Source: an uncultured Oleiphilaceae bacterium
GTDB taxonomy: Bacteria > Pseudomonadota > Gammaproteobacteria > Pseudomonadales > Oleiphilaceae
Direction of reading: 5' to 3'
Assembly: GCA_913060665.1 (NCBI GenBank)
Contig: CAJXUY010000004.1
Coordinates: 62,001-126,000, forward strand
DNA: 64,000 nt
Shown here: one piece after another, positions 1 through 64,000 of the stretch
How the letters are laid out: every line of letters begins with the position of its first letter
How positions within the stretch are numbered: position 1 is the first letter of the stretch
The notes under the pieces: model-generated
Database searches by the model: none
Seen by the model: only the letters and a program-made list of their open reading frames with translations
What the model was told of the DNA's origin: nothing
Position numbers and translations under genes: made by a program

Positions 1-1269
1 CCCTTTTTTAAACAAGGCGCTAGCATCAATAAACTGGGTATTCGTATCCGTTTTATGTTTGGAGAGCACCAAAATGGTCACGGCGATGGTGGTACCAAAA
101 AATAAATTGGGCGCAAGTGAAATAACCGTTTCGACGTAGTTATTATCGACCAGATACTTACGGATTTTTTGCTCAGCGCCGCCCCGGTAAAAAATACCGG
201 GGAAGCAAACAATCGCTGCACGGCCTTTGCTCGAGAGATAACTCAATGCATGTAGCACAAAGGCAAAATCAGCCTTTGATTTTGGTGCGAGTACGCCCGC
301 AGGTGCAAAGCGTTCATCGTTGATTAGCGTTGGGTCATCACTGCCAATCCACTTCACCGAATATGGTGGATTAGAAACGATGGCATCAAAGGGTTTGTCT
401 TCACCAAAGTGCGGGTCGGTCAGGGTATTGCCTAGCTGCATATTGAATTTGTCATAGTTGATGTTATGCAAAAACATATTCATACGAGCTAGGTTGTATG
501 TCGTGTGGTTTATCTCCTGCCCGAAGAAGCCCTCTTCAATGGTATGTGCGTCGACATGTTTTGTGGCCTGCAAAAGCAGCGAACCGGAACCCGCAGCTGG
601 GTCATAGATTTTATTGACGCTGGTTTGTTTGTGCATGGCCAGTTGCGCGATTAGCTTGGAAACATGCTGCGGGGTGAAAAATTCGCCACCGGATTTACCG
701 GCATTGGCTGCATAGTTTGATATAAGGAACTCGTAGGCATCGCCGAACAGGTCGATATGGGCAGCGTCAAATTTACCAAACTCCAATCCTGCTACACCTT
801 TCAGCACATCAGCCAATCGGTTATTTTTTTCTTTTACCGTATTCCCTAAGCGATTACTGGTGGTATCGAAATCGGCAAACAGGCCTTTTATGTCGCCCTC
901 CGATGGGTAGCCGCTAGCGGAGGCTTCTATAGCGGCAAAGATCGCGGCCAGGTCGGTATTCAGGCTTTCATTGGTCTTTGCGTTTTTGGCGACATTCACA
1001 AACAACTGACTGGGGTAGATGAAATAGCCCTTAGTTTTGATAGCGTCGTCTTTGATGTCTGAAGTGATGACCTCATCGCCTAGCGATGCGTAATTGATAC
1101 TTTCATCATCGGCCTCGATGTAACTTGCGAAGTTTTCGCTAATGAAGCGGTAAAACAGGGTGCCGAGGACATATTGTTTAAAGTCCCAACCATCGACTGA
1201 GCCGCGCACATCGTTGGCGATGGCCCAGATTTGACGTTGAAGGGCGGCACGTTGTTGGATGCTTGTCAT
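1..1269 (-). CDS. hsdM: Type I restriction-modification DNA methyltransferase subunit M (HsdM), 3' end outside window
   Basis: An open frame of 423 codons runs from an ATG at 1269 to the window edge with no stop. The start reads [20 protein letters not shown], typical of HsdM N-terminal helical domains. It then has the S-adenosylmethionine motif [10 protein letters not shown] (around 715-745 reversed) and the adenine-methyltransferase motif NPPYS (around 365-380), so it is an N6-adenine methylase of the type I kind. HsdM normally has about 500 residues, so roughly a hundred are missing past the edge. hsdS and hsdR are not in the window and would be expected further left. A small helix-turn-helix gene lies 54 bp upstream on the same strand. 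Confidence 0.93.
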
Positions 1270-1323
1270 GTAGTCTTCCTGTTTATAATTGTTTGTTCGT
1301 TATATTTAAGAGGTTGTTCATTG

Positions 1324-1521
1324 CTATGCCAGTTCGAGCAGGTCACCTACCTGGCACTCAAACAGCACGCACAGCTTCTCAATGGATTCTAGGTCCACTT
1401 TCTGGGCCGTTTCTTTGTAGAGAAGCGTGATAGTAGCGCGACTAAGCCCAGTCTCTCTGGCAACGTCAGCAATACGCATCTTGTGTTCGCCCATCATACG
1501 GGCGAGATGGCAGCGGATCAT
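1324..1521 (-). CDS. Small XRE-family helix-turn-helix regulator (YozG-like)
   Basis: This 65-residue protein is almost entirely one Cro/C1-type helix-turn-helix: the segment IADVARETGLSRATITLLYKE (about 17-37) fits the two recognition helices, and the C-terminal part (LCVLFECQVGDLLEL) matches the usual last helices of the family. It is 54 bp upstream of hsdM on the same strand, so it probably acts as a controller of the restriction-modification genes. That role is inferred from position only. Family assignment is good; target is unknown. Confidence 0.8.
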   Translation of the reverse strand: MIRCHLARMMGEHKMRIADVARETGLSRATITLLYKETAQKVDLESIEKLCVLFECQVGDLLELA

Positions 1522-1716
1522 GGCTGTGCCTCTAGCAATTTGTTATTAGAATTAACACCGTAGCATACCAGCAATTATAGATTTGAGTAGCATTTTGTGA
1601 GTTCAACTTAAATTATTTCGATCAGAGAGATGTATGACTTTACTGCTTGGTACCTAAGATTTGTTTTCATCAAACGCGCCCAAAGCTGAATGCGGCGTTA
1701 TCGTAATCATATTTAT

Positions 1717-2190
1717 CTACGCTTGATTCGCACCGAGATCCAGTAGTCGAATAATCTGCCGGACATCACTCAAAGCTCTATGAGCAATAACCTCCCTTTC
1801 AATTTCTCTTTCAAAAAGCTGGAATAATGATGTATCGATAACGTCGTAAATAGAGCCAAAATTAAAGCTTGGCGCCTGCTTAGAATTTGCGAATAACTTA
1901 AGAATCCACCTTTTATCGAAAACAAAGGCGTCTGAATAAATTGTTTTGCCGGTAAGTTTTTGATTGAGTCTGCAACAAGCCTTATCTGCGTTTATACCTT
2001 CTGAGAAAAGAGTATCCCTTGAAATATGATGAATTTTGGTTTCAGCTTTCTCATCCCAATAAGTCCATGAACTTGCAGGTTTAATAAGAAAGCTATCAAA
2101 TTCATTAGGGCTATCGGTATCTTGCCATGCAATTTCTATAGGGTAACTTTCCTCTGACAGACCGCTTGCTTCAACATCAAATATTATCAC
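1717..2190 (-). CDS. DnaQ-like DEDDh 3'-5' exonuclease
   Basis: The 157-residue protein opens with MIIFDVEASGLSEESYPIEIAW, the Exo I motif (Asp5, Glu7) of the DnaQ/RNase T superfamily. A central SDAFVFDKRW gives the Exo II aspartate, and HRALSDVRQ near residue 138 gives the Exo III His-x4-Asp pair of the DEDDh subgroup. All four acidic residues and the histidine are present, so it should be active on DNA or RNA ends. It stands alone as a domain, without polymerase or helicase parts. It lies 60 bp downstream of the 192-residue unknown gene on the same strand and may be the last gene of the operon starting at 3707. Confidence 0.83.
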   Translation of the reverse strand: MIIFDVEASGLSEESYPIEIAWQDTDSPNEFDSFLIKPASSWTYWDEKAETKIHHISRDTLFSEGINADKACCRLNQKLTGKTIYSDAFVFDKRWILKLFANSKQAPSFNFGSIYDVIDTSLFQLFEREIEREVIAHRALSDVRQIIRLLDLGANQA

Positions 2191-2250
2191 CGAGGCATTC
2201 CCTTAAATTTACAACCTAAGAACGACACATAACTACTAGCAAGTCATGAG

Positions 2251-2829
2251 TTAACTAAAAATGATCGCTGTATTATGCTCAACACTTAGCCTTGCAGCCT
2301 CAAACAGTGCAATCCAAGCAATAAGCTCATCGCTATATTCCCTGTCATAATTCAATTCATCAGCAATATCATCTGTCATAACTCCATCTTCCAATTTAAT
2401 TCCAAGCGCAGGTGCTACATATATCAGCTCACTCATTAGTTCATAACTAGAACCTAGCCAGGTCCCTGGAATCCTATTTTCGTCAGCGATAACTCGATTG
2501 AACTTTATCGGTAAATAGAATCCGTTGTAATCAGAATGACAAACGAGATGGCTTTCAGATAGCGCACCTTCAGAACATGAGTTGGAACCGTTCTCTAGAG
2601 TGAAATCTACATATAGTTCACGTAACTGGTAGATTGCCGAGTATCTAAGAGAATCAAACGCCGAACGATTATTTAACCTTTCTAGTTCAACCGGCTCAAC
2701 GTGCTCTAGAAGCCCCATATCTCTTAGCACTGAGTTTATAGAGGCCAGTTGATGTTCAATTCTCTCGGCTTCACCTGGGTCATCCTTTAAAGCGCTAGCA
2801 TATGAACCCACACCTATCATTAGTCCCAT
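2251..2829 (-). CDS. Hypothetical acidic protein
   Basis: I do not recognise this 192-residue protein. It is acidic, has no signal peptide or membrane segment, and is mostly helical by composition, with an N-terminal hydrophobic stretch (GLMIGVGSYASAL) too short and broken to be a membrane anchor. It begins 17 bp after the stop of the gene at 2847-3707, so the two are almost certainly co-transcribed. Its start is an ATG at 2829. Position between a winged-helix-like protein and an exonuclease in an island suggests a defence or toxin/immunity role, but nothing in the sequence proves that. Confidence 0.6.
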   Translation of the reverse strand: MGLMIGVGSYASALKDDPGEAERIEHQLASINSVLRDMGLLEHVEPVELERLNNRSAFDSLRYSAIYQLRELYVDFTLENGSNSCSEGALSESHLVCHSDYNGFYLPIKFNRVIADENRIPGTWLGSSYELMSELIYVAPALGIKLEDGVMTDDIADELNYDREYSDELIAWIALFEAARLSVEHNTAIIFS

Positions 2830-2846
2830 AATTAGCTCCTATTCTG

Positions 2847-3707
2847 CTAAGCGAGGTGTTGCTTACTTTTATCTAGCCAATGAGGAATATCATAGGAAAG
2901 ATAAGCTCTTTCATCCTCACTCAAGAAATTGGTTTCACAATCACCAGTTGATGATAAAAATGGGGTTGGGTAACTATGATAAGCAGAGCCTAAACCGAAA
3001 AGTTCTTCCATCAATAGAAGGGTTATCGACGACGTTTGATGTGTTGCTTTTCTAACAAAAGGCTTAATCGCTTTATGAGCTTTTTTATATTCCAAATGGA
3101 ATTGATAAGCTTTTTGCACAACTCTCTCAACTCGAGTGCTAGCATTACCTCTCAAATAATAAAAACGCTCTTCAATTGGATTTGAGTCGTTCACTGCACG
3201 CCACAATAACATGTAGGTTTCAGAGAGGTTTCTATTACTCAGAATATCCCGAAGGCATGTCGTTACCGAATCTATGCCCTTATAACACGAGATATCTATT
3301 GCCGATATTTCGTATAGAAACATCATGCACTCATCAACAAGAACCTGACCCAATAGCTTTTCAATTTCTTCATCCTGATTCCAATTATGTTGCCCCAGCT
3401 CAAGACCTTCCAATAACCCTGAAAAAGACTGAGGACTATTCTCAACGGAGAGCTTTAATAAGGAATTAGGAGCAAAACTTGAAGCCTGGTTATTTTTCTG
3501 TGGAAGAGGCTTATCAGTCTCTAATTGAACAATATTCTTGTTTACTAACAAAGTGAAAAATTGATTGGCCAGATAAGTACTTGGTGTAAATGTATGCTTG
3601 CCTAGCAATCTTCTTGGAAACGGATTGCCATTGGTAGGAGCAACTACCATTAACGCGGCCAGAATCATCTTCTCAGGGCGAGTTAATTTACTTATTAGTT
3701 GCGACAT
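2847..3707 (-). CDS. Hypothetical protein, possible N-terminal winged helix
   Basis: The 286-residue product is unknown to me. The first ~60 residues (MSQLISKLTRPEKMILAAL... then TPSTYLANQFFTLLVNKNIVQLE) have the look of a winged-helix domain. The remainder is helical with a basic patch (HLEYKKAHKAIKPFVRKATH). I take the ATG at 3707 rather than an upstream TTG at 3746 because GAGAAGAG lies at ribosome-binding distance before it. It is the first gene of a minus-strand operon whose promoter sits in the palindromic region 3774-3822, divergent from an XRE regulator. Confidence 0.6.
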   Translation of the reverse strand: MSQLISKLTRPEKMILAALMVVAPTNGNPFPRRLLGKHTFTPSTYLANQFFTLLVNKNIVQLETDKPLPQKNNQASSFAPNSLLKLSVENSPQSFSGLLEGLELGQHNWNQDEEIEKLLGQVLVDECMMFLYEISAIDISCYKGIDSVTTCLRDILSNRNLSETYMLLWRAVNDSNPIEERFYYLRGNASTRVERVVQKAYQFHLEYKKAHKAIKPFVRKATHQTSSITLLLMEELFGLGSAYHSYPTPFLSSTGDCETNFLSEDERAYLSYDIPHWLDKSKQHLA

Positions 3708-3773
3708 TGTAGTTCTCTTCTCAACTTCGAGGGGCGACAGATTCAAAAATAAACTTAGGAAAACCTCTAGACA

Positions 3774-3822
3774 AATGTCTCGAATTTCGAGACATTCTAG
3801 TTTGTCTCTATGATCGAGACAA
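3774..3822. promoter_or_regulatory. Divergent operator/promoter with two inverted repeats
   Basis: 3774-3796 is a perfect palindrome with 11-nt arms (AATGTCTCGAA / TTCGAGACATT) around a single T. 3802-3822 carries a second inverted repeat, TTGTCTC / GAGACAA, with a 7-nt centre. Read on the minus strand, TTGTCT (3822-3817), a 17-nt spacer and TAGAAT (3799-3794) form a sigma-70-like promoter for the operon beginning at 3707. The first palindrome overlaps its -10 box and the second its -35 box. The second also touches the start of the divergent XRE gene, so that regulator probably represses both sides. Confidence 0.7.
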
Positions 3823-4061
3823 TGAAAAGATCATTATATTCTCAAAAATATGAAATTCTGCGGCGATGGCTAAAAGAAGAGCGCCTGAAGCAGGAGGGCC
3901 TGAGTATTCGAAAGCTGGCTGAAGCTTTGGATATTCATCATTCTATTGTTGGAAAAATAGAGCAAGGTGAACGTAAGCTCGATATTATTGAGTTTGTTGA
4001 GTATTGTGATGTTCTTGGTGTAGACCCAAAGAAGGGTATTGAGCTGATTAGAGAAACGTAG
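3822..4061 (+). CDS. XRE-family transcriptional regulator, likely autoregulated
   Basis: A 79-residue Cro/C1-type regulator (83 if the ATG at 3810 is used). The helix-turn-helix is LSIRKLAEALDIHHSIVGKIEQGERKLD, with the classic Q-G-E-R ending. Most of the protein is this domain plus a short helix, as in phage repressors and toxin-antitoxin or restriction controllers. I favour ATG 3822 because the 3810 codon lies inside the inverted repeat, but either is possible. It is the only plus-strand gene in the island, divergent from the 3707 operon and convergent with the helicase gene that ends at 4110. Confidence 0.82.
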   Translation: MKRSLYSQKYEILRRWLKEERLKQEGLSIRKLAEALDIHHSIVGKIEQGERKLDIIEFVEYCDVLGVDPKKGIELIRET

Positions 4062-4109
4062 GCTAATACACTTGGACCGGTAAAGTTCTTTTATTTGGTT
4101 TGTTAAAAC

Positions 4110-6275
4110 TTATGAAAGCAGCTTACTCAAATAACTGTTTCTAAAGTGCGCATTGCTTGCGTTAGTAGTTATTTCGACAAAATCATCTTCATTTCCGACA
4201 ATATGTATCTCAGACTCTGCTCTAGTTATGGCAGTATAAAGCCACGCACGATCTACAACCTTACCCTTCTTAAGGGCGATAATTACGCGAGGAAATTGAG
4301 AGCCTTGTGCTTTGTGAAGCGTTATTGCATAGCCTAGCTCCATACAGTCTAGTACTGGCTGGCTTATAGAGACCTTTTCGCCAACATCTAACGTGACTTC
4401 TCCGAAGGAATCTTCAGCGCCGTTAACACTACTTAAAACACCTAAGCTCCCGTTTTGGAGACCTTTATCATATTGATTCTGAGTGAATAGAATTGCGTCA
4501 TTTAAACGTAAGTCTTGGAAAAACCGCTCTCCATGAAGCTCAAATTCAAGTCTCTTCCCTTTAGGGTTTACTTTGTTTTGAATGAGGCTATTAACTTCTC
4601 TGACTAATACCTTTGTCGGAGCCATTACACAGCTACTGCTCGGGTTGCGAGAATAAAGATCGCAGCATACTTGAGCAATCTTATCTTTATCTGTCGCATG
4701 AAAGTAAATATTACCCATTGAGAGCTGCTCTGGTACAACGCCATTATTAATAGATTTGGAGTACTCAGGGATGCCTGTACTTCCTTCCTGGCGCTTCACA
4801 ATATCTAGCATGGTATTAGCAATAGACTTTGAATGAACTATGTCAGCGAGCACCTTACCACAGCCAATAGGCGGCAACTGGTCAGGGTCGCCTGTGAATA
4901 TAATTCTGACTGATGGGTGTATATGATTTACAAGCCTGTACATGGTCGGCAGGTCAATCATCGAAGCTTCATCAATTACCAATAGGTGATGTCTTTGCTG
5001 AGGCGTTGGTTCGATAGCATCGTTCCTAAGCAATGCTGCAATTGTTTTTGTGAGAAAACCGATTGACTCATGTAGACGCATTGCAGCTCTGCCACTGAGA
5101 GCGACGGCATGGATTTCATATCCCAGTGCGCTATAAGCCCTAAGAGCAGTTCTAAGCACGGTGGTTTTTCCTGTACCCGCTCCTCCTGTAATACAGCTAA
5201 CACCATTATCCAAACATACTGAAACAGCTTCACCCTGCTTCTTCGTCAATTCGTAAGGGAGTTCTTCAGCAGCTTGGTTAAAAGCATTGTAAGCTTCCTG
5301 TCCAAATAGATCTTTCTGACTCGACAAAGCTTTCAGTCGCTTTGCAACAACATTCTCCATAAGCAACTGAGCTGTTGGGTGATAAGTACCTTGCTCCGGA
5401 TTGATAATGAATTGAGCCTTAGTGTAGCCAGTACTATAAGCCTGACTAATCACGTCTTTATCTTTAAGCAATTTTCTTAAGCAAGGTCGCAGGCTTGCCT
5501 GGTTTGTATAAGTATGGCCTTTTTCAATTTCTTTTCTTATTGCTACTTCTAAAGCTGCACTAAGCCTCTTGGGATCATTATCAGTGATTTCAAGTTTAAA
5601 GCTTTTGTTAGCGAGCATATGATCAATATCTTCAAAAGGCATTCCGAATCCAACAAGCAGATACGGATTTTCTTTAATTGCCTGTATAGATTTCTCACCG
5701 TGATACTTCAGCAGCCTTTGCTGAACGCTAGCAGGAATTTTTCTTTCTGACATCCAGTTACAAAACGCGAGGTTCTTATATTTGGCATAACCGGCAAACA
5801 GTGCATCTATGGACTCATTGCTCAGAATGTCTCTTAGGCGCTTCCTCGAATTAAATGTATCAGCCTGAAGGACTGAATGAAAATCACGCCCCAGAGTCTC
5901 CCAAAGCGATCTAGCTTTACTTTCCCCAACACCCTTAAAGTCTTTTTCTTTTGCAATAAACCGTATTAGCTGCTCACCTGATTCAGGCAACTGACACTCA
6001 ACCCTCTCAGGCTTTTCATATGTATGCTGCTCCATCAGGTAGTCACCATGGTTGATCTCTGTTACAGATCGAAAACCTACTACTGACCATTGCTGCCCAA
6101 TCGAGGGCCGAACCGGAAGGCTGTTAGGGTCTGCAATGACCGTAACATAGTACTTACCACTATTTACCCTGTAGCTATCCCTTTTCAAAGGAATACCGGT
6201 AAAGATCACTAGATTTGTTGAGGTGTGAGGTATGCTTGTGACCCGTAATTGATCTTCATTCAAAGCTAGTGTCAT
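4110..6275 (-). CDS. RecD2-like superfamily 1 DNA helicase of the recombination module
   Basis: This 721-residue helicase has Walker A GGAGTGKTT at about 363, Walker B/DEAS (VIDEASMIDL) at about 433, motif III GDPDQLPPIG at about 460 and the C-terminal motif HKAQGSQF at about 653, all in RecD order. An N-terminal OB-like part and a helix-hairpin-helix (GVGESKARSLWETLG, near 118) place it with RecD2 rather than the shorter RecD of RecBCD. No RecB or RecC gene is nearby. It is the last gene of the module and overlaps the coiled-coil gene upstream by ATGA. It would unwind DNA 5'-3' by family knowledge; a role in element movement is inferred from the equivalent gene at 49670. Confidence 0.9.
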   Translation of the reverse strand: MTLALNEDQLRVTSIPHTSTNLVIFTGIPLKRDSYRVNSGKYYVTVIADPNSLPVRPSIGQQWSVVGFRSVTEINHGDYLMEQHTYEKPERVECQLPESGEQLIRFIAKEKDFKGVGESKARSLWETLGRDFHSVLQADTFNSRKRLRDILSNESIDALFAGYAKYKNLAFCNWMSERKIPASVQQRLLKYHGEKSIQAIKENPYLLVGFGMPFEDIDHMLANKSFKLEITDNDPKRLSAALEVAIRKEIEKGHTYTNQASLRPCLRKLLKDKDVISQAYSTGYTKAQFIINPEQGTYHPTAQLLMENVVAKRLKALSSQKDLFGQEAYNAFNQAAEELPYELTKKQGEAVSVCLDNGVSCITGGAGTGKTTVLRTALRAYSALGYEIHAVALSGRAAMRLHESIGFLTKTIAALLRNDAIEPTPQQRHHLLVIDEASMIDLPTMYRLVNHIHPSVRIIFTGDPDQLPPIGCGKVLADIVHSKSIANTMLDIVKRQEGSTGIPEYSKSINNGVVPEQLSMGNIYFHATDKDKIAQVCCDLYSRNPSSSCVMAPTKVLVREVNSLIQNKVNPKGKRLEFELHGERFFQDLRLNDAILFTQNQYDKGLQNGSLGVLSSVNGAEDSFGEVTLDVGEKVSISQPVLDCMELGYAITLHKAQGSQFPRVIIALKKGKVVDRAWLYTAITRAESEIHIVGNEDDFVEITTNASNAHFRNSYLSKLLS

Positions 6276-6709
6276 CGAGGCATAAACCCCATTTCGGAAA
6301 GAGTTTCCGAGAGTTCACCAAAACGCTCTAATCGCCCCTCTAGCTCTTTAACCTTTGCCTTCAACTCAATATTTTCTGCTTCCAAGGATGACAATCGTTT
6401 TGAGTCGAGTAACTTTCGATTAGCAGTGTTATCGTACTTTTTAGGGCTGCTCTGTGCTTTCTTACCAGTCTCAGATAAAGAAGGAAGGATACCCTTTTTA
6501 CGCAGTCTATCCTCCAGTTCCTTTAAGGCTTTTCTTACCTTCGAGTTATTCTTGAGAGCTTCATCTGACAAACCCGATAGCTTTTTAATCTGTCCCTTGT
6601 TGAGTTTGCCAGTTGGATGGTAGATGATGTCAGCGAAATCATCATCAGACATTGTACTTTCCCAGACATTGAACAACTCAAAGTAGTGATCACCTTTCTT
6701 CCTACTCAC
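6272..6709 (-). CDS. Small coiled-coil protein of the recombination module (second)
   Basis: This 145-residue basic protein has a C-terminal coiled coil (SSLEAENIELKAKVKELEGRL, about 107-128) after a lysine-rich linker. No catalytic motif is visible. It overlaps the helicase start by four bases and lies 46 bp after the other small gene. The protein at 49236-49673 has the same length, position and design (C-terminal VAELEAENRALKKQL, then a short tail with a glycine-phenylalanine pair), although overall identity is low. I infer that both are accessory DNA-binding or bridging proteins for the recombinases. Confidence 0.72.
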   Translation of the reverse strand: MSRKKGDHYFELFNVWESTMSDDDFADIIYHPTGKLNKGQIKKLSGLSDEALKNNSKVRKALKELEDRLRKKGILPSLSETGKKAQSSPKKYDNTANRKLLDSKRLSSLEAENIELKAKVKELEGRLERFGELSETLSEMGFMPR

Positions 6710-6755
6710 AAGCTCTTACCCCCCTAAACAGAGTCAAACATTTTCTTATAGAACA

Positions 6756-7154
6756 TCATCTCTTCGCATACTGAACTAAAGGTTGATCCAACTTGGTTTG
6801 CGATACACCATACATATCAGCATTCGCCTGCCATATCTTAAATCTCTCAAGCAATTTCTGATTAACAAACTTTAGTCTTTGATTATCTTCAGTGAGCTTT
6901 TCGATACGTTCATTCGCTTCGTTGATATCTTTGATCCAGCCGGCTTTCTCCGTTGGAGCCTTAAGCGCAGTCTTGCGGTCCTTCATAGCTATTTGAAGCT
7001 CTGTCAACTTCGCATAAGACTGGCGAGAACGAATGATTCCCAACCTCCTTTCACACGCCTCAACCAAGAGTGGCCACGTCAATTTAGGCTCAGACCACTC
7101 TTCAATTAGTTTCTTAATACGTGTAACGTCCTTCTCTGTTAAGTGTGGACCCAT
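6756..7154 (-). CDS. Small coiled-coil accessory protein (TnpC-like position)
   Basis: The product has 132 residues: an N-terminal helical region containing EEWSEPKLTWPLLVEACERRLGI and a coiled coil at about 77-112. It starts 2 bp after the third recombinase stops. The equivalent protein at 48810 has a matching HSWQGRLTWDLYAKKLAKRL segment, so the W-x(4-5)-LTW core is shared between the two islands. In Tn554 the small gene tnpC (about 125 residues) follows two tyrosine recombinases and aids transposition; GmtX of the gamma-mobile-trio is another small third partner. Homology to either is suggested by position and size, not shown. Confidence 0.7.
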   Translation of the reverse strand: MGPHLTEKDVTRIKKLIEEWSEPKLTWPLLVEACERRLGIIRSRQSYAKLTELQIAMKDRKTALKAPTEKAGWIKDINEANERIEKLTEDNQRLKFVNQKLLERFKIWQANADMYGVSQTKLDQPLVQYAKR

Positions 7155-7156
7155 AG

Positions 7157-9349
7157 TTATACCTCAATTTCATCCAGTATTGCTGACAATTCATCCAAAG
7201 ATGGCAATGCCTCTTGTTTTTCAGCCTCTATGGTCTTTGGGTCTATAATGCCAGCCATGGCAGCTGCGTTGTTCGTGAGGTTCCATCCGTCATCGGTATT
7301 CCATACGATGTCACCATTTTCAAGTCCAGGATCTTCGAGGAGTTTGACCAGTGCGTCGCACTTGAAAAGGTCCTTACATACTTTGGTCACCCATTCCGTT
7401 GCACCAATTTCCCCCCTAGACTCTGCAGCAATAGCATCACGATATCGTTTTTGCAGGTAATCCCGCTCCTCTTTGATGTTCTTAAGTTTTTCTTCATCGC
7501 CCTTGACGCAGGCGAGTTTTCCGCATCGCAGACACGACCCCATTTTGGGGCAAGGGTCACTGGCAAAGTTGTGCACACAAAGGCCAAGATGCGTTTGGTG
7601 AATAACTCGGTCCTGACCGCCTTCTGCAAGTTCAGTCACATCGCTCAGACTTAAGGGCGCATTGGTCATGATCTTTTCAAGACGACTTTCGGCATTACTC
7701 TGTTTCGTTTTAGGGTGAACCGCAGCGACAGCTTGGGTGCGCTCCTCAACCGTTTCATGGTTGTAGACGGAGCCCATACTTGTTCGACCTGAGAACGCAT
7801 CGATGAGCAGTTGAGACAAACCTGCGCGATGCATCTCTGTATTCATTTCGTGGCGAAAGGCGTGTGTGTTCACCTTGACGCCTTTGTAACCATGCCGCTC
7901 GAAAATGCCTTTCGTATTTCCTCCGCTGGACAATTGCGATATCATTCGGTGCCTAGAGGCCGCGTTTTCCACACCAAAATCTAACGTCGCTATCCCCTCC
8001 GAGTTAAGCGCACCTGTGCGGACCGTGAATAGCGCATCACGATACTTCACACGTTTTTTGCCATCCTCGGAAGGCGAGGTGTACGGAAAGTCTTTGGGCA
8101 GATATTTTTCGCGCATCAGGGTGTTGAGCTTGCGCAGCGTGATAACCGCTTTATCGTCAAAATCTCGCCGCACACCTTTCACGCCCATAACGTGGACTGG
8201 CTTTCCCTTGCTTGTATCCCAACCATTCAGCATCTCATCTATTATCTCCCGTGCAGCAGGACTCAATGACTTTTTCTTAGCGAGTTTATCGATGTAGGAG
8301 TTCTTGAAAGTTGATCTAGGCGCCTTATTTCCTGACAGAACTAGCTTGAGTGCAGAGCATGCTTCTGCGTAGGTCAATGGCTCATCTAACCCTTTATTCG
8401 GAACACCCTCATGCGGCGGAAATTCATCAGGATGATCTTCCAACCAAGCAGCATACTCTCGGGCTCCTTCGGTAATGGGTAGCATCCGTTCGATAAGACG
8501 GTTTACAACCTGCTCCATGCCTACTACGACTGGCTTAAGCGTCGCACCGAAACCCTTTTCGGAATACCATAGCAAGAACATGCGCTGACCACCATTTGCA
8601 CCCTCCTTGAATACGATAGGATCGCATTCAATGTCCGCCAATTCACCCACGCGGGCTGGCTGACTCAGCAATAAGGCACAGGCTGAGGTGACTACAATGT
8701 CTAGCGGATTGGTCAAATCGTTGTTGAACAGCTCGCCCAGAGCTTGAATTGACTCTCGACTCGGTAATTTCTTTTCTCGATCTTGTTTCTGTTGCTTTAG
8801 GGTGCCCACAGATACTTGCTTCAGAGGCGAAATCCAACGGAAGGGCTTGGCAAGCAATCTTTTCTTTGTCATCAACTTAACGACTTGCTCAAGACTCTTA
8901 CCTCTAGCGTACGCATTATTTCCTCTTGCCCACTGTAAATGCATCAGCTCGCATGCTCGGTTGCAGACCGGAGCTGACACCTTCGTCACGTCCCGTGCGC
9001 CCGTCAACTCGACTAATGCGTCCTCTAGAGTCCTGATGCAAGAAAGCCAATCTTGAGCGGATTTTTTATTAAGATACACACAGCGGTAAACAATGATCGC
9101 TTTGGCAAAATCCACAAAAGGGGGCTGCATATACAGCTTGGTTTCAGCTTTGCCGTTTTTATTATGCGCTAACTGCGTGAATGAACTGCATTCCAATCCC
9201 GATTGGTGCCATGAGTTCATATCCCATCGAATGCCTTCATGGACCCGACTACTCTTAGGTAGAGAATCTTTTGCCCACGCGATAAAGGCATCCAACTGCT
9301 CGGCAGCCTCAAGGTTTACCTTAGGTTTAAAATCAATGATGTCACTCAT
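7157..9349 (-). CDS. Tyrosine recombinase, third of three (large, cysteine-rich C-terminus)
   Basis: At 730 residues this is about twice the length of a simple phage integrase. The catalytic domain shows the first arginine in ARVGEL (about 231), His-x-x-Arg in THAFRHEM (about 495) and a candidate nucleophile tyrosine in SVYNHE (about 525). After it comes a cysteine cluster (CVHNFASDPCPKMGSCLRCG, about 592-611) that looks like a zinc site, then a coiled coil. The large size recalls Tn554 TnpB and GmtZ. Its start overlaps the stop of the second recombinase by ATGA, so translation is coupled. The counterpart in island 2 is 46681-48810. Confidence 0.88.
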   Translation of the reverse strand: MSDIIDFKPKVNLEAAEQLDAFIAWAKDSLPKSSRVHEGIRWDMNSWHQSGLECSSFTQLAHNKNGKAETKLYMQPPFVDFAKAIIVYRCVYLNKKSAQDWLSCIRTLEDALVELTGARDVTKVSAPVCNRACELMHLQWARGNNAYARGKSLEQVVKLMTKKRLLAKPFRWISPLKQVSVGTLKQQKQDREKKLPSRESIQALGELFNNDLTNPLDIVVTSACALLLSQPARVGELADIECDPIVFKEGANGGQRMFLLWYSEKGFGATLKPVVVGMEQVVNRLIERMLPITEGAREYAAWLEDHPDEFPPHEGVPNKGLDEPLTYAEACSALKLVLSGNKAPRSTFKNSYIDKLAKKKSLSPAAREIIDEMLNGWDTSKGKPVHVMGVKGVRRDFDDKAVITLRKLNTLMREKYLPKDFPYTSPSEDGKKRVKYRDALFTVRTGALNSEGIATLDFGVENAASRHRMISQLSSGGNTKGIFERHGYKGVKVNTHAFRHEMNTEMHRAGLSQLLIDAFSGRTSMGSVYNHETVEERTQAVAAVHPKTKQSNAESRLEKIMTNAPLSLSDVTELAEGGQDRVIHQTHLGLCVHNFASDPCPKMGSCLRCGKLACVKGDEEKLKNIKEERDYLQKRYRDAIAAESRGEIGATEWVTKVCKDLFKCDALVKLLEDPGLENGDIVWNTDDGWNLTNNAAAMAGIIDPKTIEAEKQEALPSLDELSAILDEIEV

Positions 9350-10932
9350 GCTTCACCCCTTCCAACAGTTTCAAGCATAGCCTTACAATCCAGAATCACC
9401 TTGCGACAGGCCAGAATGGCACGATCCCAGACGATCCCCGTGGTTTTATCGGTGGCAATGGTTTGTGCACGGCGACGCTCCATACGCTCTATCGCCGCAC
9501 GGTGATCCGCGCCGAGCAGTGGCTGGAATTTGCTGCAAGCATAACAGCTAAAGGGTGCATCCAGATGACAGGTAGCATTGGCACCGCAGACCGCCAAATC
9601 TTCGATTTGACAATCCACTCGGTCACCGTTCTTGGCAGAAGCACGATCTCTCACAATAGTACCTGTAAACGCATTCACGACCAGCGCGAGATGATCACTC
9701 ATCTTCTCATCAATCAGCGACATCAACTCCTGAGAGACCTGTCGGTATTTCCGTACAGTACGAGTGTCGCTATGCATAAGTGCACGAGCCATTGACCACT
9801 CATCCAGCCCGGCATTCGAGAGGTCGGTCCCAAGCGAGTACCTAAAGCGATGGCCTTTCGAAATTTTCAAAGGCTGATGGGTGCGTGGCGAAATTGGAAA
9901 GCTAGTCATACGTTCCATGCTTTCCAACCAATATTTTGTACCGTTTGTCACATGCAAACGTCGCTGTGGCGCATCCTCAAGCGCTTTGTGATCAGTGTCA
10001 TCAACCAGCACAGGAATTGAGTTTACATTCAAAGTCTGGCCTTTCCCTTTGAATTTACGCCTAAAGAGCGGCACATGCTTGATGGCTTTATCCCAATCTG
10101 CACTACCTGGGTACTCTTGCTTGAGTCGGGCAAGGACGATCGCCTTGTAGGCCTGAACAGTGTTGTAGAGATCCTCATCCAAGTTAAAAGTCTCCGACTT
10201 TGCTCGGAAGCCTGCGCCATCTTCATCCTTCTGCTTTGCCCAGTGAATCCGAATTTCATAGCCCTGCTCGCACTTTATAAAATCATCAAAAACCATCATT
10301 CGAAACTGAGCGCCGCGCTGCCCGTAGACCATCAACAACCGAAGATAGAGGTAGCGTTCAGGATCTAGATTTTGGTGGCAGAACTGTTCATGCAACCACT
10401 GATGTAACGCATCCTGCTCCGCCTGGATAAATGGTCCCTTTTCAGGATCTAAACTGAGAACAGGATCATTTTTAGATCGCTTCTTCCTTGGTATATGGTA
10501 GTACGCATCAATCAGAGCAAGTGAAGGCTTTATTTCAAGCGACTCACACGTCTGCCAAAACTTCATAAAACTGCATAACTGGGCAAACTCAGAACATGAA
10601 CATAGCTCGCGAAAATTGACCAGATGATCTTCTTTCAAAGGATCAAAGACCTCCTTTGCGGCCCTCGACAACACTGAAGTGACGTTGACAATAGTCTGTT
10701 GTGCTACCTCTGTCATACGGATAGCTAAAGCAGCTTGCAACCAATGCTGCCAATCAGATGGAACACACGCCACCGCCGCCTGCCAGTTAACCGATGGGGC
10801 TGTATTGTCTGGCCGCCACATCGGCATGGAAGCTATGAAAAGTTCACCACACTTTGCCGGTCTGGGCGCATCTAGCCATTCATCCAGAGTGTCCGTAGTG
10901 GGGGCTTTAAGCGCTTCAACTGCAATACTCAT
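9346..10932 (-). CDS. Tyrosine recombinase, second of three (with CYxCxKF zinc-like motif)
   Basis: The 528-residue protein carries the catalytic arginine in YGQRGAQFR (about 202), His-x-x-Arg in GHRFRYS (about 360), a histidine in ALMHSD (about 384) and the probable nucleophile in VRKYRQ (about 392). The C-terminal region holds CGANATCHLDAPFSCYACSKF followed by ADH. The motif C-Y-x-C-x-K-F-x-P-x3-A-D-H is also in the island 2 counterpart (45120-46688), so it marks this subfamily. Its ATG overlaps the stop of the first recombinase by one base. Confidence 0.88.
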   Translation of the reverse strand: MSIAVEALKAPTTDTLDEWLDAPRPAKCGELFIASMPMWRPDNTAPSVNWQAAVACVPSDWQHWLQAALAIRMTEVAQQTIVNVTSVLSRAAKEVFDPLKEDHLVNFRELCSCSEFAQLCSFMKFWQTCESLEIKPSLALIDAYYHIPRKKRSKNDPVLSLDPEKGPFIQAEQDALHQWLHEQFCHQNLDPERYLYLRLLMVYGQRGAQFRMMVFDDFIKCEQGYEIRIHWAKQKDEDGAGFRAKSETFNLDEDLYNTVQAYKAIVLARLKQEYPGSADWDKAIKHVPLFRRKFKGKGQTLNVNSIPVLVDDTDHKALEDAPQRRLHVTNGTKYWLESMERMTSFPISPRTHQPLKISKGHRFRYSLGTDLSNAGLDEWSMARALMHSDTRTVRKYRQVSQELMSLIDEKMSDHLALVVNAFTGTIVRDRASAKNGDRVDCQIEDLAVCGANATCHLDAPFSCYACSKFQPLLGADHRAAIERMERRRAQTIATDKTTGIVWDRAILACRKVILDCKAMLETVGRGEA

Positions 10933-12194
10933 TATTCATCTCCGCTATTAATTTGGGCCTCGACCCTCTGGCGTATTACTTTGAATTTATCCGAGCGTTT
11001 TTTCATAGCCTTATCTGCTTCTTCCTTCCAAAATTTCGCCCCGTATAGGCCCGGCATATTAGACTCTTCACTCCATCCAAAGGCATAGGTGAGGACTTTT
11101 TGAACCTTTGTCGTGCGATCCTCTGGGGTCAGCGCTTCCAGTTCATCCTTCATGCTCTCAAGGAGCGTATAGACAGAATCATGCCGCAAAATATGAAGGT
11201 GAACGAATTTCAACTCTGGCACGACTGCACCCACTCGAGTCAGGACACCATCAAGCGCGTTCATGCTTAGTGCCCGACCTTCGTTTCGGCGATGCGATAC
11301 CAATAAAAAGGGATGTGTCTTTGCTTCAGACAGACCGTTCTGCATGACACGGTAATTTTCCACGTAATCCTTTAGTGCCCACTCGAGATCATAACCAATC
11401 TTCCATTGTCGCTCATGGGTTTTGAACTGCGGTGCTTTAGGTCGCTTGTCGATTGACTCGTCCTCAAGATTGATAACTGAGAGTTCTCCGCTATGCCAAT
11501 GAATATCTTTAAGCTTGATCAATAGCATTTCGGAACGGCGCAACCCCAGATCAACCCCCAAAAGCAGTATGATGTAATTGCGTAATTTCAGTGCTGCATT
11601 TGCGAAAGGGTTTTCAGCACTATCAGGATGCATAACCTCTAACAATCGTTCACGTTGATTCTGATCAAGCCTCTTCATTTCCTCTAGCTTCTTCTTTTTC
11701 CAGGATGGCTTCGCCGCTTTGACCTTGCGATTAATACGCCTAACTAAATAATCACACGCCGACTCCTGAGTTGACTGATCACCTAGCTTTTCATAAAGAA
11801 ATTTGAGATAGTCGCGTGCATGTTCAATACGCTGCTGAGCATGAGTTCTTCCAACATATTCAAAAGCTGATGGGAGCAGCCGTACCCCTGCATACTTTTG
11901 CTCAAGGGTTGATTTTTGGAAAGCCGCATCGCTCACAAAACGAGAGAGTTCATCATCTGTTAGATAGCTCGATTTGGGTCGCTGTTCTAGCCGGGCAATT
12001 AGATCAATCGATTCATACTCCAGAAATCTCTCTAGCCGTGCTATGTTATCAAGATATTTTTTCTGAGTATTCAGCGCTCGAGTTGACAGTTCAGTGGTGG
12101 CAAAAAGGTTCGGGTAATAAAGAGGCATTTGCTCTTTCAATAAAACCTTTGCTCGAGCGCCGTTTATCATTATCTCTACGGTTTGATGATTCAT
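10932..12194 (-). CDS. Tyrosine recombinase, first of three
   Basis: Starting from the ATG at 12194 (MNHQTVEIM) the protein has 420 residues. An upstream in-frame ATG at 12260 would add 22 residues but lies inside the terminal repeat region, so I prefer the shorter form. It has an N-terminal SAM-like core-binding domain and a catalytic domain with arginine in LGLRRSEM (about 217) and HILRHD (about 331). The terminal tyrosine is less clear; MPGLYGAKFW is the best candidate, and no clear LGH motif is seen. It is the promoter-proximal gene of the six-gene module, and its 5' end faces ettA across the likely island boundary. Confidence 0.86.
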   Translation of the reverse strand: MNHQTVEIMINGARAKVLLKEQMPLYYPNLFATTELSTRALNTQKKYLDNIARLERFLEYESIDLIARLEQRPKSSYLTDDELSRFVSDAAFQKSTLEQKYAGVRLLPSAFEYVGRTHAQQRIEHARDYLKFLYEKLGDQSTQESACDYLVRRINRKVKAAKPSWKKKKLEEMKRLDQNQRERLLEVMHPDSAENPFANAALKLRNYIILLLGVDLGLRRSEMLLIKLKDIHWHSGELSVINLEDESIDKRPKAPQFKTHERQWKIGYDLEWALKDYVENYRVMQNGLSEAKTHPFLLVSHRRNEGRALSMNALDGVLTRVGAVVPELKFVHLHILRHDSVYTLLESMKDELEALTPEDRTTKVQKVLTYAFGWSEESNMPGLYGAKFWKEEADKAMKKRSDKFKVIRQRVEAQINSGDE

Positions 12195-12206
12195 ATTTAG
12201 ATTCCA

Positions 12207-12268
12207 AAACATAACTTTTTTAACTATAGTGATGAGCATATCACAACAATTTTTAAACATAACTTTTT
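12207..12268. repeat. Pair of 14-bp direct repeats at the island 1 boundary
   Basis: AAACATAACTTTTT occurs at 12207-12220 and again at 12255-12268, 48 bp apart, just upstream of the first recombinase gene. Read towards the recombinase these are AAAAAGTTATGTTT. They share AAAGTT(A/G)T with the repeats at both ends of island 2. They are candidate recombinase-binding or end sequences; the exact crossover point cannot be read from one copy. Confidence 0.5.
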
Positions 12269-12339
12269 AAAATTAATTCCCGTGCACCCAGAAAACTCTT
12301 AAAGGCCACGAGATATATAGCAATAAGGTAAATATTTAT

Positions 12340-14028
12340 ATGTCAAAAGATAACAAAACAGGCAAAACGGGTTCTTACGTATATACCATGAATCGGGTGG
12401 GGAAAATTGTCCCGCCGAAAAGAGAGATCCTGAAAGATATTTCGCTGTCATTTTTCCCCGGGGCAAAAATTGGCGTTCTAGGTCTCAATGGCGCGGGTAA
12501 ATCGACACTGTTGCGAATTATGGCAGGCGTCGACACTGACTTTCATGGCGAAGCCCGACCCCAGCCCGGTATCAAGGTTGGATACTTAGCCCAGGAACCT
12601 GAACTTGATGAGTCAAAAGATGTAAGGGGCAATATTGAAGATGGCGTCAAAGAAATCAAAGAAGCACTAGTCAGAATAGAGGAAGTATATGCCGCCTACG
12701 CCGAACCCGAAGCGGACTTTGACGCACTTGCGACTGAGCAGGCAAAACTTGAAGCCATTATTCAAACCTCTGACGGTCACAACCTTGAGCGAACACTTGA
12801 AGTAGCGGCTGACGCACTAAGGTTGCCGCCGTGGGATGCAGATGTGAGTAAACTCTCTGGCGGAGAAAAGCGCCGCGTTGCGCTTTGTAAATTGCTACTT
12901 TCCAAACCAGATATGCTGCTACTTGACGAGCCCACCAACCACCTTGATGCTGAAAGCGTCGCATGGCTTGAACGCTTCCTACATGATTATGCGGGTACCG
13001 TAGTGGCTATCACTCACGATCGATACTTCCTCGATAATGTAGCGGGGTGGATTCTTGAGCTAGACCGAGGGTACGGCATTCCATATGAGGGTAATTATTC
13101 TCAATGGCTTGAAGCAAAAGACCAGCGTCTTGAACAGCAAGGCAAACAAGAAGCTGCTCACCAAAAAGCCATCAAAGCTGAGCTAGAGTGGGTGCGCAGT
13201 GGCACCAAAGGCCGTCATAGCAAGAGCAAAGCCCGCCTACAACGTTTTGAAGATCTTAACTCCCAAGAGTTTCAAAAACGTAATGAAACCATGGAAATTT
13301 ACATACCACCAGGGCCGCGCCTAGGGGACTTAGTCATCGAAGCGAGCGACATCAAGAAGAGTTTCGGCGATAAGCTACTATTTAAAGATCTCACCTTTAA
13401 AATCCCCCCTGGAAGCATTGTTGGAGTGATTGGTGGCAACGGTGCAGGTAAATCAACGCTATTCAAAATGGTTGCTGGGGTTGAGACTCCCGACCATGGC
13501 GATATAAAGATTGGCGAAACCGTTAATGTAGCCTACGTTGATCAAACCCGAAATCTCGATAGCGACAATACCGTGTGGGAAGAATTAAGCGGCGGGCAAG
13601 ATATATTACAGATTGGTAGCTATCAAACACAGTCCCGAGCCTACGTGAGCCGATTTAACTTCAGAGGAAATGATCAGCAAAAACACGTTGGCGACCTATC
13701 AGGCGGGGAGCGAAACCGGCTGCACCTAGCCAAGCTATTAAAGCAGGGCGCCAACCTTTTATTACTGGATGAGCCAACCAACGACCTTGATGTCGAAACA
13801 TTACGAGCATTGGAAGAGGCGATACTAGCCTTCCCTGGCTGCGCTATTGTTATCTCACACGATAGGTGGTTCTTAGATCGTATTGCGACTCACATTCTCG
13901 CATTTGAGGGTGATAGTGAAGTCATTTGGCATGAAGGCAACTTTTCGGATTACGACGAAGACCTCAAAAATCGTAAAGGCGAGTCCGCTAAGACACCTCA
14001 ACGCTTGAAGTACAAAAAGCTTGCCTGA
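12340..14028 (+). CDS. ettA: Energy-dependent translational throttle protein EttA (ABC-F ATPase)
   Basis: 562 residues, close to the usual 555 of EttA, with two ABC ATPase domains. The first has Walker A GLNGAGKST (about 50), signature LSGGEKRR and Walker B LLLDEPTNHLD. The second has GGNGAGKST, LSGGERNR and LLLDEPTNDLD, separated by the basic P-site tRNA-interaction linker (ELEWVRSGTKGRHSKSKARL). By family knowledge it binds the ribosomal E site and gates the first elongation step according to ATP/ADP. AAGG precedes the ATG at 12340. It is the first core gene next to island 1; only about 70 bp separate its start from the island repeats. Confidence 0.96.
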   Translation: MSKDNKTGKTGSYVYTMNRVGKIVPPKREILKDISLSFFPGAKIGVLGLNGAGKSTLLRIMAGVDTDFHGEARPQPGIKVGYLAQEPELDESKDVRGNIEDGVKEIKEALVRIEEVYAAYAEPEADFDALATEQAKLEAIIQTSDGHNLERTLEVAADALRLPPWDADVSKLSGGEKRRVALCKLLLSKPDMLLLDEPTNHLDAESVAWLERFLHDYAGTVVAITHDRYFLDNVAGWILELDRGYGIPYEGNYSQWLEAKDQRLEQQGKQEAAHQKAIKAELEWVRSGTKGRHSKSKARLQRFEDLNSQEFQKRNETMEIYIPPGPRLGDLVIEASDIKKSFGDKLLFKDLTFKIPPGSIVGVIGGNGAGKSTLFKMVAGVETPDHGDIKIGETVNVAYVDQTRNLDSDNTVWEELSGGQDILQIGSYQTQSRAYVSRFNFRGNDQQKHVGDLSGGERNRLHLAKLLKQGANLLLLDEPTNDLDVETLRALEEAILAFPGCAIVISHDRWFLDRIATHILAFEGDSEVIWHEGNFSDYDEDLKNRKGESAKTPQRLKYKKLA

Positions 14029-14056
14029 TTACAAGTAAACGTTTAAAACGAAGCTA

Positions 14057-14086
14057 CGGGTCAACTGCCAGGTGGCCCGCGGTTTT
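14057..14086 (+). terminator. Probable rho-independent terminator after ettA
   Basis: CGGGTCA and TGGCCCG pair (one G-U) around a 9-nt loop, followed shortly by CGGTTTT. It lies 29 bp after the ettA stop. Confidence 0.6.
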
Positions 14087-14165
14087 ATCAATTGTGTTGA
14101 CTAGCCTTCCCACAAAAAAAAGCTATAGTTAACCTATCGGTACAAAATACTCATTTGAGGGGCCT

Positions 14166-14561
14166 ATGGATAAGCAACACTCCGCTGCTGACAAACGCCA
14201 TTTTAGCCGCATTATATTTGATGCGAAGTGCATCTTACATCAAGGCGATAACCAATGGGCGGCAGAGCTGCTTGATATTTCTTTACGAGGGGTATTAATA
14301 AAATCCCCAGACCTATCTAACGCAATCCTGGACAAGCCGTTCGAGGCTATCATTGCGCTATCAAACGCTGGCGAGTCGATCATAATGTCTCTTAAGCTAG
14401 CCCATCAAGAGTCAACACATTTAGGGTTTGAGTGCGAGTATATCGACATCGATAGCATCACCCATCTTAAACGCCTAATTGAACTTAACTTGGGCAACCC
14501 CGAATTACTCAACAGAGAGTTAGGAACCCTCACACTCTATCATCGTGAACCTAGCGAGTAG
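14166..14561 (+). CDS. PilZ-domain protein (c-di-GMP binding)
   Basis: A stand-alone PilZ domain of 131 residues. The two c-di-GMP motifs are visible: RHFSRI near residue 11 (RxxxR) and DISLRG near residue 37 (D/NxSxxG). It is likely a cyclic di-GMP receptor acting on pili, motility or exopolysaccharide. The type IV pilus operon is 14 kb away, so no direct partner is indicated. It has its own short upstream region with a TATAGT-like box at 14122 and converges on radA with a 5-bp gap. Confidence 0.88.
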   Translation: MDKQHSAADKRHFSRIIFDAKCILHQGDNQWAAELLDISLRGVLIKSPDLSNAILDKPFEAIIALSNAGESIIMSLKLAHQESTHLGFECEYIDIDSITHLKRLIELNLGNPELLNRELGTLTLYHREPSE

Positions 14562-14566
14562 TAAAA

Positions 14567-15931
14567 TCAGCTAATAATATTGAGCGCTTCTGATAGTTTC
14601 TGGACCGCGATTACATCCATCCCATCAATTGGTTTTTTAGGTGCATTCGCTTTTGGCACAATAGCTCTTTTAAACCCATGCTTCGCTGCTTCATGAACAC
14701 GCTCTTGCCCGCTAGGCACTGGACGTATTTCACCCGATAGACCAACTTCTCCAATAATCACCATATCCTGCGGCAAACAAATACTTCTGAAGCTTGACAC
14801 CACCGCCAACAATGCCGCTAGGTCAGCACTGGTTTCAGTTACCCTCACCCCCCCAACCACATTAACGAATACATCCTGGTCTCCGCAATGCAATCCGCCA
14901 TGGCGATGCAAAACAGCTAACAACATCGCCAACCGATTTTGATCTAACCCTATAGCCACTCGCTTTGGGTAACTCATCTGACTCTCATCAACCAATGCTT
15001 GCAGCTCTATGAGCAGTGGCCGGGTACCCTCCCAGATAACGGTTACACAACTACCGGGCATTTGCTCTTCTGAACGATTAAGAAATATTGCGCTTGGATT
15101 AGTCACTTCTTTAAGACCATTTTCCAGCATCGCAAAAACGCCCAGTTCATTCACCGCGCCAAATCGGTTTTTGATTCCCCGGAGAGTGCGAAAACGACTA
15201 TCATCTGAGCCATCCAGCATAATAGAACAGTCTATCATATGCTCCAACACCTTAGGCCCCGCAATGGAACCCTCCTTGGTAACATGCCCTACCAAAAACA
15301 AAACAGTACCAGTCTGCTTGGCATAACGAGTTAGCATCGCAGCACTCTCACGCACCTGTGAAACGCTACCTGGCGCCGACTCAATACCTTCCATATGCAC
15401 CACCTGAATACTGTCCACCACCAAGACTTTAGGCTGCATTTTTTGTGCAGCAACAATAATTGAATCAACATTGGTTTCAGACAGCATCTGCAGGTTATTG
15501 GTTTTAATCCCCAAGCGTGTTGCTCGCATCGCAACTTGCTGCAGCGACTCTTCACCCGTGATATATAACGCAGGCATATTCCCCGCTAAATAACACATCG
15601 TTTGCAATAGCAAGGTACTTTTACCTGCCCCCGGCGAGCCACCAATTAAAATGGCTGAACCCGGCACAAGACCACCCCCCAATACTCGATCAAACTCACC
15701 AATACCCGAGGTGAAACGGGCTTGCTCTTCTAAGTTGATATTTTCGAGGGACTGAACTTCAGAAAGTTTACCCGCATAACCTTCAAAACGAGTACTCTTT
15801 GCAGATAAAGCTTTGCCTACCTTAAACTCACTGATCGTATTCCACTCACCACAATCCGAACACTGACCTTGCCACTTGCCATACTCCGCACCGCAATCAG
15901 TACACACATACGCTGTTTTAACTTTTGCCAT
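14567..15931 (-). CDS. radA: DNA repair protein RadA
   Basis: 454 residues, the normal RadA length. An N-terminal C4 zinc finger (CTDCGAEYGKWQGQCSDCGEW), the RecA-like core with Walker A GGSPGAGKST (about 96), the diagnostic KNRFG motif (RGIKNRFGAVNE, about 255) and a C-terminal Lon-protease-like domain are all present in order. By family knowledge it is a DnaB-type helicase that extends recombination branches. It is convergent with the PilZ gene and has 215 bp before metY. Confidence 0.97.
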   Translation of the reverse strand: MAKVKTAYVCTDCGAEYGKWQGQCSDCGEWNTISEFKVGKALSAKSTRFEGYAGKLSEVQSLENINLEEQARFTSGIGEFDRVLGGGLVPGSAILIGGSPGAGKSTLLLQTMCYLAGNMPALYITGEESLQQVAMRATRLGIKTNNLQMLSETNVDSIIVAAQKMQPKVLVVDSIQVVHMEGIESAPGSVSQVRESAAMLTRYAKQTGTVLFLVGHVTKEGSIAGPKVLEHMIDCSIMLDGSDDSRFRTLRGIKNRFGAVNELGVFAMLENGLKEVTNPSAIFLNRSEEQMPGSCVTVIWEGTRPLLIELQALVDESQMSYPKRVAIGLDQNRLAMLLAVLHRHGGLHCGDQDVFVNVVGGVRVTETSADLAALLAVVSSFRSICLPQDMVIIGEVGLSGEIRPVPSGQERVHEAAKHGFKRAIVPKANAPKKPIDGMDVIAVQKLSEALNIIS

Positions 15932-16146
15932 TTACATTTCATCTCGCAATGCAGCAGAGCTCAACAAACCTTACACCCTTATGAATCGATTGTTCAGGTT
16001 ATTTTCTGCTACTCTTTAGCTCACTCAGTAACAATAAAATAATGATAACGACAAAACAGTTCAACAGATAGGCGACAACGCACGATTACTGTTAAAAAAT
16101 AGAAATAGTCAAACCTAGCAACCATGAGTCAGGAGATAGATAAGTC

Positions 16147-17424
16147 ATGAAATTGGAAACTATTGCCATTCACGCCGGTTATGAGCCAGACCCCACTACC
16201 AAAGCAGTAGCAGTGCCACTCTATCAAACGGCATCCTTTGCGTTTGACAGCACCCAACATGGCGCAGACTTATTTGATTTAAAAGTGCCAGGGAATATCT
16301 ACAGCCGCATTATGAACCCGACCAACGATGTGCTTGAGCAACGCCTCACACAGATGGAAGGAGGCATTGGGGCTCTATCTATGGCTTCAGGCATGGCGGC
16401 CATTACAGCATCAATTCAAGCTATTTGTGAAGCGGGTGAAAACATCATAAGCGTTAGCCAGCTTTACGGTGGCACGTATAATTTATTTGCTCACACATTC
16501 CCTAAACAGGGCATTGAAGTACGCTTTGCAGACGGCAACAATATTGAATCGTTTGCATCACTCATCAACGATAAAACCCGAGCTATTTTTTGTGAATCGA
16601 TTGGCAACCCAGCAGGCAATATTGTCGACCTAAAAGCACTAGCGGACATAGCTCACCAGCATGGCGTGCCGTTGATCGTTGACAATACCGTTGCAACACC
16701 CTGCTTGTGCCGCCCCTTTGAACACGGTGCAGATATCGTTATTCACTCACTGACCAAATACATTGGTGGTCACGGAACCACTATTGGCGGCATTATTATT
16801 GACTCTGGTAAATTTCCATGGGCCGACCACAAAGAGCGCTTTGCGGTAATGAACGAGCCTGACCCGTCTTATCATGGTGTCGTATATGTAGAGGCACTTG
16901 GGCCGGCCGCCTATATCGGTCGTTGCCGTGTAGTACCTCTTAGAAATATGGGGGCTGCACTGTCTCCCTATAACGCGATGATGATTATGCAAGGCCTAGA
17001 AACACTACCCTTGCGTATGGAAAGACATTGTGAAAACGCTCTAAAAGTCGCTAATTTTTTAAATAACCGACCAGAGGTTGAGTGGGTCAATTATGGAGGA
17101 CTTGAAAGTAGCCCTTTTAACGACCTTGCAAAGCTATATATGAACGGCACGCCCTCAGGAATATTGTCATTTGGAATTAAGGGTGGGATAAATGCCGGCT
17201 CGAAGTTCATCGACGCGCTACAGCTCATTGTTCGCTTAGTGAACATCGGTGACGCCAAATCTCTCGCTTGCCACCCCGCATCAACTACCCATAGACAACT
17301 AAGCCCTGAAGAATTAATTAGCGCAGGCGTTTCAACCGATATGGTTAGGCTATCAATTGGGATTGAGAATATTGACGATATTTTAGAGGATATCACTCAA
17401 TCGTTAGAGGCATCGCAGAAATAA
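16147..17424 (+). CDS. metY: O-acetylhomoserine/O-succinylhomoserine sulfhydrylase (MetY type)
   Basis: A 425-residue Cys/Met-metabolism PLP enzyme. The pyridoxal lysine is Lys204 in HSLTKYIGGHG, and the N-terminal substrate-binding Tyr/Arg (YSRIMNPTND) is present. The length (about 425 rather than 380-400) and the NMGAALSPYNA segment fit O-acetylhomoserine sulfhydrylase, which makes homocysteine from sulfide. Cystathionine gamma-synthase is the alternative but is usually shorter. It is monocistronic and ends at a terminator shared with hemE. Confidence 0.9.
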   Translation: MKLETIAIHAGYEPDPTTKAVAVPLYQTASFAFDSTQHGADLFDLKVPGNIYSRIMNPTNDVLEQRLTQMEGGIGALSMASGMAAITASIQAICEAGENIISVSQLYGGTYNLFAHTFPKQGIEVRFADGNNIESFASLINDKTRAIFCESIGNPAGNIVDLKALADIAHQHGVPLIVDNTVATPCLCRPFEHGADIVIHSLTKYIGGHGTTIGGIIIDSGKFPWADHKERFAVMNEPDPSYHGVVYVEALGPAAYIGRCRVVPLRNMGAALSPYNAMMIMQGLETLPLRMERHCENALKVANFLNNRPEVEWVNYGGLESSPFNDLAKLYMNGTPSGILSFGIKGGINAGSKFIDALQLIVRLVNIGDAKSLACHPASTTHRQLSPEELISAGVSTDMVRLSIGIENIDDILEDITQSLEASQK

Positions 17425-17441
17425 GATCAACAATGCCTCAC

Positions 17442-17475
17442 AAAAAAAGGCGACTCGTTAAATGAGCCGCCTTTT
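17442..17475. terminator. Bidirectional terminator between metY and hemE
   Basis: GGCG-A-CTC pairs with GAG-C-CGCC (one mismatch), flanked by A-run and TTTT, so it can serve both convergent genes. Confidence 0.75.
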
Positions 17476-17498
17476 CAGTCTTAAGCCTAAGCTAAACG

Positions 17499-18566
17499 TT
17501 AAGACTGGTGGTACTTAGGACTTAATTCATGAACCGCTTCTACAAATGCTTTAGCATGTTCAGGATCTACAAACTGGTGAATACCATGTCCAAGATTAAA
17601 AACATGACCACTACCCGACCCATAAGCGCTTAAAATACTCTCAACTTCATTTCGAATCGTTGCTGGAGACGCATACAGAACGCTTGGGTCCATATTGCCC
17701 TGCAATGCAACTTTATCACCGACCAAACCTCTTGCAACACCAATATCAGTCGTCCAATCCAGCCCAAGCGCATCTGCGCCGGCATCTGCCATTTGAGGCA
17801 ACCATTGACCACCACCTTTTGTAAACATGATCACCGGCACTTTGCGTCCGTCATGCTCACGAATCAATCCATCAATAATCTTCTTCATATATTGCAAAGA
17901 GAAGGTTTGGTAGGCTGCATGGCTTAGATTTCCACCCCAGGTATCAAATATCTGAACAGCCTGAGCACCTGCTTTGATTTGCTCATTCAAGTAGTCAATG
18001 ACTGATAGTGTTAGCTTTTCAAGTAGCTGATGCATTATTTCCGGCTTATCATACATCATCGCCTTAACATGCCTAAAGTCTTTAGAAGAACCGCCTTCAA
18101 CCATATACGTGGCAAGCGTCCACGGACTACCTGAAAAACCGATGAGAGGCACACGACCATTGAGCTCACGACGAATTGTGGTCACCGCATTTAAAACATA
18201 ATCCAGGTCAGAGGTAGTCTTCACAACCGGTAATGCATCAACATCAGCTTCGGTGCGCACAATTTTCTTGAAGCGTGGACCTTCACCTGTTTCAAAGTAC
18301 AACCCTAACCCCATCGCATCGGGGATCGTCAGGATATCAGAGAACAAGATAGCCGCATCAAGCGGAAAACGCTCCAATGGCTGAATCGTCACCTCACAGG
18401 CAAACTCTGCATTTTTACATAAACTTAAAAAATCACCCGCTTTACTACGAAGCTCTCTATACTCAGGCAGGTATCTACCCGCTTGGCGCATCATCCACAC
18501 CGGAGTGGTATCTACCGGTTCTTTTAATAAAGCACGGAGAAAACGGTCATTTTTTAGCTCACCCAT
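17499..18566 (-). CDS. hemE: Uroporphyrinogen decarboxylase
   Basis: 355 residues, standard length. The N-terminal signature [16 protein letters not shown] (about 21-36) holds the arginines that bind the substrate carboxylates, and [17 protein letters not shown] (about 145-161) is the second family signature. It converts uroporphyrinogen III to coproporphyrinogen III in haem synthesis. It follows gltBD on the same strand, as in Pseudomonas, but a terminator at 18727-18754 separates the transcripts. Confidence 0.97.
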
Positions 18567-18726
18567 GTAATGTCTCTCTTTTTACGTTCTCGAAGGCTGA
18601 ATCTTACCGCCTAAAAAATTAATTCAGTTGCCAAATATCAATAATTAACAAAAATTATCACTATTTTCAAAATAATAACTCATCAAAACAACATCACCTC
18701 ATCACTGCCATCAATCAGATAAGCAG

Positions 18727-18754
18727 AAAAAAGGCACGGAGCCTGCCGTGCCTT
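18727..18754 (-). terminator. Rho-independent terminator of gltBD
   Basis: A perfect 9-bp stem AAGGCACGG / CCGTGCCTT with a 6-nt loop; on the minus strand it is followed by TTTT. It lies about 50 bp beyond the gltD stop. Confidence 0.88.
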
Positions 18755-18805
18755 CTAATACACACTCTAGCGTCCGCTAAAGTGTCGATGAGATATCGTA
18801 ACTAC

Positions 18806-20227
<1,422 letters not shown>

Positions 20228-20340
20228 TTAAAAGCCTCTTTAACTCTCACACGTACTTGTTTATCACCGCCTTCACCTAAATTTAATCTGAGCCCTATAA
20301 CCATTGACTAATGGAAGACTCAGGAGTGAAGTCCCAAGCC

Positions 20341-23300
20341 TTACTCCGGTTGAGCTCTAGTGCTGTTAAGCAAGCTCTTTAAGCTCGCAGCCTTTGGTTT
20401 AACCAACCAAAAACGCACAATATAGTCATCAAAGTTATCAACTATATGCTGAGCCCACTCACTGCCAGTTTCAGTAACGTGTTCTTCAATTACACCACGC
20501 AAATGATTGCGGTATGGTTCCATCTGCTCGCTTGAAATACGATGAATCTCTACGAGCTCATGATTGTATTGGTCAACAAACCTGTTTTTCTCGTCAAGAA
20601 CATAAGCGAAGCCACCTGTCATTCCTGCGCCAAAGTTATACCCGGTTTCACCCAGTACAGTAATAAGACCACCCGTCATATACTCACAACAGTGGTCTCC
20701 AACACCTTCTACAACAGCATGAGCGCCTGAGTTACGCACGCCAAAGCGCTCACCTGCAGTACCTGCAGCAAAAAGCTTACCGCCGGTGGCGCCATACAAG
20801 CATGTATTACCTGCAATAGCGGTGTCCTGAGTTTTAAATATACTGCACTGTGGCGGCCGTATAACCAGCTTACCACCAGTCATACCTTTACCTACGTAAT
20901 CGTTAGCATCACCTTCAAGGAACATGTTCAAACCACCAGCATTCCACACACCAAAACTCTGACCCGCAGTACCGGTCAAGTTAAGTTTAATAGGCGCAAC
21001 ACTCATACCCTGATTACCATGAAGCTTCGCAATTTCGCCTGATAATCTTGCACCAATCGATCGATCACAGTTAGTAACAGCGTAGGTAAACTCTCCTCCC
21101 GCTTTAGTGTTAATCGCACCACTAGTTTCGGCAATCATTTTCTCGGCTAAAAGCCCTTTATCAAACGGCTCGTTTCGTTCTACCTGACAAAACTGAGGCT
21201 TATCCACAGGGACGTGATCATTAAACAATATCGGGGTCAGGTCGAGGTTTTTCTGCTTATTAGTATTGCCCGGCAATACCTCTAGCAAATCTGTACGCCC
21301 AATCAATTCTTCTAGTGATCTAACACCTAACTTCGCCATCCATTCACGAGTCTCTTCAGCAACGAATTTGAAGAAATGCATAACCATTTCGACGGTGCCA
21401 ATAAAGTGCTTATCTCGCAAACTTTCATTTTGAGTCGCCACACCTGTGGCACAGTTATTCAGGTGACATATACGAAGATACTTACAACCTAACGCCACCA
21501 TTGGCATGGTACCGAAGCCAAAGCTTTCTGCACCTAGAATGGCACCTTTAATAACATCAAGTCCAGTCTTCAAACCACCATCTGTTTGCAGGCGAACGTT
21601 ACCACGCAGGTCATTTCCTCTAAGCGCTTGTTGAGCTTCACTCAAGCCAAGCTCCCAAGGAGACCCAGCATAACGAACTGAGGTTAATGGGCTTGCCGCG
21701 GTTCCACCGTCATAACCTGAGATAGTGATTAAATCTGCATATGCTTTTGCAACACCTGCAGCAATAGTACCTACGCCTGGCTCTGACACCAACTTCACCG
21801 ATACCAACGCACTTGGATTAACCTGCTTCAAATCGAAAATTAGCTGTGCTAAATCTTCAATTGAGTAAATATCATGATGAGGAGGCGGTGAGATCAGTGT
21901 AACCCCGGGTACAGAATACCTAAGCGTTGCAATTAGCTTATTAACCTTACCACCCGGAAGCTGTCCACCCTCACCCGGCTTCGCACCTTGCGCAACTTTA
22001 ATCTGAATGACATCGGCGCTACTCAGGTAATGAGGTGTTACGCCAAAACGGCCAGATGCAACCTGTTTAATTTTAGATCGCTTACTCGTACCGTAACGAA
22101 TTGGGTCTTCACCACCTTCACCTGAATTAGAACGACCACCCAGTGTATTCATCGCAACGGCCAATGCTTCATGAGCTTCTGGTGATAACGCACCCAATGA
22201 CATCGCCGCAGAGTCGAATCGAGCTACTATTTTTTCCATGGGCTCTACATCTGACAGGTCTATCGGGGTCTGGTTATCAGTTACTTTAAACAAATCACGC
22301 AATGTAGCCACTGGTCGTTCATTTACCAGCGATGCGTATTCACGATATACACCATAGTCACCCGTTTGCACCGCTTGCTGTATAGTGCGAACCACATCTG
22401 GGTTGTATGCATGATATTCACTACCGTGAACAAACTTTAGTAGCCCACCCTGAGATATTGGTTTTCGCTTTTTCCATGCATCGTTAGCCAGCAATTGCTG
22501 CTCAATCTGAAAATCATAATAAGTAGCTCCTTGAATTCGGCTCGCGACGCCTCTGAAACAAAGGTCTACAACATCATCCGCCAATCCGACGGCTTCAAAT
22601 AACTGTGCGCCTCGATATGAGGCAATAGTCGAGATTCCCATCTTAGATAGGATTTTCATCAACCCTTTACCAATACCTTTGCGATAGTTATTCTTCGCAT
22701 CGACCGGATCAATTAGCATCTCGCCTGAACTGATCAAGTCATTAAGCACTTGATAAGCAAGGTACGGGTAAACCGCAGTAGCTCCGAAACCAAACAATAC
22801 TGCAAAGTGATGAGGATCTCTTACAAAGCCACTTTCCACGATTATATTTGAATCGCAACGAAGGCCTTTCTCCACTAATCGGTGGTGAACAGCCCCAGTT
22901 GCCATAAAGGCGTTAACCGGGAGCTTCCCTTCTGTAAGAAGCTTGTCACTTAGGATTAGAATAATGTTTCCATCGCGAACGTACTGTTCTGCTTGATCAC
23001 AAACTGACTTAATTGCTTGCTCTAACCCTTGTTCTGGGCTGTAACTAAGCTCTATCCGGGCAACATCAAAGCCAGATGCATCTTTGGAGGATAATCGTTG
23101 AAATTTAGCCGGTGACAACACAGGCGTACTAAGAATAACCCGCCTGGCATGCTCTGGTGTCTCTTCAAAAATATTCTGTTCAGCGCCAATACAGGTCTCA
23201 AGCGACATCACGATAGCTTCGCGCAATGGGTCTATCGGAGGGTTGGTTACCTGAGCAAACTTTTGTCTGAAGTAATCTGCAACCGATCTAACACGCTCAG

Positions 23301-24789
23301 ACAGCACCGCCATTGGCGTATCATCACCCATAGAACCAACGGCTTCCTGCCCATCCTCTCCTAAAGGTCGCAAGATCTGATCTCGCTCTTCAAAAGAAAC
23401 CTGGAACATTTTCATCTGAGTCTTCAGCTCATCCTGTTCCATCACGTTAAAGTCAGACGTTGTCTTACCCAATGTAGCTTCAAGGCGAGTCGCGTTATCT
23501 CTCAACCACTGTTTGTAAGGGTGCGCCGTCTTAAGAATTTGGTCTACATCATCAGTATGCAAAACCTTACCCGTATGGGTATCTACTGCGAGAATTTGCC
23601 CCGGCCCCACACGCCCTTTTGCTACTACATCTTCAGGCCTGTATCCATAGGTACCAATCTCAGACGCAAGCGTAATATATCCATTTTTGGTGATCACCCA
23701 CCTAGATGGCCGCAAACCATTACGGTCTAACAAACATACGGCATAACGCCCATCGGACATTACGACACCTGCAGGACCATCCCATGGCTCCATATGCATG
23801 GAGTTGTATTCATAGAACGAACGAAGGTCAGCATCCATCGTGTCAACATTTTGCCACGCAGGTGGAATCATCATTCTGACCGCGCGAAACAGGTCAACAC
23901 CACCGGCTAACAGTACCTCTAGCATGTTATCCATACTTGAAGAGTCTGATCCGGTTCTATTAACTAATGGCTGAAGGGATTGTAAATCAGGTAAATCATC
24001 TGACTTGAATTTTGATGCACGGGCCAACGCCCAATTTCGATTACCTTCTACGGTGTTGATTTCGCCATTGTGAGCCAACATTCTAAATGGCTGAGCCAAG
24101 GGCCAGCGAGGCATAGTATTGGTAGAGAATCGCTGGTGAAATACGCAAATAGCTGTTTCAAAAAGCTCGTCTTTCAAATCCAAGTAAAAACTTGGAAGAT
24201 CGACCGGCATCATAAGTCCTTTGTAAGACAATACCTTTTCTGACAGAGAGCAAACATAAAACTCTTTGTCATCAGCCAGCGCTATCTCTGCGCGCCGTCG
24301 AGCAAGGAATAGTTTGATTGCGAAATCTTTTTCTGAAAGGTCACCCGCGTCAACAAATACTTGTTCAATGCTCGGCAAACAATCTAATGCCATGGGCCCA
24401 AGACAAGCATTATCGGTCGGCACTGTGCGCCACCCAACCACTTTAAGACCTTCATTACAGAGGTGCTTTTCAAATAACACCTTCGATGCCTCAGCTTTAG
24501 CCGTATCTTGGTTAAGAAACGTCATACCAACGCCATAGCGCTGACCAAGGTCTGCACCAAACATGTCTTTTGCAACATGACGCAGGAATGTATCCGGTTT
24601 TTGCAGTAATAAACCACAACCGTCACCGGTTTTTCCATCAGCAGCAATTCCGCCACGATGGGTCATACAGGTCAAAGACTCAATAGCGGTCACAAGCAGG
24701 TCATGACTTGCCTGACCTTCCATATGGGCAATCAAGCCAAATCCACAGTTATCCTTGAAGTCATCAGGATGATACAAACCTGTCATCAT
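20341..24789 (-). CDS. gltB: Glutamate synthase large subunit
   Basis: 1482 residues, full length. After a short propeptide comes the N-terminal nucleophile cysteine ([11 protein letters not shown]), followed by the class II glutaminase domain, a central domain, the FMN-binding synthase barrel ([11 protein letters not shown] near 890), the 3Fe-4S site [15 protein letters not shown] (about 1108) and the C-terminal GXGXG beta-helix with repeated GG motifs. It makes two glutamates from glutamine and 2-oxoglutarate. It forms an operon with gltD. ATG codons at 24789 and 24786 are equally good starts. Confidence 0.98.
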
Positions 24790-25043
24790 ATTTCACACTC
24801 TCGCGTTTATTCTTTACTAATCAAAAGCTTATAAAAACCTTATTCAAAACAAGCTTAAGATCCTCAAAATTTGGGGTGGCTATTTTACATGTCTACTGGT
24901 GGGCATACAAATTTATCGAAATCATATATCCGACACTTTAAACTACAATTCAAACTATTTCTAATTAATTCAACAAGTAAGATAATGTACAGGTAATTAC
25001 GCTATGACTCAATCAAAGTCATCAACAGAGACAATTAACTAAA

Positions 25044-26696
25044 TCACAGCCCTTTAAGGCTTCTAATCCAAGGCTTTTGCTTCTTAACAGAAGTCGGCAG
25101 TTTATCCAACACTGTTCTGGCAGCAGTTTTATTGGGGTAGACCCCAAAAATCACCACAAACCAAGGCTTTTCTTTATAACGTGACTCAATATAGAGTAAC
25201 TCTTTTGAAGAACTTTCGCCTTCTATATATTTGATAGCGGTTTGTTCGTTTCGACTGCCCAGCACCTGAATGGTGTAGCTACCCTTCTGTTGAGACGACA
25301 TCCACTTATCACCTCTAAAGCGAGAATGCCTAACCACAACATTATCTTCGCGCGGCAGAGTTATCGCTTCCTCGTCAGTATTAGCCGCTGTTTTTTCCGC
25401 TAACGTCTTTTCATCCTCATTTAATCCAGCCGTTAACCGCGCATCAACACCCGATAGGTCAACAACATCATTGCTGATATCTGCAGTCGGCAGTATCACA
25501 CCATCCGGTGAGTACACAACCTCACCAGCGACATTTACCACTGGCGAACTAACCGCTAAGGGCTTGTTCTCCGACTCTCCACTAGGAACAACCATGACGA
25601 CCTCAATATCAGGTAACGCACTCACCTTCATCTCGGCCTGCTGGATTTTATCTAACAACACTTCCCTGCTTTGAGCCAGGGCAGCACCTTTAGCATGATC
25701 CACCAACATCTCACTGGAAACTCCAGTAACATTAGGATTGAGTCCAGTATGAGACTCATGCTCTTCGACCTTGCTCGCCTGACCAGCAGAAGGCGCAAAA
25801 AAGAAATTATATTGATAACCAATCACGGCAAACGATACAAGCAGGGACACCACAACACCCACTAATAGCCCGCTAAGGCCTTTTTGCCTAGGCGCTCGAG
25901 AGCTGGCAGCTTCAAAGGAGTCAAGCAACACCCCCGATGCAATTCTATTAATTCTTCCAGGACACCCTTTACCTAATTCATATAGCGCTTTCTTCTGAGC
26001 ATCCGAAAATACCGGCTCGACCTTAGACCCTGCCCTTATAAGCCTTAGCCCCACATAGGTTTCCGCATCCTCTTGAGAGAATGGTTTTAAATGAATTTGA
26101 TGAATCCAGCTACAGGTGGCAGGGTCAACCCCCTCACTCGTGATGGACTGCAATATCTCTTGTCGCCCGGACACAAGTAGGCAGATGCCAGAATCACCAC
26201 CAAGCCCTCTGAAAGTCGACAGCAGCACCTTAAAGCTATCAGCATTGGTTTTATGTGCATCATCAACTACTAATAATAACCGCTCGCCTGACGCGGCGCT
26301 GTGTTCGCAAGCGTCAAGAACGCGTTCCATCGTTCTCGTAACTGGTTCCCCTTCAACCCATTGCAAGTCAAGCCGTTTACACAATTCAAATTCTAGTTTT
26401 CGAGGACTGGGAATCAACGATGGTTTAAGGTTGATTATTCGAATACTGTCTACAATATGCTTACCAAGCTCAGCAATTAACGTAGTCTTTCCACTTCCCG
26501 AACCTCCTGTCAGCAATAGTACCATATCACCATAACTAACAAGATGCCTTAATGTTTCCAGATTATGCTGCCTTTGAGCACCCTGAAAGAACAACTGTGT
26601 TGCCTCACCAAAAGGCTCAGTTTGGAGTTGGTACTTATTCCTTAACTGATCATTCAACGATAACGTCTGATCATGTTCCATTGCGGCAGCATTCAT
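25044..26696 (-). CDS. damX: DamX-like AAA ATPase with SPOR domain
   Basis: 550 residues with four parts: an ExeA-like AAA domain (Walker A GGSGSGKTT about 65, Walker B LLLVVDDAHK about 147), one membrane helix (LLVGVVVSLLVSFAVIGY, about 281-298), a long low-complexity periplasmic linker, and a C-terminal SPOR domain (SYTIQVLGSRNEQTA onward) that binds denuded peptidoglycan at the septum. It directly follows aroB, as damX does in enterobacteria and the PA5037-type gene in Pseudomonas. A role in cell division is by family. Confidence 0.92.
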   Translation of the reverse strand: MNAAAMEHDQTLSLNDQLRNKYQLQTEPFGEATQLFFQGAQRQHNLETLRHLVSYGDMVLLLTGGSGSGKTTLIAELGKHIVDSIRIINLKPSLIPSPRKLEFELCKRLDLQWVEGEPVTRTMERVLDACEHSAASGERLLLVVDDAHKTNADSFKVLLSTFRGLGGDSGICLLVSGRQEILQSITSEGVDPATCSWIHQIHLKPFSQEDAETYVGLRLIRAGSKVEPVFSDAQKKALYELGKGCPGRINRIASGVLLDSFEAASSRAPRQKGLSGLLVGVVVSLLVSFAVIGYQYNFFFAPSAGQASKVEEHESHTGLNPNVTGVSSEMLVDHAKGAALAQSREVLLDKIQQAEMKVSALPDIEVVMVVPSGESENKPLAVSSPVVNVAGEVVYSPDGVILPTADISNDVVDLSGVDARLTAGLNEDEKTLAEKTAANTDEEAITLPREDNVVVRHSRFRGDKWMSSQQKGSYTIQVLGSRNEQTAIKYIEGESSSKELLYIESRYKEKPWFVVIFGVYPNKTAARTVLDKLPTSVKKQKPWIRSLKGL

Positions 26697-26722
26697 ATTA
26701 TTTCAAGATTCCAAAAAACTCT

Positions 26723-27814
26723 TTATAACCTTTGTAATTGCGGCTTGGACGACAATGTCGCCTCAAAATTCGAAGATTCAAATGCCTCGGTGACAAACGC
26801 TTCACCTATTTTACTCATCAGCACCAGACGCAAGGTCCCGTCTATCACTTTCTTATCCACCGACATCAATGATTTGAAACGCTCTACACCTATTTCTTCT
26901 GGTGCAGCCACAGGTAGCGCTGATCTTTGCAATAACTTAATAACGCGACTAACATCATCAGTGTTGAGCCAGCCTTGCCGACAAGACAAATCTGCCGCCA
27001 TAACCATCCCCGCGGCAACCGCCTCCCCGTGCAACCATTCACCATACCCCATATGGGTTTCAATCGCATGCCCAAAAGTATGCCCTAGATTCAAAATCGC
27101 TCGAACTCCACCCTCTCGCTCATCCTCGCTGACCACCAGCGCTTTACACTGACAGGAGATTTCTATCGCGTAGGCAACGGCCGCGGGGTCCAACGCCATC
27201 AGATTTTCTATATTTAATTCAAGCCATTCAAAAAAGCGCGCATCTCGAATCAAACCATACTTGATGACTTCCGCTATACCTGCAGCAACCTCCCGCTTAG
27301 GAAGCGTGTTCAAAGTATCGGTATCGATAATAACGACATTAGGCTGGTGAAAAGCGCCTATCATATTTTTACCTAACGGATGGTTAACGCCTGTTTTTCC
27401 ACCAACCGATGAGTCAACCTGAGATAACAAAGTGGTGGGTATTTGAATAAACGCCACTCCACGCTGATAACAGGCCGCCGCAAAACCCGTCATATCGCCT
27501 ATCACACCACCACCCAAGGCTACCAATGTAGTCTTACGACTATGGCGTTGCTCTAGCAACTGATCAAACACAATATTCAACGTATCGAGATTTTTATACT
27601 GCTCACCATCGGGCAACACCGTAACCGACACATCAAAGTTTGAAAACAACGCCTTGGTTCGCTCAAGATAGAGCGGTGCAACCGTCTCGTTTGTAACAAT
27701 CATCACCTGACGACCTGAAACATGAGACGCGACCAACTCCGCACGGTTAAGTAAACCCTGACCAATATAAATGGAGTAACTTCTTTCGCCAAGCTCTACT
27801 GTTAACTGCTTCAT
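26723..27814 (-). CDS. aroB: 3-dehydroquinate synthase
   Basis: 363 residues, normal length. The NAD-binding region with [10 protein letters not shown] and [20 protein letters not shown] (about 100-119), the metal ligands in GIAEVIKYG (Glu), GHTFGHAIE and [12 protein letters not shown], are all present. It performs the second shikimate step in the cytoplasm. It is downstream of aroK by 80 bp and 26 bp before damX, so one operon is likely. Confidence 0.97.
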
Positions 27815-27894
27815 TTTTAACTCTACAACCTATTTCTTTAATATATTATATGGCTACCACGGCCAAATTAAAAAATGCCCTATCTAGCAGAATA

Positions 27895-28431
27895 TCAGTG
27901 GGGGACTACTATTTGATCTAGAATCTGCTTGACCACCGCTTTGGGGTTCTTTTTGTCCGTCATAATAACCGCATCGGCAATTTCAGAGTACAAGGGATCC
28001 CTAATCTTGAAAATATCCGTCAACACTTTTAAGGGTTCGTCATTCTGTAGCAATGGGCGATTTCGATCTCTTCTGGTGCGTTCAAACTGCTGCTCTACTG
28101 ATGTTTTTAGGTAAACAACCTGAGCACCTTCTTTTAAGTGGGCTCTATTTTGTCCATTCAAAACGGCACCACCACCTGTCGCCAACACAATGCCATTGGT
28201 TTGGCTTAGGTCACGAATAACACCGCATTCACGTTCACGGAAGCCCGCCTCACCTTCAACATCGAATATCCACGGAATATCAGCCCCACAGCGAGCCTCT
28301 ATTTCACTATCAGAATCACAAAAGGAAAACCCCAGCTCTCGGGATAACAGCCGACCAATTGTTGTTTTACCAGCGCCCATAGGACCCACTAACACAACCC
28401 TTTTTGCGCTATGTTTTAATAAACCAGCCAT
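27895..28431 (-). CDS. aroK: Shikimate kinase
   Basis: 178 residues. Walker [12 protein letters not shown] (about 16-26), the shikimate-binding DSDSEIE and GFRERE motifs, the GGGAV motif (about 79) and the lid region [11 protein letters not shown] are present. It phosphorylates shikimate with ATP. It lies between the pil operon terminator and aroB, the usual arrangement. Confidence 0.97.
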
Positions 28432-28558
28432 GAGAACCTACAAAAGCATAAATGAAAGACCTGTATATCAAGGTATACAGCTAAGAGGAATAACGCCTCT
28501 ATTTTAGAGTATTTTTGAAGAATACCATAAGGCATTCCTTTCAGAACACCCTAGATAC

Positions 28559-28590
28559 AAAAAAGCCATCACTCTTCAGTGATGGCTTTT
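28559..28590 (-). terminator. Terminator of the pilMNOPQ operon
   Basis: A perfect 13-bp stem (AAAAGCCATCACT / AGTGATGGCTTTT) with a CTTC loop, 21 bp after pilQ; on the minus strand it ends in a T-run. Confidence 0.92.
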
Positions 28591-28610
28591 AAGGTTAGCT
28601 TTGTTGCTGC

Positions 28611-30716
28611 TTACTGATCAACCAAGCCACGCTTTAACAATTTGGGCGTTATGAAGATCAGTAACTCTGCTCGCTCATCCACTTTTTCTGTTCTTTTGAA
28701 AAGAGCGCCTAAATAAGGTATGTCACCTAAGTAGGGAGTCTGTGTGACCGTTATACTCTCTTCGGTTTGGAAAATACCACCAAGAACAACCGTCTCACCG
28801 TTACCCACCAATACCTGCGTCACAATTTCATTGGTCTCTATACTTGGAATACCGTTTGTCACCTCGCCTCGATTATCCTGGTTAATTTTAAGGTCCATAA
28901 TCACCTTACCGTCAGGCGTAATTTGTGGAGTAACCTCTAGGCTTAATACCGCCTCCTTAAATGATACAGAGGTCGCGCCACTTGAAGATGCCTCTTGATA
29001 AGGAATCTCTTCACCCGATTTAATAGTAGCGGTTTGGCGATCAGCCGTTACAACCTTTGGTTGAGCAACAATCTCACCACGACCATCAGACTCAAGCGCC
29101 GACAATTCCATCTGTAGCAACACATGATCATTACTAAAGCCTAGCGCAAATGATGATGCTCCAGCCTTTGTAACACCCAAGTCAACAACGTTTGCACCAG
29201 GAAATGTAATGGTTTGTCCTTGCGATACCTGGGATGTCGTTTCATAGCTACCACCACCGAACGCCTGATGATTACCACCAGTATCCTGAACAGCACCACC
29301 CCACTGAACACCCAGATCACTCGCAATATTAGTTCTAGCCTTAACAATTCGAGCTTCAATAAGCACCTGACGAACTGGAATATCCCAAGTCGCAATTAAA
29401 CGTCGGATTTGCTCTTGTTTGTCTGCGGTTTCTCGCACACTAATCGTATTCGTACGTTCATCAGAAGAGATAAACCCTCGACCGGAAATTAACTCTTTAT
29501 CTGACTGCAGTAACGCTACGATATCCTCCGCCTTAGCGTAATTGATTTGCACCACCTCAAGTCTAACAGGTGCCAATGCAGCAACCTGCTTATTGGTCTC
29601 AAGCTCCAATTTCTCTCGTGCCGCAATTTCATCTGCTGGCGCCACTAACAACACATTACCAATCTTACGCTTATCGAGACCTTTCGTTTTAAGAACTAAC
29701 TCGAGTGCTTGATCCCAAGGAACATTTTGTAGTCTTAACGTAATTCTTCCACCAACCGTATCACTAGCAACCAGGTTAAGCCCCGTAAAATCAGCAATTA
29801 ACTGCAACACCGACCGAACTTCAATATCCTGAAAGTTAAGTGAGAGTTTCTCTCCAGTATAAGGAAATTTGTCTTTTTTACGCTGATCAACTTCCTCACG
29901 CGTCAACTCTTCGACACTTATTGTAAATTTGTTATCTGCCTGGTATGCAAGGTAATCATAATTACCTTCAGATTTGATCGTTATTTCAGCACCATCATCG
30001 CCAAGTTTCGCATCAATTCTTTTAACCGGCGTTGCAAAATCAGCAACATCTAAACGCCGCTGTAGCGCCTCAGGTAGGTCGACCTCAGGCAAAACTAACT
30101 TAATAAGTCCACCCTCTTCAGACATATCAACATTAACTTTAGAAGATGACAACGTTAATACAATCTGGCCATCGCCCTTCTCGCCCCGTCTAAAGTCAAC
30201 ATCTGTAACCGCTGCGCTTGCTGATGAGCTTGCCACTGCAGAGCTACCAGAAGATTTAGTCGCCGAAGATGCCTTTGGCGCATCACCTGAGCCAATCATC
30301 AGGATGATATTATTTCCATCTACTGTCGATGCATAAGGAACGAGCTCTACAAGATTTACGATCAGGCGAGTTCTGTCTTTCGCTCCAATAACCGTTATCC
30401 CCTGTGCATTACCTACACCCAAGCTGTGATATTTTGCACTTAAAGCGTTAGTTACGCCCGATAAATCCAACGCAATTCGGGCTGGCTTTTCAATGGTATA
30501 GCCCTTTGGCTCTGGCGGCGCACCATCAAAAGCCAATGTAACCTCGGTTCTGTCCCCTGCCAGAGAAGCAAAACTGATATCTTTCAATACAACAGCATTA
30601 GCCTGAATTGAAAAGAGTGAAAAACAGAGTGTACCTACCAGCATTAACGCCCGATAATACATATTATTCTTAGACCTCAATTGTTTATTATCGCATTCAG
30701 CATATAAAATATTCAT
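28611..30716 (-). CDS. pilQ: Type IV pilus secretin PilQ
   Basis: About 700 residues: a signal peptide (YYRALMLVGTLCFSLFSIQANA), two AMIN domains that bind peptidoglycan, secretin N-domains (SLNFQDIEVRSVLQLIADFTGLN, about 300), and the C-terminal secretin pore with VPYLGDIPYLGALF-type ending. The ATG at 30716 is chosen for the strong GGAAGGGGG just upstream; an ATG at 30662 nearer the signal peptide is an alternative. It forms the outer-membrane pore for the pilus and is last in the operon. Confidence 0.95.
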   Translation of the reverse strand: MNILYAECDNKQLRSKNNMYYRALMLVGTLCFSLFSIQANAVVLKDISFASLAGDRTEVTLAFDGAPPEPKGYTIEKPARIALDLSGVTNALSAKYHSLGVGNAQGITVIGAKDRTRLIVNLVELVPYASTVDGNNIILMIGSGDAPKASSATKSSGSSAVASSSASAAVTDVDFRRGEKGDGQIVLTLSSSKVNVDMSEEGGLIKLVLPEVDLPEALQRRLDVADFATPVKRIDAKLGDDGAEITIKSEGNYDYLAYQADNKFTISVEELTREEVDQRKKDKFPYTGEKLSLNFQDIEVRSVLQLIADFTGLNLVASDTVGGRITLRLQNVPWDQALELVLKTKGLDKRKIGNVLLVAPADEIAAREKLELETNKQVAALAPVRLEVVQINYAKAEDIVALLQSDKELISGRGFISSDERTNTISVRETADKQEQIRRLIATWDIPVRQVLIEARIVKARTNIASDLGVQWGGAVQDTGGNHQAFGGGSYETTSQVSQGQTITFPGANVVDLGVTKAGASSFALGFSNDHVLLQMELSALESDGRGEIVAQPKVVTADRQTATIKSGEEIPYQEASSSGATSVSFKEAVLSLEVTPQITPDGKVIMDLKINQDNRGEVTNGIPSIETNEIVTQVLVGNGETVVLGGIFQTEESITVTQTPYLGDIPYLGALFKRTEKVDERAELLIFITPKLLKRGLVDQ

Positions 30717-30731
30717 GTTACCCCCTTCCAA

Positions 30732-31271
30732 TTACTGATCATCCAGAGAGATAGAACGGGGTCTTTCCAACCAGCCGCCACGACCATTTGGTACAATTTC
30801 TATCAATTCAAGCTGACTCTCTTCTATGACGACAATGCGTCCATGGTTTTTTCCTAAAAACTGGCCTTTCTTAACCCTATGAATACCGCTCTCATTATCA
30901 CTAATAAGGGCCCATAAGGTGTTCGCCTCTTGCATCTGAAGGGTTCCGACCATCTTCAAAGAGCCTAACCCGAAGGTTTCAAGAAGTTCTTTTGGTCTAT
31001 CAAAGTCAGGCTTAACATTGCTCTCAGGTTTTTCGTCTGCGATAGAACTCAACACCACATCGACTGGCCGTGAGAATGGATCTCGGCGATTCGCGGCACT
31101 ATAGGTAAACGATTGATAGGCTTTAAATTCAGGTAGCGGCTCAACCTTCCCTCGAGGCTTGGCTTTAGTTTCATCCATAAACTGGTCGATATCTGCAAAA
31201 CCATCACTACCACTGCAGCCTGATAAAACAAGAGACACACTTAATATTGTTAGCAGGTTTCTAATACTCAC
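30732..31271 (-). CDS. pilP: Type IV pilus inner-membrane lipoprotein PilP
   Basis: 179 residues with a lipoprotein signal (LLTILSVSLVLSGC, lipobox cysteine about 19), a proline-rich linker and the conserved RRDPFSRP motif before the C-terminal beta domain that docks to PilQ. It overlaps pilO by ATGA. Confidence 0.95.
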   Translation of the reverse strand: MSIRNLLTILSVSLVLSGCSGSDGFADIDQFMDETKAKPRGKVEPLPEFKAYQSFTYSAANRRDPFSRPVDVVLSSIADEKPESNVKPDFDRPKELLETFGLGSLKMVGTLQMQEANTLWALISDNESGIHRVKKGQFLGKNHGRIVVIEESQLELIEIVPNGRGGWLERPRSISLDDQ

Positions 31272-31888
31272 TTTCCTCTCCTCCCTGCTTTATACCGGTA
31301 GGTTTTCGCTTCTATCCCCATCGACATTATTCCTTCGCCATTTTTTTGAGGAGAAATAGAGAAGTCATGGAGCGTTACAATTCGGGGCAAACTAGCAACA
31401 CCACTCACAAAAGAGGCGATATCATGATAGGTACCTTTAACTGAAATCTGGATTGGAAGCTCAATATAGAATTCTTTTTTGGTTTCAGGCTTCAATTTAA
31501 TTTCTTTAAACTCAAGTCCACTACCTAGACCGGTATTAGTAATATCCTCTAATAAACCAGGCACCTCAGTGTCAGTTGGCAGCTGTTTGAGTAGCGCACC
31601 AAAAGACTCTTCCATCTCTAGCATTTGCAACTTATAGGCTGCCAAGTTGGCCACCTTATAGGCTTTAGTTTCAAACTGTTGTTTGAGCTCAGTTTCTTTG
31701 CTTTTGACCTGATCCAACTGAGCTATTTGGTCTTGAATTAGAAACCAGTACCCACCTCCGACGACTAGCACTACCACAATAATACTAACGATTGCTTTTA
31801 TCGGTGCAGGCCATGAACCTGCATTATTGAAGTCGAGGTCGTTGACGTCGAAGTTCTTCAGGCTTTCAAGTGATTCTGCAAAACTCAC
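31268..31888 (-). CDS. pilO: Type IV pilus alignment protein PilO
   Basis: 206 residues: short cytoplasmic part, one membrane helix (AIVSIIVVVLVVGGGYWFLI, about 31-50), a coiled coil and a ferredoxin-like periplasmic fold ending in SISPQKNGEGIMSMGIEAKTYRY. It pairs with PilN. Start and stop both overlap neighbours by four bases. Confidence 0.95.
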   Translation of the reverse strand: MSFAESLESLKNFDVNDLDFNNAGSWPAPIKAIVSIIVVVLVVGGGYWFLIQDQIAQLDQVKSKETELKQQFETKAYKVANLAAYKLQMLEMEESFGALLKQLPTDTEVPGLLEDITNTGLGSGLEFKEIKLKPETKKEFYIELPIQISVKGTYHDIASFVSGVASLPRIVTLHDFSISPQKNGEGIMSMGIEAKTYRYKAGRRGK

Positions 31889-32447
31889 TTCGCATTCTCC
31901 TTATCATCTTCCGGAGTCTTTTGAACCACAGTCATATTAAACTGACTTGCAGGCTCTCCTTTTTCAACCGCTTTTACAGCCGTTAAATTGGGCTCACCAA
32001 ACCAATCAGATGCTTCAAAATTCCGCATCAGCCCGGCTATTCGATTATTCGACTCAGCCAAACCAACAATACTCAATCGATCACCTTTTTTACTGATGCT
32101 ATTGTAATAAAGGCCATCCGGAAGCGTTCTAACCAGCTCATCAAATACTCTAACAATGACAGGACGCGTTCCTTGTAAATTCTGTATCACCTTCATTCTG
32201 GCTAACAATTCTTTCTTCTTTTTCTTTAGCCCTTCAATCTCTTTTATCTTCTTATCCAGAGCAACCATCGAAGTCTGAAGGTAATTATTTCGGGACTGCT
32301 GATATTCAATCTCAGAAGTCATATGTCCTTGCCATAAAAAAACAACACCAACGGCGATAATCAACACGCCAACCAGCATGGCAATAAACTGCTTCTGCCG
32401 TTCAACTCGTAGTTCCTCTCGCCAAGGCCTGAGGTTAATCTTTGCCA

Positions 32448-32448
<1 letters not shown>
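31885..32448 (-). CDS. pilN: Type IV pilus assembly protein PilN
   Basis: 187 residues. The N-terminus INLRPWREE is the conserved cytoplasmic tail (INLLPWR) that binds PilM, followed by one membrane helix (FIAMLVGVLIIAVGVVFLW) and a coiled coil. It overlaps pilM by one base. Confidence 0.95.
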
Positions 32449-33521
<1,073 letters not shown>

Positions 33522-33689
33522 CTATAAGTTCTAAACAGTTATATTTATTTATTAGCGCAACACATGAAGAGCTGCTGCAGACTTAAACAATTCTTAACTA
33601 ATACCGTTAATAAAAAACACGTATAATAAAACCAATTTAAAGCAATTTCTTAAATAATAGACATATATTCATCACTTGTCAGGAAAAAC

Positions 33690-36209
33690 ATGTTGCGTTT
33701 TGTGAGTTTTTATAGATTTTTGGGGTGGTCTTTTGTTACAGGTCTGTGCGGAACGGGCCTGCTTATTGCCTCTTTCTACCTTTATCTTACCCCAAACCTG
33801 CCTGATGTCGAACAGCTTAGGCACACCCAATTACAAATCCCACTACGCATTTTTTCATCAGACGATAAATTAATAGCAGAGTTTGGCGAAAAGCGAAGGT
33901 CCCCCATAACAATAGACCAAGTACCACAAAAACTCTCCCAAGCGTTTATTGCGGCTGAAGACAATCGTTTTTATGAGCACCATGGCGTTGATATTAAGGG
34001 ACTTTTAAGAGCCGTAACGCAATTAGCCACTAGCGGAAAAATACAGTCTGGTGGCAGCACCATCACCATGCAAGTTGCAAAAAATTTCTTTTTGTCACGA
34101 GAAAAAACATTTACAAGAAAATTCAACGAGATACTTCTCGCTCTTCAGATAGAACAAGAACTTTCAAAAAATGAAATATTAGAGCTTTATTTTAACAAAA
34201 TATATTTAGGAAACAGAGCTTACGGCATAGAAGCGGCATCACAAGTCTATTATGGGAAGTCTGTCGCAAAATTAACACTGGCCGAAATGGCGATGATTGC
34301 AGGTTTACCTAAAGCTCCCTCTAGATACAACCCAATAGCCAACCCTTCTCGCGCTCTTATTAGAAGAAATTGGATACTTGATCGAATGCTAGATCTTGGT
34401 TTTATTGATGCCAGTCAGCACAGCACAGCAAAAGAAACACCTATAAGCGCCGTCTATCACGGCTCAAAGCCCCAAACAAAAGCACCTTATCTAGCCGAAA
34501 TGGCGAGAAAAGAGCTGGTCAAAAAATATGGAGATGAAGCGTACTCTGAAGGTTTTAACGTCTATTTGACGGTTAACAGCACGCTACAAGAGGCAGCCAA
34601 TAAAGCGGTTCAACAAGGTTTGGAGAGCTATGACGAGCGACACGGATATCGTGGACCGGAGCATAAGATCACCATTGATAATCCTGTCGCTGCCGACAAT
34701 ATAGACTCCGTAATCAACAATATGACCAATTATGGCGACCTAACCATTGCAGTTGTTACTGACGTTAAGGACAACGAAGCAACGCTATTCACCAAAGACC
34801 ACGGATACCTAAACTTAGACCACGAAGGCGTCAAGTGGGCAAGACCATTCATTAGCGTTAACCGGTTGGGAGCAGTGCCCAAAAGCGTATCTGACGTATT
34901 AAGCCCAGGCGATATAATTCGAATTAAGAAAATACAAACAACCCAGAAGTGGAAGTTAGCTCAAACCCCAAAAGTTCAAGGCAGCCTTGTTTCAATATCA
35001 CCCTCAAGCGGGGCAATCAAAGCATTAGTGGGTGGCTATGATTTTGCTCAAAGCAAATACAACAGAGCATTACAAGCAGAACGCCAGCCTGGCTCAAACT
35101 TCAAGCCTTTTGTTTATTTAGCCGCACTAGAAAAAGGCTCCACAGCAGCAACACTTATCAATGACGCCCCTATAGTATTCGAAGATAAGAACCTTGAAGC
35201 ATCATGGCGACCCGAAAACTCTAGCGGTAAGTTTTTTGGGCCTACCAGACTGAGAACAGCACTTTATAAATCCCGAAATTTGGTATCCATAAGATTGCTC
35301 AAAAAGACCGGAGTCCGCACCACTCGCAATTTCGTAAGTCGGTTTGGGTTTGATAGTGAGGCTCTACCTAATGACTTATCTCTAGCACTGGGAAGTGCAG
35401 GCATGACCCCCATGCAAATAGCCACGGGCTATAGCGCTATCGCTAACGGCGGTTACAAAACAGAACCATACTTCATAGAGAAAATCGAAGATAGCAAAGG
35501 AGATATTATTTTTCAGGCAGTCCCAACATTGACGCCTGAAGCTATAGCAAACCTAACGACAGAGTCTATTGACGAACCAAAAAACACAAACAACACAAAC
35601 AACACAAACAACAAAATAAGTTATATCAACAACGACACTAACAGCCTCTCAATCACAGAGGAGACTACCGCTACTCGCCCATCAACCCCTAACTACCACG
35701 AAGCCAAAAGCATCCTTGATGGTCGAACCATCTACATCATGCACAGCATTTTAAAAGACGTAATAATACGTGGTACAGGCAGAAAAGCTCAAACACTAAA
35801 ACGCTCAGATCTCACTGGGAAGACAGGTACCACAAACGATCAAAAAGATGCATGGTTCTCTGGCTTCAACACAGAAACTGAAACAACAGTCTGGGTAGGC
35901 TTTGACCAACCCACTACATTAGGAAGAAGAGAGTATGGCGCCACCGCCGCACTCCCCATCTGGATCGACTACATGCGAGTTGCGCTGGCAAATACCCCAA
36001 GCGCAGCCATGAAACAACCAGAAGGACTCATAACCGTTAAAATAAACACAGAAACTGGAAAGCTTGCGAAGGCTGGCGATAAAAGCACGATTTTCGAAAT
36101 ATTCCGTAAGGAAAATGCACCTCAACCGGACACATCCACTATAGGCCGTCAAACTCAAGAGCAACCGTCGACAGCAGAGGATATTATTACGGCAGAAGAT
36201 ATATTTTAA
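33690..36209 (+). CDS. mrcA: Penicillin-binding protein 1A (class A)
   Basis: 839 residues: one N-terminal membrane helix, a glycosyltransferase domain (EDNRFYEHHGVD about 91 and GGSTITMQVAKNFFL about 121) and a transpeptidase domain with SxxK in QPGSNFKPFVYL (about 471), SRN at about 530 and KTG in LTGKTGTTND (about 711). The 9-bp tandem repeat at 35582-35611 inserts an Asn/Thr stretch between these last motifs. It makes and crosslinks peptidoglycan. Divergence from pilM is conserved in Pseudomonas. Confidence 0.96.
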   Translation: MLRFVSFYRFLGWSFVTGLCGTGLLIASFYLYLTPNLPDVEQLRHTQLQIPLRIFSSDDKLIAEFGEKRRSPITIDQVPQKLSQAFIAAEDNRFYEHHGVDIKGLLRAVTQLATSGKIQSGGSTITMQVAKNFFLSREKTFTRKFNEILLALQIEQELSKNEILELYFNKIYLGNRAYGIEAASQVYYGKSVAKLTLAEMAMIAGLPKAPSRYNPIANPSRALIRRNWILDRMLDLGFIDASQHSTAKETPISAVYHGSKPQTKAPYLAEMARKELVKKYGDEAYSEGFNVYLTVNSTLQEAANKAVQQGLESYDERHGYRGPEHKITIDNPVAADNIDSVINNMTNYGDLTIAVVTDVKDNEATLFTKDHGYLNLDHEGVKWARPFISVNRLGAVPKSVSDVLSPGDIIRIKKIQTTQKWKLAQTPKVQGSLVSISPSSGAIKALVGGYDFAQSKYNRALQAERQPGSNFKPFVYLAALEKGSTAATLINDAPIVFEDKNLEASWRPENSSGKFFGPTRLRTALYKSRNLVSIRLLKKTGVRTTRNFVSRFGFDSEALPNDLSLALGSAGMTPMQIATGYSAIANGGYKTEPYFIEKIEDSKGDIIFQAVPTLTPEAIANLTTESIDEPKNTNNTNNTNNKISYINNDTNSLSITEETTATRPSTPNYHEAKSILDGRTIYIMHSILKDVIIRGTGRKAQTLKRSDLTGKTGTTNDQKDAWFSGFNTETETTVWVGFDQPTTLGRREYGATAALPIWIDYMRVALANTPSAAMKQPEGLITVKINTETGKLAKAGDKSTIFEIFRKENAPQPDTSTIGRQTQEQPSTAEDIITAEDIF
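35582..35611 (+). repeat. 9-bp tandem repeat inside mrcA
   Basis: About three copies of AACACAAAC in a row encode an Asn-Thr-Asn run (residues about 632-641). The length keeps frame and the segment is probably a surface loop. Confidence 0.8.
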
Positions 36210-36236
36210 GGTGGCGTAATTGCAGATAAATCATTA

Positions 36237-37091
36237 TCAATCATAACCATCAGGGAGCATGATATCCAACCCTACCGGCAGGTGATCCGAAACAGGATAC
36301 ATGACAACACCTGCCTTAAGAATCTTAAGAGAGGGACTCACTAGAATATGATCCAAGGCCTTGTCAGGCCGCCAACTTGGAAAGCTATGAGCTCCCACAG
36401 GCAAGGAAACCAAACTCAACTCTTTTAAAGGCGAATCCTCAAGCAGCCTCTCAGCATGAGTATTCATATCTCCCATCAACACCACATGCCGATAATCTGA
36501 GATTATATCCTTTATAAACCCAAGCTGCTTATTCTGGGCTTTAGCACTAAGCGATAAATGCATAACCACTAGCACCAATGGGTCTTGCTCTCGCCCATAT
36601 TTAATAACAATGGCACCTCGACCAGGAATAATGCTAGGCAAGCGATACTCCTCAACACTTAGAGGCTTAATACGACTTAAAAATCCATTACTGTGCTGCG
36701 CAACCCGGCCCAAATCACGATTCAGCTGCTGATACCAAAAGGGAAAACCTCCTGCCTCAGCTAAATATTTGACCTGATTAACGAAACTACTTCTAATGCT
36801 ACCGCCATCTACCTCCTGTAATGCTACAGCATCATAGTGTTGAAGCAGCATAGATATTTTATTAAGATTTTCTGTTCGAGTACGATTTGGCAAAAAATGC
36901 TGCCAACTTCGAGTCAGGTAATGCCGATATGAGGAGGTTGAGATACCTACCTGAATATTAAATGTCAGTAGGCGAATATGGTTTTGGCTTTCGAAGGGGG
37001 AACCACAATCAAGCCCTGAACACAGCCCTCGCACCTTTGTAACCTCATTGCGCCGATAACTGCTTATCCTAGACCTTATCTCTCGATACAT
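36237..37091 (-). CDS. Endonuclease/exonuclease/phosphatase family protein
   Basis: 284 residues of the EEP fold: LLTFNIQVG (Asn metal site, about 42), ALQEVDGG (catalytic Glu, about 93), MGDMNTHA (about 211) and C-terminal DHILVSPS plus SDHLPVGLDI (Asp-His pair, about 270). No signal peptide is clear, so it is probably cytoplasmic. Substrate cannot be told from sequence; DNA, phosphoinositide-like or sphingomyelin-type substrates all occur in the family. It converges on mrcA and lies before dsbA. Confidence 0.87.
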   Translation of the reverse strand: MYREIRSRISSYRRNEVTKVRGLCSGLDCGSPFESQNHIRLLTFNIQVGISTSSYRHYLTRSWQHFLPNRTRTENLNKISMLLQHYDAVALQEVDGGSIRSSFVNQVKYLAEAGGFPFWYQQLNRDLGRVAQHSNGFLSRIKPLSVEEYRLPSIIPGRGAIVIKYGREQDPLVLVVMHLSLSAKAQNKQLGFIKDIISDYRHVVLMGDMNTHAERLLEDSPLKELSLVSLPVGAHSFPSWRPDKALDHILVSPSLKILKAGVVMYPVSDHLPVGLDIMLPDGYD

Positions 37092-37177
37092 ACCGGTAAA
37101 CCTACCTATTTACGGTACAGCCATACTAACAGTATGACTGTACCAAGCACACCCAGAACAAAGAAGTGCCAAATCAA

Positions 37178-37840
37178 CTACTTGCCAAGGCTAGCTCTTT
37201 CTTTTTCAATTAGAAAATCAGCTACTTTAATCATATTCTCATTGCCACCGGCTTCTGAGGCACTGATACGATATTTACCATTCACGATTAACGCAGGAAC
37301 ACCAGTTGCACGATAGCTTCTACCTCGCGCATTAGCTTGGTCCACTTTTGATTTGACACTAAATGAATTAAAGGCCTTTTTAAAGTCATTCTCATCAACG
37401 CCAAAACCCGCAAAGAATAGAGCCAACTCAGCTTCACTACCCAAGGGTTTTCGGTCCCTGACTATCGCATCAAATAATGGCTGATGCATTTTCTCTTGCA
37501 CCCCTAAAACCTGCGCAGCATAAAATGCCTGAGCATGAACCTTCCACGCGGCACCAAAGGTAGCAGGAGACAACCAGAAATCCACATCATCCTCCAAGCC
37601 TTCTGCCCAGTGATGAACCATAGGGTTGAATTTGTAACAATGCGGGCAGCCGTACCAAAACAACTCAACTACTTCAATTTTACTCGTATCACGGGTACGA
37701 ACCGCGTAAGGCAGAACCTTATAGTGCTTACCGGCAACCCATTCTGTATTATCTGAGGATTCGACACTAGCAGCATCAACCATCAGCGAAACCGGCATCA
37801 AAATCATGACCAAAATAAATTTAGCCCACAAATGCTTCAT
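37178..37840 (-). CDS. dsbA: Thiol:disulfide interchange protein DsbA
   Basis: 220 residues with a signal peptide (KFILVMILMPVSLMVDAAS) and a thioredoxin fold with an inserted helical domain. The active site is CPHC in FWYGCPHCYKF (about 65-68), and the cis-proline lies in GVPALIVNGKY. It oxidises cysteines in periplasmic proteins. It lies downstream of the cytochrome c4 gene, as in Pseudomonas, but a terminator stands between. Confidence 0.95.
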   Translation of the reverse strand: MKHLWAKFILVMILMPVSLMVDAASVESSDNTEWVAGKHYKVLPYAVRTRDTSKIEVVELFWYGCPHCYKFNPMVHHWAEGLEDDVDFWLSPATFGAAWKVHAQAFYAAQVLGVQEKMHQPLFDAIVRDRKPLGSEAELALFFAGFGVDENDFKKAFNSFSVKSKVDQANARGRSYRATGVPALIVNGKYRISASEAGGNENMIKVADFLIEKERASLGK

Positions 37841-37967
37841 TATCCTTCACCCTTATTGTTTTTAACTCTCGAAACGATAGCTCATCATTAACTATTTTCT
37901 ATCAATGAATCCGCATATTAGCATTATTACTAATAATCACTATTAAATTTTCGCAATATTCAGGCAC

Positions 37968-37994
37968 AAAAAAACCCCTCTGAAAGGGGTTTTT
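37968..37994. terminator. Terminator after cytochrome c4 gene
   Basis: AAAAACCCCT pairs with AGGGGTTTTT around CTGAA; the A- and T-runs make it usable in both directions. It lies 17 bp beyond the c4 stop. Confidence 0.88.
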
Positions 37995-38010
37995 GAAGCG
38001 CTATGAGCGT

Positions 38011-38616
38011 TTAGTGTAAACCGCTCACATAACTTGAAACAGCTTCAATTTCGGCATCACTTAACTTTGCAGCAATATCCCGCATCATTCGTGAGTCACC
38101 GTCATTGGCACGCTCTCCAGAACGAAACTTCTTAAGCTGCGCTGCGACATAAACAGAGTACTGACCAGAAAGAGCAGGAAATGCTGCTGGCCCATTACCT
38201 TCACCACTTGGCCCATGACAGGCTGTGCATGCTGCAGCGCCTGTTGCCATATTACCTGCGCGATATAACGCCTGCCCTTTTTCAACTAACTCAGCCTTAG
38301 CTTGATTTGTTGATGATGTTTGCGATGAAAAATAAGCAGCAATATCCTGAAGGTCCTGATCAGTCAAATTATCTAACAAGCCCGTCATTTCTGGTACCGG
38401 CCTATCACCAGCTCTAATATCAATCATCTGTTTAACAAGATATTTTTCACCTTGCCCAGCCAATTTTGGAAAAGTAGGCACCATGCTGTTGCCATCAACA
38501 CCGTGACACCCAGCACAAACGGCGGTTTTTTGCTGGCCAGCGGTCGCATCCCCTTCAGCCTGAGCCACCCCAGTAAAACCTATGGCCAAAACAAGACCTG
38601 CTACAAAATTTTTCAT
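38011..38616 (-). CDS. Diheme cytochrome c4
   Basis: From ATG 38616 the protein has 201 residues with a clean signal peptide (MKNFVAGLVLAIGFTGVAQA). Upstream in-frame codons to 38676 would bury that signal, so they are rejected. Two haem sites CAGCHG (about 35) and CTACHG (about 130), each in a repeat with a methionine ligand, define cytochrome c4. It is a periplasmic electron carrier to terminal oxidases. Confidence 0.93.
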   Translation of the reverse strand: MKNFVAGLVLAIGFTGVAQAEGDATAGQQKTAVCAGCHGVDGNSMVPTFPKLAGQGEKYLVKQMIDIRAGDRPVPEMTGLLDNLTDQDLQDIAAYFSSQTSSTNQAKAELVEKGQALYRAGNMATGAAACTACHGPSGEGNGPAAFPALSGQYSVYVAAQLKKFRSGERANDGDSRMMRDIAAKLSDAEIEAVSSYVSGLH

Positions 38617-39010
38617 GTCAGCCCACACTCTCTCATCATCTCTAAATTTTAATACGCTTAAATTTGCCATCGACAAATAATCAGCAATAGTACCTGCGTC
38701 AAGACTCTATAAATTGACCTGCCGCAAAGTTATGACTTCTTTTATCAGTTATTGATCGACCAATAGTAAAGCATCTATAACACCTCACCCTGCGCGACGC
38801 AGCTAAAACGATTCGGCATTATACACTATGAAAAACCTGATTAAACCCTATATGCGTATTTCCCGCTTACATTCACATAAAATATCAAATAGTAAAAATC
38901 AAATTTATAACCCTGCGTACTCGAAGCAATGGGTAAACACCGCTATAATACCGAGCCGTTAATTCTATAAGACACACGGCACACACGTTAACGCTTTATA
39001 TAAGCAAGAG
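38617..39010. other. Intergenic region between cytochrome c4 and yihA
   Basis: No gene or RNA is recognised. TATAAT at 38944-38949 is a likely -10 box for yihA, with a poor -35. The rest is AT-rich without clear structure. Confidence 0.45.
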
Positions 39011-39673
39011 ATGACATTAAAAATGAGCGAAAAGCAGCCTAAGATCTCCTACAATAGCGCTAGATTTTTATTAAGTGCACCCACCATAACGCAATGCCCC
39101 ACAGACAATGGGAGTGAGGTAGCGTTTGCAGGCAGGTCAAATGCAGGCAAGTCATCCGCCATTAACACCATAACCAATAATTCCAAACTTGCCCGAACCA
39201 GTAAAACGCCTGGACGCACACAACTGATTAACTTTTTTACCCTTAACATCCCTGGCTGCCGGCTAGTCGATCTTCCCGGGTATGGCTATGCCAAGGTATC
39301 TAAAGAAGTGAAGACAGAGTGGCAGGAGCACATGGATGAATACCTGCATGCACGAGAAAGCCTGAAAGGCCTGATGCTGGTTATGGATATTCGCAAACCG
39401 TTATCCGACTTTGACACCATGATGCTGGAATGGGCAGAAGCCAGTAAACTTCCGATATCAATACTACTCACAAAAGCCGATAAGCTTCGCTCTGGTGCAG
39501 CAAAAAATTTACTCGCTAAAATTAAGACAGAGCTAAAAGAGTTTGAATATCTCGCATCAGTAGTGTTATTTTCCAGCCTGAAAAAAACAGGTATAGAGAA
39601 TGCTCAGCGACAATTAGATAACTGGCTAATGCCGCCAATAGACCAAAATATTTCAGACGAAACACCTGGATAA
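39011..39673 (+). CDS. engB: Ribosome biogenesis GTPase YihA/YsxC (EngB)
   Basis: 220 residues. GTPase motifs G1 GRSNAGKS (about 38), G2/T in TPGRTQ, G3 DLPGYG (about 83) and G4 TKAD (about 154) are in order. It is an essential factor for 50S subunit assembly. The start may be ATG 39011 or 39023; both lack a strong ribosome-binding site at the ideal distance. Confidence 0.95.
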
Positions 39674-39684
39674 GAAATCACGAC

Positions 39685-40341
39685 CTAAATCGAGTAATTT
39701 GGCCTGTATTGATCCTGAAGCTTTTTGATTTCTTCAACATAAGCAGGCGTCAAATAAGGCACAGTAAATGATAAAATCTGATAGATACCTTGCCTTAACA
39801 TGCCTTTATCGATAGCAATATTATCATCACCCGCGTGAGCTGTTTTCAAGTATGCCATCCAGTTAGTCACCACCAACCAAACGTTAAGCACCATCGATTC
39901 AATATGCTCGTCCTCCAGGTCCTTTAGTACCCCATCCAGACCTTTCTGCAACCCCTTAAGTATCTTCTTGATTCCATCTAGGCAGCGAACTGTAAACTCA
40001 CGATAATCTTTTCGTAACCGCTCATCACTATCTAGTAGAAATTCTAAGTCACGATGAAAGAAACGATAGCTCCATAACCCATCAAACACTGACTCAAGAT
40101 AATAAACAAGATCATTAAGGTTTAGAGGTCGATCGTCGGTAATTTGAAGGTAATGGTCGACCAACAATTCATACTGAATAAATATTTCGTAAATAATGTC
40201 GGATTTATTTCGAAAATGGTAATACAGGTTACCCGGGGACATACTCAAATCTGCAGCGATGTGATTGGTCGTAACATTTCGCTCGCCTTTGTCATTAAAG
40301 AGCTCAAGACTCGCTAAAATAATTTTATCTCTTGTTTTCAT
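39685..40341 (-). CDS. TetR/AcrR-family regulator
   Basis: 218 residues. The N-terminal helix-turn-helix (NVTTNHIAADLSMSPGNLYYHFRNKSDII, about 23-51) is typical, with a variable ligand domain. It is divergent from the aldehyde dehydrogenase gene, and a perfect 18-bp palindrome lies between. It therefore most likely represses that gene, with a fatty or aromatic aldehyde, acid or acyl-CoA as possible effector. The effector is a guess. Confidence 0.9.
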   Translation of the reverse strand: MKTRDKIILASLELFNDKGERNVTTNHIAADLSMSPGNLYYHFRNKSDIIYEIFIQYELLVDHYLQITDDRPLNLNDLVYYLESVFDGLWSYRFFHRDLEFLLDSDERLRKDYREFTVRCLDGIKKILKGLQKGLDGVLKDLEDEHIESMVLNVWLVVTNWMAYLKTAHAGDDNIAIDKGMLRQGIYQILSFTVPYLTPAYVEEIKKLQDQYRPNYSI

Positions 40342-40662
40342 AAACGATTAACCAACACCCCATCTTGTAACATTCGACCCAGCCTCTATACCTTTACCAA
40401 CAACCTAACATACTCAGGAAATAACGTCAGCATAGGCTAATCAACTATCATACATCATTAGCGACCGGACCCAAAAACATATAACAGAAAACCCGTTTTT
40501 TACATCTAATAAGATCAACAAAGTGCCCCAAACAATGATGAAAAAAATAAAAACAGTTGACTATTTAGAGTATATACTCTAATAATATACGCATAACTTA
40601 ACAAAGCTAATTACCAAGCTTTAAATCTCACCTTGTTAGCATCAGGAATTTGGAGGCACATA
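40342..40662. promoter_or_regulatory. Divergent promoter region with 18-bp palindromic operator
   Basis: TTAGAGTATATACTCTAA at 40565-40582 is a perfect palindrome. It lies between TTGACT (40557-40562, -35) and TAATAA (40580-40585, -10, 17-bp spacer) of a plus-strand promoter for the aldehyde dehydrogenase, the ideal place for repression. GGAGG at 40652-40656 is the ribosome-binding site. No other gene is seen in this interval. Confidence 0.75.
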
Positions 40663-42108
40663 ATGGTCACTAATGTTGTTCAACTTACCGAAAGTAAAAA
40701 ACACATACAGCATTTGAATAGAGTGTTTAATGATCAAAAAAACGCATTCCGAAAGAATCCAATGCCGACGTTGGAACAACGCAAAGACCACTTAAAAACA
40801 TTAAAAAGCGTTCTATTAAAAAATCAGGATCGCTTTGTCGCAGCCATAAACAAAGATTTCAGCAGCCGCTCAGAAGACGAGACATTGTTAGCAGAAATCA
40901 TGCCTGCCATTCAGGGCATTAACTACGCACTTAAGAACTTATCTAAATGGATGAAGCCTTCGAAGCGTCATGTCAGCCTCCTATTTCAACCTGCTAGCAA
41001 CAAAGTAAATTACCAACCTTTAGGTGTTGTTGGCGTTATCGTGCCATGGAACTACCCTCTATTTTTAGCGTTAGGGCCTCTAACCGGAGCATTGGCTGCA
41101 GGCAACCGAGTGATGATTAAAATGTCTGAGTACACGCCAGAAACATCACAGCTTTTCAAAGAGGTTATCGAAGACGTATTCCCAGAGAACCTAGTGAGTG
41201 TTACGACAGGTGAAGCAGATGTTGCGGCAGAGTTCTCAAAGAAACCATGGGGACACCTCCTTTTCACAGGCTCTACGGCAGTAGGCAGACACGTGATGCG
41301 TGCGGCAGCAGAAAACTTGACACCTGTCACCCTAGAGCTGGGCGGAAAGTCTCCTGCTATTATCTCAACAGACGTTCCCATGAATGATGCGGCAGAGCGA
41401 ATTGCGTTTGGCAAAGCCTTCAATGTTGGCCAAACATGTGTTGCTCCCGATTATGTGTTATGTCCTTCAGACCGAATTGAGCAATTTGTTGAGTCGTTCA
41501 AGTCTCGTTTTGCAACCATGTACCCTACCTTAAAAGAGAATAATGACTTCAGTAGCATCATCGATGAACGCCAACGAGCGCGGCTCAACCACTATATTGA
41601 TGATGCCATCAATAAAGGTGCTACGGTTATTGAAGTAAACCCTGCAAATGAAGATTTCAAAAATGGTACTCGAAAATTACCTATTCACCTGGTGCTAAAT
41701 GCCAATGATAAAATGGTGGTAATGCAAGAAGAGATTTTTGGCCCTATTTTACCGGTTATTTCATACAATCAAATAAACGAAGCCATTGATTATATAAATG
41801 AACGCCCTCACCCATTGGCATTATACTACTTTGGATATGACAAGAATGCCCAGAAACATATTCTTGAGCATACCCACTCAGGCGGCGTCTGCATTAATGA
41901 TACCCTAATGCATGTAGCCCAAGATGACATGCCATTCGGAGGTGTTGGTTCATCAGGTATGGGTCACTACCATGGAGAAGAAGGCTTCAGAACATTCTCC
42001 AATGCGAAGGGTGTGTTCGCAAAACAGCGAATAAACAGCGGAAAGGCTATACACGCGCCACATGGGTCCATTCTTCATAAAGCGATTTATTCACTGTTTA
42101 TTCGTTAA
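40663..42108 (+). CDS. Aldehyde dehydrogenase, coniferyl-aldehyde-dehydrogenase type
   Basis: 481 residues from ATG 40663, chosen for GGAGG seven bases upstream. It is an NAD(P)-dependent ALDH: PWNYPLFLALGP near the N-terminal third, FTGSTAVGRHVM for the cofactor, the general base Glu in TLELGGKSP (about 228) and the nucleophile Cys in NVGQTCVAPDY (about 262). The group named coniferyl aldehyde dehydrogenase also takes aliphatic aldehydes. In a strain with alkane oxidation a role in fatty aldehyde use is plausible. Confidence 0.9.
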   Translation: MVTNVVQLTESKKHIQHLNRVFNDQKNAFRKNPMPTLEQRKDHLKTLKSVLLKNQDRFVAAINKDFSSRSEDETLLAEIMPAIQGINYALKNLSKWMKPSKRHVSLLFQPASNKVNYQPLGVVGVIVPWNYPLFLALGPLTGALAAGNRVMIKMSEYTPETSQLFKEVIEDVFPENLVSVTTGEADVAAEFSKKPWGHLLFTGSTAVGRHVMRAAAENLTPVTLELGGKSPAIISTDVPMNDAAERIAFGKAFNVGQTCVAPDYVLCPSDRIEQFVESFKSRFATMYPTLKENNDFSSIIDERQRARLNHYIDDAINKGATVIEVNPANEDFKNGTRKLPIHLVLNANDKMVVMQEEIFGPILPVISYNQINEAIDYINERPHPLALYYFGYDKNAQKHILEHTHSGGVCINDTLMHVAQDDMPFGGVGSSGMGHYHGEEGFRTFSNAKGVFAKQRINSGKAIHAPHGSILHKAIYSLFIR

Positions 42109-42140
42109 TAATTGACCAATCAAGGTCGTTCACCCCTCTC

Positions 42141-42169
42141 AAAAAGGCTGTCAGAGTGACGGCCTTTTT
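42141..42169 (+). terminator. Terminator after the aldehyde dehydrogenase gene
   Basis: AAAAAGGC-T-GTCA pairs with TGAC-G-GCCTTTTT (one wobble) around a GAG loop. Confidence 0.92.
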
Positions 42170-42213
42170 AAATTTACCCTATAGAGTTTGTGCTGCTGCC
42201 TTAATTTGGTTAA

Positions 42214-42732
<519 letters not shown>

Positions 42733-42782
42733 TTTAATTTTCTTACTACAAGTAACGCCGACTTCAATCATTCTGAAGTTGA

Positions 42783-43052
<270 letters not shown>

Positions 43053-43090
43053 TGCCAAACGTTTAATAATGCTGCCAGCCAAGGATTGGA

Positions 43091-43726
43091 ATGATGAAGG
43101 CTAGATTATTACTAATAATAAATACCCTTTTTACATCTGTATTGATGGTAAGTTGTGCTAGTAATCAACCCACTTTCAACAAGGCAGCTATTGCAACATC
43201 GCACCCTTTAGCAACTCAAGCGGGATTTAGAGCCCTTGACCAAGGTGGAAACGCGTTTGATGCAGCTGTTGCCGCATCCGCAGTCCTATCCGTTGTCACC
43301 CCTTACGGTGCAGGCCTTGGAGGCGGGAGCTTTTGGCTGCTTAAAAGCAGAGGCGGAGCCGCGACAATAATTGACGCTAGAGAAGTAACACCCCAGAGTC
43401 TTTATCAAAATAAACACCCGAATAATCGCCACACAACTCCTACCCTTTTTGCAGATAGCCCTCTGTCTGCCGCTGTACCAGGGCAACCAGCGGCGCTTGT
43501 ACATATATCTAAGAAATATGGCATTCGCCCTCTAGCCGCCAACCTTGCTGATGCGGTGCATATCGCAACTCAAGGGTTTCGCGCCAACAAACAATACCGT
43601 TATTACGCCTCAGAACGTTTAAATATCCTTAAGCAACAGGCATCGTCACCATTTTTACATCAAGGTAATATTTGTAAGAGAGTAATAAAGTTGTATCCTG
43701 GAAGATGTATGGTCTTAGTGCCCTAA
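43091..43726 (+). pseudogene. ggt: Gamma-glutamyltransferase, truncated by island 2
   Basis: The first ~195 residues match the large-subunit start of gamma-glutamyltransferase: a lipoprotein-like signal (LMVSCAS), TSHPLATQAGFRALDQGGNAFDAAVAAS, GAGLGGGSFWLL and VPGQPAALVHISKKYG. The match fades near FLHQGN (about 43670), after which the frame runs through unrelated sequence to a stop at 43726. The catalytic threonine and whole small subunit are missing, so the product cannot be active. The remainder is not found in the window and may lie past the island's far end. Confidence 0.85.
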
Positions 43727-43790
43727 AGAACGTCTTAGTTGAAATTAAATTCAATTATAGCCTGGGAAACATACCTTTCTAGGAAGTTTT

Positions 43791-43814
43791 AAGGGCATTT
43801 TTATTAGTGCCCTT
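43791..43814. other. Hairpin in the leader of the island 2 recombinase operon
   Basis: AAGGGCA and TGCCCTT pair across a 10-nt AT-rich loop, followed by TATTTTC. It could terminate transcription entering from ggt. AGTGCCCTAAA at 43717-43727 lies nearby and recurs at 63653-63663. Confidence 0.45.
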
Positions 43815-43873
43815 TATTTTCAAATGTATTTTAGAATGGTAAGCTTATATAAAAGTTAACTAAGGCGACACTT

Positions 43874-45160
43874 ATGATCGACCTGAACATGGAAACTCTG
43901 ATTTTTGATACAGGCGAGCGATACCCTATGCTAGTTGATAGCGGGGGGATGCCTGACTTCTATATCTCGCTTTTTATCACCGTAATGATGCGGCCAAAGA
44001 GCGAAACTAATACCTTGGTAAAGGTTTTGTCAGCACTTAAACACTTGCGACGCTGGGAGGAATTCAATGATCGTCGGCTCGATGATGAGTTTTATGAAGG
44101 TCGCTTGCTTGAGCTGGCAGATCTGCATTCAATCCGAGATCATTGCAAGCTTGATAGTGACGCTTTCGAAAATTGGGTGGCGCAAAAGAAAGCGATAAAT
44201 GCGGGCGACCTTGTCAATGTCGCGAGTCTAAATAGGAATCAGTCGCCTCAGATTCTATCCGTCTCCAATAATCATCGCGCTATTCGCATGGGCTACATAG
44301 CGGCTTACTTGAAGTTTCTCGCAGAAACCGTGATGAGAGTGCGGCCTGATTATCCTTGCTTGCTGCCACAAATCGACCGAATGATTGGTGATTTTCGCAA
44401 GTTGATTCCCAGGACCCGAAGCTATCAGCAGAACAGCGGTGTTTCTAGAACGCCAGATCATTCAGTATTTGAAACCTATCTGTACATCGCAAAGCCTGGA
44501 TCAATCGACAACCCTTTCAAAAATCCAGGCAGGCAATTGAGGCACTTCATCATGATGAGCTTACAGTTCGAAGCGGGGCTGCGACCAGGCGAGGTGCTGG
44601 CACTCTGGGCGGAAGATATCGAATACGGCGCTGAAAACTATGTTCATGTTGTGCGACGACATCACGACCCAAGAGATCCAAGGATTCGACAGGAAGTCGC
44701 GAAGACAAAGCCAAGGGTTTTGCCAATAGATCATGAGTTGGCCCGTTTGATCCACAAATACGTTGTTGAGGTTCGGAACAAGATTCCCGAGGCGCAATCT
44801 CATCCCTTGCTGTTTGTCACGCATGCTAGCAATGGGCGTGGTCAACCCATTTCTTCCAAGGCGGTGATGCAGGAAGTGGGACAGATCATAAATATTCGTC
44901 CAGATACGTTAGCAGGCCTAACACGCCATCAATTCCGGCATGGGTTTGCCAATCATGCGAAAGAAGTCATGGGCGAAAAAGGCATCCAAAACGCATCGCA
45001 GGAGCCCATCATGCAGCAAGCACTCGGACACGGTTCACCCGAATCCCAAAAGCCCTATACCGACAAGTACGTCCAAAAAGAAGCTAGTAAAACCCTCCAA
45101 GAAATTAATCGGGAACGCCATGGAAAAGCAAAAAGTACAGATATTAAAAAAGACGCCTGA
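43874..45160 (+). CDS. Tyrosine recombinase, first of three
   Basis: 428 residues with a SAM-like core-binding domain and a complete catalytic set: Arg in AGLRPGEVLAL (about 236), His-x-x-Arg in RHQFRHGFA (about 352), LGHGSPES (about 384) and a tyrosine in PYTDKY (about 395-399). AAGGCG precedes the ATG. It holds the same position as 10932-12194 in island 1, though little direct identity is visible. The second recombinase starts inside its last 41 bases. Confidence 0.92.
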   Translation: MIDLNMETLIFDTGERYPMLVDSGGMPDFYISLFITVMMRPKSETNTLVKVLSALKHLRRWEEFNDRRLDDEFYEGRLLELADLHSIRDHCKLDSDAFENWVAQKKAINAGDLVNVASLNRNQSPQILSVSNNHRAIRMGYIAAYLKFLAETVMRVRPDYPCLLPQIDRMIGDFRKLIPRTRSYQQNSGVSRTPDHSVFETYLYIAKPGSIDNPFKNPGRQLRHFIMMSLQFEAGLRPGEVLALWAEDIEYGAENYVHVVRRHHDPRDPRIRQEVAKTKPRVLPIDHELARLIHKYVVEVRNKIPEAQSHPLLFVTHASNGRGQPISSKAVMQEVGQIINIRPDTLAGLTRHQFRHGFANHAKEVMGEKGIQNASQEPIMQQALGHGSPESQKPYTDKYVQKEASKTLQEINRERHGKAKSTDIKKDA

Positions 45161-46688
45161 GCAGCCTCGTGTCAAGGTAGCTAAGGTTAAGCAGACCATT
45201 CGGACTGCACGCTCGGGGGAGATATTCGTCTTTGAAAGTAACGAATGGCGTTTGGGGGACCTTAAACTCCCCTGGTCTATTTTGGATGAGAAAGGCATAA
45301 CGGCGCAGGTCACTCCTGTTTTATTGACGTCTTTTCGCAAAATGATGGCTGAGTTGGTCGAAGAGGTCAGTGAAAGCTATGCAAGAAAAGTGTTTGATCA
45401 AGTCATTTCTCTGCTGAAATTCTGTCGGGATGAATTGACTATTGCTGCTTTCGAGACTTGGAGAGCAGCATTGTCAAAGCAAGGGTTAGGGGCAAATTCC
45501 CAGATTGTTTATGTGACCTATTGCCGTGCAGGTTTAAACGCCTGGGCCGACGGGAACTACCCTGGGCTAGAACAGGGGCTTACGGACCACGCAAATCGGA
45601 TTTACTCAGGTTCAATGACCTCGGGCGAAGCCGTTCGTGAGCTATGCCCCGTGCGCGGTCCTTTCACACAGGCTGAGGAAGCAGCCTTGATTCGCTGGCT
45701 CCATCAATCTTATGCGAATGGAACATTGTCGTTGCAAGACTATGCCATTTTTATGGTTGAACTTGATTATGGCTGCCGTCCCGTAGAGCTAGCTGCGTTG
45801 CGCGTATCAGATGTGATGGAACGCGAGAATGGAGTGGGTTATGAGATAAGAATTCCTACGGCTAAAGGCCAACGAAATTACCGTGAGTCATTCCGCGTGT
45901 TAGAGATGTCGGCCGATTTATATGCCCTGCTTAACGAAGTGATTCATCAAGGTCAAGCAAAGCTAGCGCAGGCCTGGGGTCAACCGATTTCACCCAGAAC
46001 CTCCAAGCAACTACCTTTGTTTATCGGTAAACGCTTGCTGGCTGCAGGCAGCAGCGAAGCCATTGAGCATCGTATTGTTAAAACGCCCAAAACTTTTGAT
46101 ATCGCTGTATCTAGCTACTTACAATCCTCCATTAGAAAGTGCCCGGTCACTACAGAGAGGCTGGATGGGGAATTGCTGCCATTGTCTTTATACCGTTTTC
46201 GGCGAACCGTCGCGACGCGTCTTGCGGAAGCAGGCGCTACTGATGAGACCATTGCTGCAATTTTAGGTCATACCAGTACCAAAACCGTGAAAGTCTATAC
46301 CGCGCACACATACGAGGATCAGGAGGCTAGTGATGCAATTATGGCAGAAGCTTGGATGCCAGTCTTGAATGGGATGAACGAGCGCCTACTGGAAACCCCA
46401 ATACCTGGACAAGCCAAGGTGCATCTAAACCGTGATGTCGACATTGGTAACTGCTCACAGCTTTGTGGGGGTGGCTTCTTAAACTGTTATCCCTGCGCCA
46501 AATTCAGGCCCTTTGCCGATGCAGACCACGAGGAGGCGCTGACGAAGGCAGAATCTGAGAGGCAATCACGTATTGATAAGGGCATGAGTGGATCGGAAGT
46601 GGATTCATTGGATCTGCCCATCGCAGCGATCAAGGCCACGATTCTAGCCTGCGAGATACACAAAAAGGGAGGCTCTGCCCATGGGTGA
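45120..46688 (+). CDS. Tyrosine recombinase, second of three (CYxCxKF motif)
   Basis: 522 residues from ATG 45120 (MEKQKVQIL); an upstream frame to 44940 only shadows the first recombinase. Catalytic Arg is in YGCRPVEL (about 219), and LGHTS (about 381) and VYTAH (about 391) are good. The usual His-x-x-Arg reads SLYRFRRTVA, so the first histidine is replaced by tyrosine. The C-terminus has CSQLCGGGFLNCYPCAKFRP and ADH, the same zinc-like motif as 9346-10932. Confidence 0.9.
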   Translation: MEKQKVQILKKTPEQPRVKVAKVKQTIRTARSGEIFVFESNEWRLGDLKLPWSILDEKGITAQVTPVLLTSFRKMMAELVEEVSESYARKVFDQVISLLKFCRDELTIAAFETWRAALSKQGLGANSQIVYVTYCRAGLNAWADGNYPGLEQGLTDHANRIYSGSMTSGEAVRELCPVRGPFTQAEEAALIRWLHQSYANGTLSLQDYAIFMVELDYGCRPVELAALRVSDVMERENGVGYEIRIPTAKGQRNYRESFRVLEMSADLYALLNEVIHQGQAKLAQAWGQPISPRTSKQLPLFIGKRLLAAGSSEAIEHRIVKTPKTFDIAVSSYLQSSIRKCPVTTERLDGELLPLSLYRFRRTVATRLAEAGATDETIAAILGHTSTKTVKVYTAHTYEDQEASDAIMAEAWMPVLNGMNERLLETPIPGQAKVHLNRDVDIGNCSQLCGGGFLNCYPCAKFRPFADADHEEALTKAESERQSRIDKGMSGSEVDSLDLPIAAIKATILACEIHKKGGSAHG

Positions 46689-48810
46689 TCTGCACTCTTC
46701 CTCTCGCATTGCTCTGCAAAGCTACATAGAACAGGCCCGAGAGCTTTCTATCTATGGTGGTAAAACCGGTTGGTTAACCAATAAATGGGTCACTACGACA
46801 CTTCGAAATCCCATCAAGATGGAATTCTGTCAGATGCGGAAACATTCATCAGAAGCGATTGTTCCCCTTAAAAGCCCGTTCCTTGAGTTTGCCAAGGCCT
46901 ACGTGCGTCATCGGCAACATAGGAAAGAAGTTGGATCAATTGCCTTCACAATGTCAGCACTGCGATTTATCTATGCGGCATTGGTGGAAATCCATTCAGA
47001 GCATGAAGTTTCAAAAATTGACGGTGCCGTACAGGAGTTGGCGCGTGAAAAGATAGCTGCGTGGTATAGCGAAGATTCAAATACTCCCTTTCTCGTTGGG
47101 GGGCATCTCATGGCTATCTATGCAACGTTGCGCGACAATGGGATTCATCCCGCACTGCCATACTGGCAATCGCCATGGAAGGAAAAGGTAAACAAAGCCT
47201 ATTCCATGAGTTCCAAAGCGAAGGCTTGGCGAATACAAAAAACACCTGACGATCAAAAACTGGCTGCTGTGTTGGTCGCCTTCGAGCTGGCTGAATCCGA
47301 CAAGGATCAGTATTTCAGCAGTTTGGCGTTGTTGCTGGCGTTTGCACCCAGTCGCGGGGGAGAGTTGATTGACCTAGGCGTGAAGTCACTGATCGATGAG
47401 ACATTCACGAATCGCTACGGCCGAGTGAAACGTCGCGTCGGAGTACGCTGGTTTTCAGAAAAGGGCTTCGGTGTCCGCACAAGTTGGGTGCCGCGTATTT
47501 CTTCATCCAACGGTGATGAGGCGCAGGAAACCTTCCTTATGGATAAAGTCGTGTTGGCGTTCAACCGACTTAAGCGATTGTCTGAGCCAGCCCGTCGAGC
47601 GGCCAAATTGGCGTTCGATACTCAAGGCTCGGTTTACCCAATACACGAATTTTGCATCACGTCTGCCGACTATTCGCAAACTCAAGTGTTGAGCGACCCA
47701 GAGACTGCTCATGCCATGGGGCGAACAGCGACATTGACTCAATCGAACCTGAATATTCCAAAGTACTGGCGTACTAAGAAATACTTTAGTTGGCATACGC
47801 CCTGTATTGAACACGGCAATCCTACGTATAGGGATATTGCACAAGCTGATTATGAGCATTTTACCGGTAAGTTTCCTTTCTGGCCTCATACATCAAACAG
47901 TGAGCGCATAAAGGTCTGGGATTGCCTAGTTTTGCATCAGTGGAATCAGTTTAATGAAACCAGTAAGCAGGTTTACCCCAATAGTTATATGCTGCCAACG
48001 ACCAATCAACTGGGTATTCAACTAAGCGGCAATCAAACACAGACCTCTCTGTTCGAGCGTTTAGGGCTCACAATGGATGATGGTTCAGCTATTCAATTGC
48101 AGTCCCACGATTTTCGTCGCTGGCATGGTACTCGGGGCCGAGAGTTGGCCCACAAAGGTCTGACAGAACACCGGTTGCGGATGTTGGCGGGACGCCAAGA
48201 TATCACCCAAAATGAAGCGTATGACTTTACGACTCCCAAGCAAAGAGCTGATCGAATTAGGAAAATCATTGCGAAATCTAGTGAGAGCATACCGCTTCAT
48301 GAGCGAGTTGCGATTGGCACACCGATCTACCGGCACGAATTATTAGATCGTAAGCTGGGAGAACTGGAAGTGCTTCAACCGATCCAGTTGGGCGAGTACG
48401 GTGGATGCACCCATTCCATTACGGAACCACCCTGCATGAAAGGGGGCGACTGCCTAACTTGCTCCGAGAAAAAATACATCAAGGGTATGCCTGGGTGCCT
48501 CCAAAGGCTGCGAGAAACTGCGGTTCACCACAAAGCCGAGTTTGACGCCTTAGAGGCTTGGCAGAAGAAACGGGATCAATTAGGCGTAGACCAATGGATG
48601 ACCTACAACGCCATTCGATATGCCGTTGCAGAGTCTCTTGTGCGGCAAATGGAAGATCCCACCATACCCGATGGCACGGTACTGGGCGTCGATGAAAAAT
48701 TTGATCCGAGTCCGCTCAAGGTAAACTTGATGGCCAAAGGTATTGATGTACAGGAGCAACCGGAAGATCTCGTGTCTCAGGAAATAAACCAACTGTTGGG
48801 ATTTGATTAA
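46681..48810 (+). CDS. Tyrosine recombinase, third of three (large, cysteine-rich C-terminus)
   Basis: 709 residues. Arg in PSRGGELIDLG (about 224), His-x-x-Arg in SHDFRRWHG (about 475), and a probable nucleophile in NEAYDFTT (about 513). Then comes the cysteine group CTHSITEPPCMKGGDCLTC (about 575-593), matching in spacing the CVHNF...CLRC group in the island 1 protein. It overlaps its neighbours by eight and one bases, so the three recombinases are translated together. Confidence 0.9.
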   Translation: MGDLHSSSRIALQSYIEQARELSIYGGKTGWLTNKWVTTTLRNPIKMEFCQMRKHSSEAIVPLKSPFLEFAKAYVRHRQHRKEVGSIAFTMSALRFIYAALVEIHSEHEVSKIDGAVQELAREKIAAWYSEDSNTPFLVGGHLMAIYATLRDNGIHPALPYWQSPWKEKVNKAYSMSSKAKAWRIQKTPDDQKLAAVLVAFELAESDKDQYFSSLALLLAFAPSRGGELIDLGVKSLIDETFTNRYGRVKRRVGVRWFSEKGFGVRTSWVPRISSSNGDEAQETFLMDKVVLAFNRLKRLSEPARRAAKLAFDTQGSVYPIHEFCITSADYSQTQVLSDPETAHAMGRTATLTQSNLNIPKYWRTKKYFSWHTPCIEHGNPTYRDIAQADYEHFTGKFPFWPHTSNSERIKVWDCLVLHQWNQFNETSKQVYPNSYMLPTTNQLGIQLSGNQTQTSLFERLGLTMDDGSAIQLQSHDFRRWHGTRGRELAHKGLTEHRLRMLAGRQDITQNEAYDFTTPKQRADRIRKIIAKSSESIPLHERVAIGTPIYRHELLDRKLGELEVLQPIQLGEYGGCTHSITEPPCMKGGDCLTCSEKKYIKGMPGCLQRLRETAVHHKAEFDALEAWQKKRDQLGVDQWMTYNAIRYAVAESLVRQMEDPTIPDGTVLGVDEKFDPSPLKVNLMAKGIDVQEQPEDLVSQEINQLLGFD

Positions 48811-49226
48811 TGCCTAAAAAGATTATCACAGATGAAACGATGCCACAGGCGCTAGGACTGCTTCACAGTTGGCAAGGCAGGTTGACCTGGGATCTTTATG
48901 CTAAGAAGTTAGCCAAGCGTCTGAAAGTTGATCGTATCGCGAAGCGCTCGCTTTACAAACACGATGAAATTGTCATCGTTTACAAACAAGTTCAAGAGAG
49001 GCTGAAGGAGCAAGCACCCGAAGAAAAAACAACCGACGCAACAGTTAGAAAGCTGACGCAGGAACTGGAAAAGACGCAATCTGAGCTTGCGCATGAGAAG
49101 CAAAAAGTGACCAACCTTCAGGAAGCGTTACTGCGCTTACAGCGCAATGCTTACATGGTTCCTGGGATCGATACCAAGAAGCTACAAGACCTACTAATTA
49201 ATAGATTACCGGATGAAAGACGATAG
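48810..49226 (+). CDS. Small coiled-coil accessory protein (TnpC-like position)
   Basis: 138 residues: an N-terminal segment LLHSWQGRLTWDLYAKKLAKRL, a linker and a long coiled coil (VRKLTQELEKTQSELAHEKQKVTNLQEALLRLQ, about 73-105). Its start codon overlaps the third recombinase stop (TAATG). The W-x4-LTW core is shared with 6756-7154. No enzyme motif is seen. Confidence 0.75.
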   Translation: MPKKIITDETMPQALGLLHSWQGRLTWDLYAKKLAKRLKVDRIAKRSLYKHDEIVIVYKQVQERLKEQAPEEKTTDATVRKLTQELEKTQSELAHEKQKVTNLQEALLRLQRNAYMVPGIDTKKLQDLLINRLPDERR

Positions 49227-49235
49227 GAGGTAGGC

Positions 49236-49673
49236 ATGACAAGGAAAAATAAAAGCGGTGCAGAACTTGCCAAGGAATACTTTGATCGGGCCAAAGAATG
49301 GAAGGCTCGTACTGAGGCATCCGGGACTGCTCATGAGTATGTTTATGCTGGACGGGTTAAGCGCAGAGAGTTTGCTAAAGAGTGTGATTTCTCCTACAGC
49401 GTGTGTACTCAGAACGGGGATGTTAGGAAGCTACTTGAGAGCTGTGATCTGGAATGGTTCGGCACAGAATCAGTTGATAAAGCTGCGGAAAATGCAGCTA
49501 ATGAGCGAGCTGAGAAACGGGCTCAAACAGTATCCTCAGATAACAGTAGGCTCAAGGTACGCGTTGCTGAGTTGGAAGCTGAAAACAGAGCGCTCAAAAA
49601 GCAGTTGAAACGCTACCAAGCGCTAGAAGCAGTGGTTCATGATGGTATGGCCGGATTTGGAGTAATTGCATGA
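49236..49673 (+). CDS. Small coiled-coil protein of the recombination module (second)
   Basis: 145 residues, exactly the length of its counterpart at 6272-6709. A basic N-terminus (RKNKSGAELAKEYFDRAKEWK), a middle with two cysteines, then a C-terminal leucine-zipper-like helix (SRLKVRVAELEAENRALKKQLKRY, about 104-127). AGGAGG precedes the ATG. The stop overlaps the helicase start by ATGA. Confidence 0.75.
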   Translation: MTRKNKSGAELAKEYFDRAKEWKARTEASGTAHEYVYAGRVKRREFAKECDFSYSVCTQNGDVRKLLESCDLEWFGTESVDKAAENAANERAEKRAQTVSSDNSRLKVRVAELEAENRALKKQLKRYQALEAVVHDGMAGFGVIA

Positions 49674-51931
49674 CGACTGCAAGACTTTATACATTGGTCC
49701 AGATTGCTAAGCAGCGCTCGGGTGGTTATTACTTCGTCCACTTGATTAATTCAGACGGTACGCTTAAGAAGCGACGACGCTCATTGATCGTCCAGTTTCC
49801 AAGTCATCTTGGCTCACTACCTATTGGCTCATTGTGGAAAGTGAGAGGACAGCAATCGGTTAGTCAGTTTATGGTGAATAGCTTTCTGGTTTACGAAGAT
49901 GTGCTGAGTGCGACACACGCTGCCATGGTGCAGCCTGCAAAGCATACTCTCAGTCGATGGATTAGCTTAAATGTCGATGGCGTTGGTGAAGTCATTGCTA
50001 ATCGGTTGATCCGTAATCGCAGCTTAGAGAAGTGGGTTCGTAATGCTGATATAGATGCGTTGTGCAGTGTGCCAGGCATGAATACCAAGTTGGCTAAGCG
50101 ATTGATTGAACAGTGGCCAGAAGAAGGCCTATATGAAACCATGGACTGGCTAGATGCTTTGAATCTGAGCCCTTCACTGGGCTTTAAGTTGGTCAACCTC
50201 TTTGAAGATAAGACTGTAGATCGTTTAACTGATAATCCCTTTTTGTTGCTTGGGCTAGGCATTACCTATAAGCGAGTGCTAGAGGTAATCGACCAGCTCA
50301 AATTAAACCTGTCTGAGGAATTATTAGCCGCAGGAGCTGCGATGCATGTGGCTATCAAAAGATCCAACAGCACAGGCTCTACGGTGATTACAGATAGTGA
50401 GTTACGTGAAGGTGTAAGCAAGCTTAGTGATACTATAGGGGCAACTGACCCCGGTAAGTCTGCTGTGAAGCAGGGACTATTGGTAAGGGTTGAAGGCGGC
50501 TATCAGGTATGGGGCGCTGCCCTCATGGAGGCAGCGGTCACTCAAAAGCTAGTTGAGTGCTTAAACAGATCGCCAGGAGCGGGGGCGTTGCTTGCGAGCT
50601 GGGAGTGTAAGATCAGTGAACCTGTCTTACAACAGGCCTTATCTGAGTATGAAAAAACATTACCGTTCACTCTTTCAGACGAACAGCGTCAGGCTGTTCT
50701 AGGTGCGGTATCCGCGCCAGTTGTCGGTATATCAGGGGGCGCTGGAACTGGCAAGACCACAATCTTACGGGCCATCATAGGTGTGTATAACTCGTTGTCA
50801 GAAGGCTTGGTTTGTCTGCCTGTAGCCTTGTCAGGCAGGGCTGCTCAACGGATGGCCGAAAGCATAGGGATGCCTGCCCAAACCATCGCCAAGCTGATTT
50901 CAGATCATATTGGCGAAGGCAAACCAAGGTTCCCCGAGCATGTATTGATCATTATCGATGAAGCTTCGATGGTTGATCTGTTATCAATGCACCAACTCGT
51001 GGGTCTTCTGCCAGAAGCTACGCGCTTCCTCTTCCTCGGAGATAGCGCTCAACTGCCTCCAGTAGGTAGCGGCTTAATATTCCATGCTTTATACGACTCG
51101 CCAGTTCCGTTCTTCGATCTGTCGCAAGTTAAAAGACAGTCTGAACAAAGCCCCATCCATCAGTTTGCTACAGCGGTTAGAGAAGGTGAAGTGATCATAC
51201 CAGAAATGGCATCACAGGCACTTGCTGAGTCGCCCGAGTGCTCAATCATATCGCCACCCTCATTAGACCTTCTTACGCGCTTTTGGCGCGATGCTGAGGC
51301 TGAGGGGGATCGCATCATTCTTTCTCCTCGCCGATCTGGTGACTGGGGTGTGACAAGGCTTAACGGGCACTTCCAGGAGGTCGCGGGTTATTCACGCGAG
51401 GATCTTTATTATCTAGACCCAACCAAGGGGTGGATACCTTGGATTACACGCCACAATCAGCGTATAAAGTTGGGTGACCCAATCTTGGTTACAGAAAACA
51501 TTTACGGTGATGAGCTGGATGTTCGAAATGGTGATCTTGGGACGGTTACCGAGGTTTTTCCAGCGATTAGTCCTGAGGGTTGGTATGGAAAGGCTGTGAT
51601 AAATGGGCAAACCAAGGGTATCAGTCAGGACTTGCTGGAGGTATTAGATCTTGGTTATGCAATTACGATTCACAAGTCACAGGGTTCTCAATGGCACACT
51701 GTTTTCTCTTTGGTGCATCGTGATGCGAAACACATGCTAGATAGGTCTCTCGTGTATACTGCCGCGACAAGGCCCACAGATAGGCTTGTGCTCGTTGCAG
51801 ATACTCTATGTCTCGAATGGGCTATCAAGGCGGGTAACTCGGCGAATCGGAGAAGGGTCGATATCAGAAACAAGCTCGCTGGATTGCTCACTACAGATTC
51901 AATTAACGTTAGTCAGGATAATTGCGGATAA
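49670..51931 (+). CDS. RecD2-like superfamily 1 DNA helicase of the recombination module
   Basis: 753 residues. Helix-hairpin-helix VDGVGEVIANRLIRN (about 102), Walker A GGAGTGKTT (about 357), DEAS (IIDEASMVDL, about 430), motif III GDSAQLPPVG (about 462), and HKSQGSQW (about 668). Same layout as the 721-residue protein at 4110, including the N-terminal extension typical of RecD2. It ends the six-gene operon. Confidence 0.92.
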   Translation: MTTARLYTLVQIAKQRSGGYYFVHLINSDGTLKKRRRSLIVQFPSHLGSLPIGSLWKVRGQQSVSQFMVNSFLVYEDVLSATHAAMVQPAKHTLSRWISLNVDGVGEVIANRLIRNRSLEKWVRNADIDALCSVPGMNTKLAKRLIEQWPEEGLYETMDWLDALNLSPSLGFKLVNLFEDKTVDRLTDNPFLLLGLGITYKRVLEVIDQLKLNLSEELLAAGAAMHVAIKRSNSTGSTVITDSELREGVSKLSDTIGATDPGKSAVKQGLLVRVEGGYQVWGAALMEAAVTQKLVECLNRSPGAGALLASWECKISEPVLQQALSEYEKTLPFTLSDEQRQAVLGAVSAPVVGISGGAGTGKTTILRAIIGVYNSLSEGLVCLPVALSGRAAQRMAESIGMPAQTIAKLISDHIGEGKPRFPEHVLIIIDEASMVDLLSMHQLVGLLPEATRFLFLGDSAQLPPVGSGLIFHALYDSPVPFFDLSQVKRQSEQSPIHQFATAVREGEVIIPEMASQALAESPECSIISPPSLDLLTRFWRDAEAEGDRIILSPRRSGDWGVTRLNGHFQEVAGYSREDLYYLDPTKGWIPWITRHNQRIKLGDPILVTENIYGDELDVRNGDLGTVTEVFPAISPEGWYGKAVINGQTKGISQDLLEVLDLGYAITIHKSQGSQWHTVFSLVHRDAKHMLDRSLVYTAATRPTDRLVLVADTLCLEWAIKAGNSANRRRVDIRNKLAGLLTTDSINVSQDNCG

Positions 51932-52760
51932 AAGGGATTTGGGGGTTGGCTTTCGCACAAGATCCCCCTCATCGCCGGTCACTGCCATCGGCTCCTCAGC
52001 CTGTGCAGCATTTCTGACTATACCACATCGCTGGTCCAAAATACCTGCCAGGGTGAATTGGCGGGCGTCTTTTTGCCCGTCAAGAGGGCGCGGCGAGCGA
52101 CCCTATACAGAAGAATCTGATGTCGTAACCATAACTTGGCCGGTTTGGCCACATTATGCAAACGTCGAACGTCGAACAGCATTTTTCGACTATTTTCGGC
52201 ACTAAAATGGTCTTAATGGTAGTCACTGTACTTCGGCTTAAAGAGGGTACCGGACCTGGTTTACCAAAAAATATTTCCATTATCCGAGGAATGACTCGTA
52301 TCTCTTTATACCGGACTTTGGAATCATTACCGACCAACGGCGAAAGCGGACTTTCCTTTATACTGCACGGCACCAGAGGATGCATTATTATCTTGGCATT
52401 ATTAAGTTGAAGCTCGATTTAGTGAGGTGTTGTATTCCAAAAGCCAATCCCCGAAACCATCTCCAAAGGAGACATTCGAAGAGAACGGTTAAATCAACTA
52501 AGACTAACCGGCGAAAGCCTTTGTAAAAATGTAATCCTCGGACAAAGCGACCCTTTCGAACAATTACTCAAATGGGCCGGTTTGGTGAGGTTAGCGTCAA
52601 GAATCCTCTTGTAGCTGCCACTGACGTTTGAAACGTTTTGGTTTCCCGAAAGCGTGTAATATTCCGGGCTGTTTTAGGCCATCTGTACTAACCTAATCTA
52701 GCTTAAACAACCAACCAGAAAAAGCACTCCCGATTGGTCGATATCCCTAAACGAGAGTGG
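51932..52760. other. Gene-free region between helicase and transposon
   Basis: About 830 bp with no credible coding frame. It contains short repeated words such as CGTCGAAC in tandem near 52163 and several GGCGAAAGC / GGAATCATT-like words, suggestive of decayed mobile DNA. Short frames at 52156 and 51786 look like chance. Confidence 0.4.
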
Positions 52761-52771
52761 TACAGTCCATT

Positions 52772-53011
52772 TCAGATAGGGTCAAAAGGAATTGTGTCAT
52801 TTAGATCTAACTCTTTCTGAGTGAGTATTTCTTGTTCTATTTCGCTCATCTCTGCGTCTTCTCGATCTCTTCTATGTAATAAAGTCCTTATTTCGTCTGC
52901 GTAGTAAAGATCTACTTTGTGGCTTAGATCTTCCATCAATCCTGACAACCCATATGCGGCCTCTGGAGAAAGATCTGGTAAGGTTAGCGTGATTTGGCAT
53001 TTTGTCTTCAT
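52772..53011 (-). CDS. Small acidic protein of the transposon
   Basis: 79 residues, acidic, overlapping the ATPase stop/start by ATGA. A short beta-like start (KCQITLTLPDLSPEA) is followed by a helix with many charged residues. Function unknown; the tight coupling argues that it is real and belongs to the transposon. Confidence 0.65.
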   Translation of the reverse strand: MKTKCQITLTLPDLSPEAAYGLSGLMEDLSHKVDLYYADEIRTLLHRRDREDAEMSEIEQEILTQKELDLNDTIPFDPI

Positions 53012-53802
53012 CTTAATACCTCCACGGCCTCTTCTATTAAGTCATCCGGCAAGTGATTGAGTCCTTTGGGAACGGCGAGCCGGAGTGCCGTTTTGATAAT
53101 TTGCCCGGCGTGGCGAGGGATGCCCTGAGAGGCTTGCCGTAACATGTCCATGCCTGAGTCTGACAGCAAGGTTTGCTGACAACCTACCGCTCGGAAGGCA
53201 TGCTCAATGAGTGCGCGAAAATGCGCATGATCCTGGATGGGCTGGAAGCTAACGCGAACATGGATTCGACTCGATAAGGCCGCATTGGGGACTCGATCAA
53301 TGGTGTGCAATAGACTGGGCAAGCCAACTAACCAAACGGTCATCAGTTCACGTGAATCAAAGGCGAAATTCAAGAACGCGGGGAAGTCACGGAAAAACTC
53401 CGTGGGTAGGTTTTGGGCTTCATCAATAATCCACACGGGTTGTATTTGTCTGTTGTCAACCAACTCCAACACCCGAGCTTTAATCTCCCGCCACAGTTGA
53501 GTGCGCCGGTAAGCGGGCTCTAGTCCCAGCGCCAAGGCAAGATGGCTATACATATCGCGGCGACTGCAATCGGTATCTTGCGTGTAGATCGTCTGATAAC
53601 AATGAGGATTGAGCGGAGCGGTTATCTGGCGAAGCGCCGCCGTTTTACCGACGCCAGCATATCCGGTCAATACGCCCAAGCCAGGGGAGTCCAATAGCCA
53701 TTGAAATCGTTCTTGAAGCAAGGTTAACTGTGCATTATCAAACAGCGTTTTGGTGCCTTTATCCAAGGGGCAACCGGTGATGCCAAAGTGTTGTCGATAC
53801 AT
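53008..53802 (-). CDS. ExeA/TniB-like AAA ATPase of the transposon
   Basis: 264 residues. Walker A GYAGVGKTAALR (about 48), Walker B VWIIDEAQNL (about 122), and a sensor region followed by a C-terminal helical domain (GIPRHAGQIIKTALRLA). By analogy to MuB/TniB it would bind DNA and pick or protect targets for the transposase. It starts 10 bp after the transposase gene ends. Confidence 0.87.
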   Translation of the reverse strand: MYRQHFGITGCPLDKGTKTLFDNAQLTLLQERFQWLLDSPGLGVLTGYAGVGKTAALRQITAPLNPHCYQTIYTQDTDCSRRDMYSHLALALGLEPAYRRTQLWREIKARVLELVDNRQIQPVWIIDEAQNLPTEFFRDFPAFLNFAFDSRELMTVWLVGLPSLLHTIDRVPNAALSSRIHVRVSFQPIQDHAHFRALIEHAFRAVGCQQTLLSDSGMDMLRQASQGIPRHAGQIIKTALRLAVPKGLNHLPDDLIEEAVEVLR

Positions 53803-53812
53803 ATCAGGATTC

Positions 53813-55153
53813 CTATGATTTCTTTTTGAGAGGTCGCGTTAATTTCGCCGTTTGTTTTTGCAGCGCCTTTTCCAACACGTTTGTGGTGGTCGGGGGCGAA
53901 GTCACCACGTCCTCTACTAAGGGTGGGCGTTGTCGCGTACGCTGGTTATTGGCCTGACGATCCAATGGCGTCACGCCGCCCAAAGGTTGGCCTTCGAGGG
54001 TTTCTGTACGGATGGGCAGTTGCGTATGGGGATCGACCACCAATTGAATGCGTTGGCCGACCAATTCGTAGGGTACTTCATAAAACTGGCCCGCGTAGGA
54101 GACCGTTCCATCCTTACGAACTTGACGGGTGAGTCGGTGATAAAACAGGTCATCCAGGTGCTGAGCAAAACAACCCAACGGCCGGATCTTTAGTAAGTCT
54201 AGTTGGTAGCGCTGCAAGGGCGTCAAACCGGCGAGGCCACTGTGTGGTCTGTGATGGTAAAGGGTGTCAATCCATACCCAGAGGCGGGAGTTTAAATCCG
54301 CCAAACTGCGAATGTGATTGGGGTTTAATTCAGTTAAAAACTGTTGTCTGAAGACTCTGTGAAACCGTTCAAGTTTCCCTTTCGATTCGGGATCAAATGG
54401 CCGACAATAGACCAACCGGATCTCCAGACGGGCGCAAATACCTTGCAAACTCTTGGCACGGTAAGCCGCTCCATTATCTACGACCAGTTTGGTGGGCAGA
54501 CCACGCTTTAATAACGCCTGTTTCAATACGCCTTCAATATCGAGTGCGGTTTCACCCAAACAAAACGCACTGTGCGTCAATAAACGCGAAGCATCGTCCA
54601 TCAGTGAGACCAGATAGGCCTTACGCATCTGGCCATCAATCATTAGTCGAGGACCATGCATGACATCCCCGCACCAGAGGTCCCCGGCATGTAAAGCGTT
54701 ATAGCTTCTACGCTCGGTCACCACGGTCGCTGGCGGGGGACGAGAAAGTCCCTTTTTCTGTAATAAGCGGTGGATACTAGAGCGTTTGACTTCGTCAACC
54801 GCCACCAGGCCACTGTCTTCCAAGATCATTTTAAGGGTATCGAGAGAACGTTTAGGATTCTCTTGCTTACTCGCAATAATGGCTTGCTGCACAGCCAGTG
54901 TTAACTTTGATTGACCCCGATCTCGACGCGGCTTCGGGGCAAGCGCATCCACGCCGCCTTTCTTCCATAAGCGATACCAGCGTTCTATGGTTTTCTCGCT
55001 CAAATAGACCCGTTTTGAATGAGGGATGTCGTAACGGTGACTGGCTAGTTCATGGATGATTCGAGTCAGATCACCGCGTTCAAAGTGCTCGCGACTGGCT
55101 AATGGACCGAGCACGGAAAGACGAAAAAGTGCCAGGGGATGAATGGCTTGCAT
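53813..55153 (-). CDS. DDE integrase-type transposase (rve domain, Mu-transposase C-terminus)
   Basis: 446 residues from ATG 55153, where AAGGAG precedes the start. N-terminal helix-turn-helix region (LSEKTIERWYRLWKKGGVDAL), second HTH (SIHRLLQKKGLSRPP), then a retroviral-type catalytic core: Asp in LWCGDVMHGP (about 161), Asp in LVVDNGAAYRAK (about 227) and Glu in SKGKLERFHR (about 264). A beta-barrel-like C-terminus (YAGQFYEVPYELVGQRIQLVVDP) is as in TniA/IstA. Confidence 0.9.
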   Translation of the reverse strand: MQAIHPLALFRLSVLGPLASREHFERGDLTRIIHELASHRYDIPHSKRVYLSEKTIERWYRLWKKGGVDALAPKPRRDRGQSKLTLAVQQAIIASKQENPKRSLDTLKMILEDSGLVAVDEVKRSSIHRLLQKKGLSRPPPATVVTERRSYNALHAGDLWCGDVMHGPRLMIDGQMRKAYLVSLMDDASRLLTHSAFCLGETALDIEGVLKQALLKRGLPTKLVVDNGAAYRAKSLQGICARLEIRLVYCRPFDPESKGKLERFHRVFRQQFLTELNPNHIRSLADLNSRLWVWIDTLYHHRPHSGLAGLTPLQRYQLDLLKIRPLGCFAQHLDDLFYHRLTRQVRKDGTVSYAGQFYEVPYELVGQRIQLVVDPHTQLPIRTETLEGQPLGGVTPLDRQANNQRTRQRPPLVEDVVTSPPTTTNVLEKALQKQTAKLTRPLKKKS

Positions 55154-55282
55154 AAGGGACTCCTTGTTGATGATTTCGCATCTCAAGTAAATAGCAAGCG
55201 GTTTCCTACGTCTTCTGCAAACTGTGTGGGGTGGCCTAGTACCTCTTATTGATGTGTTTCATAATCGACTTCCTCTGAGTGA

Positions 55283-55837
55283 TTATGGGATAGACAGACC
55301 GGCCCTATGAAGTTTCAACATCGCCTCCGATAGCGGCATTTTATCTAAACAGGCTTGCCAAAAAGTCTGATAGCACGCGTACCTTCCCAGCTCAGGATAT
55401 TGGCTGCACAAATGAAAATGATGTTCGGTAAACTGGCAGCGACACTGTCGACGCCATCGATACAGCGTTGAAATATCCGGCGTCAGCGGGTTCGGCAACG
55501 AGGCGGCAAGATGCTTGCAAACCTTCAGTAGACTCTGCCCCATCATTAACAACCTGAAGGCCAACTGTTGAACGATCCAGTGATACCAACGACGGGGCGG
55601 GATATACTCTGGTAAGACCGAACAGGTCTGTTCACAATCAGGGCATAAAAAACGCTGTATCGGAGCACAACACCCCACTCCTTTTTCACAAGCCGCTTTA
55701 CGATAATACACCCCATGCGCCCACAGACCACTTGAACCACAGTGAAGGCATTGACTGGGTCGATAGCGATCAGGATGGTTTATAAAGGTTGAAATGTGTT
55801 GATCAAGGTGAGCAATGTCTGACAGAATAAGTTGCAT
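55283..55837 (-). CDS. Zinc-ribbon/HTH protein associated with the transposon
   Basis: 184 residues. N-terminal CLHCGSSG and CPDCEQTC pairs form a four-cysteine zinc ribbon with an arginine-rich strand between, followed by helices (SLLKVCKHLAASLP ... STLYRWRRQC) resembling a helix-turn-helix. Similar proteins (I recall DUF6431) go with this type of transposase. It is 129 bp upstream of the transposase and probably helps recognise the ends. Confidence 0.75.
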   Translation of the reverse strand: MQLILSDIAHLDQHISTFINHPDRYRPSQCLHCGSSGLWAHGVYYRKAACEKGVGCCAPIQRFLCPDCEQTCSVLPEYIPPRRWYHWIVQQLAFRLLMMGQSLLKVCKHLAASLPNPLTPDISTLYRWRRQCRCQFTEHHFHLCSQYPELGRYACYQTFWQACLDKMPLSEAMLKLHRAGLSIP

Positions 55838-55954
55838 GGCTGGTTCCTTTTTTGATTTATTTTGTTTTTCGCGAAAATTACAAAATAGATGAGGAACCAG
55901 CCTTTTTCATTTCTGGGATGTTTATTTCGAGATGTTTTAGGGAGTTGCACTGAA

Positions 55955-56518
55955 TAGACCCTAAAAATTAATGGGATGCAGGAAGGGCGTTAAGCTATTT
56001 TATTGGACGACGTTACAAAAGCGGACCAAGCGCCAACAACAGAGTGAACTATCGATGTGTTTTGCGTATTTTTAATTTCTCTGCCGCTAAGCAAAACGAC
56101 ACTCCCAACTTCAAACTCCAAAACAATCTGACTATTGAGGCCTCCAATTAGATTCGTATTGGCAAAGTCTGGTTTCGGCACTAAAACTGCCACTTAAACA
56201 CTCGATTACCAAAACTTTCGACTTTTCAATGGTGTGGGGCTGGTCGATGCGCATACCGGACTTTCAAGGGCCATAAAAATAACGAGATGACGCAGGAATT
56301 CAATGTTCGTCAAGGATAGGGCCACAACGGTCATTTATATTAACTACTGGTGTAAGCGTCCGCAAAAGATAGCAGACATTCAGAAATGCGAAATCAATTG
56401 GACTGGATTTACAGGAGTCATCTCGGCCATGAATAGCGATAGCTCGCTAGCCTCCGGCAAATGTGGGCAGATTTTGATAGCCTAGTTATGTTTTATTCTT
56501 TAATCGATACCTGCTCCT
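55955..56518. other. Gene-poor region downstream of the transposon
   Basis: About 560 bp with no supported gene. It probably replaced the 5' part of the hydrolase gene that follows. Confidence 0.4.
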
Positions 56519-57184
56519 GTGCATGTGGGAGACCTACACAGGTTGGATGTGATTGTTATTTCTCACAATCATTACGATCACCTGGATGTGCCGACACTGA
56601 AGCGAATAGAAGATAAAACAATTTTGATTGTGACAACATTGGGCACGGGTACCGTTATTCGCAAACTGGGATTTACTCATGTTGTTGAACTTGATTGGTT
56701 CCAGCAGGTTGAGCATTTGGGAGTGAAATTCACGGCTTTGCCTTGCTACCATTTTTCGGGTCGTGCGGCCAATGACAATAACCGGGCGCTCTGGGCCAGT
56801 TTTGCAATTGAAACACCGGATATGAAGGTTTATTTTGCCGGTGATACCGGATATGGCAAGGTGTTTAGCAAGATCGGAGAGATGATGGGACCGTTTGATA
56901 TCGGCTTGGTCCCTATTGGGGCATATGGTCCAAGGTCAATTATGGCGAAAGTGCATGCGGACCCGGAGGAAGCCGTTCAGATTGGGTTGGATGTACGGGC
57001 AAATTTTCTAGCCGCGATGCATTGGGGAACCATTCGATTAACCAATAAGCCGATGATGGAGCCCAAACCTCGTTTCAAGGCGGCATTGGCCGGGCAGGTA
57101 CCCGGCAAAGTTTTCAGCATTGGTGAGACTGTTTTGCTTTCAGCCTTGAGAAAGAGTGCATCGGGTGCACCGCTGGGATTGTAA
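56519..57184 (+). pseudogene. MBL-fold metal-dependent hydrolase (UlaG/NAPE-PLD-like), 5'-truncated
   Basis: The 221-residue frame starts (GTG) almost directly in the core motif: DVIVISHNHYDHLD is at residues 10-23, with AGDTGYG near 113 and the C-terminal AMHWGTI histidine. Family members have roughly 100 or more residues before HxHxDH, and those are absent; an in-frame TAA lies six codons upstream of the GTG. It is therefore probably a decayed gene broken by events that brought the neighbouring transposon. Confidence 0.75.
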
Positions 57185-57240
57185 ATAAAAAACGGCGTTC
57201 GATCGGATTTTCCTTAGATACTAATTGGTAAATTTCTCGA

Positions 57241-57415
57241 ATTGCCTCTCCTAAAATTGCCTCTCCTAACTCGTCAGAACTTCTTTGTCGGCAAGTGAAT
57301 CTCCCTGTAAAGCCTGGGTGACTCTTTCTACTTCAATCAAGCCAAATATATCGTGGTCGCCATGGATGTAGGTATCTAGTGGCAAAATATGACCCCATGT
57401 TGGCAAAAAATGACC
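57241..57415. repeat. Short direct repeats upstream of the P450 operon
   Basis: ATTGCCTCTCCTAA occurs at 57241-57254 and 57256-57269. TGGCAAAATATGACC (57380-57394) and TGGCAAAAAATGACC (57401-57415) form a second pair with 21-bp period. The second pair looks like the repeated end of an IS21-type element, so it may be a remnant. The whole 57185-57525 interval has no gene; it must contain the promoter of the P450 operon, which I cannot place. Confidence 0.45.
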
Positions 57416-57525
57416 TAATAACTTCTACTGAATTTTAATATCCTAGTAATTCGACTGTTCGATTAAAAATAGTCAGATACACAAGTGGTAAGCGACAAAT
57501 TAATTTAGATATTTTAGGAGTACTT

Positions 57526-57846
57526 ATGGGCAACCTTACTTTTATTGAATTTGACGGCACTGAACATACCGTCGACCTAGAAGAAGGCAAATCTCTCTTG
57601 CAAATCGCCGTAGACAACGGTGTCCCCGGTGTGGATGGTGATTGTGGCGGTGAAGGCGCCTGTGGTACCTGTCATGTGATTGTCGACGAAAATTGGATGG
57701 ATAAGACCGGCGATATTTCCAGTGAAGAAGAACAAATGTTGGATATGACCCCTGAGCGTGAAGCGACCTCGCGCTTATGTTGTCAAGTCAAGGCCTCTGA
57801 AGATCTGAATGGTATTCGCATGCGCATGCCTGAGTTCCAGATGTAG
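57526..57846 (+). CDS. 2Fe-2S ferredoxin of the CYP153 system
   Basis: 106 residues, adrenodoxin/putidaredoxin type. Cysteines in DGDCGGEGACGTCHVIVD (about 38-56) and CCQVK (about 86) bind the cluster. TTAGGAG precedes the ATG. It carries electrons from the reductase at 59400 to the P450, and is first in the operon. Confidence 0.95.
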   Translation: MGNLTFIEFDGTEHTVDLEEGKSLLQIAVDNGVPGVDGDCGGEGACGTCHVIVDENWMDKTGDISSEEEQMLDMTPEREATSRLCCQVKASEDLNGIRMRMPEFQM

Positions 57847-57898
57847 CTGTAACAATTAATTTAAACACCAAAACGACTCATGATCAGGGGCAAGCAAC

Positions 57899-59311
57899 AT
57901 GATAACTGAACAACAACTCAATAAGATTCTCATTCCCGCCGCCAATAAAACATCGGCCATCATCCCTATGCATCTGCAAATCAAAGGGTTACATCTCATC
58001 CAGAAAGTGAAGCGAAAAATTCCTTCTCTGGATACCTCCATGGACCAATTGGTTGAGCAGGAAATACCTGATGTTGATACCCTGGCGTTAGAAGACATCG
58101 ATGTCAGTAATCCGTTTTTGTGGAAACAAGATAAGTGGGGATCTTATTTCAAGCGCCTGCGCGAAGAAGATCCAGTTCATTATCAGGCCAATAGCATTTT
58201 TGGCCCTTTCTGGTCCATCACCAAGTTTGATGACATCGTGTTCGTCGACAAGCACCACGACCTGTTCTCAGCTGAGCCGGCCATTATTATTGGTGACCTT
58301 CCTTCGGGCTTGCCAGCTGAAATGTTTATCGCGATGGACCCGCCTAAACACGACGAACAGCGTAATGCCGCACAACAGGTTGTTGCGCCTAAAAATTTGA
58401 AAGAAATGGAAAGCGTGATTAGAGGTCATGTCTGTGACATTCTCGATAATCTGCCCACCGATCGTCCTTTTGACCTCGTTTCCAACGTATCCAAAGAGTT
58501 AACCGGACGAATGCTCGCAACCATTCTCGGATTCCCGCTGGAAAGACGTCATGAACTGATCGAATGGTCTGATGTCATAGGGGCCTGTCCTGAAGCTACT
58601 GGCGGAACCGCAACTAATGACGATACTTTTGAGGCTGCATTTGAGGTCGCCAAGGCATTTTCTGGACTGTGGAATGAAAAAGCGGCCAGGAAAGCCGCTG
58701 GCGAAGAACTGGGCTTCGACCTGATCAGCTTGCTATTGTCCAATCCTGACACCGAAGACATGATTCGTCGTCCTGTGGAGTTTATTGGTAACCTGGCGCT
58801 GTTGATAGTTGGCGGGAATGACACCACGCGTAATTCCATTACAGGTGGTGTTCTGGCTTTGAATCAGTTCCCTGAGGAATTTAAAAAGCTTAAAGGAAAT
58901 CCAAAACTGATTCCCAATATGGTCTCTGAAATTATCCGCTGGCAAACGCCACTGGCCTATATGCGCCGCATTGCCAAACAGGACGTTGAATTGAATGGAA
59001 AATCCATTAAAAAAGGCGACAAGTTGGTGATGTGGTATGCTTCTGGCAACCGAGATGCCGATAAGATCGAAAATGCAGACCAGTTTATTATCGATCGTAA
59101 AAACGCTCGTAACCATATTGCCTTTGGTTTCGGCATTCACCGTTGTATGGGAAATCGCCTGGCTGAAATGCAGCTTCGAATCCTGTGGGAAGAAATTCTC
59201 AATCGTTTTGATGAAATTAAAGTTGTCGATGGTCCCGAGCGTGTGCAGTCTAACTTTGTTCGTGGCTATAGCAGCATGATGGTTCAGTTGGTGCCTAAAG
59301 CGGCTTCATAG
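57899..59311 (+). CDS. Cytochrome P450, CYP153-type alkane hydroxylase
   Basis: 470 residues. I-helix VGGNDTTRNSITGG (about 304), ExxR in SEIIRW (about 344), and the haem-ligand loop FGFGIHRCMGNRLAE (about 405-419, cysteine in RCMG). The long N-terminus with VSNPFLWKQDKWGSYFKRLREEDPVHY and MFIAMDPPKHDEQR fits CYP153, soluble enzymes that hydroxylate medium-chain alkanes at the terminal carbon. Exact substrate range cannot be read from sequence. Confidence 0.93.
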   Translation: MITEQQLNKILIPAANKTSAIIPMHLQIKGLHLIQKVKRKIPSLDTSMDQLVEQEIPDVDTLALEDIDVSNPFLWKQDKWGSYFKRLREEDPVHYQANSIFGPFWSITKFDDIVFVDKHHDLFSAEPAIIIGDLPSGLPAEMFIAMDPPKHDEQRNAAQQVVAPKNLKEMESVIRGHVCDILDNLPTDRPFDLVSNVSKELTGRMLATILGFPLERRHELIEWSDVIGACPEATGGTATNDDTFEAAFEVAKAFSGLWNEKAARKAAGEELGFDLISLLLSNPDTEDMIRRPVEFIGNLALLIVGGNDTTRNSITGGVLALNQFPEEFKKLKGNPKLIPNMVSEIIRWQTPLAYMRRIAKQDVELNGKSIKKGDKLVMWYASGNRDADKIENADQFIIDRKNARNHIAFGFGIHRCMGNRLAEMQLRILWEEILNRFDEIKVVDGPERVQSNFVRGYSSMMVQLVPKAAS

Positions 59312-59346
59312 GTCGCCTAGCCACATCTTGAATGAACGTTTTATAG

Positions 59347-59367
59347 CGCCCAATATTCAATTGGGCG
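59347..59367 (+). other. Intercistronic hairpin between P450 and reductase genes
   Basis: A perfect 8-bp stem CGCCCAAT / ATTGGGCG with loop ATTCA. There is no strong T-run, so it may tune expression or mRNA decay rather than end transcription. Confidence 0.55.
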
Positions 59368-59399
59368 TTGTACTTTAAACCAACTGCGAAACCGATATT

Positions 59400-60626
59400 A
59401 TGTCAAAAACATGCATTATCATTGGTGCGAGCCATGCAGCCGCGCAACTCATTGCCAGCTTGCGCCAGGAAGGATGGGAGGATGATATTCTCACCATTGG
59501 CGACGAACCTCATCTACCGTATCACCGCCCCCCGTTATCTAAGGCTTACCTCGCTGGCGACAAATCCGCAGAGGAATTAGCTATTCGGCCGGCGTCATTC
59601 TATGAGAAGCAATCGGTTGGCTTTTATCAGGGGCGAGTGACTAGAATAAACCCGGACGGAAAAAGCGTCTCCCTGGAAGATGGGCAAGAACTTGCGTACG
59701 ACAAGCTCGCTATTTGTACTGGTGCACGTGTTAGAAAAATTCAACTGCCCGGCAGTGATTTAAGCGGTATTCATTATCTTCGCGATATGTCGGATGTACA
59801 GGGCATCAAGCGTGACATGGGGGCCGGCAAGTCGGCGGTGATTATTGGCGGCGGGTATATCGGTCTGGAAACGGCCGCATCTCTCAGAGAGCAGGGTATG
59901 AATGTGGTCGTGCTGGAAATGGCCGAACGCATTTTACAGCGCGTTACACCTCCGGAGCTATCGGAATTTTATACCCGAGTTCACACCGAGCATGGCGTGA
60001 GCATTCAAACGAGTGTCTCGGTGTCTCGCTTTAAGGGCAATGGCCACGTTGAAAAAGTCATCTGTGACGACGGTCAGACCTTTGATGCGGATTTAGTGGT
60101 GGTTGGTATTGGAGTGCTGCCCAACGTTGAGCTTGCACAAGAAGCTGGTATTGAAGTCGATAATGGCATAGTGATCGATGAGTCGTGCAACACCAGTGCC
60201 CCAGATATCGTGGCGGTGGGTGACTGCACAAATCATTTTGACAAAACCTATGACTGTCGCCTTCGACTGGAATCTGTGCCTAATGCGAATGAGCAGGCGA
60301 AAGTCGCCGCCGCGACCCTTTGCGGTAAAAAGAAGATTTACCACAGCCTGCCATGGTTCTGGTCAGACCAATATGATCTGAAGTTGCAGATTGCCGGTTT
60401 GAGCACTAATTTTACTCATATTGTGATCCGAGGTGACAAAGATACCGGACATAGCTTTGCCGCATTCTACTTTAAGGACGATAACTTGATTGCGGCTGAC
60501 TGCGTCAACCGTCCACAAGAATTCATGCTAATGAAAAAAATACTGGGTGCAGGCCAGAGTATTAAAGCGGAGTACTTGGCAGACGAAGGAAAGTCAGTCA
60601 AAGAGCTGATGCAATTGGCAGGTTGA
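59400..60626 (+). CDS. FAD-dependent ferredoxin reductase of the CYP153 system
   Basis: 408 residues, putidaredoxin-reductase type. FAD site IIGASHAAAQLIASLR (about 6-21), NAD(P)H site VIIGGGYIGLETAASL (about 145-160) and second FAD motif DIVAVGDCTNH (about 268). It completes the three-component alkane hydroxylase. It follows the P450 by 88 bp. Confidence 0.95.
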   Translation: MSKTCIIIGASHAAAQLIASLRQEGWEDDILTIGDEPHLPYHRPPLSKAYLAGDKSAEELAIRPASFYEKQSVGFYQGRVTRINPDGKSVSLEDGQELAYDKLAICTGARVRKIQLPGSDLSGIHYLRDMSDVQGIKRDMGAGKSAVIIGGGYIGLETAASLREQGMNVVVLEMAERILQRVTPPELSEFYTRVHTEHGVSIQTSVSVSRFKGNGHVEKVICDDGQTFDADLVVVGIGVLPNVELAQEAGIEVDNGIVIDESCNTSAPDIVAVGDCTNHFDKTYDCRLRLESVPNANEQAKVAAATLCGKKKIYHSLPWFWSDQYDLKLQIAGLSTNFTHIVIRGDKDTGHSFAAFYFKDDNLIAADCVNRPQEFMLMKKILGAGQSIKAEYLADEGKSVKELMQLAG

Positions 60627-60757
60627 TGCTCGCCACGAAAAGTCATTTTTTGATATGAACCACCTGTCGGATTCAAACTAACTCGTCTGACGGGGAGAAA
60701 TTGTCTGTTCGAATGAGTGTTTCATGGCTTGAGATGTTTGATGAGAAGAGGTGATGC

Positions 60758-61810
60758 GTGAGTCAGCAAGGGGCATCTATTGATGTGAATCGTGCCTGTA
60801 TTCCATCCAACTACTCGCGTTTGATGGCACAGGAGTTGGGTTTACAAGCGCGGGAATTGCCCCAGTTGTTAACTATGACCGGCCTGACGACGGAGCAGTT
60901 TCTGCGTTATGATACGTTGCTGACATCATTGCAACAGGTTCAAATTCTTCAAAATGCCATCAGATTGTCGAATGACGGGTTGTTTGGCTTACACCTTGGG
61001 CGCCGGTTTACGCCAGCAACCCATGGGATTTTGGGGTTGCTGGTTAATAGTTCTCCCAATTTTTTTATGCTCATGAAGGCTTTCCAAAGCTTTGTGCCAA
61101 CACGACTTTACTTTTCCAGGCTCGGTTTAATGACCGATGATGAGTACTTGCAATGTACACTGCATTTTGATATCGACTTGCCTGATGAAGTACTGCAGGC
61201 CTTGTCAGAGTGTATGTTGATGGCTTTTTGTGAAAATGCAAAGTTTATCATTGGGCAGTCATTAGAGGGTATGAACATCCAATTCATGCATGAGGCTCCG
61301 AGTTACTTTCAGAGTTATTCTGATTACTTGCCGGGAGATATTCAATTTTCCCAGAATCATGTCATGGCGAGCGTTCCCTTGGAACTATGTTATTTGCAGA
61401 ATGACTCTGCGAATAGAATGAACTACGCCCTGGCGTATAAACAGTGTGAGCGGCTGATTGGTCAGTTGCACGGTGAGGGCACATGCAAATATCAAGTACA
61501 GAAGATGATGTTGTCGGCTCCTCCTACGGCAATTTCAGAGGTTGATATCGCATCCGCTCTATTCATTAGCAAGCGTACCTTAGGGCGACGTCTGGAAAAA
61601 GAAGGTACCTGCTTTCGGCAAATTCGGGATGATATATTGTCCCAGCAAGCCATTAGCTATCTTCGTGAAAGTGATGTCTCGATTGAAGCGGTGGCCAATT
61701 TACTGAACTACCATGATTGTGCAAATTTTCGTCGGGCCTTCAAACGCTGGTTCAATATGACGCCAAATCAATACCGAGAACAGCTGCAAAAACGTTCAGT
61801 AGCAAACTGA
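60758..61810 (+). CDS. AraC-family regulator, likely of the alkane-hydroxylase operon
   Basis: 350 residues from GTG 60758, with AGAAGAGG upstream. An arabinose-binding-like N-terminal domain (LGLHLGRRFTPATHGILGLL, near 75) and a C-terminal AraC double helix-turn-helix (ISEVDIASALFISKRTLGRRLEKEG, then VSIEAVANLLNYHDCANFRRAFKRWFNMTPNQYRE). AraC regulators often flank CYP153 operons, so it most likely activates 57526-60626 in response to alkanes. Confidence 0.92.
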   Translation: MSQQGASIDVNRACIPSNYSRLMAQELGLQARELPQLLTMTGLTTEQFLRYDTLLTSLQQVQILQNAIRLSNDGLFGLHLGRRFTPATHGILGLLVNSSPNFFMLMKAFQSFVPTRLYFSRLGLMTDDEYLQCTLHFDIDLPDEVLQALSECMLMAFCENAKFIIGQSLEGMNIQFMHEAPSYFQSYSDYLPGDIQFSQNHVMASVPLELCYLQNDSANRMNYALAYKQCERLIGQLHGEGTCKYQVQKMMLSAPPTAISEVDIASALFISKRTLGRRLEKEGTCFRQIRDDILSQQAISYLRESDVSIEAVANLLNYHDCANFRRAFKRWFNMTPNQYREQLQKRSVAN

Positions 61811-61974
61811 GCTCTTTCGAGAGAATGCTTCGTAATTTACTCTACTCATCGCAACGGTGAAATGGATATATATAACAAGGATAGAAGATATAGACGCCCT
61901 TGCCTTGTCCGGGGCATTGATGGCTACTCCTAAGTAGTGCATTGTATCTACACAAAGTAAAAGCGGAGGCGTCT
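61811..61974 (+). ncRNA. Possible IS110 left end / bridge-RNA remnant
   Basis: ATAGACGCC at 61890-61898 pairs with GGCGTCTAT at 61968-61976, enclosing about 70 nt directly before an IS110-type recombinase fragment. In IS110 elements the guide (bridge) RNA is made from the region upstream of the recombinase. Location and pairing fit, but no structure was computed and this may be a remnant only. Confidence 0.3.
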
Positions 61975-62205
61975 ATGAAACAGAATATCATTTATATCGG
62001 CTTGGATGTCGATGATACCCAATACCATGGCTCAGCCTTTAATAAAATTACCGGAGAAGTTATTAATATTAAGTGCAAGCCCACTTTGAACGGGCTGCTC
62101 AGACAATTAGTTAAGTTAGACCAATATTTCTCCGGGAGCGCCTTCAAGTTATGTTATGAAGCTTCATATATTGGATACGCTCTCCAGAGAGATCTGGCCA
62201 AAAAA
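61975..62205 (+). pseudogene. IS110-family transposase, N-terminal fragment
   Basis: Residues MKQNIIYIGLDVDDTQYHG through KLCYEASYIGYALQRDLAKK match the start of IS110 transposases, including the first catalytic Asp (GLDVDD) and Glu in CYEAS. After about 77 residues the homology ends and the frame continues into a different protein. GGAGG lies before the ATG at 61975. Confidence 0.8.
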
Positions 62206-62961
62206 ATGCAAACCCAAGCCATCAATAAAAGATTGGGATATGTAAATTCAGTATGCCCAGTTTGTTTAGACAGGAGCTTTGATCAGAACTGGGATGGGAA
62301 ATCTCTTTGTGGGTATCAATTTCCTTTGAGTTATATAGTGGACTATGGGGTTAGTTGGGATTTTAGTGATGAATTTATTGATGAGCTAAAGCAATACAAA
62401 GGCGCAAGATTAGCGGGGGCTTTCAAAGGAAAGCAGCCTGAACGGTTAAAGGAGTTGGCTCATTTAACTCAGCTTTTTATTAGTAGATATCATGGATTTA
62501 GCTTCGGATATCTGGATAACTTTGAAGAGTTAGATATCCTAGATTTGGATATGGTAGCTTTGGAAACATTGGACGGTGTTAGCCGTCTCCGGAATATTCG
62601 CTCGCTCGCACTAACAGAGTGTAAGCAGTTGACTTCATTGGAATCTGTGGAGACGTTAAACCTTAGAATTTTATCGATCACTCTATGTAATAAAATATCC
62701 GATTTAGAACGAATTCGGGAAATGGACACGTTAAGGTCATTTCGTTTTGAAGGAAAATTTATCAGGGATCTAGTTTTTCTTTCGGGTATGGAGAGTCTTG
62801 AGCATATCAACATCAACGCCAAAATTGAATCCAGAGACTTGGCTCCGATTTACAATATAAAACAACTTAAGAAAATCGGGGTTAAAAAAACGGGCTTCAA
62901 AAAAACAGATTTTGTTTCGCTGCAAGAGGCTCTACCAAATTGCGACATTGTGGTTTACTAA
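62206..62961 (+). CDS. Leucine-rich-repeat protein, fused in frame to the IS110 fragment
   Basis: The 251 residues from Met 62206 form a separate protein: a short N-terminal part with CPVCLDRSF, then roughly six leucine-rich repeats (LAHLTQLFISRYHGF, LDNFEELDILDLDMV, LDGVSRLRNIRSLALTEC, ...). No signal peptide. It may be translated as a 328-residue fusion from 61975 or by itself from 62206; no good ribosome-binding site precedes 62206, so the fusion is quite possible. Function unknown; such repeats bind proteins. Confidence 0.7.
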   Translation: MQTQAINKRLGYVNSVCPVCLDRSFDQNWDGKSLCGYQFPLSYIVDYGVSWDFSDEFIDELKQYKGARLAGAFKGKQPERLKELAHLTQLFISRYHGFSFGYLDNFEELDILDLDMVALETLDGVSRLRNIRSLALTECKQLTSLESVETLNLRILSITLCNKISDLERIREMDTLRSFRFEGKFIRDLVFLSGMESLEHININAKIESRDLAPIYNIKQLKKIGVKKTGFKKTDFVSLQEALPNCDIVVY

Positions 62962-64000
62962 TGAACCCAAAAGTTAACTCAAACGACAGAGCAATTAATG
63001 TCGGCTTCTCGCTTGAATAGATGAAGTATTTTTTCTTCACTATGTCCGTTCCGGCCTAACTTTGACGAACATTCAATTCCTGGGAAATCTCGTTATTTTT
63101 TTGGCCCGTGAACGTCCGGAATGCGCATGCAGCGGAAGCCCAATAAAACTCTAAAAGCCTGCGCAAAGCGAAAACTCCGCCACTTTATCCGAGGCCGCTT
63201 TGTATAGGTTATCTACCAGCCTGAGCAAATACTCAGAAGGACCGCCATTGCGCCTTTTTACCAAATCCGATGAGAAAAATTTCGAATATATCTCGTTATG
63301 AATTTACACTTTTAAGTGTCTGCTTTGACGATCAATCCTCCAACCGATATGAGAAAAACCTCAGCATTTGTCGATGGATGCAAACCGTCGAATCTCCTGT
63401 CACAGATTTAAAGCAAAGCTCAAGAAGGTCCGTTTTTGGGAAATCAAAACGCTTCTACCGCCAGCGGCAGCTCTAAGAGGTGAGCAGAAGTTGAAGATGG
63501 TAACCTTTAATGCAATTCAGTGGTTTCGTCAAACGCAATTGACTAGACCTTACGAGTGGAGTTTTTAAGGCAAGAGGGCTGAGTCCTAATTATTAACATT
63601 TTTTAAAAATAATTATTAGCTAAAGACGTACCTAAAAAACAACCCAAAACTAAGTGCCCTAAAATCGCTATATGACTTGCATTTTGGTCTATATAGCACC
63701 TTATTATAGGGGTATGGTTTACCATATAGAGTGAAAATATGATTAAAGGCTATATATAACAGTTGTTTAGCGATTCACTCACTCACGCACCTTTCGGAAA
63801 TGGTTCTTAGAAAGTTGTTAACTAGTTACTCTATAACCTATTGATTTATCGTCCCCGAAAAACCCACCAAAGAAAATAAAGTTGTTAACTAAATTGATAA
63901 AGCCTTTCTATAAGCCATATTATCGAGTAATAAAGTTGTTAACTTCAATATTGAGTTTAAATAACTGACTTTTAGACAATTCCTGAAAGTTTTTTCCAGA
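62962..64000. other. Gene-free terminal kilobase of island 2
   Basis: No convincing gene. Frames at 63270 and 63368 (about 65 codons) overlap each other and lack family features. AAAAGTTAACT at 62969-62979, AGTGCCCTAAA at 63653-63663 and three AAAGTTGTTAAC copies further on link this region to the island's left end. Confidence 0.5.
63811..63943 (+). repeat. Three AAAGTTGTTAAC repeats near the right end of island 2
   Basis: Exact copies at 63811-63822, 63878-63889 and 63932-63943. The last is preceded by GAGTAAT, giving GAGTAATAAAGTTGT identical to 43680-43694 at the ggt break. They are likely recombinase-binding sites at the element end. Confidence 0.65.

Follow-up and report, generated by a model that had tools for sequence, protein, structure and literature searches.

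The presence, within one 64,000-nucleotide window (the whole stretch of DNA analysed) from an uncultured Oleiphilaceae bacterium, of two operons that each combine three recombinase genes, two genes for small coiled-coil proteins and a final helicase gene raises the question of whether these six genes are the core of a transposon family of their own, as the original prediction held, or are assembled from parts with separate histories. Both operons are indeed present with the same gene order, module A on the minus strand and module B on the plus strand; neighboring stretches of the same contig (C4 2001-146000) and of a second contig of this genome (C16 50001-90000) were examined as well. The reading that we favor, at a probability of about 0.6, is that each module consists of a ginABCD head of the kind found in GInts, followed by an exchangeable tail of two genes that serves as an accessory of strand-exchange machines of several families. 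Module A has the following parts.

10932..12194, minus strand: gene 1, GinA-type tyrosine recombinase, 420 aa (Phage_integrase, 3e-9)
9346..10932, minus strand: gene 2, GinB-type tyrosine recombinase, 528 aa, with a C-terminal Cys cluster (NF041502, 1e-69; 235.5 bits, cut-off of 350 not reached)
7157..9349, minus strand: gene 3, GinC-type recombinase-fold protein, 730 aa, with a Cys cluster (74% aa identity to Hahella L057)
6756..7154, minus strand: gene 4, GinD-type small coiled-coil protein, 132 aa (HMM from alignment A3)
6710..6755, minus strand: joint between the ginABCD head and the tail, where the head and tail DNA similarities part
6272..6709, minus strand: gene 5, VPA1267 family protein, 145 aa, first tail gene (NF040697, 143.6 bits)
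4110..6275, minus strand: gene 6, RecD2-like SF1B helicase, 721 aa, second tail gene (TIGR01448, 363 bits, cut-off 500)

The corresponding parts of module B are these.

43874..45160, plus strand: gene 1, GinA-type recombinase, 428 aa (Phage_integrase, 1e-11)
45120..46688, plus strand: gene 2, GinB-type recombinase, 527 aa, or 522 from ATG (NF041502, 2.5e-77; 260.7 bits, under cut-off)
46681..48810, plus strand: gene 3, GinC-type protein, 709 aa (by sequence comparison)
48810..49226, plus strand: gene 4, GinD-type small protein, 138 aa (by sequence comparison)
49236..49673, plus strand: gene 5, VPA1267-like protein, 145 aa (NF040697, 61.0 bits, under cut-off)
49670..51931, plus strand: gene 6, RecD2-like helicase, 753 aa, overlapping gene 5 by 4 nt (sister of the L150 helicase)

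The common origin claimed for the two modules was upheld by pairwise blastp and by matches to the NCBIfam model NF040697. The three recombinase pairs (R1, R2 and R3, in gene order) are 24%, 25% and 23% identical (E 3e-17, 6e-25 and 1e-14) and the helicases 28% (27% in a second comparison; E 3e-59). The small-protein pairs are the weakest two: the first (S1) reaches E 0.002, and the second (S2) E 0.12, which is not significant alone; the S2 proteins are taken as homologous because NF040697, the VPA1267 family model with a cut-off of 90 bits, matches both copies, over the cut-off in A and under it in B. The three signatures reported as shared, in the second recombinase, in the first small protein and in the Cys cluster of the third recombinase, are present. 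Start/stop overlaps do not run throughout the operons as had been stated, as S1 and S2 are separated by 46 nt in A and 9 nt in B, and R3 and S1 by 2 nt in A. The gap between S1 and S2 is the joint between two separately inherited units.

The last gene of each operon was correctly recognized as a RecD2-like helicase, and the elements as tyrosine recombinase elements. The helicase of module A, whose gene overlaps gene 5 by 4 nt, contains AAA_30, HHH_RecD2 and UvrD_C_2 domains. Both helicases (363 bits in A, 311.8 bits in B) fall under the TIGR01448 cut-off of 500, which places them as RecD2-like rather than as the cellular equivalog, and of the four cellular rows in the helicase phylogeny, three are separate from the group of 21 mobile helicases and one is a very long branch.

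Genes 1 to 4 of both modules are the ginABCD genes of GInts, the Tn6571 family (name in PMC10121019). In A and B alike the operon runs from two catalytic recombinases through a recombinase-fold protein to a small coiled-coil protein, in agreement with GInt anatomy, and insertion at the 5' end of an ABC transporter gene is given as a GInt criterion in PMC5385486, which also describes GInts at ssb. Module A is a GInt by both anatomy and site, because ettA is uninterrupted in three of four congeners and 24 of 29 related loci adjoin the same gene; module B is a GInt by anatomy. The features at the site of module A are as follows.

12340..14028, plus strand: ettA-like ABC-F ATPase gene, target gene of island A, its first 12 codons supplied by the island
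1..12375, no strand: the portion of island A that the window covers (the complete island, of about 24.7 kb, is at about C4:49669-74375)
12195..12376, no strand: ginA-proximal border of island A, with two ACATAACTTTTT repeats, the replacement ettA 5' end and the border at TACGTATA (12376)

The 29 related loci came from a scan in which a GinC alignment of two rows was the query and each species was represented by one genome. Matches to R1, R2, R3 and S1 occur in all of them, a few being spread across two frames or truncated where the contig stops; a GinD-type gene was found by HMM behind GinC in 29/29, and the 24 loci with an ettA-like ABC-F gene have it beside ginA, as in module A. In three of four same-genus genomes (G369, G371 and G372) ettA is unbroken and the sequences flanking island A meet directly, while the fourth (G370) has another insertion at this site. 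That insertion, of about 4 kb (L134 2750-6840), has the same GInt end motifs and a replacement ettA start without gin genes, and is possibly a non-autonomous GInt. With regard to the imperfect direct repeats of 10-17 nt that are a further GInt criterion, the flanks of island A contain a weak repeat around TATGATTA / TACGTATA, and GInt B has the 6 bp AGTTGT. Kinship to the archetype of P. stutzeri DSM 4166 was approached through the Stutzerimonas loci among the 29, which are at the same site and to which GinC of module A is 58-62% identical; GinC of module B is 22% identical to that of module A, and module B lies in the end of a Tn7-like transposon, outside the ABC transporter and ssb sites. 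The cargo of island A (L016 9409-19734) includes a CBASS cyclase with a SAVED-HNH effector, type I restriction-modification (RM) subunits and a PrrC-like gene. A third relative, with four genes and without S2 and the helicase, is encoded on contig C16 of the same genome.

For the GinA-type protein of module A, R219, K258, H334, R337 and Y384 are present in 47/47 relatives, and W374 in 46/47. GinC has been reported to be without the first arginine or catalytic residues (PMC5385486, PMC10214605). We find R233 (in a PxRxxE-like box), K265, H496xxR499, R522 and Y529 in all 54 aligned GinC proteins, R522 standing where His or Trp is usual; this invariant R-K-H-R-R-Y set, as a pattern in aligned sequences, would call the published lack into question. 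The structure model of GinC is of low confidence (pLDDT 65) and was used for fold class only, Cre and XerH being among its best matches (E 0.003-0.02).

Several known systems were considered as alternatives to GInts. Strand-biased circularizing integrative elements (SEs), with the gene order intA-tfp-intB-srap, share with the modules a core of four genes for proteins of the recombinase fold plus one small auxiliary protein, the second gene, tfp, encoding a recombinase-fold protein without catalytic residues (PMC10214605). Membership was rejected on two characters taken from the description of SEs: the gene order differs, and the second gene here keeps R206, K233 and Y396 in 51/51 relatives of the GinB type, with R364 in 49/51 (A numbering). 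Tn554 (TnpABC) and RIT elements likewise have several tyrosine recombinases together; by description, they differ in consisting of three proteins, with RIT recombinases of 315-410 aa (PMC10214605, Table 1). GMT elements have the same tail of VPA1267 and a RecD2-like helicase and differ from the modules in their head of three genes, including one GmtZ of about 870-1270 aa. The suggested comparison with GMT profiles spoke against membership, GmtY scoring 19.7 bits in A and 52.1 bits in B relative to a cut-off of 340, with no match to the GmtZ or GmtX models. The kinship with the GMT world that had been sensed holds at the other end of the operon, since the VPA1267-helicase pair also ends GMT operons.

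As a separate observation, plasmid pT75-VIM has recombinase genes of the GInt type beside tmexCD-toprJ (L010 11818-15496): their GinC falls inside the Stutzerimonas/Pseudomonas clade of the GinC tree, and the second gene is cut short behind an IS21. A tmexCD element has been called an SE (PMC10214605), and we do not assume it to be identical with the one on pT75-VIM.

Both modules differ from the archetypal GInt in their last two genes. In the archetype, cargo begins at the ginD stop (Bardaji, PMC5385486); in the modules the ginABCD order is the same, module A is likewise inserted at an ABC-F 5' end and cargo likewise follows the operon, with VPA1267 and the RecD2-like helicase coming next to ginD instead. 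Judged from sequence comparison, genes 5 and 6 are a separable tail. The expectation that all six genes co-occur in order fails among the loci nearest to module A by GinC, where gene 5 and the helicase follow in 2 of 29, one from an Endozoicomonas and the other from a Motiliproteus (3 of the other 27 are on contigs that stop 0.6-1.7 kb after ginD), and fares better in a wider sample of 390 same-order genomes, where VPA1267 lies beside 9 of 25 GinC places (two G562 rows merged; six places match over fewer than 190 columns). In the same genomes it is beside 4 of 9 GmtY places and absent at the other 5. Because only these fractions of GinC and GmtY places have VPA1267, the tail is optional for both GInts and GMT elements; it is absent in 36 of 50 judgeable GinC rows.

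The association can also be viewed from the tail. The 21 VPA1267 rows in the 390 genomes correspond to 19 loci, after two G410 fragments were merged and a weak coiled-coil match in G724 was dropped. A recognizable tyrosine recombinase operon precedes 17 of these loci (10 GInt, 4 GMT and 3 unnamed: L046, L048 and L141); of the remaining two, L140 is behind three large genes without a Pfam match and the other is a lone fragment. A helicase, complete or partial, is present at 15/19. Head and tail are separated by two intervening genes in L046 and by one in L141. Signs of decay are found in G415 and G654, where the VPA1267 gene is fragmentary. In G410 (L056 6465-10325), the remains of a decayed VPA1267-helicase pair are found not behind the small gene but on its other side, between it and the third recombinase gene.

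These distributions bear on the view that the pair is ordinary cargo, the first to be inserted at the ginD stop, which merely looks like a part of the operon. We consider this rather doubtful. The breakpoints at the end of ginD and at the start of VPA1267, the position at which the archetype's cargo begins and the absence of the pair from most GInts in our sample are what one would expect of cargo, but GMT and unnamed heads are followed by this pair as well, with gene order and strand unchanged, and the precedence of a recombinase operon at 17/19 loci (a contrast drawn without a cargo-gene control) points in the same direction.

Plasmid-borne GMT operons end in the tail, with the order gmtY, gmtZ, gmtX, VPA1267 and AAA ATPase (L100, L101 and L104). 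Broken genes in the plasmid loci and in L102, L107 and L109 were searched as separate open frames, and our similarity tables join the pieces of one match. Some of the plasmid loci carry drug-resistance genes nearby. The gene VPA1266 of the V. parahaemolyticus island VPaI-6 is probably also a tail helicase, because its published primer (PMC1464126) encodes IPYRS, as does the N-terminus of the L101 helicase. A class-wide search with VPA1267 matched 4 of 369 genomes, one of them over the cut-off, which is the source genome itself, and a search of viral contigs with the helicase of module A found no relative. A literature search, with the GMT paper (10.1038/s41564-024-01840-5) outside its scope, returned no description of the VPA1267-helicase tail or of its exchange.

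The unnamed heads before the tail (L046, L048, L140 and L141) are operons encoding proteins of, for example, 755, 695 and 240 aa. Pfam gave no family name for them, nor did NCBIfam for the two that were tried, and they possibly represent further unnamed transposon families. Compared with plasmids, the L046 head protein matched 11 records, one of which covers most of the query, and the L141 protein matched none.

The first tail protein may itself be distantly related to the last head protein. A profile comparison of VPA1267 with GinD gave a match of 93% probability (E 3e-7) over 68 columns including the coiled coil, and a distant relationship between the two is possible; VPA1267 did not match GmtX. 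The VPA1267-like protein of module B matched DUF6262 at E 0.003, under the cut-off. DUF6262 is TnpC-like, which gives a weak point of resemblance to Tn554. The structure model of VPA1267 (pLDDT 78) has a helical N-terminal part and a long coiled coil, with no fold match (best E 1.6).

Comparison of DNA sequences indicates that the two tail genes pass together from one head to another that is not homologous to it, because the identity between L101 (Vibrio, GMT) and L102 (Photobacterium, GInt) is confined to the tail and because the head of module A resembles that of a tail-less GInt. L101 and L102 are 88% identical over L101 9566-12191; the identity starts at the VPA1267 start of both and stops 25 nt past the helicase stop, and the sole other match, of 153 nt, lies about 7.7 kb downstream. 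Between ettA and the stop of ginD (window 6758), the DNA of module A is 75% identical to that of L057, the Hahella GInt that has no tail, and the tail DNA of module A is 67% identical to GMT tails, the match with L100 at window 6535-4195 lying wholly beyond the joint. In the helicase tree (25 rows), three forks with 100/100 support unite different heads, and one fully supported fork, module B with L150, unites two GInts. Among 11 tailed GInts, head identity and tail identity are uncorrelated (rho 0.04, with 1947 of 5000 permutations as high).

Exchange is accompanied by inheritance, because the tail is more clustered on the GinC tree than after shuffling (2 of 500 shuffles gave a value as low). 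On this tree (54 rows, two pairs of which are identical; a quick method, with several long branches) the tail changes at least 8 times. The exchanged L101/L102 tail is under purifying selection, with dN/dS of 0.05 for VPA1267 and 0.11 for the helicase, the latter from the first 660 codons of the L102 gene, before its frame break. Since pS differs between the two genes (0.64 for VPA1267 and 0.29 for the helicase), they were maybe not exchanged in a single event.

Head and tail thus have incongruent histories in the helicase tree, the DNA breakpoints, the GinC tree and the pairwise identities, which rules out the distinct or extended six-part family that had been proposed: genes 1 to 4 are ginABCD. 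A related view, that an ancestral, separate six-gene family existed from which GInts and GMT elements lost or exchanged parts, could draw on the six-gene forms that sit on several deep GinC branches, including that of the betaproteobacterial plasmid L108. It is nevertheless highly improbable, as the helicase of module A is far closer to that of GMT L100 than to that of module B (71% vs 27% aa identity) and the head of module A nests among mostly tail-less GInts in the GinC tree.

How a tail of this kind could serve a GInt head is suggested by what is described for related elements. In assays published in 2017, ginABCD alone were sufficient for excision and integration, and all four genes were required for both (Bardaji 2017, PMC5385486). 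By analogy with other GInts, the head here would catalyze site-specific circularization and insertion. An optional tail must act on a step for which hosts can also provide without it, making that step better or different, and its most likely role would be unwinding during a copy-out-like circularization. Copy-out by GInts is itself suggested by missing empty sites, some GInts being described as leaving none (PMC5385486); the copy-out model stems from SEs, the circles of which are strand-biased, nicked double strands (PMC10214605). The coiled-coil VPA1267 protein would link the helicase to the recombinase-DNA complex, the helicase would unwind from the nick left by single-strand exchange, and the element would thereby be copied out in circular form while relying less on helicases of the host.

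A different function, in which the pair counters nucleases or defence of the host by protecting or mending the excised circle or DNA that enters the cell, seems improbable to us. RecD-like proteins do occur in a defence library (the helicase of module A matches PADLOC typeIV_RecD with 172 bits), and among the cargo of island A are CBASS, type I RM and one PrrC-like gene; against this, domain searches found no nuclease domain in the pair, and its constant neighbors are recombinase operons. An accessory role in strand exchange, our preferred reading, can also be carried further, if only tentatively: the VPA1267-RecD2 pair may be a portable helicase cassette, shared across mechanistically related, non-homologous tyrosine recombinase transposons, that would convert copy-out-like recombination with strand bias into replication of the element driven by the helicase, and would be the missing replication factor of SEs, GInts and GMT elements. 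Defence systems, toxins and resistance genes travel on GInts and GMT islands, whose movement involves neither conjugation genes nor a DDE transposase, so that the helicase would offer a handle on the replication step. A tail helicase that follows recombinases across families would also be a marker for finding further families.

The setting of module B differs from that of module A in that the gene interrupted nearby, ggt, is split by a Tn7-like transposon. Two features define this setting.

43673..43694, plus strand: terminal repeat of the Tn7-like transposon in ggt, next to GInt B (TGTAAGAGAGTAATAAAGTTGT; inverted 15-bp partner at C4:143209)
43695..63766, no strand: probable extent of GInt B, about 20 kb, each border having the 6-bp AGTTGT (with displaced TnsB-like sites at C4:125805-125926)

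A 5-bp duplication, ATATT, is found at both ends of the transposon, the empty ggt site being read by eye from the two flanks; a search for an empty site of the left end gave no match among 97 genomes besides the source genome itself. The tns genes lie at C4:135-143 kb, with TnsA, TnsC, TnsD and TnsE identified by Pfam and TnsB by its Mu-type C-terminal domain. These genes and the TnsB-like sites rule out that the insertion in ggt is the GInt itself. Module B sits about 200 bp inside the left end, and GInt B seems to be nested there, splitting the terminal TnsB-like site from three others; its right border is one that we infer. The Tn7-like transposon (window 43673-64000 and L017 9483-17230) carries type I RM cargo.

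Within the probable extent of GInt B, a cytochrome P450 gene is part of the cargo. Around it are 74-nt inverted repeats, 86% complementary, at window 56247-56320 and 63055-63128, and ferredoxin, reductase and AraC-type genes were also recognized by eye between them. The repeats and the genes of the P450 region possibly form a composite unit within GInt B.
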